Shown: positions 1-29,292 of the stretch, piece by piece
How positions within the stretch are numbered: position 1 is the first letter of the stretch
Layout of the letters: every line of letters begins with the position of its first letter
NCBI RefSeq assembly: GCF_000003605.2
Contig: NW_003149765.1
Location: 237,703 to 266,994, forward strand
DNA: 29,292 nt
Origin: Saccoglossus kowalevskii
Lineage: Eukaryota; Hemichordata; Enteropneusta; Harrimaniidae
Direction of reading: 5' to 3'
Notes under the pieces: model-generated
The model's database searches: none
What the model was told of the DNA's origin: nothing
Seen by the model: only the letters and a program-made list of their open reading frames with translations
Made by a program: the position numbers and the translations under genes

Positions 1-634
1 AAAATTGTTCAAAGTCAAAAAATAAGATACTTCCCAGAATCATCGCTTCTAAATATTAAAATGCACGCAGTTTTATTGTGTAAGATTGCTAAAAAAATGC
101 TCAAATCAGACATGCGATATATGTATTTTGTATTAAAACATACAGATAAAAAAAATCACGCTAATTTCGCGCCTTCTGTAGATTGGGAAATATCAACCTA
201 TTTTTTCCCGTGATGGTGATGGAATCTAATGTCATCATAAATAAATTTTAACCCTGAATGTCAGTCAGCTCATCGACTGAAGTCTATTTTTTGCTACAAT
301 ATACGGTGCAGTCGTTAATAGTATATTTTGAAAGTGTAGAAAGTACATTGTTCATGTGCTTTAGGTGTACAATACACAAAACGGGTCCATCTCGCAGTGT
401 AAAGCAATAATTAACATAATTTTGCTTATGTACCGTCACACTTGTTTATATCTTGCGCTCATATGCGTGCGTAGCGACGGGCTGGTAAGAACCGATCGTA
501 CGTACTCAAATCCAAAAATATGACGTTTTTCGCTGCTGCTTGTATTACATATTGAGAGTGTAATATATGTTTCAAGCGAAGAGAGGTCTATAGTCTGTCT
601 TTTGACAGATCTCTTTGATAGAACACATGCTTAC
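1..634 (-). other. Intron 1 of gene A (partial)
   Basis: This stretch lies 3' of the exon 1 donor of gene A (GTAAG on the minus strand, read from 634 downward). I see no ankyrin-like or channel-like coding segment in it. Intron 1 of gene B is about 2.5 kb, so exon 2 of gene A is expected beyond the left edge. Confidence 0.65.
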
Positions 635-787
635 CTTCAATAATATTTTGGTGTTGATAACATCACCGCTTTCAACCATTGCTAAAAATTCTGCTTCGGG
701 AGGGGCCAGTCCATCTTTCCCATTTGCAAAATAGGCCCACTCCTTGGTTGTTAATTGGCAAAGATCGCGTACGTCTGAATTCGCCAT
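635..787 (-). CDS. TRPC-like channel, gene A, exon 1 (5' end only)
   Basis: The exon has 51 codons, starts MANSDVRD and stops at a GTAAGC donor in phase 0. It is the N-terminus of a TRPC-type channel. Residues 28-50 carry the start of the first ankyrin helix pair (APPEAEFLAMVESGDV), comparable to the AERQFLxAVExGDY-type start of known TRPC proteins. Exon 1 of gene B has the same length, phase and most residues, including TTKEWAYF and FLAMVESGDVI. The ATG context is also shared: both read ACTCAACATGGC with similar bases upstream, which supports this start. The rest of the gene is off the window to the left. It could be a fragment, but the intact frame, donor and 5' context argue for a live gene. 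Confidence 0.8.
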
Positions 788-919
788 GTTGAGTTTTGGT
801 ACCGACTGTCGGGTTAGGCACTAGAATTGGTGAATCCCTCGTAGTTCTCACTTGACACTGGTTGGATCAGTCAACGAGTCAACAATTTGTCAAAGTGTAT
901 GCTTTGGAAAGTGAATGCG

Positions 920-927
920 ATTTGCAT
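920..927 (-). promoter_or_regulatory. Octamer (POU-type) motif upstream of gene A
   Basis: The minus strand reads ATGCAAAT, the canonical octamer bound by POU-homeodomain factors, about 133 bases upstream of the gene A start codon. Near gene B, at 16321-16334, the minus strand reads GATATGCTAATTAG, which contains the one-mismatch variant ATGCTAAT about 220 bases upstream of its ATG. The match is seen; a regulatory role is inference, since such 8-mers arise by chance in AT-rich DNA. Confidence 0.25.
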
Positions 928-1669
928 GTCAATCAAGCATTTCTTATTTTTTCCAACCACGAGTCAATGTTGCTGGTCATATTGATATATATTACTAAGA
1001 ATGACAGGTGTATTTTAGAATCGATGTTTAATTCTATATGATTACAATATTTCAAATGCATTGTTTGCATACATACTTTAAAATAGAGAGTTACTGGTTG
1101 TATTTATGCTATGTAATCAGCAATATCGGTTGAATATTCATTGATATTCTTTATAAATTTATAAATTATTTATAAATAAATACTCACTGCATCAGCGTTT
1201 CTATGCACTTATATTTTTGTGGAAATAAATGCTGAATTATTGTTGCTATATCTTAAGGAATTTCGATTAACACGATTATCTAATAAACATTTTATCATTG
1301 AATACTTAATTGAATATTTTTATTAGATTGTGTAATTTAAACTTGTTACTTTAAAAGTGTTGATTTTACTTACATCATGAATTGAACGCTCGATATGACA
1401 ATGACTATAATAAATATAAATAAAGTGTAATTTAAATGAAATTAACCGTATTGGGCGACAATAATATGCAAGTGAAAATGTTACTTGTAGTTTCCATTTC
1501 TTTATTTCTATTTTTTTAAAGGTTTTTGTGCCAGGCGATAGTTCCGGACATTGGATGTCATGTCACTGTTGTCTCTCCTGACGTTTTTTTGTATGTGCAA
1601 ATTGCAAGTGCTAATGCTGAAACATAATGCATTATTGCCACATAAGTCATATTCATGTTTGGGACTACA

Positions 1670-1961
1670 TGATAGGGCTGTGTGGCAATCCCTCTATCAA
1701 ATGGCAATTTAATGTCAATTAAATTAAATCAACCAGAGTCGGTCGAACACAATCACCTGTGGACCTTAACAAGGTTCCCCAAAAGTCGCATTCGTTAGTT
1801 AATGAATCTCGGCCAGTGGAATAGGCCTTTCCATTGAGTCTGTGACACACTCACCCAGGGTAGGGATCGACCCTTTTGATGTTCAGCCTAAGGAATGATT
1901 TGAACTTGGGTCTACTGGTCATGGGTCTGATGCAACAACCACTAGGCTACCCAATGACCGG
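1670..1961 (-). mobile_element. tRNA-derived SINE
   Basis: On the minus strand the head carries an A box, TAGCCTAGTGG (1939-1949), that fits TRGYNNARNNG. About 33 bases further is a B box, GTTCAAATC (1897-1905), that fits GWTCRANNC. This is the spacing of an internal RNA polymerase III promoter in a tRNA-like head. The body (about 1740-1890) runs on as unique-looking sequence with a moderate GC content unlike its surroundings. It ends near 1670-1740 in AT-rich, partly self-complementary sequence. No target-site duplication was identified, so both ends are approximate. A plain tRNA gene is excluded because I could not fold a full cloverleaf and the sequence continues well past tRNA length. Confidence 0.7.
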
Positions 1962-3610
1962 TAACTGATCTGATCGCATTCACTCCGACCACTACCATAT
2001 GTTCTGAAATATGAATAGAATACTACAACAATACAATAGCAGGGTACGTTTTACATAAAATGTTTTCTCGTCTTCACAATGCATGTTGTGAATATCTGAT
2101 AACAATTCGACAAAATTTCAGAACAAATTCAAATTTGAACTCCTTCTAAGTAACGGATGGGTAATGGTATCCCAAGTCTCATTTAACTCCAGGTCGAAAA
2201 ACATCAAGCACAGATTTTAATTCTTGTTTATTATCATGCAAGAATAAATAAACATGTCCAAATTTATTTATATAAAATTACGTGCAAATGCTTGGAATGA
2301 ATTTGAATAAATGAATCTCAAAATATGTTTACAAGTATCTGAACTTAAAACAATCATATTTATTTCATTTGCATGGTATTCTCTGAGTGAGAACCTCTTT
2401 ACGGTGTCAAAGCCCATTTTTTGTTATGCATGTATTTGTCACATAAACTAGCTTTAATGCAATTAGATGCATCTTTCGGAAGAAAAAAATCAATATAGTT
2501 TAGTTTACTGCTATATTATACATAAACATAATTTGAGTAATAATGTTTCTACTTGTAAACTTGTAATCACAAACTCGTATATCGTAAAATCGTATACAAT
2601 ATATCTCATTACATATGCATTGAAACAAACAGAAGCAAACGGGTGCGGCAACGACCTAAATTATTAACAATATCAAAACAAAAATATGTATGATCATATT
2701 TATCTTTATTGATAAATCTCAAAGCGTTACTTTGAACATTTTACTGATGAAAACTATATATATGATGTAATGATAATTAGATATATTGAATGAAAAAAAA
2801 ACGGCTTTGGAATGTCCAGAGAAAGGAATTTTATAGTGATTATAAACGCGATCTTTCTATTGCCGCTCGGACACGCTAGCCAATGTGGAACGTAGTCAGA
2901 TACGAAATAACCACGATTGGTCTGTTCCGAGGCGTATTTATTCCTATAATTATTCATAATATGCAGTGAGCGTATGGAACCCGCGAATGGAACACGTCCT
3001 AAAGTGGAAAGTAAGCGTGCGCTTGTGTGAAAAATTCTACGCACCAGACCACGCTTGCATTATAGTTGCCTAGAATAGTTTAGACCAAAAACTTCCCTTT
3101 TCATTGCTCGGCACTTCAGCATTCATGTTAGTCATTAGTATATTTACCACCACACAACACGAGGTGAAACTTAGAGGTCACGGAAGTACAGACCAGTCGT
3201 GGCAATTTCGCATCAACGCCAGAGATTCTACAAACTCATTCTTCAAGGTATTAATACATAAATTGCTACATTGGGTTATAAATGATAAAACTAGTATGTT
3301 TTTCTTTGTGAATTTTGTGAACAAAAATGTTATCTTGATCTATCTCAATCGAATTATATATGATTAATCACTTATATTTACTTTGCATTCCGAGTAAATA
3401 AGTAAATAATACAGCTACATTCTTATCGAGCCTCATAAGGTAGAGAATGTATGTGATATATTGTCGCTGATATAATACAACACGGTATATGTTATGATTT
3501 CAATGATTATCAATCATCACGACTTTCTCGGTAACGAAAATGTAATGATCTCTTTATAGCATAATGCAAGATATAACAAACAAAGTATGCTTGCGTGTGC
3601 TGAATACTGA

Positions 3611-3656
3611 GCGCGCCAATCGCGCGCGCCAACGACGTTCGGCGTCTTGCACGTCG
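3611..3656. other. CpG-rich patch in AT-rich DNA
   Basis: About 46 bases carry a cluster of CpG dinucleotides, including GCGCGCC and CGCGCGCGCC, and read partly alike on both strands. The surroundings are strongly AT-rich. It lies about 400 bases past the stop codon of gene B. It could be an unmethylated regulatory patch or part of an unrecognised repeat. Confidence 0.35.
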
Positions 3657-4041
3657 ATACCTATTAAGCGAATGTAATTATAACATATGTTGAGACTGAA
3701 TTGAGCATTGGCAGTAAATACTATAATAAATACTACAGCAAATTTACTCAAGTACCCGTATATACAATTGGGAATACACACAAGTGTACTAAAGATGAAC
3801 CCACAGCCAGGTGGTTTAAATAATAGTCTGTAAAATATGTAGAAACTGTAAAAATCACATTAACATATTGTGCATTATAAGGAGTCAAACAATATTGAGA
3901 TGTAATTAGAATCCAATAATCTGTATAAATCCGATCACAGTCGTTATCGTGTTTCTTATACCTGAATAACCCATACCAGTCAAATCTATAAACTGTCAAA
4001 TATTCAAAAATTATCATGGTTATGATAACTAACATTGACGT

Positions 4042-4179
4042 TTAGAAATACGTCATATCCGTAGATTCTTTGACGTCTTCGTCTTCCAAAGTATGAGCAG
4101 ACGTATAAAACTTCCGCATGATTTCCTTGTTAACGATTCCTTTCATCACCATATAACGATTACATAATATATTTATTAA
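4042..4179 (-). CDS. Gene B exon 9 (last exon, stop codon)
   Basis: Residues 626-670 and a TAA. The acceptor is TTTTTTGTAG. LINILCNRYMVM resembles the VMRNLVKRYVAAM segment that in other TRPC proteins lies in the calmodulin/IP3-receptor-binding region. The protein then ends DMTYF, which fits a class I PDZ ligand (S/T-x-hydrophobic). Confidence 0.85.
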   Translation of the reverse strand, partial: LINILCNRYMVMKGIVNKEIMRKFYTSAHTLEDEDVKESTDMTYF

Positions 4180-7100
4180 CTACAAAAAAAAATATTATAT
4201 GTTTAATCACAATATACAATCGTTTCTGTAAAACAAACGGCCTCAGAATAACTAATTAGAACTACCGCAATGCATGTTGCTTGGTATACTACATATACTA
4301 TATCAGATTTCTTAAGAATATGCCCTTTTATTGTGATTGGGGCCCTCTATAGTTGGGATCAGTATCTTTATTTCTGCTTCGCTTTGTTGACGTCGAGGTC
4401 ACTAATACGATAGTCATGGTTACTGGTTGACTTGTATTCAAATGAAGTATATTGAAGCTGCCTGGTGTATCATGTAGCACTAACATAGTCCTACGACTCC
4501 TATGGCTCGTTTTTGAAAGCCACTTACTGTGTGGCTCATACCTTGATATTTTTTGCGAGACAGGCATTATGTGATTTTGGATACTGATCTGTGTCTTTCG
4601 TGTGCAAACAATTGTGGTTTCAATGTTCTTGAGATTGAATAAGCGATTTCTTATGGTTGCACGTCGTGCCTGAAGAGATGCACAATACTAATAGTATCTC
4701 AGGAATCCCGTAAGAGCTGTAAGATGTGTAATTTTATTGTTAAACTTGTAATTTATTTTAGGCCGTCATATGAGTTCGGCATTCATTTTGTCAATATAAC
4801 CCTTCTTCATGCTCATTAAATGAAATCGGTTTGCGTTCTAACAAAAACAAAAGACTGTATAATGGGAGTATGCCAAATGAAATTTAGATTTTTTCTCCAT
4901 TGAATAATGTATGTCCAAAAGGTGGAATAATACAAATACTTAACTCACCTCTTCATAGAGTAATCCTGTACTATTTATCTGTACTTCTCTGTTGATATAA
5001 TTCGGTAAGCCTAACTGCAAATTTAAAATAATGCCCAGAATTAGACAACTGTCAACTTTTCGTATTATAAATATTCATTTGTTATTTTACCATGATCTTA
5101 CTTCAACGTCTTCATCTGTATTCCATCTAGGCCTATATCTATAAACACATTTTGTGACAATAGAAACCAAACACGAGACTGATGGGATAATGTTATACGG
5201 AGCTGGCAATACGGGGGCGTCTACATAATTCAACCATATCTTCGTCCTCATAAATGCATATTCAACCTTGATATTATCCTAAAAAATAAGCATATATTAA
5301 ACAAAGCAAAATGCGTTCTTATTGTTTTCAATCTCACATTGTTGTTACATCTTGTTATTTCCTCATAATTGTTATGATCAGTGTAACTTGGTGTTCTTGT
5401 AATCGAAATGCAATCAACTCGCCCAAAAATTGGTAGATTTGATTGTTGCCGTATTATCTATATTTTCAGACAAAGAATTTGTCATTGTTGGTCAGAGAGT
5501 AAAGTTAGAAAAAAGTTGAATGTGAAATGGAAAGTGTTGTGATTGAATTGCAATATTCAGATTGTTCAAATAATGTACACTATCATATTGTAGAAGCTAA
5601 TGTTATGACGTTGGACCAACATTTTTACATATGTTACTCAAAAATACTTTGATCGATCACCTTGATATTGTGCATTTACAATGTACATAACCGTCATATT
5701 GTTTGACCACCATTTGGCTGTCTTGGAAAAATTGTTACAAACTAGGGAATTTATTTTTCATTGAGTGCTTTAACTGATCAAGTTCCTGTTTTGTATTTAA
5801 GGTGTGTTTGAACATCTTCTCAATAATTTGTTTGGACTATATTTACTGTGTGACAAAGCATACAACAGAACTTCAATATATTCCGGCAATCACATAGACT
5901 ATTTCATACACTGATACAAGGGACACGTTTATATAAATTATATCAATATTATTATGCACAAAGATATTGTACAGGGCTGTGATGTGTTGTCCATGTATAC
6001 CATAATTGTGTTTTCTATTACTATTATTTATTTTACGTCATTCAGGTAGTGATCCGTGTCTTTGATGTTTGATGGTAGTGCTGAAACTAAAAGTTGTTGA
6101 TAATGGTTGAGCCATTGTAGTGTTAAGAGTATTGCAGTGTGTTCTGATAGGTCTTAGTGGAATATTCAATTTGTGTAGTTTTAGGAGACCATAGAAGTGT
6201 TCACCTGTATGAGTTTGTTTAACTACGAGGGGCGTTCAATAAGTAATGCCCCTGACCCACTTCCAGTTGTCTGATCTAGATGAAATTTTGCATGTGTAAT
6301 GATTTGCATCTCTATGGATTATGTTGCAAAAAGCTCTGAACTAATTGTGGTTTTTTATTTACAGGTATTTGAACTGAGTCAGGTGTTAAATGGAGCCAGT
6401 TGAGTGTCGCGCAGTAATCCGGTTTTTGTATTCGAAAGGACGCACACCAAAGGAGACTTTTGATTAAATGAAAGAAACTTATGGTGATGATGCCCCATCA
6501 TATGACCTTGTAAAACGCTAGCATCGTGAATTCAAACATGGCCGGAAGTCAGTGAAAACAGCTCCCAGACCTGGTCGTCTCTCTTCTGCTATTGATGAGG
6601 CATCTACGCGTCAAGTTGAGGCAGCCATTTTGGAAAATCGATGCATTACTGTTTGCCAAATATCCAAAGATGTAAAGATTGGTATAGGGTCTGTGGAAAC
6701 TATCATTCATGACCATTTGCATATGCATAAGGTGTCTGCCAGGTGGATTCCCAGGTTGCCCACACCTTTCAAGAAGCAAGAACGCGTCGAGTGCTCGGGA
6801 ATGAATTTAGAGATGTACCAAGAAGATGAGTCAAAGTTTTTCAAAAGACTGATTACACAGGATGAAACTTGGGTCCATCACTATGATCCAGAGACCAAGG
6901 CCCAGTGAATGCGGTGGAAGAACTTGGACTCACCACCTCCAAAGAAGGCAAGGGTGCAGCTCTCCTCTGGCACGGTCATGGTCACAGTCTTCTGGGACAT
7001 GGACGAAGTAGTGATGACAGATTTCAGGACAATTACAGGAGCCTATTACGCTTCACGTTTGATGAAATTAAGAGAAGCTATCAAAATCAAAAGGCGGGGC

Positions 7101-10100
7101 AAGATCAGCATAGGTATCCTCCTCCTGCAGGACAATGCTTCGGTCCACAACTCGCATGTCGCCATGCCTCTTACTCTCCTGACCTTGCACCCTCTGACTT
7201 TCATCGCTTCCCAGTCATTTTTGAAAAGAAATCGTTTATTGTATAAATCTTATCTTGATAGAATTTACAGTGCCTTCCTTTACATCTTACACGCAACAGA
7301 GCTTGAGATAAGTCATTAAAGTTATATTCACTGGTACAATACGTCTAAAGGGTTTCCTACAAAATACAAATGAGCGTGCCGAAGCTTATGGGAGAACGGG
7401 TCTGAACAATACAAATGCTACCATAGAACACAGTATTTATCTATTAAAAACATGTTTTGCTGTTGCTACATGTGTTTTGAAGCAGAAAACATACCACAGC
7501 GTGTTTTCCAAGAGTAATATGCTCACTTTATTTATGAAGTAATGTTCTACTCACCTTCATCCGTGCATAAGTATCAGACATCATGGCAACGCAGATATTA
7601 ACCAACACGAGCATACAGAGAGTTCCAAAAGATGCATAAAGTATAAACCCTATTGCTTTGTACATTGATCTCGCATCAAGTACACCCTCATCTCCGGCAC
7701 CAGTAAGATTAAAAACCAGGTCATTCGCTTTCAAACTTTCCGTTGGATTGCCTCCAAAGATTGTTGTGACCAGAACAACAAAAGACGAAGGAAATCTGTG
7801 TCCCACAAAAACAAATAGTATTACAATACTATGCATAACACGATTTCTCTGTCAAAGAAGGTTTAAAGGTACTTATGGTGTGGAGTCTCACTGCTTTAAC
7901 TCAAGACAGATATTGTGTATGCTTCGTGGAAAAGCGCTTCCAAAGAATTAGTAATGAACATGTATAGTATGCATGCATTGTTTTGGTCAGTTTATAACGG
8001 CTCATAATTAAAAGCAGTTATTTAATATCTTTATCATTACAAGTTAAAATGAATCTTGCTAGTAATTATAACATAACAAGTCATGTTTCTTGAATATATA
8101 TTCTCTAAAACCGATGATAAAGAGATATGACTATGACAATGTGTGATTGTATCGTATTTTATCTATGGTTGACATATTATTGTTCTTTTTATATCAATCA
8201 CTATGGAAAACAGTTACCAGCATGGATTCTTTAGTCCAGGTACTTTTGTACTCTCGCTATCACACTGACAAGAATGACAATAAAACACAAATGGAGCAGT
8301 AACGTATGTATGTATGTATTTTTCAGATCGGTGCTGATATTTTGTATGCATGAGGGAGATACGACTACAAATACCTTTATATATGTCGGAAATAATGCGA
8401 GACACGGTTGGCAATCAGGTAATTGAAGTGGCGGGGTCTATATGTACACAGTTTCTGTTTTATAATGTAATACCAAAGATTTCTAGACAATGAAATCCGT
8501 CAAAGTACAATCCTTGTTTATCATTGAATCATTAAAAATTATCAACGTCTTATCTTAAATATGCAATCAGCCAAGAATTGAAAGCACAGCTTTTTATGTT
8601 AGCATGTATGTTCACAAATATGTTAGGTTTGCATAATATCCAAACAGTATCAACCTTAATACAGCATATGTACATATGCTCAAATCGATTTGTTAGAACA
8701 TCTGAAGATGCGCCTGATGTGCTATTAGACTGAGCTTTGAAAGCAAGTCTCAGTTCTCATGCAGTTTTTTGACATGTCGTAACAACGACATAACACATCC
8801 AATACAAAATCGAGATGTTAGTAATCAGTTGTGATGTGACATGCCAAGAATGTGCTGAATGTGACCACGTTAGTAAACAAACGTAATGGCTTCTGAGTGT
8901 AAGATGAAATGATAAAATATGAAATTTCAAGAGTGGCTCTTCAAATACGAAAACATAAATGATATTTATAGAATAACATGAGTTGTCATCCAGTTCCGGA
9001 ACTAATACAAAATAATACAAAAAGGAAACGAACATAGAAATGATTATTTATTGATGACTTTAATTTGTCTAGACGTCGACAAATACAGAAATCAAGAATC
9101 TATACACAAGCAAGACCAACATGAAATTGACCCATTATTCAAAAAGCAACAACAAGAAATGAGCAGAGTGAAATGTGTTATTTGTCCAACACAATCAATA
9201 AAAGTATGTTTCAAATATAGCTTACTTTCGGTCTACCGTCATGTATTCAAGGCTTTATGATAAAGGTTGCCAAACATATTTGTTGGCATAACTTGGATTA
9301 ATCAGTGGAAATATTGAAAAAAATAACTTAAGATCATAAGATTTGAATACAAAGTATACAGTTTTTCATATTATATACATATATGTATATATGTATGTAT
9401 GCTATGATGTCCAGTTTGGTTTTGAAAATTCTTGGTAAACATCTTCTGGCTCAACTACACAAAATGCTGAAAGTTTTGAGAAGTACTACACGAACCATAA
9501 TTCATATAAAGCGTTTTTGCCCAACTGAGTGGACAACCATGTGAACAGTATCAACATCATTATGATCATTATGTAACATTATGCTGGGGAATTTTGCAAC
9601 TGCAAAACCCGTTTAAGGGAACATTGGGAAATATAATGCTATGCTAGAAATGCCTACTCCAAGATCATGAGGTACACACTGATGGCCAGAATTTCTAAAT
9701 GATAGTACAATTGAAGACATGCATTCCCACAAGCAGTATTCAGTGCATCTTACACATCCTAATGGATCGCGAGAGAAAATCGCAAGAAGAGTATTCACTG
9801 AATTTAATTAGGTAGTAATCTGATTTTTGTAGTCTTTACATGAGAACTCCTAGCAGCCTCCTAGCTTTATTTTCGCCCCAGCTTGGAATGCCCTCTCTGA
9901 ATTGGTCTTACACCCTATTGATCCAGGAACATTCAAAAGCTAAAATCTAAACTTGCACATTTCATTCAAATCACTCCAGAATGTGACATGGGCGCAGGCG
10001 GGGGGTGGGGGTCATAGTCAAAGGAGGTCTTTTACCTGACACAACATGATTTCAGTCATTGTGTAATTAAATTCCACTAATCAAACCCAAATTGCAATAG

Positions 10101-13100
10101 TCATATGGGGATTATGAAGGTGCAATGTATATTGACACATGATAAATTTGATTGATGATTAAAGCATCCACTCAGGTGTCTACATTGTGTTCTATATTTG
10201 AACATTATTAGGACTACAATAGTGGCTATACCTATGTGTGTGATAACAACGATGTAGAAAACTGCTTTCACAAATGCATCAACATATTCCCCAAAGTAGA
10301 TCTTCTATATGGCTTTCATAGGGAAATCCATAGTTTTCGATCATTATTCACCAAAATGTAGTTCCACTCAGCAAGGATTGTGAATTGTCATTTATTATGC
10401 TAAGTAGCTGACATGTTGGACGAAATATTTGAAAACTTGACGGCCATTTTGTTGTTTTTCTAATTTGATTGTCAAAATCACGCTTGCCAAACACTCAAAA
10501 TAAAGCATCCAGGAATATCCCCAAGTCATGTGTAAGCCAACTGGTAACATACAATGCCTAATGTCAACGAGGACATTTTCTGGGCATAAATATTCTATAA
10601 ATATTCTTTCCTATATTACATACTTTTTAGTCCCCGTTCGGACGAAGTCCGAAAACAGGGACAATTAAGTTGGGTACCGTCAGTCCGTCCGTGTGTCCGC
10701 CCGGTCACCCTTTGATCGAGCTCGTTCAAACTTGGTATACAGACAATGTATGATGACCTACACATGCGCGAGATTTTCGGCCATTTTGTTATTTTCCGTT
10801 TTTGTGCTGATTCCTCCATGAGATATGGCCTGATTCAGTTGAATACAATACCATGTTTTCTTTTGAGATTTGATAAAAATTGTCGAAATGACGGTCATTT
10901 TGTTTAATATCTTAAAATCAAAGTCTATAATGTGTCTGGAACTGTTTCTCAAGATGGCCGACTGGTAGCCTATACATCTCTCATCCACCTTAGAATCGAA
11001 TTGCAGTGTTATCATTCTATGTCAAGGTGTTTATTGTTCTATGGTAGTGACTCTTTCTGGGCCACTTTACCTATGTAATGTATTTCGGTAAATATTCAAT
11101 ATATGGATTTGTTTCCCTTTAACCTCATCATATGATTTCTGATGGAATGTCTATTGTTACGATGTCGGGTTATATCAATACATTAAATAGTGTGATCGTA
11201 TTGGATTGAATTTTTCAGTATAAAAAACAAAGTTACGACTTTTAGATTATTATCATTTGTCACACACCTTAACACTATTGTTTATTTATGAGTGAAATAC
11301 GTTTTTACACAGCATTTAACTCTCACTTGAAAGCTCCAACACTGCGTGACAATGTGTTACCCCGTATAAATATATATTACATTGTGTTGAGAATTCATTC
11401 TAGAAAAGTGATAATAATATTTTGCATATAAACAAGAAATAAAAAAAAGTATTTATGAGGGATACTCACTCGCTAAACACATTATTGGTACCAACACCAT
11501 CATACAGGTAGTAGAATCCGAGTGCAAACGCCGTTACAGTGTATAAAAATATGATCAGAAACTTGATGACGTCACTGGTCATTGCGGTGAAGATTAGTAG
11601 CATAGGACCAAGGTATAAAGAAAGGTAGAAATTCTCCAAGAATCGAAGACAAGCAAGGGTAAGAGTTAAAGTCGTCCAAGTTACCCAGAATAAGGTAACA
11701 TCCGGGTTGACGTATTCATCATTTAAAAAGCTAATAAGACGAAAGGAGATATCGGAGAGGAACGAGAGCAAGATTAGTAAATCCATATAGTTCCAAAAAG
11801 AGGTGAAGTAACATGTTAGTCCGCTAATCATCATTTCTCGAATTTCACCCAGGATGAGAGCTATGATAAAGATTAGAAGAAAAATTAAGAAATACTCATA
11901 AGCAGATTCGGAATAAAAGTTGTCATAAGGTTCGATGTTAAGAAAGATGACTAAAATAAGAAATTGAAAGTATGCCACCATTTGCGTAATAAATTTAGCT
12001 TTAGGGTTGTCCAACATTTTCCCCACCTGAGTACAAGGTGCTATGATATATGTGACAGCCATTACTGGCATTAGTATTACGTATACAAACAAACAGTAAA
12101 TACAGTACAGATACCACCACCAAAAGCTATTCTTACAATGCCATCCTGGTTGTCCCTTGTGCCAAACCTTTCTCAACACATTCTGACATTTGTAGTGTGC
12201 AATGAACTGGGAATAAACAACATATGTCAATTGTATAGTTGATTGATTAACATGCAAACGCAACACTGGATTGCTCAACGAGAGAGTTATTCATTGCGCA
12301 CTTTGTGAGTTATGAGCAGGATGTTTATAGAAATATCACTACTAAACATCATCTACATGTTCTCTTGCTATGTTCTATAATAATGAATAATGTTACAATT
12401 GGGTTATCCAACAACATGTTTGAAAACATATAGCAAATAGATAAAGGACATTTAAAAAACGAATTGACATATTTCTTCAAGGAGAACGCAAAATCCGTAT
12501 TGTGTATGTAAATTTTTCTCAACATGTCTTCACAACATGTCTTCACAACGAAAGACGAAAACAAAATAAGGTAACAAATAATTCCCGGTACACAGGAGCA
12601 TTTCCAGAAACCACATGAAGAAATTCACAAAAAACCTAATTCGGCAAAACTTGTGTTTGTGTTGTACATGTGTAATGTTTCAAAAACCTGGACAATTGCT
12701 ATGATTTTACCTCCTTATTGTGTTTGTGTGATAATGGCGACCCATGGTTCTACACACCTTTTTATGCTCAGTTGCTACGGCTTTAGTGACCACTTTTCCT
12801 TTCAAAAGAAGTTTGCTGCCCACTTGTTCAACATCATTGCATCCAAGCATCAAAGTAGATACCTCTTCAGAACACTCACAGCAATCAAGTAAAGCAAGAG
12901 TATACTGTTGTACCTTATCTTTCAGTTCAATATATCTTTCCTTGGTGAAAAAATACAAACATTACAATAAGATTCTGCACCGTGCAAAATCTACGTTTGC
13001 TGCAATATCCTTGATTTATGTGAGAATGCTGAATATTTAATAATGTAATTCAATACCACTGATGTCATTTGAATCTCTCTCACTTCTGTTACTCTCTGTA

Positions 13101-16100
13101 AATCGTTTGCTAGATCCATCGATGCCATCACTGGGTCACGGCTAGCGAGGGTCAGGTAGGCAGGTGAAGCCAGCCCACAATAAATGCTGTATCTCAAGTC
13201 ATCCTCCAAAATATGTTCTTCCCCTGAAATAATTACGTGTATTTAACACATTGTTACGCGTTAAATATCAAACGTGTGTGAATAAAAATATAGTGCAAGT
13301 GATTATGTGTTTTTGAACTGACCATTGCATATCGATGGTTTGGGAATACGTTTCACACCACAATCCAACAGCAATCGAACCATCTGGAAGTTGTTGCTTT
13401 CAGCTGCAAGCTGGATTGCCGTAACAGGTAACATATCACGCATGACAACGCAGTTGATGTCAAGTAATTCATTCTGTCAAAAAGTAAAAATTATCGGAAG
13501 ACATGCTAATAATATTACATGAACAATATACTTTATACTCTTTGTAATTTTAGATTAAAGTTATTGGTGGTTCTGTTGTGAAATACGGAATTTTATATCA
13601 TGTATACGACATAACTTTCCTAGATATTGATTCTCCAATTCGATTTGTTTTTATTATTCACTACATATTACGTTCCCACAACTTGTTTACTGATCGTATG
13701 TGTTTTAATATATGACACATTTTTATCGCCACATTAAAATCTTTTTAAGTGTTTCATAATTGATCAGATTGAATGTTGTTTTTAAATCTCAATTAATTTA
13801 CAATTCTACTGTTTAAAAAAAACAAAAACATTTTTACTGTTTGTGGTAAAACCTTTAAGGTGTCTATAAGCTTGTCCCCACCTTAAAAATATTTGAAGTG
13901 TTTATGTGTTTATAATCTTTATATTTATGAAAGTGAATATAATGAAAAAAACATGTAGTCTGTGCTTACACTAGTAAAGTGTTTCCACGAGGAACACTTA
14001 TTGAAAAGTTCTTATTATCACAAGAATTTTAAAAGTACTTTCAATCAAAAACAATCTGAATATTGAAACATGCTTGTAAAAGAAGACTCATTTAAAAATG
14101 TTTTTCACGGATAACATGGTAACAACAATCATCATTTTTGAAAGTGTTATTGAGCGAAATATTATGCGTTTTGCACTATTAGACAGTAGTCTTAGCATAC
14201 AATTAACAAATCAAATAATCAAGTTAGTATTTATCCCTATATAAACATTAAAGTACATATATAGTTGTTGTAAAGAATATTAATCTCACAAAGACTTATG
14301 TGCAGCCTAAAATAGTGTGTTAACTGAAATTCAAACCTTTCGTGAAACTGTAGAAACAATATTCAATAATTATAAATAATTAAACTTCAAAACAGATATG
14401 TAATGAATTGAAACAAACAAAAACATCATTAAACTCTTTCTTCATTATATGCGACCTGTCTCCAAACCACTCATAGTATAATACAAGTGTTGAATTAGCG
14501 GGCGCACGAACACAGGTTACTTTAACACGCAACATATACTAGTGTTCATCGTGAGCACCATCGTTTATGAAAGGTAGTCCAAGAAGGAATAGCAACTTGA
14601 ATTATTTTTCAATATTACTTTCCCCATTGTATTGTATTGTATTTATCCAATTTCTAAATAGCAGTTGAGTGGTTATGTATTGAGACATAGAGGAGCTCAT
14701 TATATGCGAATTGGCAAAGGTGTGGGTAATCACCACATTAGATGGAATTCGAAATTGAGACACCGCCAATAGAATAATAGCTCCGTAGAAAATGAACCTA
14801 ATGATTAGATCACAGGTAATTTACACCTGTTTAGCGTTGCATCATCCGGCTTGCTAGAGCATTAATAAAAACATCGAGCATGTTCCATTAATTTGGTTAC
14901 TAAACTCATGACAGGTACATGGTATGCAGGCTAAATTTTTGAAACTACTAAAATCAATACATTTATCGCTACATTCATAGTTTGTCTGTTGACAATGGTG
15001 ACGTATGTGGGCTACTAATAAATATGTTGCATACAGTCGATAATAGGCATTGCGGCTATTACAAATGAACACTTTTGTAGTCCGGTGTCTGAAGTACATA
15101 AAACAGATTACAAGAAAACGTGTTTTAGTTACGCTTGTGATATTGTGTACAAATGGTATACATACATAATTATGAAACATGTATAGTCAGATTTTTTAGG
15201 TTGAAATATTGCACATGTTTTCTGAAGGGCTTCGAAATAAAACGGTTTGGAAAAAAAAATGTTACTATTAATAACTTACTTGTATATGTCTTATACATGA
15301 ACACTCATGAAACATAAACACTTTTGAAACATGTATGGACAGATGTTTCAGGCTGACATTGCATGTGTGTTTGTGCTTCAAGATAAAACAAATTGAAAAA
15401 AGTTGCATTTTTGAAGTGTTGCAAGTTTCAAGTTCATTTCACTTTTCAATTTTGTTAGCACGACTAGCATATAGTTGGATGCATTAATCCATATACATCA
15501 TAATGGCATATTTATGTCCCCGTAGACACTCATTGTTTTATTTCGGAAAAAAGTGTATTTACAGTTAGCTAAATTTTCATTAAACAATGTTTTAATAACT
15601 CCCCTAAACACTTTTTTTAAAAGTAGTGAAACCCTACTGTTTCGATAGCAAATACAGGTGTTTTATAAGATAATACATATATTTTTAACAGTATGTTTAG
15701 TGTGTTTTAATGAAAAATATATGTTGTATATGATGTTGAGGTACGTAAATTAATACATTATGAGCTAATAAGATTTTGAAGACGTGCATATAAGATGATA
15801 CGATCTAATTAACATATATGGTTTAGGAACTGGTCATTTGCACCCAATGACAAAACAATAGCTGTTCGCTGATGCTGTTATTATACAATGCAATTGTGAT
15901 GTGTGTTTAAGGAGTTGCCTTTAACAGATAATCATTAGAAAAACGTCTTACCTCCAATAACATTTTAGTTTTAATGACATCACCGCTTTCAACCATTGCT
16001 AAGAATTTAGCTTCGTTGGGTGCCGGTCCACCTTCCCCGTTCATAAAATAGGCCCACTCTTTGGTTGTCATTCTGCAAAGATTACATGCGTTCAACTCTG

Positions 16101-16104
16101 CCAT
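4042..16104 (-). CDS. TRPC-like cation channel, gene B (complete, 9 exons)
   Basis: Predicted subunit of a tetrameric, Ca2+-permeable plasma-membrane channel of the canonical TRP (TRPC) family; the reconstruction has 670 residues. Domains in order: ankyrin segment (31-97); TRPC linker helices with ASPAYLTLASRDP (120-132) and SEEV (181-184); pre-S1 elbow (247-275) followed by APC; S1 (290-310); S2 (320-345); S3 (356-380); S4 with LRF (405-407); LGPM (417-420); S5 (421-452); pore with FVVLVTTIFGG (469-479); S6 ending NICVAMMSDTY; TRP helix EYAFMRTKIWL (550-560); short tail ending MTYF. Coding exons (minus strand): 16104-15952, 13473-13323, 13223-13057, 12940-12758, 12206-11470, 7795-7555, 5278-5102, 5014-4949, 4179-4042. 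All junctions keep one frame and have GT..AG introns. TRPC proteins usually have about 700-1000 residues; this one lacks part of the ankyrin domain and the long tail. The family is well supported, but ligand and subtype are not decided by the sequence. Confidence 0.87.
4180..4948 (-). other. Intron 8 of gene B
   Basis: This 769-base intron contains a somewhat GC-richer minus-strand open frame at 4328-4567 (79 codons, rich in Ser, Thr and basic residues). It resembles no domain I know and has no clear counterpart in gene C. Confidence 0.6.
4949..5014 (-). CDS. Gene B exon 8 (short tail exon)
   Basis: Residues 604-625, 22 codons in phase 0, between ATTTGCAG and GAG|GTGAGT. It ends LLYEE. The matching exon of gene C has 21 codons and ends LLYKE. 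The segment differs more between the copies than any other. Confidence 0.78.
5102..5278 (-). CDS. Gene B exon 7 (TRP helix)
   Basis: Residues 545-603, 59 codons in phase 0. The acceptor is TTTTTTAG and the donor GAA|GTAAGA. It encodes EYAFMRTKIWL and LPAPYNIIPS, which match the TRP-box region EWKFARxKLW...LPPPFNxIPS of TRPC channels. This is the strongest single family marker. Confidence 0.9.
6226..7246 (+). mobile_element. Mariner-family DNA transposon, 3'-truncated
   Basis: The element begins at a TA (6226-6227), as expected for mariner targets, with a terminal-repeat-like sequence CGAGGGGCGTTCAATAAGTA. The decayed transposase follows. I found no inverted copy of the left end downstream, so the right end appears lost near 7230-7246. 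It lies in intron 6 of gene B, in the opposite orientation to the gene. Confidence 0.8.
6390..7246 (+). pseudogene. Mariner transposase, inactive
   Basis: The frame starts at 6390 (MEPVECRAVIRFLYSKG, the helix-turn-helix region) and is broken by TAA (6465), TAG (6519) and TGA (6906). The first catalytic Asp lies in TQDETW (codon 6861-6863) and the second in LLLQDNASVHNS (7131-7133). The third is in YSPDLAPSDFH (7181-7183) but in another frame. The 50 bases between the last two Asp codons are about 55 short of the 34-residue spacing of mariner transposases (DD34D), so a deletion removed part of the catalytic core. It cannot encode an active enzyme. Confidence 0.85.
7555..7795 (-). CDS. Gene B exon 6 (pore and S6)
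   Basis: One base plus 80 codons, residues 464-544. The acceptor is GGGACACAG and the donor AAG|GTGAGT. It encodes the pore helix and filter region FVVLVTTIFGG, a post-pore loop with an NLT glycosylation sequon (493-495), and S6 with FGTLCMLVLVNICVAMM (family: FGTYNxxxLVVLLNMLIAMM). The ATG at 7834-7836 lies in the intron and is not used. Confidence 0.9.
8304..8319. repeat. GTAT microsatellite
   Basis: Four perfect copies of GTAT in a row, inside intron 5 of gene B. Confidence 0.6.
9371..9402. repeat. TA/GTAT microsatellite
   Basis: About 30 bases of alternating TATA, CATA and GTAT units, nearly self-complementary, inside intron 5 of gene B. Confidence 0.6.
9860..9985 (+). mobile_element. 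3' coding end of a non-LTR (LINE) retrotransposon, fragment
   Basis: From 9875 the plus strand reads APAWNALSELVLHPIDP, then GTFKS and a TAA at 9941-9943, after which NLNLHIS follows in the same frame. This fits the conserved C-terminus of ORF2 in many CR1/L2/RTE-like elements (AWNxLPxxL...FKxKLKxHL). The TAA replaces what is normally a Lys codon, so the copy is dead. Only the last 40 or so codons are recognisable. Confidence 0.5.
9997..10011 (+). other. G-rich run (possible G-quadruplex)
   Basis: GGCGGGGGGTGGGGG gives long G tracts with single-base breaks. It stands out in AT-rich DNA just after the LINE fragment. Formation of a G-quadruplex is possible but not shown. Confidence 0.35.
10630..10830. 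repeat. Interspersed repeat with foldback head and GTCCGT motif
   Basis: The left part folds perfectly: outer arms GTCCC (10630-10634) and GGGAC (10658-10662), inner arms TTCGGAC (10637-10643) and GTCCGAA (10647-10653). It is followed by CAGTCCGTCCGTGTGTCCG and by GATCGAGCTCGTTCAAACTT. I associate this layout with repeats scattered through marine invertebrate genomes, a recollection and not a search result. Similarity may continue past 10830; the right end is not defined. Confidence 0.5.
11470..12206 (-). CDS. Gene B exon 5 (pre-S1 elbow to S5)
   Basis: Residues 219-463 plus two bases, 737 nt, without interruption. It starts FIAHYKCQ (family: FVAHPNCQ) after a TTCCCAG acceptor and ends at a GTGAGT donor. 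It carries the elbow, S1, S2 with GEIREM (338-343), S3 with WNYMD (356-360), S4 and S5. E339, E342, N357 and D360 correspond to the four residues that hold Ca2+ in TRPC4/5. It is identical in length to exon 5 of gene C. Confidence 0.92.
12385..12550 (-). pseudogene. Decayed copy of the start of exon 5 within intron 4 of gene B
   Basis: On the minus strand an open frame contains CEDMLRKI and, further on, LLDNPIVTLF. These mirror CQNVLRKV and MLDNPKAKFI near the start of the true exon 5. Nucleotide matches are visible, for example ATGTTGAGAAAAATTT against GTGTTGAGAAAGGTTT. The spacing between the two blocks is about 15 codons shorter, so an internal deletion is likely. Next to it, 13 bases are repeated in tandem (12521-12546). 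I read it as a relic of exon duplication. A used alternative exon is less likely because no donor in a suitable place is evident. Confidence 0.5.
12758..12940 (-). CDS. Gene B exon 4 (linker helices)
   Basis: Residues 158-218, 61 codons with phase 0 at both ends. The acceptor is CACCAAG and the donor AAG|GTGTGT. It encodes ERYIELKDKV and LLDCCECSEEV, comparable to the CKDFxxxLLDxxRxxEEV segment of TRPC proteins. Confidence 0.85.
13057..13223 (-). CDS. Gene B exon 3 (linker helices)
   Basis: Residues 102-157. The acceptor is ATTTCAG. The exon encodes RYSIYCGLASPAYLTLASRD, which matches the TRPC signature ASPxxLxLxSxDPV. The donor is ambiguous: GTATTG after 13057, or GTGGTA after 13060, which would drop one Val. 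Both keep the frame. The same sequence lies at the matching junction of gene C. Confidence 0.83.
13323..13473 (-). CDS. Gene B exon 2 (ankyrin)
   Basis: Residues 52-101 plus one base. The acceptor is TTTTTGACAG and the donor is GTCAGT. The frame reads DINCVVMRDMLPVTAIQLAA, then ESNNFQMVRLLLDCGV. It closes the repeat begun in exon 1 and supplies the repeat that normally precedes the TRPC linker (family pattern: P-x-x-LAA-x-x-NN-x-x-x-x-x-LL). Confidence 0.83.
13977..13999. repeat. Short inverted repeat AAGTGTT...AACACTT
   Basis: AAGTGTTTCC and GGAACACTT form a nearly perfect palindrome with one extra base in one arm and a loop of four, in intron 1 of gene B. It combines two copies of the AAGTGTT word that recurs in this intron. 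Confidence 0.4.
15171..15402. repeat. Imperfect direct duplication in intron 1 of gene B
   Basis: The unit at 15171-15260 (from TATGAAACATGTATAGTCAG) recurs at 15323-15402 (TTTGAAACATGTATGGACAG). The order of shared words is the same to the end (AAATAAAACGGTTTGG against AGATAAAACAAATTG). It is a diverged local duplication with a period near 150 bases. Confidence 0.5.
15952..16104 (-). CDS. Gene B exon 1
   Basis: Residues 1-51, starting MAELNACN. It contains FLAMVESGDVI, the start of the first ankyrin repeat, and ends in phase 0 at a GTAAGA donor. The start is supported by gene A, where the ATG and about 20 bases upstream match. Confidence 0.85.
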
Positions 16105-16384
16105 GTTGAGTTCTTGTACCGACAGATGTGTTTTCTATTTCGTGCAGATAACAGATTATTGAATCAGAACGGATGGTCGTCCTTCTTGATTACGATCGTT
16201 TGCTGAACGCTGTAAATCACTTTGACAAGAAAGTGTTTCCACAAAAGCGAACGCGCTGATCACACACACAGAACACTTATGTGCTTGTATAATCGTCACC
16301 GTCCTGTTCCAGGGTTCGCACTAATTAGCATATCAAACAAGCGTCACTTGTTTCTACTCGTTCCATTCGCCGTAATATCCTATG
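16105..16384 (-). promoter_or_regulatory. Presumed 5' UTR and promoter of gene B
   Basis: The bases just upstream of the ATG (GGTACAAGAACTCAAC on the minus strand) match gene A (GGTACCAAAACTCAAC), which implies a shared 5' UTR. An octamer-like ATGCTAAT lies at 16323-16330. No convincing TATA box is seen at a proper distance. The start of transcription cannot be placed. Confidence 0.4.
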
Positions 16385-16804
16385 TTCAAGTAGCCAGTTA
16401 AATTATACCATCTTATAATACACTCATTGCAAGTTTGCAATTCATGATGTCGTATGATCTGCATAGCATTTGGAAGCCTTTTATTTTAGACAAAAAAATA
16501 GGTGTTTCATAGGTGCTTTCCCGTTTGTGGCAGCAGTACCTGTAACTTTCTACAATTTTTATTTTATTTTATAATTATTACCTTCAACATTCAAAAGAAG
16601 TTAAAATTATCCCGTGTCACCAACGAGTCATTAATCTTATGTACAGCTAATGAACATTTCATTCACCACTGAGAGCGTCATAAACAAACAGTATGGTAAC
16701 ATTGACATGCAATGGAATGATCTATGCTCTTCTCATGGTAAGGTCATTTTAGGTCTCATTCTATTTGCCCCAATAGCACTACAGGTACAAATTACGTATC
16801 ATAG
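16385..16804. repeat. Duplicated 5' flank, copy 1 (upstream of gene B)
   Basis: About 420 bases starting TTCAAGTAGCCAGT and ending near AAATTACGTATCATAG recur in the same orientation at 21577-21990. Long shared words include TTGACATGCAATGGAATGAT and TTTGTGGCAGCAGTACCTG. It begins 281 bases upstream of the gene B ATG. It may be the distal promoter duplicated with the gene, or a dispersed repeat. Confidence 0.75.
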
Positions 16805-17394
16805 TCAACACTCAAAAGGTAGCAACATTTTTGTATCTTCTTTGTCTAAGTCGAATCGTCTCTGTTTTTTTCACATTCATGACACTCTTCTTGTTTCTCA
16901 CTGCAGCTGGTAATGGGATATGGAAGCTGTGCAATGTCCAGCCAGAGAGTTATATTTCCTTAGTGTCTCCTGTATTGAGTGGAATACCATATCATTGACC
17001 TCTAAGCTTGTAGAGCTGTGTTCTCATAACTGCCATTTGCATCGTAAGAGCTAGCTGAAACTTAATTCCTCAAAACGCCTGAATCTCTTCTCTAAGTTTC
17101 CGGTGAATTTGAGATGTGATTTCTCCAAGAAAGCTCTTAGATAATCTCACCTGCATTGTTTTCATCAAATACATCCAGGATGTCCTACTGGTAGTCCTGA
17201 GTTGTTAGACAAATCCTTTTTCTTTTCTTTAGCCCTACGAGGCGAGGGAGTAAATGCCGATATCTCCTAGGCAGTAAAGGCTTAAACAAGCGCTTCTGCA
17301 TTGCAGGTCAAACTACAAACTTGTCAAACATGTGTTAAGAGTAAATGACAGATACTAACATTCTGTCATTATTTCCGTAATTTTTCTTTTTTCA

Positions 17395-17535
17395 TTCTTT
17401 TGCCTGCGCGGAATGTTTGGTTCTAATACCAGACTGATAAGAAACAAGTAGTTTATTCGCACAAAAATATTCATAAAACTGACTATGTACACATTTCTCC
17501 AACAATTTGCCGGTCAGGGACATTTGTCTGGGTGC
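17395..17535 (-). mobile_element. Non-LTR retrotransposon reverse-transcriptase fragment
   Basis: The minus strand encodes MSLTGKLLEKCVHSQFYEYF, then LLVSYQSGIRTKHS. This fits the N-terminal block of LINE reverse transcriptases (ISL...K..EK.VH.QL..YL...LL...QSGFR..HS). Only about 40 codons remain, followed by a stop, and no active-site motif is present. The orientation is opposite to the LINE fragment in intron 5, and a shared origin is not shown. Confidence 0.6.
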
Positions 17536-17817
17536 GTGTGTGCAGACCCAATCTGTGAAGAGCCGTAATTGCTGGAACAACACTGGTATTTAACATTAAA
17601 CCGGTAACAGCCTATGGTGAGGAGATGAGAATGTATTCTATCAATCATTGTCGCAATGTTAATGGAAATCTTGTGAAGATTGATTTCTAATGAATTTCAA
17701 TATTTGTATTAGATGATGCCACCTTTGTAGTATACGTTATTGGATTTAAACGTGCTATTAGAATGGAAATGGCTAGCTTGGTACCAAATTTAACAAAATT
17801 AAATAAATTGTTTTGTG

Positions 17818-17846
17818 GGCGGCATTCAACATTGTTGAATGCCGCC
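17818..17846. repeat. Perfect GC-rich hairpin
   Basis: GGCGGCATTCAAC, loop ATT, GTTGAATGCCGCC: a perfect 13-base stem with a 3-base loop in AT-rich DNA. It may be the end of a small foldback element or a structured RNA; it is too far from the known exons to be assigned to a gene. Confidence 0.6.
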
Positions 17847-18471
17847 GAGCTGCCGAATTTACTAAGATAAACAAGACGAATGAGTTGATAAATATGGTTG
17901 TTTTAAAGAGTTTTAATAATTCAAAAAACTGATATAATGAATATAAAAGTTATATGTGGATAATTATAGGTCTAAAATATGTAATTATATAAGGTTATTA
18001 AAGACAATATCGACCGACGCGCCATATTATCTTTCCCATGATACACTATGGGAATGTCGAAATCCAAAAAGTTTAGAGCAGAATCAGCGAACATCTTTGT
18101 GTGGAGTCCGGTCAAAACTGGTGGCTGCCATGTGTGTTTTCATTATTGGAGGAGGCTTACGTGCCTAATCATTCCATATTTGAAATTCGCATTTCCTTAT
18201 ACAGTAGGATTATAAATACCCTGTAAAATACCACAAAGTTACGGCACGCTGTAACTTATGACGTTACGGTGACAGGTGTATAATTATAAGTGATATCAAT
18301 AATAGTTTAAAAATATATATTACATATTAACTATTGTGAATTACAGTCAAACACGCAATACTGCGTTGTAATATATTATGATACAATAATAATTATAAAT
18401 CCCACCACAGTCTTCATATGTTCCATATACCTATAAAATTAGTATATTGCAACTAATATGGTAGAATATTA

Positions 18472-19650
18472 TCAGAGATAAGTCATATGCGTACGTTCGT
18501 TGTTGTCATTTTCGTTTTTCAGGTGATGAACTGACATATAGAAATTGAATAATGCTCGTTACTCGAAATAAAAAACATTGTTTAAGCAGCTGTTATATAT
18601 AACACGTTCGCTGAGACATCATAACTCGTAATTTAGCTTCAGAAGGTATGGAAATTGATATATTATCGGTAGTTGATGACCTGATTGTGGTATCGAAACT
18701 AGAAATCAGGCTGCTAACTACAGCTTCTTGTAGACGTCTTTCAACTATCAGTAATTCATACAAAATTTAATTCCTCCATTCTGCATTGAATATTGTAACA
18801 ATTGTAAATATTGTATTTTTGTCAAAACAAGGATTGATTGGAGTAATCCTTTTTTGGTCTGCACGCTCTTGTGGAACTCCTTGTTATACTTACCCACAGC
18901 GTAGACATATGCTTATAGAATTAGACAACGTTCATTTCCTTATATCAATATTCCTTCATCATTTTCCGTTGGTCTTACCTCAATGTCTGACATTTTCACT
19001 CTTGGTAATCAATCGGATAGGACTATATTATATATACAGAGATGGCAGTACTGGTACATTGACATAGCTTAATCATGACCTCGTTCGCATAAATGCATAT
19101 TGAACTTTGACATATTCCCGGAAAAAGTGGAAAATAAACATACTTTAATAAAGGTTTACTGAAAAGTGAGTAATATACGCACTTTATATATTATATACGC
19201 ACCTTTATCCTTGTATCAGACATGATGGTCATGGATATATTAACCAACACGAGCATACATGGCCTAAGCATGGCAGTTCACACAATGTATCATCGTGTAT
19301 AATTTTACAGTCGCTATGTATGTATTTTTAAATATCACCTAGTAAATGGCAAATTTTCCCATTTGCTAAAGGTGTAAGGGTGAATGTTAATGGCCAGTGA
19401 GAACTGTGCACAAAGACAAACTAGTAGCATCATTTGCTGCAGACCTTATTTTGTAATCGATTCGTATTATGTGTTTAAGGCTAAGAATATTCATCTGGTG
19501 GGAAGAATGTTCACCTTTATCAACATTTTAGTTTTAGGAACATCATTGTTTTTAACCATTGTTTTTGGGCGTCAGTTCATCTTTCGCGCTCTTGGAATGG
19601 ATCTATACTTTGGTTTCCATTTTGCAAAGATCGCGTACGTTTTCTTTTCC
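18472..19650 (-). pseudogene. TRPC-like pseudogene D (remnants of exons 9, 8, 7, 6, 1)
   Basis: Pieces align by eye with genes B and C in the correct order. Exon 9 relic is at 18472-18565 (GATAAGTCATATGCG against GATACGTCATATCCG, then ATGAACTGAC). Exon 8 relic is about 18832-18898, exon 7 relic about 18979-19118 with deletions, and the 3' part of exon 6 is 19203-19262 (ATTAACCAACACGAGCATAC). Exon 1 relic is 19515-19650, closest to gene B, about 17 bases short and without the ATG. Matching intron sequence (GAATTAGACAACG) is kept between exons 7 and 8, so this is a duplicated and not a processed pseudogene. Exons 2-5 and the pore are missing. Confidence 0.75.
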
Positions 19651-21576
19651 CTTGCTTATGAAAGTTTATGTTTTGATAGCAAACAAGTCCAGGGTTTATA
19701 CCGATCGTCATGTCATAAGACATCCCTGGTTCTTCTATTTGTTTTTTGAGAATCAACAATGAGCCGCTGTTATAAACAATGACGGGTTTATTATTTTTGT
19801 TCCATTGCTTTATAATGCACATGTATTATTTGCAGACATGCTTTCAAATATGCGGGTTACTGGTACCATATTTGCCATGCAATCTGCAATGATAATTTAT
19901 TATTCTATTTTTATATTACATGGAAAGTACGATTCTTTTGTTACAGTAAATATAACTCATTAAATATGAGAAAATATGGATCTATGCTGTCTGAACTATA
20001 TATCTGTTATCACCGAGTGCACGCATAATTCAATCTCATTCGCACTCGAGTGTGTCTGTCTCGATGTTTTATTATCTCCTTTGTACTAAATGTGTATTCA
20101 TCTACTTTTCGTTCTTATAATATTATCTTATTGAACATTCTTATGTTTTTGTGGTAAGTTGTTATTGTAAAAACGAATAATTGAATTTAAAATAAATCAT
20201 ACATTCGATCAAAAATGGCTGCCATACATTATTTTTTTTCTCAAGCTCATCGGTACTTTATCTTTATTGATCATCTTGACATAAAATACTGGATTATATC
20301 CAGCCTCGCTAGCATCAAAAAGTGATGAAATTGGATTGTTGCTGGTTCACCAAAATCTTTTGGACATCTTTCAATTAGAGTAAGAGAGTGGATAGTGGAA
20401 TGTGGTGGTGCATGAAGTGTGTGCTATTGGGGATTTAAGTGTTTAATTTAATTTATTTTAATCTGTCATTCTTTAAATTATGAATGATTCCTGAGGACCA
20501 ACTTTTGCATGGAGATTTCGGATGTGGATGCGCTGTGTATCTTTGGCGATTACATTATTTAATCCAAATTAAAATTATAGGAACCGCCAATAATTAAATT
20601 GTAGAAAAAAATGATGAATGAGTCTGTTTATTAGCGCACCGACGAGCCACGGTCACAGTGCCCTGAGCTTAATTAGAATGACCTGGATTTCTGTCTCAAT
20701 GGAGAGACACATGTTTTGAAATCTGCAATATATTATGTAAACTGCATTGAACAGCATTTTTTATGTCTACCAGAAGATATATATTTATACATTAAATGCA
20801 CCACGTCATTATGCTGCACGGTCGTTGCTCGATTTGTATGCATTTCCATGAAACTGTATGTCATAAATACCTAAATTATTATATAAAGCAGTTGAGAGTT
20901 CATTTAAATTTATACACATAATAAATCATATGACTATGACAATTAACAAATGCAAGTATAATAATAGTATGTATTGGAATAGAAATTACAGATATAATAA
21001 CAATAATAATATTTTTCAGTCATTGAGTTATCTTGTCTGTTACCGATTTTGTTTTGTTTTTTGGCTGCTGGTTTTTAATTGCTCCAATGAGCATATACAT
21101 GATTGTAAATGTCGATAAATTTGTTGAGCAGGAAGTTTATTGTCATGATGTATGTGGAGGGATATTTATCATTCGGCCCTATTAATATTATTCTATGCAA
21201 ATCATTATGCTACCAAAACAACCCTCGTTGATGATCAAGGTGGCCGTGTTTCTAGCTGCTAGGGCAACGTAACTATGTACCAGTATTTTCTATCACAATA
21301 TACCCTTAAGGATCAGTTGCCACAACAACTGTGACAACTTCCCTTTAACCCTTATCTGTCCATACGACAATGTCGACCTGTGTGTTTTGATTAAACTTTA
21401 TGTATGTGTTCCGTAGCAATTATTCATAACAAATACGCAAATACTAAAAGAAATGAAATGATTGATTCAAAATATTTTTATTTACAAACAACAAGTCGTC
21501 GTAAATTTCCGAAACACGGGTTCGTGTAAGTTTGTGAGCCCTAATATTTTGCGGTGAGTAATTGATTTACTATTAC
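19651..21576. other. Intergenic DNA between pseudogene D and its presumed 5' flank
   Basis: About 1.9 kb of AT-rich sequence with no gene I recognise. If 21577-21990 is the former 5' flank of pseudogene D, most of this was inserted or has diverged. A weak match to the gene B 5' UTR (GACCTGTGTGTTTTGATT near 21376) supports an insertion. A plus-strand frame at 20930-21118 is low-complexity (AATAAT runs). Confidence 0.5.
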
Positions 21577-21990
21577 TTCAAGTAGCCAGTAAATAAAACT
21601 ACATTGTAATGAATTCATTACAATTTGAAAAGTCGTATTGCATTATGATATCATATGATTTGCATACTATTTTGTTTTTGGCCAAATACATAGGTGCTTC
21701 AGATCCCTTTCTTGTTTGTGGCAGCAGTACCTGCAACTTTTCACCGTTTTTTTTATATAATATTTTATAATTATTACCCCCAACACTCAAAATGAGTTAA
21801 AATTATTCCGTGTCACAATGACGACAAGTCATTCATTTTATGTACAGCTAATGAATATTTCATTCATAGTGAGAGGTCATAAACAAACAGTACAGTAGCA
21901 TTGACATGCAATGGAATGATCATTGCTCTTCTCATTATAATAAGGTCGTTTTACGCTAATATCAATACAGATACAAATTACGTATTATAG
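21577..21990. repeat. Duplicated 5' flank, copy 2 (upstream of pseudogene D)
   Basis: About 414 bases collinear with 16385-16804, with small insertions and deletions. Shared words include TATGTACAGCTAATGAA and CATAAACAAACAGTA. Its place upstream of pseudogene D suits a segmental duplication carrying gene and promoter. Confidence 0.75.
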
Positions 21991-23359
21991 AAAACACAGA
22001 ACAGGCATATAGAGAATAATTTGTAAGGGTTTTCTGCCCATTCAATATATACTGCGTAATTCTTTGTTGAAAATGTGACACACCAGCGAGGAAACCGAGG
22101 AAGATAAACAGGACTCGACTAAAAGATAGAATACATACAGCAAACATTTGTTTTGTTTCTGTGGTAAAACAAGTTGTCACTAAATATAAATATATATTGA
22201 AAACATAAATATGGGCGTAATGTAATGTAATATAACATACACCACGAGCATTTCGAGTCTGATTCTGATTTGAAACTAAATCGTCAAACAAATATTTTTG
22301 TACCACAAAATAGTGTCTATACAATATTCTGACATAGAAATGATAGGTGCTCACTAAACTATGTGAAAAGTCAGAATATAGTTAAGGGTATTACGGGGTT
22401 GTTCTCATGTAGTTGATGGGGTAGTTTTTGGATTTCTACATAATTGCATGCTGCAAAGTGAAACTGAAAGGAATAACTTGCATCAATACCAAAGCTTCCC
22501 GCCGTGCTTTTGTCAAAAAACAACAGCAAACAAGTATTGTTCAAACGGAAGATGATAGACAGGCAATGAAATACGACCACAACGGAGTGTCGAATTGGAA
22601 AATGATTTATTGGTTGCCCTTTATGTTGAGCAATCATTTATGAAAACACATAATAAGATCACTCACATGGATTATAACCAATCAGCCTGTGTTTCAGAGA
22701 TTACATTTATAAGGATGCATTAAATAAATGTGTATTCGTAATGTGGTTACACATTTGGAGACATAGATGTTTGCTATCAATATGACTTTGGTTTCAATTT
22801 GTCAAATATAACGATTTATACAACAATTATACTCTTAAGCATATGAATGTACTGCTATGAACTACTTAACACCCTGATTCTTACCAAGTGAATATGTATG
22901 CAAACCAACCTATTTAAAAAAAAGATTGACGATGAACCAAACGTGTTTACATACTGTTGACTGATACTATGACAAATAATTGTATATTATTTGTGCACTT
23001 GTCAAAACAAATCGCGACTAGCGGATGAACAAGAAGTTTATTCCTTCTAAATAGTGGTAATAATCAACCATGGAATTCAATAACATTTATATATTGATGC
23101 GATTTTACCAATGGCAATGAATATATATAAATGTATATCCTAATTATATATTGAAAATAGGTATATAGAAATTATATATTTGTTTCAGAACAAGTGTTCA
23201 TGAGTAGATATTGTACGTTCAAGAGAAGTGAGTTACAGTCAAACATGCAGAATAAGTCCCATTAGAGTCGTTATAATTTTTATTAGACCTGGATAACCCA
23301 CGCCCATATAATTAGTAACAAACATGTTACAAGCATTATTTATATCACATAATTAACTT
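21991..23359. other. Intergenic DNA and 3' flank of gene C
   Basis: The part just below 23360 resembles the 3' flank of gene B (GTCGTTAT..., CCTGGATAACCCA against CCTGAATAACCCA), so a 3' UTR is shared. An open frame at 21962-22354 (minus, 130 codons) and overlapping frames at 22371-22643 have no domain I can name; codon and residue usage look like chance frames. Confidence 0.55.
23037..23042 (-). terminator. Possible polyadenylation signal of gene C
   Basis: The minus strand reads AATAAA 318 bases past the stop codon of gene C. The hexamer is common by chance in this composition. Confidence 0.3.
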
Positions 23360-23500
23360 TTAGAGATACGTCATATCCGAAGGTTGCTTGATGTCTTCTT
23401 TATCTTCCAGAGAATGAACTGACGTTCGGAAATATCTCATGACATCGTCGTCCACGACTCCATTCACCATCAAATACCGAGTACATATTATATTTATTAA
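23360..23500 (-). CDS. Gene C exon 9 (last exon, stop codon)
   Basis: 46 codons and a TAA, from LINIICTRYLMV to SDMTYL. The acceptor is TTTCTTGTAG. It has one codon more than gene B. The last bases before the stop (GGATATGACGTAT) are identical in both genes, so the C-terminal motif is under constraint or recently shared. Confidence 0.85.
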   Translation of the reverse strand, partial: LINIICTRYLMVNGVVDDDVMRYFRTSVHSLEDKEDIKQPSDMTYL

Positions 23501-26500
23501 CTACAAGAAATCAGACGTTTGATGTTACACTATATTAAGTCGGCCAAAGAGTAACCAATTACGACCACGGTAAGGCATGTTGTATTACAGCAAGTAAAAG
23601 TTTTTCCTAAATGTGTTAAGAAATATCGGTATTTATTTCATCAATACGCTCTATAGAATAGAGCGTCCAACGTAAACACTTTATAGTGAGAGTAATACTA
23701 CTTGTCGCTATTGTCCGCCAACCTTCGATAGTGGATATTTTTGTTCAATATTTCCCTAGGCAAGTGCTGTTTCTTCAATCCAAACAAGACATGTTTACCT
23801 CTTTTTTTGTTCTTAACAATGCTCGTTTATACTAGTTACGTTGTTGTCAACAATGCCAATTTACTTAGACAAAGTTTTTCGGAAGTAGGTTATTTTCAGT
23901 TAAAGTTGAAGTCATCGTTCCTGTGGGTCTCGGAAATTCACTGGAACCTCGACCTCATATAGGTAAAGAACTACCACAAGCGTTTTTGTAGGCGTACTTT
24001 TAGTATCAGTTATACTATTTTTGGGGTCAGTGAACACACTTTCGTTTGAAGAGAGATTTTCCTTAGCCTTACTAAGAAAGTACTCTCCCTTTACTCAGAA
24101 CCGAACCTAGTTTACTAGTTTGTTTTTGTTTGAACATTGCCCGTATACAAGGCATGTACTTGTTTCAAAGAATACCCGTAACTTTCCGCTCGCAATTTTA
24201 AAATAGAACATTCAATGAGCAGTTTGGATAGACGAGCTGTGTGAATGTATAGTCACTCGGAACGAGTTCCATACAAAGAAGTGTTACGTAAAACACGTTT
24301 GTGTGACAACATAACCCGCGACGCCACAGTAGAATAAACATCTAGAAAATAATATTTATTGTATCAATCTAAAAAAGAGACTGTTGACTCCAGTTAGTTT
24401 CTCGTAGACGTCTCTTAACTATCAGTAATTTGTAAATATTTAGCTCCTTTGAATATTGTATGCGTCCCAATAGAAAATTAGTAATTTTGTTGCCAAAATA
24501 ATGACGTAACTTACCTCCTTGTAGAGTAAATCTTTGTTTGTTTGCGCTCTTCTTGTGGCATCTTTTGGTACAGTTAACTGCAGATTAGACAAATGCTTAG
24601 AATTAGACAACGTCATTTGTTTATAATAAACATTCCTTCATTATTTTCCGTTGGTCTTACCTCAACGTCTACATTTGTACTCGAACTATAGATGCTCAGA
24701 AATCTTTTGATAATGGCAATCAAACAAGAAACTGATGGGATGATATTATACGGAGCTGGCAGTACTGGGGCGTCAACATAACTCAACCATATCTTCGTTC
24801 GCATGAATGCATACTCAACTTTAATATTTTGCTAAAAAGGTTGAAAAAAAAATCATGTTAAAGATGTGTTAAACGTGCAAACTCTGCTATGGCATAATAT
24901 AATGTTATTCTTGTCAAGAACTTAATGCTTTATTTAGGAACATTAAAATTGTGTGTGCTGACAATTTTCCTAATTTTGATACACTACCATCAAAATGTTA
25001 TTTAATTACTGCAACATATTTTCCAAACATAGTAAAACACTACTGTATCGATTATAAGAGCATGTGCTTGAAACATGCGCATAGCGGTGCATTAAATATA
25101 TAAGTGTACCTCTACGTACCTTTATCCTTGCATAAGTATCAGACATCATGGCGATGAAAATATTGACCAAAACGAGCATACAGAGAGTACCAAAAGATGC
25201 ATATAATATAAATCCCATTGCTTCGTACATTGGTCCTGCATCGAGTATACCCTCATATCCGGGACCAGTGAAATTGAAATACAGATCGTCGGCTTTCAAG
25301 CTTTCCGTCGGATTGCCTCCAAAAATCGTCGTTACCAGAGCAACAAAAGACGATGAAAATCTATATGATGGGAAAATACACAGTGTAAAAGAGATAAAGT
25401 GAATGTGTGCATTCTTTTTGCGACATTGTCAATACACAGTAAATGGAAGAAGAAGGGGCAATGTGATTTGGAAGAGGATGATAACGTATGTCCTCAATGA
25501 CTGCAGGTGTACTGATGATGTATTGTGTAGTTTCGGTATGTGTTTTTTTTCCAAGTGACTGGAAGCATTTGTTTGGAGTTTGGAGGGAGAGGTTAAATCT
25601 TTAGAAAATTTTAGAAATTCCGGGATGCAAAATATGATTGACATCATTGTGTATTCAGGTTTGTAGATTCTACCATTTGCATATTGTATCCATTTGCACA
25701 TAAAAGTAATACGTCTTTGTTTTTTTCAAATAGTTTTTTTTTATCTTCAGTATTTCTCACTTTGTTTTTAAATTCTAATTTAAACTATTTGTTAATACCT
25801 AATGAGGTTTTTGTATACACACATTGCATCCTTGTATAATTCCAAATCACGATTGACACCACAATTTCGGAATTTCCAGTATTATACTAATTTAATCATT
25901 CTTACACGTCTTACACTGCTATGAGCGCGAATTTCTAGATTTGTGAACTCGATTATGTCCTCGGATGTATCCCCTAAATTTGCCTGATTCAAATAAGTCG
26001 ATCGAAACAATGATCTTAGTAAATTGGGGTCCTATTTCTGGTGGATGGTCATATCTGTAATTGATACACTCGTTGTTAATCAAATATGGTCGCTCTTGTT
26101 AATTGATTGTCGATGATAGTGAGATGTCACAGACAGTAAAGTTATATTCTTACACGTTGTACGAATGTGGGGCCATATTTTGTATGTGAACTATTTTTTT
26201 GTGACCTGAAATAGATAAGGGATAATCAAAGTTGAAATTTTTGAAGCAGCGATGAGTTTTAACGTGATATCTCTTTTTGGCCCTGTGTTTCCAGATTCAC
26301 GTGTTTTTGCGCTTCAGTTGATGATGTGCGCCCTCAATACAATTTAGATGTACTTCTACGAGAGATTCGATTTAGATATTTGCCGCGGGCGGTGTCTATT
26401 TATTTTGAATATATTGCTTTGTTGACTGCAATATACACATTAGGCAATATGTCACAATTTTGTTGATAGATTTAATCATGATTTTTAAGCAGAACAAATA

Positions 26501-29263
26501 ATTATTCACAGGCGAATTTCAAATTTAGAGTTTTGTGTAATTGAAACCGTAATAAGTAATCATAATTCCCTCAGTGATCAAAGGGTTGTCGGGTCGCTGG
26601 CTTTGAGGGAGTCACGTACATCACAGTTTCCTTTTGATGGATTTTTATCATTCGACCGAGCAAACTAAAATTACAGTTATTACTTCACTCATATTAACAC
26701 TGTCAGCCACTGACAGACTTTTGAGTTGGCGATACCAGTAAATGTCCTAACTCAGTAAAAATTAACCGATTCACAAAATGTTTATAACTACAAATTTAAA
26801 AAAAACGAGAATGAAACAGTGTTTTTACCGACTTGAGTTTCCATTTACGTGCATTCACAAGTCCAAAAACTCAAGCAAATTATTACGGAAACAAGATACA
26901 GAAAGACACTTCAACCACACGACCAAATAATATACTATTTTTGACAAAATGTACATCATTTAATTATAACAACAATTGGTAAGTATGGCTAGGTTGTATT
27001 ATTAAATATTATAACTAGTTTTGAAGTTTTATATTGTAATCATTTGTTTTGTCTCGGACTTTGAGAGATATTTGTTATTTATTAGTACAGTGAATTATTT
27101 TGCACTGCATTTAAATCTTGAGTAATGTAGCACGGCGTGGCAGTGAATAATTCTTATAAATATTGTATTATCGTGACTGTTGGCTAATTATATCAAATGT
27201 AGTTTATTGTCATTTATTTTGGATTGTATGTGAGTTTGTATGGCATTACCTAAATTTTCGTTCATAAGAAAAATTCATTTCTATCATGAAAACATTATTT
27301 TATGTTTATGCAAAGTAACTGGTCTGTGGCACCCTTTTAACATGGGATACGCGAACACAATAACAAAGGTTGCACATGTAAATATACCATTGTTTGAAAT
27401 AATTCTTTTGACCACATCAATTGTAATCGACCTATATGCAACTTTAGAATTTGATAAATGCGATAGTATTATACTATATATAACCGAGAACACGTTGTAT
27501 TGGCAAAACAGGAATTACTTACTCGCTAAAAACATTGTCTTCACCAAAGTCTTCGTACAGATAATAGAATCCGAGTGCAAATGCCGTTACAGTGTATAAA
27601 AATATGATAAGAAACCTGATGACGTCACCAGTCATTGAAGTGAACATTAATAGCATGGGCCCAAGATAAAAAGAAAGATAGAAATTTTCCATAAATCTAA
27701 GACAAGCAAGGGTGAGAGTAAAAGCCGTCCAAGTGATCCAAAATATGTACACTCTGGGGTTGATGTACACATATTGAAAAAGACTAATAAAACGAAGACA
27801 GATGTCAGCAAGAAACGAGAACAGGATTAATATATTCATGTTGTTCCAGACAGAGGTGAAGTAATGTTTTCGTCCACAGATCATCATTTTTCGAAGTTCA
27901 CACCAGATCAGTGCAATGACATATATTAGGAGAAAAATAATGAAATGTGCATATGCAGATTCATAATACAAGTTGCCATCAAGCTCTATGTTAAGCAAGA
28001 TGACTAAAAGCAGAAATTCAAAGTAAGCCACCATTTGCATTATGAATTTGGCTTTAGGGTTATCCAGAATTTTCGCCACCGGAGAGCAAGGTGCTATGAT
28101 ATATATGACGGCCAACAGTGGCATTAGTAACACGTATACAATCAAACAGTATATGCAGTACAAAAACCACCACCAAAAGCTATTCTTGCAATGCCATTCT
28201 GGCTGTCCCTTGTGCCAAACCTTCCTCAACACGTTCTGACATTTGTAGTGTGCTATGAACTGTGAATATTAATAAAAAAATGGTAAAATTGATTCTGAGT
28301 GTCACTTATACTTGGTAAAATCATAAGATATTAAGTTCAGTGACAGACCTTTCCGCTTATTCTCAAATACAAAAATGGCACACTTTTTATGTCAAAATCC
28401 TTATTACACAATGGCGTAACAAACAAACACGCATAAAACAAACATGATAACAAGTTCTTTAGCAAACAATTCAGTTTTCAGTAACAATTACAACAATAAC
28501 ATATATTTCATACATACATATATACCCCATATAGAGATAGTCTATAATATTGTTTATGTGTAAAGTTTAAAATAAACGGTTAAACTATTATGATTCATCA
28601 TATTTGAATGTTCGGATTTGCTGGTCGTTATTTGCACCTTATTCACGGGTGGTAATGACCAGTCATTGTGCTACATACCTTTTTATGCTTAGTTGCTATA
28701 GCTTTGGTAACCACTTTTCCTTTTAGCGGAAGTTCGTTTTCCAATTGTGTAACTTCATTGCATCCAAGAATTAACGTAGATACCTCTTCGGAACTTTCGC
28801 AGCAGTCAAGTAAATCTAAAGTATACTCTTGTACTTTATTTTTCAATTCAATATATCTTTCCTGCGTTATGATGTAAGGAAAATTCACATATATAGCAGT
28901 GTGGTCGTTCAAATCGTTAAAACTGCATGTTACAAAATAATCTAAAAAATTATCAACACTAAACATGATATTATTAACAAAGAATTAATGTTTTAGTTGG
29001 ACTGCGAATTACACTGTCCTACGCTAAGTGCCAAGTCTGCTGTAATAACTGTTATTGTAGTGAACATGATGGCTATATTATAATGTAATTCAATACCACT
29101 GATGTCATTTGAATTTCTCTTGCTTCTGTTACTCTCTGTAAATCACTTGCTAGGTCCATCGATGCCACCACAGGGTCACTGTTAGCGAGGCTAAGGTAGG
29201 CAGGTGAAGCAAGTTCACAAAATATACTGTATCTCAAGTCATCAATCAAAATGTGTTCTTCTC
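23360..29263 (-). CDS. TRPC-like cation channel, gene C (exons 3-9, 5' end off window)
   Basis: Paralogue of gene B, predicted subunit of a plasma-membrane cation channel. Coding exons (minus strand): 29263-29097, 28861-28679, 28259-27523, 25360-25120, 24831-24661, 24577-24515, 23500-23360. These give 566 residues from the linker helices to the stop. Exons 3-6 have exactly the lengths of gene B (167, 183, 737, 241); exons 7-9 differ only by whole codons. Signatures: LASPAYLSLA, SSEEV, FIAHYKCQ, LRF in S4, FVALVTTIFGG at the pore, NIFIAMMSDTY in S6, EYAFMRTKIWL at the TRP helix, final MTYL. The Ca2+-cavity positions read CELRK in S2 and WNNMN in S3, against GEIRE and WNYMD in gene B, so two acidic residues are lost. 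Exons 1 and 2, with ankyrin repeats, must lie right of the window. Confidence 0.87.
23501..24514 (-). other. Intron 8 of gene C
   Basis: 1014 bases. It contains a perfect hairpin at 23646-23666 (ACGCTCTAT, loop AGA, ATAGAGCGT). The plus-strand open frame at 23741-23962 has no recognisable domain. Confidence 0.6.
24515..24577 (-). CDS. Gene C exon 8
   Basis: 21 codons, LTVPKDATRRAQ to LLYKE, between ATCTGCAG and GAG|GTAAGT. It is more basic than its gene B counterpart. Confidence 0.78.
24661..24831 (-). CDS. Gene C exon 7 (TRP helix)
   Basis: 57 codons, QNIKVEYAFMRTKIWL onward, with LPAPYNIIPS. The acceptor is CTTTTTAG and the donor GAG|GTAAGA. It has two codons fewer than gene B, in the variable part after the TRP helix. 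Confidence 0.9.
25120..25360 (-). CDS. Gene C exon 6 (pore and S6)
   Basis: 241 nt, same phase as gene B. It encodes FVALVTTIFGG, a post-pore loop with an NFT sequon, and S6 ending NIFIAMMSDTYARIK. The donor is AAG|GTACGT. Confidence 0.9.
25361..27522 (-). other. Intron 5 of gene C
   Basis: 2162 bases. Open frames at 25429-25701 (minus), 27240-27599 (plus) and 27284-27493 (minus) show no recognisable domain. The plus-strand one runs antisense into exon 5. Around 26565-26612 short arms CCCTCA and TGAGGG could pair. I see no clear transposon. Confidence 0.6.
27523..28259 (-). CDS. Gene C exon 5 (pre-S1 elbow to S5)
   Basis: 737 nt, from FIAHYKCQ to NVFSE, donor GTAAGT. It aligns to gene B without a gap. 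S2 reads WCELRKMM and S3 reads VWNNMNILIL. The S4-S5 part (LTLACLRF, FYLSFYLGPML, FLYTVTAFALGFYYLY) is almost unchanged from gene B. Confidence 0.92.
28260..28678 (-). other. Intron 4 of gene C
   Basis: 419 bases, AT-rich, with short CATA repeats. Unlike intron 4 of gene B, I see no exon 5 relic here. Confidence 0.65.
28679..28861 (-). CDS. Gene C exon 4
   Basis: 61 codons, ERYIELKNKV to ATKHKK, between CATAACGCAG and AAG|GTATGT. The open frame extends upstream to an ATG at 28966, but that part is intron. Confidence 0.86.
29097..29263 (-). CDS. Gene C exon 3
   Basis: Linker helices with SIFCELASPAYLSLANSDP. The acceptor is ATTATTACAG. The first two bases complete a Gly codon, as in gene B. 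It has the same ambiguous tandem donor (GTGGTATTG) as gene B. Confidence 0.83.
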
Positions 29264-29292
29264 CTGTAATAATGAACATGGCATGGATTTAA

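Follow-up and report, generated by a model that had tools for sequence, protein, structure and literature searches.

TRPC channels carry four N-terminal ankyrin repeats, an LFW motif is typical of their pore helix, and their TRP box motif is EWKFAR; they conduct cations, are activated downstream of phospholipase C and usually signal downstream of receptors. Across the nine species tabulated in one source, the maximum is seven copies of any single TRPC gene (PMC8004665), and the cited text on the Zhikong scallop gives four TRPCs (PMC8539334). Judged by these counts, TRPC would usually be a small family, and fifteen copies in a single array would be an unusually high number. A literature search, with most subscription journals outside its scope, returned no TRPC array of this kind, which is not proof of absence.

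Here, we analysed a stretch of 29,292 nucleotides from the hemichordate Saccoglossus kowalevskii (the window). This DNA very probably belongs to a tandem array of genes for TRPC-type cation channels, a short-ankyrin family that would derive from a full-length TRPC, grow by duplication and shrink by decay. Copy A and genes B and C, which an earlier note on this DNA had placed on the minus strand together with relic D (all four are indeed found there), comprise the following features:

635..787, minus strand, copy A exon 1 (51 aa, MANSDVRDLCQLTTKEW...), open from ATG to GT; the rest would fall in the adjoining run of N
15952..16104, minus strand, gene B exon 1 (153 nt, ends in phase 0), first ankyrin part
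13323..13473, minus strand, gene B exon 2 (151 nt, phase 0 to 1), ankyrin repeat that aligns with TRPC4 both at 37-66 and from 143 on
13060..13223, minus strand, gene B exon 3 (164 nt, phase 1 to 0), TRP_2 region
12758..12940, minus strand, gene B exon 4 (183 nt, phase 0 to 0), linker helices
11470..12206, minus strand, gene B exon 5 (737 nt, phase 0 to 2), pre-S1 to S5, as placed by the TRPC4 alignment
7555..7795, minus strand, gene B exon 6 (241 nt, phase 2 to 0), carries the pore loop TTIFGGNPT as well as S6 NICVAMMSDTYA
5102..5278, minus strand, gene B exon 7 (177 nt), TRP helix (EYAFMR versus EWKFAR in TRPC4) and proline-rich stretch
4949..5014, minus strand, gene B exon 8 (66 nt)
4042..4179, minus strand, gene B exon 9 including the stop codon (138 nt)
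29100..29263, minus strand, gene C exon 3 (164 nt)
28679..28861, minus strand, gene C exon 4 (183 nt)
27523..28259, minus strand, gene C exon 5 (737 nt)
25120..25360, minus strand, gene C exon 6 (241 nt)
24661..24831, minus strand, gene C exon 7 (171 nt)
24515..24577, minus strand, gene C exon 8 (63 nt)
23360..23500, minus strand, gene C exon 9 including the stop codon (141 nt)

The exon joining given for B and C represents predicted gene models. Gene B is complete within the window, its nine exons running from 16104 to 4042 in a single 669-aa frame with GT-AG introns throughout; gene C is present with exons 3-9 (29263 to 23360), all open, and its exons 1-2 are expected beyond the window edge, inside a 25-kb run of N. 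The window is a gap-free piece flanked by two runs of N, at 226296-237702 and 266995-292104 of scaffold C3976, that cover the remainder of A and the beginning of C, and because these runs begin at the window edges, genes are cut there, as had been proposed. The proposal of at least three channels holds for two of them, B and C; A, known as one exon only, is not a demonstrated gene, so the window contains two channels and an exon. The common exon structure of B and C is borne out: exons 3-6 are identical in length (164, 183, 737 and 241 nt), exons 7-9 differ slightly (177/171, 66/63 and 138/141 nt) and all phases are equal. Both genes share 73% identity over 563 codons (dS 0.64, dN/dS 0.23), or 74% over 542 codons if exon 8 is left out (dS 0.62, dN/dS 0.22). 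On these sequence grounds, chance is excluded as the source of the likeness between B and C, and the pattern is repeated in 13 more copies on the scaffold. Exon 1 of A and that of B are 66.7% identical at the amino acid level, so that the claimed sharing of exon 1 by A, B and D stands for A and B, with D contributing a remnant only. We also considered an alternative last exon common to C and D (window positions ~24446-24372 and ~18763-18725; mutual match of 69-75% over 12-13 residues), which was kept out of the gene model because it had no further match below E 0.3 in 130-380 kb. An Rfam scan of the window gave no match at the gathering threshold. Elsewhere in the genome, the mitochondrial contig C4830, with genes and sites assigned from its translations, uses AAA at conserved Lys positions, ATA at presumed Met positions and TGA for Trp; its 513 COX1 codons include neither AGA nor AGG, and COX1 runs on the opposite strand from COX2 and ND1. 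A lancelet-type arrangement was weighed, but the gene orders given in the cited text (PMC2034537) do not agree with it. Models for molluscan haemocyanin and arthropod cuticle gave no match either, a silence without weight because their controls gave none.

The predicted proteins are TRPC-like, and the array is, by its sequence matches, a tandemly expanded short-ankyrin TRPC subfamily. The best PDB matches of protein B, above every other kind, were 33 distinct sequences of TRPC type (2e-61 to 2e-38), of which 32 are TRPC1/3/4/5/6 and one is TRP-gamma; next came a TRP-like channel (8e-17), one further TRPC3 construct (1e-14) and the TRPM2 chanzyme (3e-14); the divergent copy K9 placed the same 33 TRPC-type sequences ahead of all others. 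The profile matches of B to Ion_trans (8e-15) and TRP_2 (9.6e-9) each lie above the curated cut-off. Among six proteins (B, partial C, K12, K9, K6 and K2), the six-helix domain Ion_trans (PF00520) is above cut-off in all, and TRP_2 (PF08344) exceeds its cut-off of 27 in three (B, K6 and K2) and stays just under it in K12 (26.6), K9 (24.4) and partial C (26.1). The ankyrin model is above cut-off only in K9 (Ank, 25.5 versus 21.1), a level that B, K12, K6 and K2 do not reach. K9 additionally exceeds the cut-off of PF08016, the polycystin-channel model (26.7 versus 22.4). None of the 16 rows in the alignment with TRPC4 has the LFW pore motif; most have TIFGG(D/N) in its place. With pore residues unlike those of TRPC, it is not certain that ions permeate, although the array proteins would presumably conduct cations in a TRPC-like manner. 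The TRP box, seen as EWKFAR in the TRPC4 row, appears as EWKF(R/K/L/Q)R or EWKYVR in eight of the 16 rows (K1, K2, K3, K4, K9, K10, K13 and X346), as LWKFRR in X4568, as EYAFMR, EYRFMR or EYTFMQ in six B-type rows and as EYKYFR in K6. The proteins end soon after the TRP helix.

The suspicion that the cluster is larger than the window proved right. Searching the genome's contigs, we found 15 copies of the transmembrane exon, with relics besides, at ~131-357 kb of scaffold C3976, the scaffold that also holds the window. Matches of at least 33% identity to this exon occur at 17 places, 15 of them within ~226 kb of this one scaffold and the other two at C4568 and C346. The locus is a tandem gene array, with multiple homologous copies in one genomic stretch at an identity above chance. 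Twelve of the 15 copies are oriented as B and three are inverted (K12 and the adjoining pair K2-K3). The remaining copies have exons with the phases and splice signals of B, the phases being a condition of the search; exon 8 was securely identified in six of 15 copies, and a phase- and splice-guided exon search found neither exon 1 of K1 nor exon 9 of K4. Exon rows that lay outside the available sequence or were at chance level were dropped (K1 exons 1 and 8, C exons 1 and 2, several of A and D, K5 exon 9, K10 exon 8, K11 exon 6, X4568 exon 1 and X346 exon 9). All exons found are open in 13 of the 15 copies; the two broken ones are K5, with frameshifts and a stop, and K3, with stops in exons 6 and 7. 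Together with relic D and further fragments (a lone exon 1 at 317 kb and another at 166 kb and, at 130 kb, an exon 3 containing a stop), they bear out the birth and death of copies that had been read from the window. Relic D and the blocks flanking it are located as follows:

18474..19638, minus strand, relic D, scattered remnants (exon 1, 19638-19513; exon 6 tail, ~19263-19203; exon 7, 19111-19034, interrupted by an in-frame stop; end of exon 7, ~18988-18917; exon 9, 18535-18474)
16385..16819, no strand assigned, non-coding block 5' of B, sharing 447 aligned bases with 21577-22005 at 74.7% identity
21577..22005, no strand assigned, non-coding block upstream of relic D, partner of 16385-16819

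Exon 6 of relic D is down to its final ~20 codons, and a search for remnants of exons 2-5 in D found none.

In a gapped draft assembly with runs of N flanking the window on both sides, the copies could be alleles or misjoins, an outcome that the earlier note had named as its own refutation. However, dS already reaches 0.29-0.76 within a set of six B-type copies, and between B and seven copies from other subfamilies it is saturated. These values mean that the array is not young, and they make haplotype error very unlikely. For B versus C (dS 0.64) and K7 versus K8 (dS 0.29), dS rules out an origin as haplotype or assembly copies; K7 and K8, the most similar pair compared, also differ in intron lengths, and seven copies (K12, K13, K11, K10, K9, K8 and K7) lie in the stretch from 130 to 211 kb, which has no run of at least 10 N. 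We therefore give an assembly or haplotype artefact a next to negligible probability. That the array is mostly non-functional, a graveyard of TRPC copies in decay with B and C open by happenstance, is highly improbable. The broken D, K5 and K3, the three more fragments and the rapid evolution of exons 8 and 9 would fit such a state, but the predominance of open copies does not, and neither does a dN/dS of 0.21-0.29 in 15 of 15 pairs of the B-type copies, which at their dS is not expected of long-relaxed copies. By exon, dN/dS is 0.28 for exon 1, 0.10 for exon 2 (the lowest), 0.54 for exon 8 and 0.57 for exon 9 (the highest), the values for exons 1 and 2 being computed without C, whose spurious rows were excluded. 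As judged from these ratios, the B-type copies are under purifying selection.

The earlier description of these channels as short holds: compared with TRPC, ~73 residues of the ankyrin domain are missing, and only exons 1 and 2 precede TRP_2. Intron 1 spans 155-240 bp in six of the 13 copies in which both flanking exons are visible. A probe for a hidden ankyrin 2-3 exon gave no match below E 0.8 in 130-380 kb, a silence that is not strong because the probe is only weakly like TRPC5. In contrast, a canonical TRPC at contig C814 is preceded, before its ankyrin-4/TRP_2 frame, by an open frame containing LELLLNHRSISLGDALL; this open frame aligns weakly to TRPC5 83-117 (E 0.07), all 11 matches at E <=1 being TRPC. 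The short region might be primitive, the family having branched off before the four-repeat TRPCs; the strong divergence of the family (identity between B and seven cluster copies from outside the B clade is 40-45%) and the similar exon 2 of the next relative, C346, are in line with this, but exon 2 aligns to two separate parts of TRPC4, as expected after an internal loss, and we consider a primitive state unlikely. In the tree, the B-type clade (100/100) and the group of all cluster copies plus C4568 (94/94) are supported; the tree also took in the C4614 and C4610 exons, which at 21-27% identity form long branches, and its deep order was not relied on. Growth by unequal crossing-over, as claimed for the window, is plausible as a mechanism, and the neighbours K7-K8 and K2-K3, which are also sisters in the tree, fit it. 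The stronger version, that single-gene crossing-over accounts for all growth and produced D as a hybrid of a B 5' part and a C 3' part, is possible but doubtful. D does lie between C and B, its 5' flank resembles that of B (the block pair listed above), and its 3' part resembles C across exon and intron (67.8% over 509 bases), yet D may be a mere duplicate of C, because the 5' flank of C lies in a run of N, and the exon 1 region of D is matched most strongly by the lone exon 1 at 317 kb. Moreover, because three of 15 copies are inverted and the subfamilies are interleaved along the array, inversions and perhaps multi-gene block duplications are needed besides crossing-over.

In the reading that we prefer, the family would descend from a full-length TRPC that lost, in frame, the segment for approximately ankyrin repeats 2b-3; tandem and block duplications, together with inversions, would have enlarged it, and decay would shrink it. 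It may be lineage-specific, as the earlier note has it, and seems to have gained and lost copies over a long period. An intact copy would encode a channel subunit of ~620-670 aa that has one or two ankyrin-like units where TRPC has four, then TRP_2 and linker, S1-S6, the TRP helix and a short tail; such subunits would form tetrameric cation channels like other TRPCs, and the copies may act downstream of receptors in sensory or tissue-specific signalling. It is conceivable, if rather improbable, that the array makes a receptor repertoire out of TRPC channels, in which the outer loops diversify while pore and S6 stay fixed, a counterpart of olfactory-type receptor arrays perhaps expressed copy by copy. 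As natural variants without about half of the ankyrin domain and with a different filter motif, the copies bear on which TRPC parts serve gating and assembly, and the array lets gene birth and death be followed in a family of ion channels instead of one of G-protein-coupled receptors.

Compared with TRPC4 and TRPC5, the array proteins have the same order of S1-S6 and the S6 core N-x-x-I-A-M-M, and they align from the last ankyrin repeat on, including a TRP_2-like region and a putative TRP helix with a proline-rich stretch downstream. In contrast, they lack the ~73 ankyrin residues and have a much shorter tail; SLFWSIFGL of TRPC4 is mostly replaced by TIFGG(D/N), and the cysteine-rich linker stretch RCNCVEC of TRPC4 is absent in B and K8. 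Likeness extends to PDB 9vqq, which we take to be a Drosophila-type TRP-gamma (7e-48 with B, 1e-32 with K9). The TRPC3 expansion in the oyster Crassostrea gigas also consists of invertebrate TRPC copies, in a TRP family with tandem duplicates, and the cited portions of that source describe no shortened ankyrin region (PMC8004665). Its table gives seven TRPC3 copies (PMC8004665), whereas here 15 transmembrane-exon copies lie in one array.

The TRPC-like units of the window belong to a larger array on scaffold C3976, in which copies under constraint share one exon plan and others have decayed. Copies were located by an exon-by-exon scan of C3976 130–380 kb, the stretch read directly, and by a whole-genome search with gene B (74 matches). 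The transmembrane exon is present in 15 copies between 131 and 357 kb, a count from which copies inside N runs (about 57 kb of the stretch) would escape, as could short relics beyond 130–380 kb; the cluster is thus larger than the window, as the earlier note had suspected. Among or beside these copies lie copy A, relic D, two lone copies of exon 1 (at 166 and 317 kb) and a stop-bearing exon 3 at 130 kb. The window itself (C3976 237703–266994; genome G000, 572 Mb in 4,830 contigs) is gap-free, and N runs, which we take as assembly gaps, start exactly at either edge (226296–237702 and 266995–292104); the rest of A and exons 1–2 of C sit inside them.

Units in the window and order of the copies (B, C and K1–K13, the copies outside the window) on C3976
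Window 787–635, minus strand: copy A, exon 1 only
Window 16104 to 4042, minus strand: gene B, nine exons, all introns GT-AG, a single 669-aa open frame
Window 29263 to 23360, minus strand: gene C, exons 3–9 visible
Window, minus strand: relic D, retaining remnants of exons 1 and 9, the final codons of exon 6 and a stop-bearing piece of exon 7
C3976, plus strand: K12
C3976, continuing, all minus strand: K13, K11, K10, K9, K8, K7, K6, B, C, K5, K4
C3976, after K4: K3 (plus strand), K2 (plus strand), K1 (minus strand)

Genes B and C share 73% identity across 563 codons (dS 0.64, dN/dS 0.23). They had been credited with common exon lengths and phases; the phases are equal and exons 3–6 have the same length, but exons 7–9 differ by 6, 3 and 3 nt. 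Likewise, the exon 1 said to be shared by A, B and D is carried by A and B and persists in D only as a remnant; remnants of exons 2–5 were looked for in D and none was found. Elsewhere in the window, intron 6 of gene B holds a putative mariner-type transposase remnant, recognised from ORF text (6522–7319, plus strand), and a stretch between copy A and gene B (~1700–1960, minus strand) resembles by eye a tRNA-derived short interspersed element. A short frame matching between C and D only (24446–24372 and ~18763–18725) is a candidate alternative last exon. Directly upstream of B exon 1, 16148–16342 matches the sequence upstream of K5 exon 1 (69% over 199 bases) and, in two pieces, that upstream of K12 exon 1 (73%), possibly a common 5′ untranslated or promoter region.

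All nine exons are open in B, K12, K11, K7 and K8 (five copies), as are the seven visible exons of C. K13, K9, K10, K6 and K2 have eight open exons each, exon 8 being unsure; K4 is without secure exons 8 and 9, and K1 without secure exons 1 and 8. K5 is broken by frameshifts in exons 3 and 5 plus a stop, and K3 by single stops in exons 6 and 7. Thirteen of the 15 copies are open in every exon found. The phases of B and C were read from sequence; the others were searched with B's phases as a condition and thus show the existence of in-phase, spliceable, open exons, with alternative readings possible. Pairwise dN/dS is 0.21–0.29 in all 15 pairs among B, C, K12, K7, K8 and K11 (dS 0.29–0.76; 551–662 codons). 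By exon, within these six B-type copies, the ratio is lowest in exons 2 (0.10, five copies), 3 (0.15) and 6 (0.16) and highest in exons 8 (0.54) and 9 (0.57). Exon 2 is the remaining ankyrin repeat and exon 6 the pore and S6, so that, on these values, the short ankyrin part is constrained as tightly as the pore.

Against PDB sequences, B matches TRPC4 at 2e-61, and sequences of any other kind appear only after 33 distinct TRPC-type ones; the same 33 come first for K9. Pfam Ion_trans is above cut-off in six of six proteins and TRP_2 in three of six, K9 additionally exceeding the cut-off for the polycystin-channel model. We file the array proteins as TRPC-like rather than among the canonical TRPCs, since tests for four ankyrin repeats and for LFW found neither; the LFW of TRPC4 is missing in all 16 aligned rows. 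The pore motif is (T/A)IFGG(D/N) in 12 of these, the others being LFTSDP (K1), IFGSDS (K4), VFGSTV and IFGADA, the last two from related genes on contigs C346 and C4568, which also have exons 2–7 (33% and 46%, respectively). The TRP box reads EWKF.R or EWKYVR in eight rows, is EY-type in seven and LWKFRR in one, and the last exon, among copies where it was found, contributes 38–64 codons.

Three far more divergent TRPC-like transmembrane exons (C4614:178943–179686, C4610:481211–481933 and C4610:606029–606736; 21–27% to B) hint at more odd TRPC-like genes in the genome. Closely spaced runs of Ion_trans matches (C2593:382846–415819 and C2510:115486–124016) may represent additional channel arrays or else long channels with several domains. 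On the mitochondrial contig C4830, COX2 and ND1 lie on one strand and COX1 on the other, with no AGA/AGG in 513 COX1 codons.

Variability was compared over exons 5 and 6 in six copies of the B-type clade. The most variable windows of exon 5 are IEPYDNFYSESAYEY (0.52) and SDISFRLISFLNDEY (0.48); the S6 window stands at 0.07. From the alignment to TRPC4 and its topology, we take the two exon 5 windows to lie roughly at the S1–S2 and S3–S4 outer loops. Variable loops are common in channels, and for this reason the variability would only permit reading the array as a receptor repertoire. The proteins themselves would be tetrameric cation channels opened downstream of receptors, and their subunits might co-assemble with one another or with full-length TRPC.

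In a tree built from exons 3–7 (22 rows), support is 100/100 for the B-type clade (B, C, K12, K5, K7, K8 and K11), for K2–K3 and for K9–K10–K13, the last without resolved internal order. Unequal crossing-over, proposed in the earlier note as the origin of the cluster, may account for part of this pattern: the sister pairs K7–K8 and K2–K3 adjoin, as tandem duplication would predict. However, K12 and K5 are sisters (97/96) although they lie at and near opposite ends of the array, subfamilies are interleaved along it and three copies are inverted; crossing-over of single genes is therefore not the whole story. A crossover hybrid of B and C would look like relic D, whose 5′ flank matches that of B (74.7% over 447 bases, with no second match in the stretch read) and whose 3′ part, intron included, is 67.8% identical to C over 509 bases, although the 5′ flank of C falls in a gap and the exon 1 region of D has its best match in the lone exon at 317 kb.

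The cluster proteins also depart from TRPC in the ankyrin region. Between the landmarks FLAMVESGD and AIQLAAE, TRPC4 has about 109 residues and B has 36; B aligns to TRPC4 25–93 and then from TRPC4 143 onward. Intron 1 is 2,478 bp long in B and measures 155 (K4), 165 (K9), 192 (K10), 206 (K2), 238 (K13) and 240 bp (K7) in six of 13 measurable copies. In the canonical TRPC gene on contig C814, the ankyrin 2–3 stretch is a separate open frame (E 0.07 to TRPC5 83–117; 11 of 11 matches TRPC), which we take as an exon; with this probe, itself only weakly TRPC5-like, no ankyrin 2–3 match below E 0.8 was found in the cluster. Ankyrin 4, TRP_2 and linker share one frame in the C814 gene, whereas in the cluster genes they are split over exons 2, 3 and 4. 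Among the titles and abstract openings seen in our literature search, none announced such a TRPC array or a two-repeat TRPC. TRPC is described in a review as likely older than animals (PMC11526382), and two TRPC clades are reported in cephalopods (PMC13402157), four TRPCs in scallop (PMC8539334) and, in oyster, seven copies of TRPC3, within a family that includes tandem duplicates (PMC8004665).
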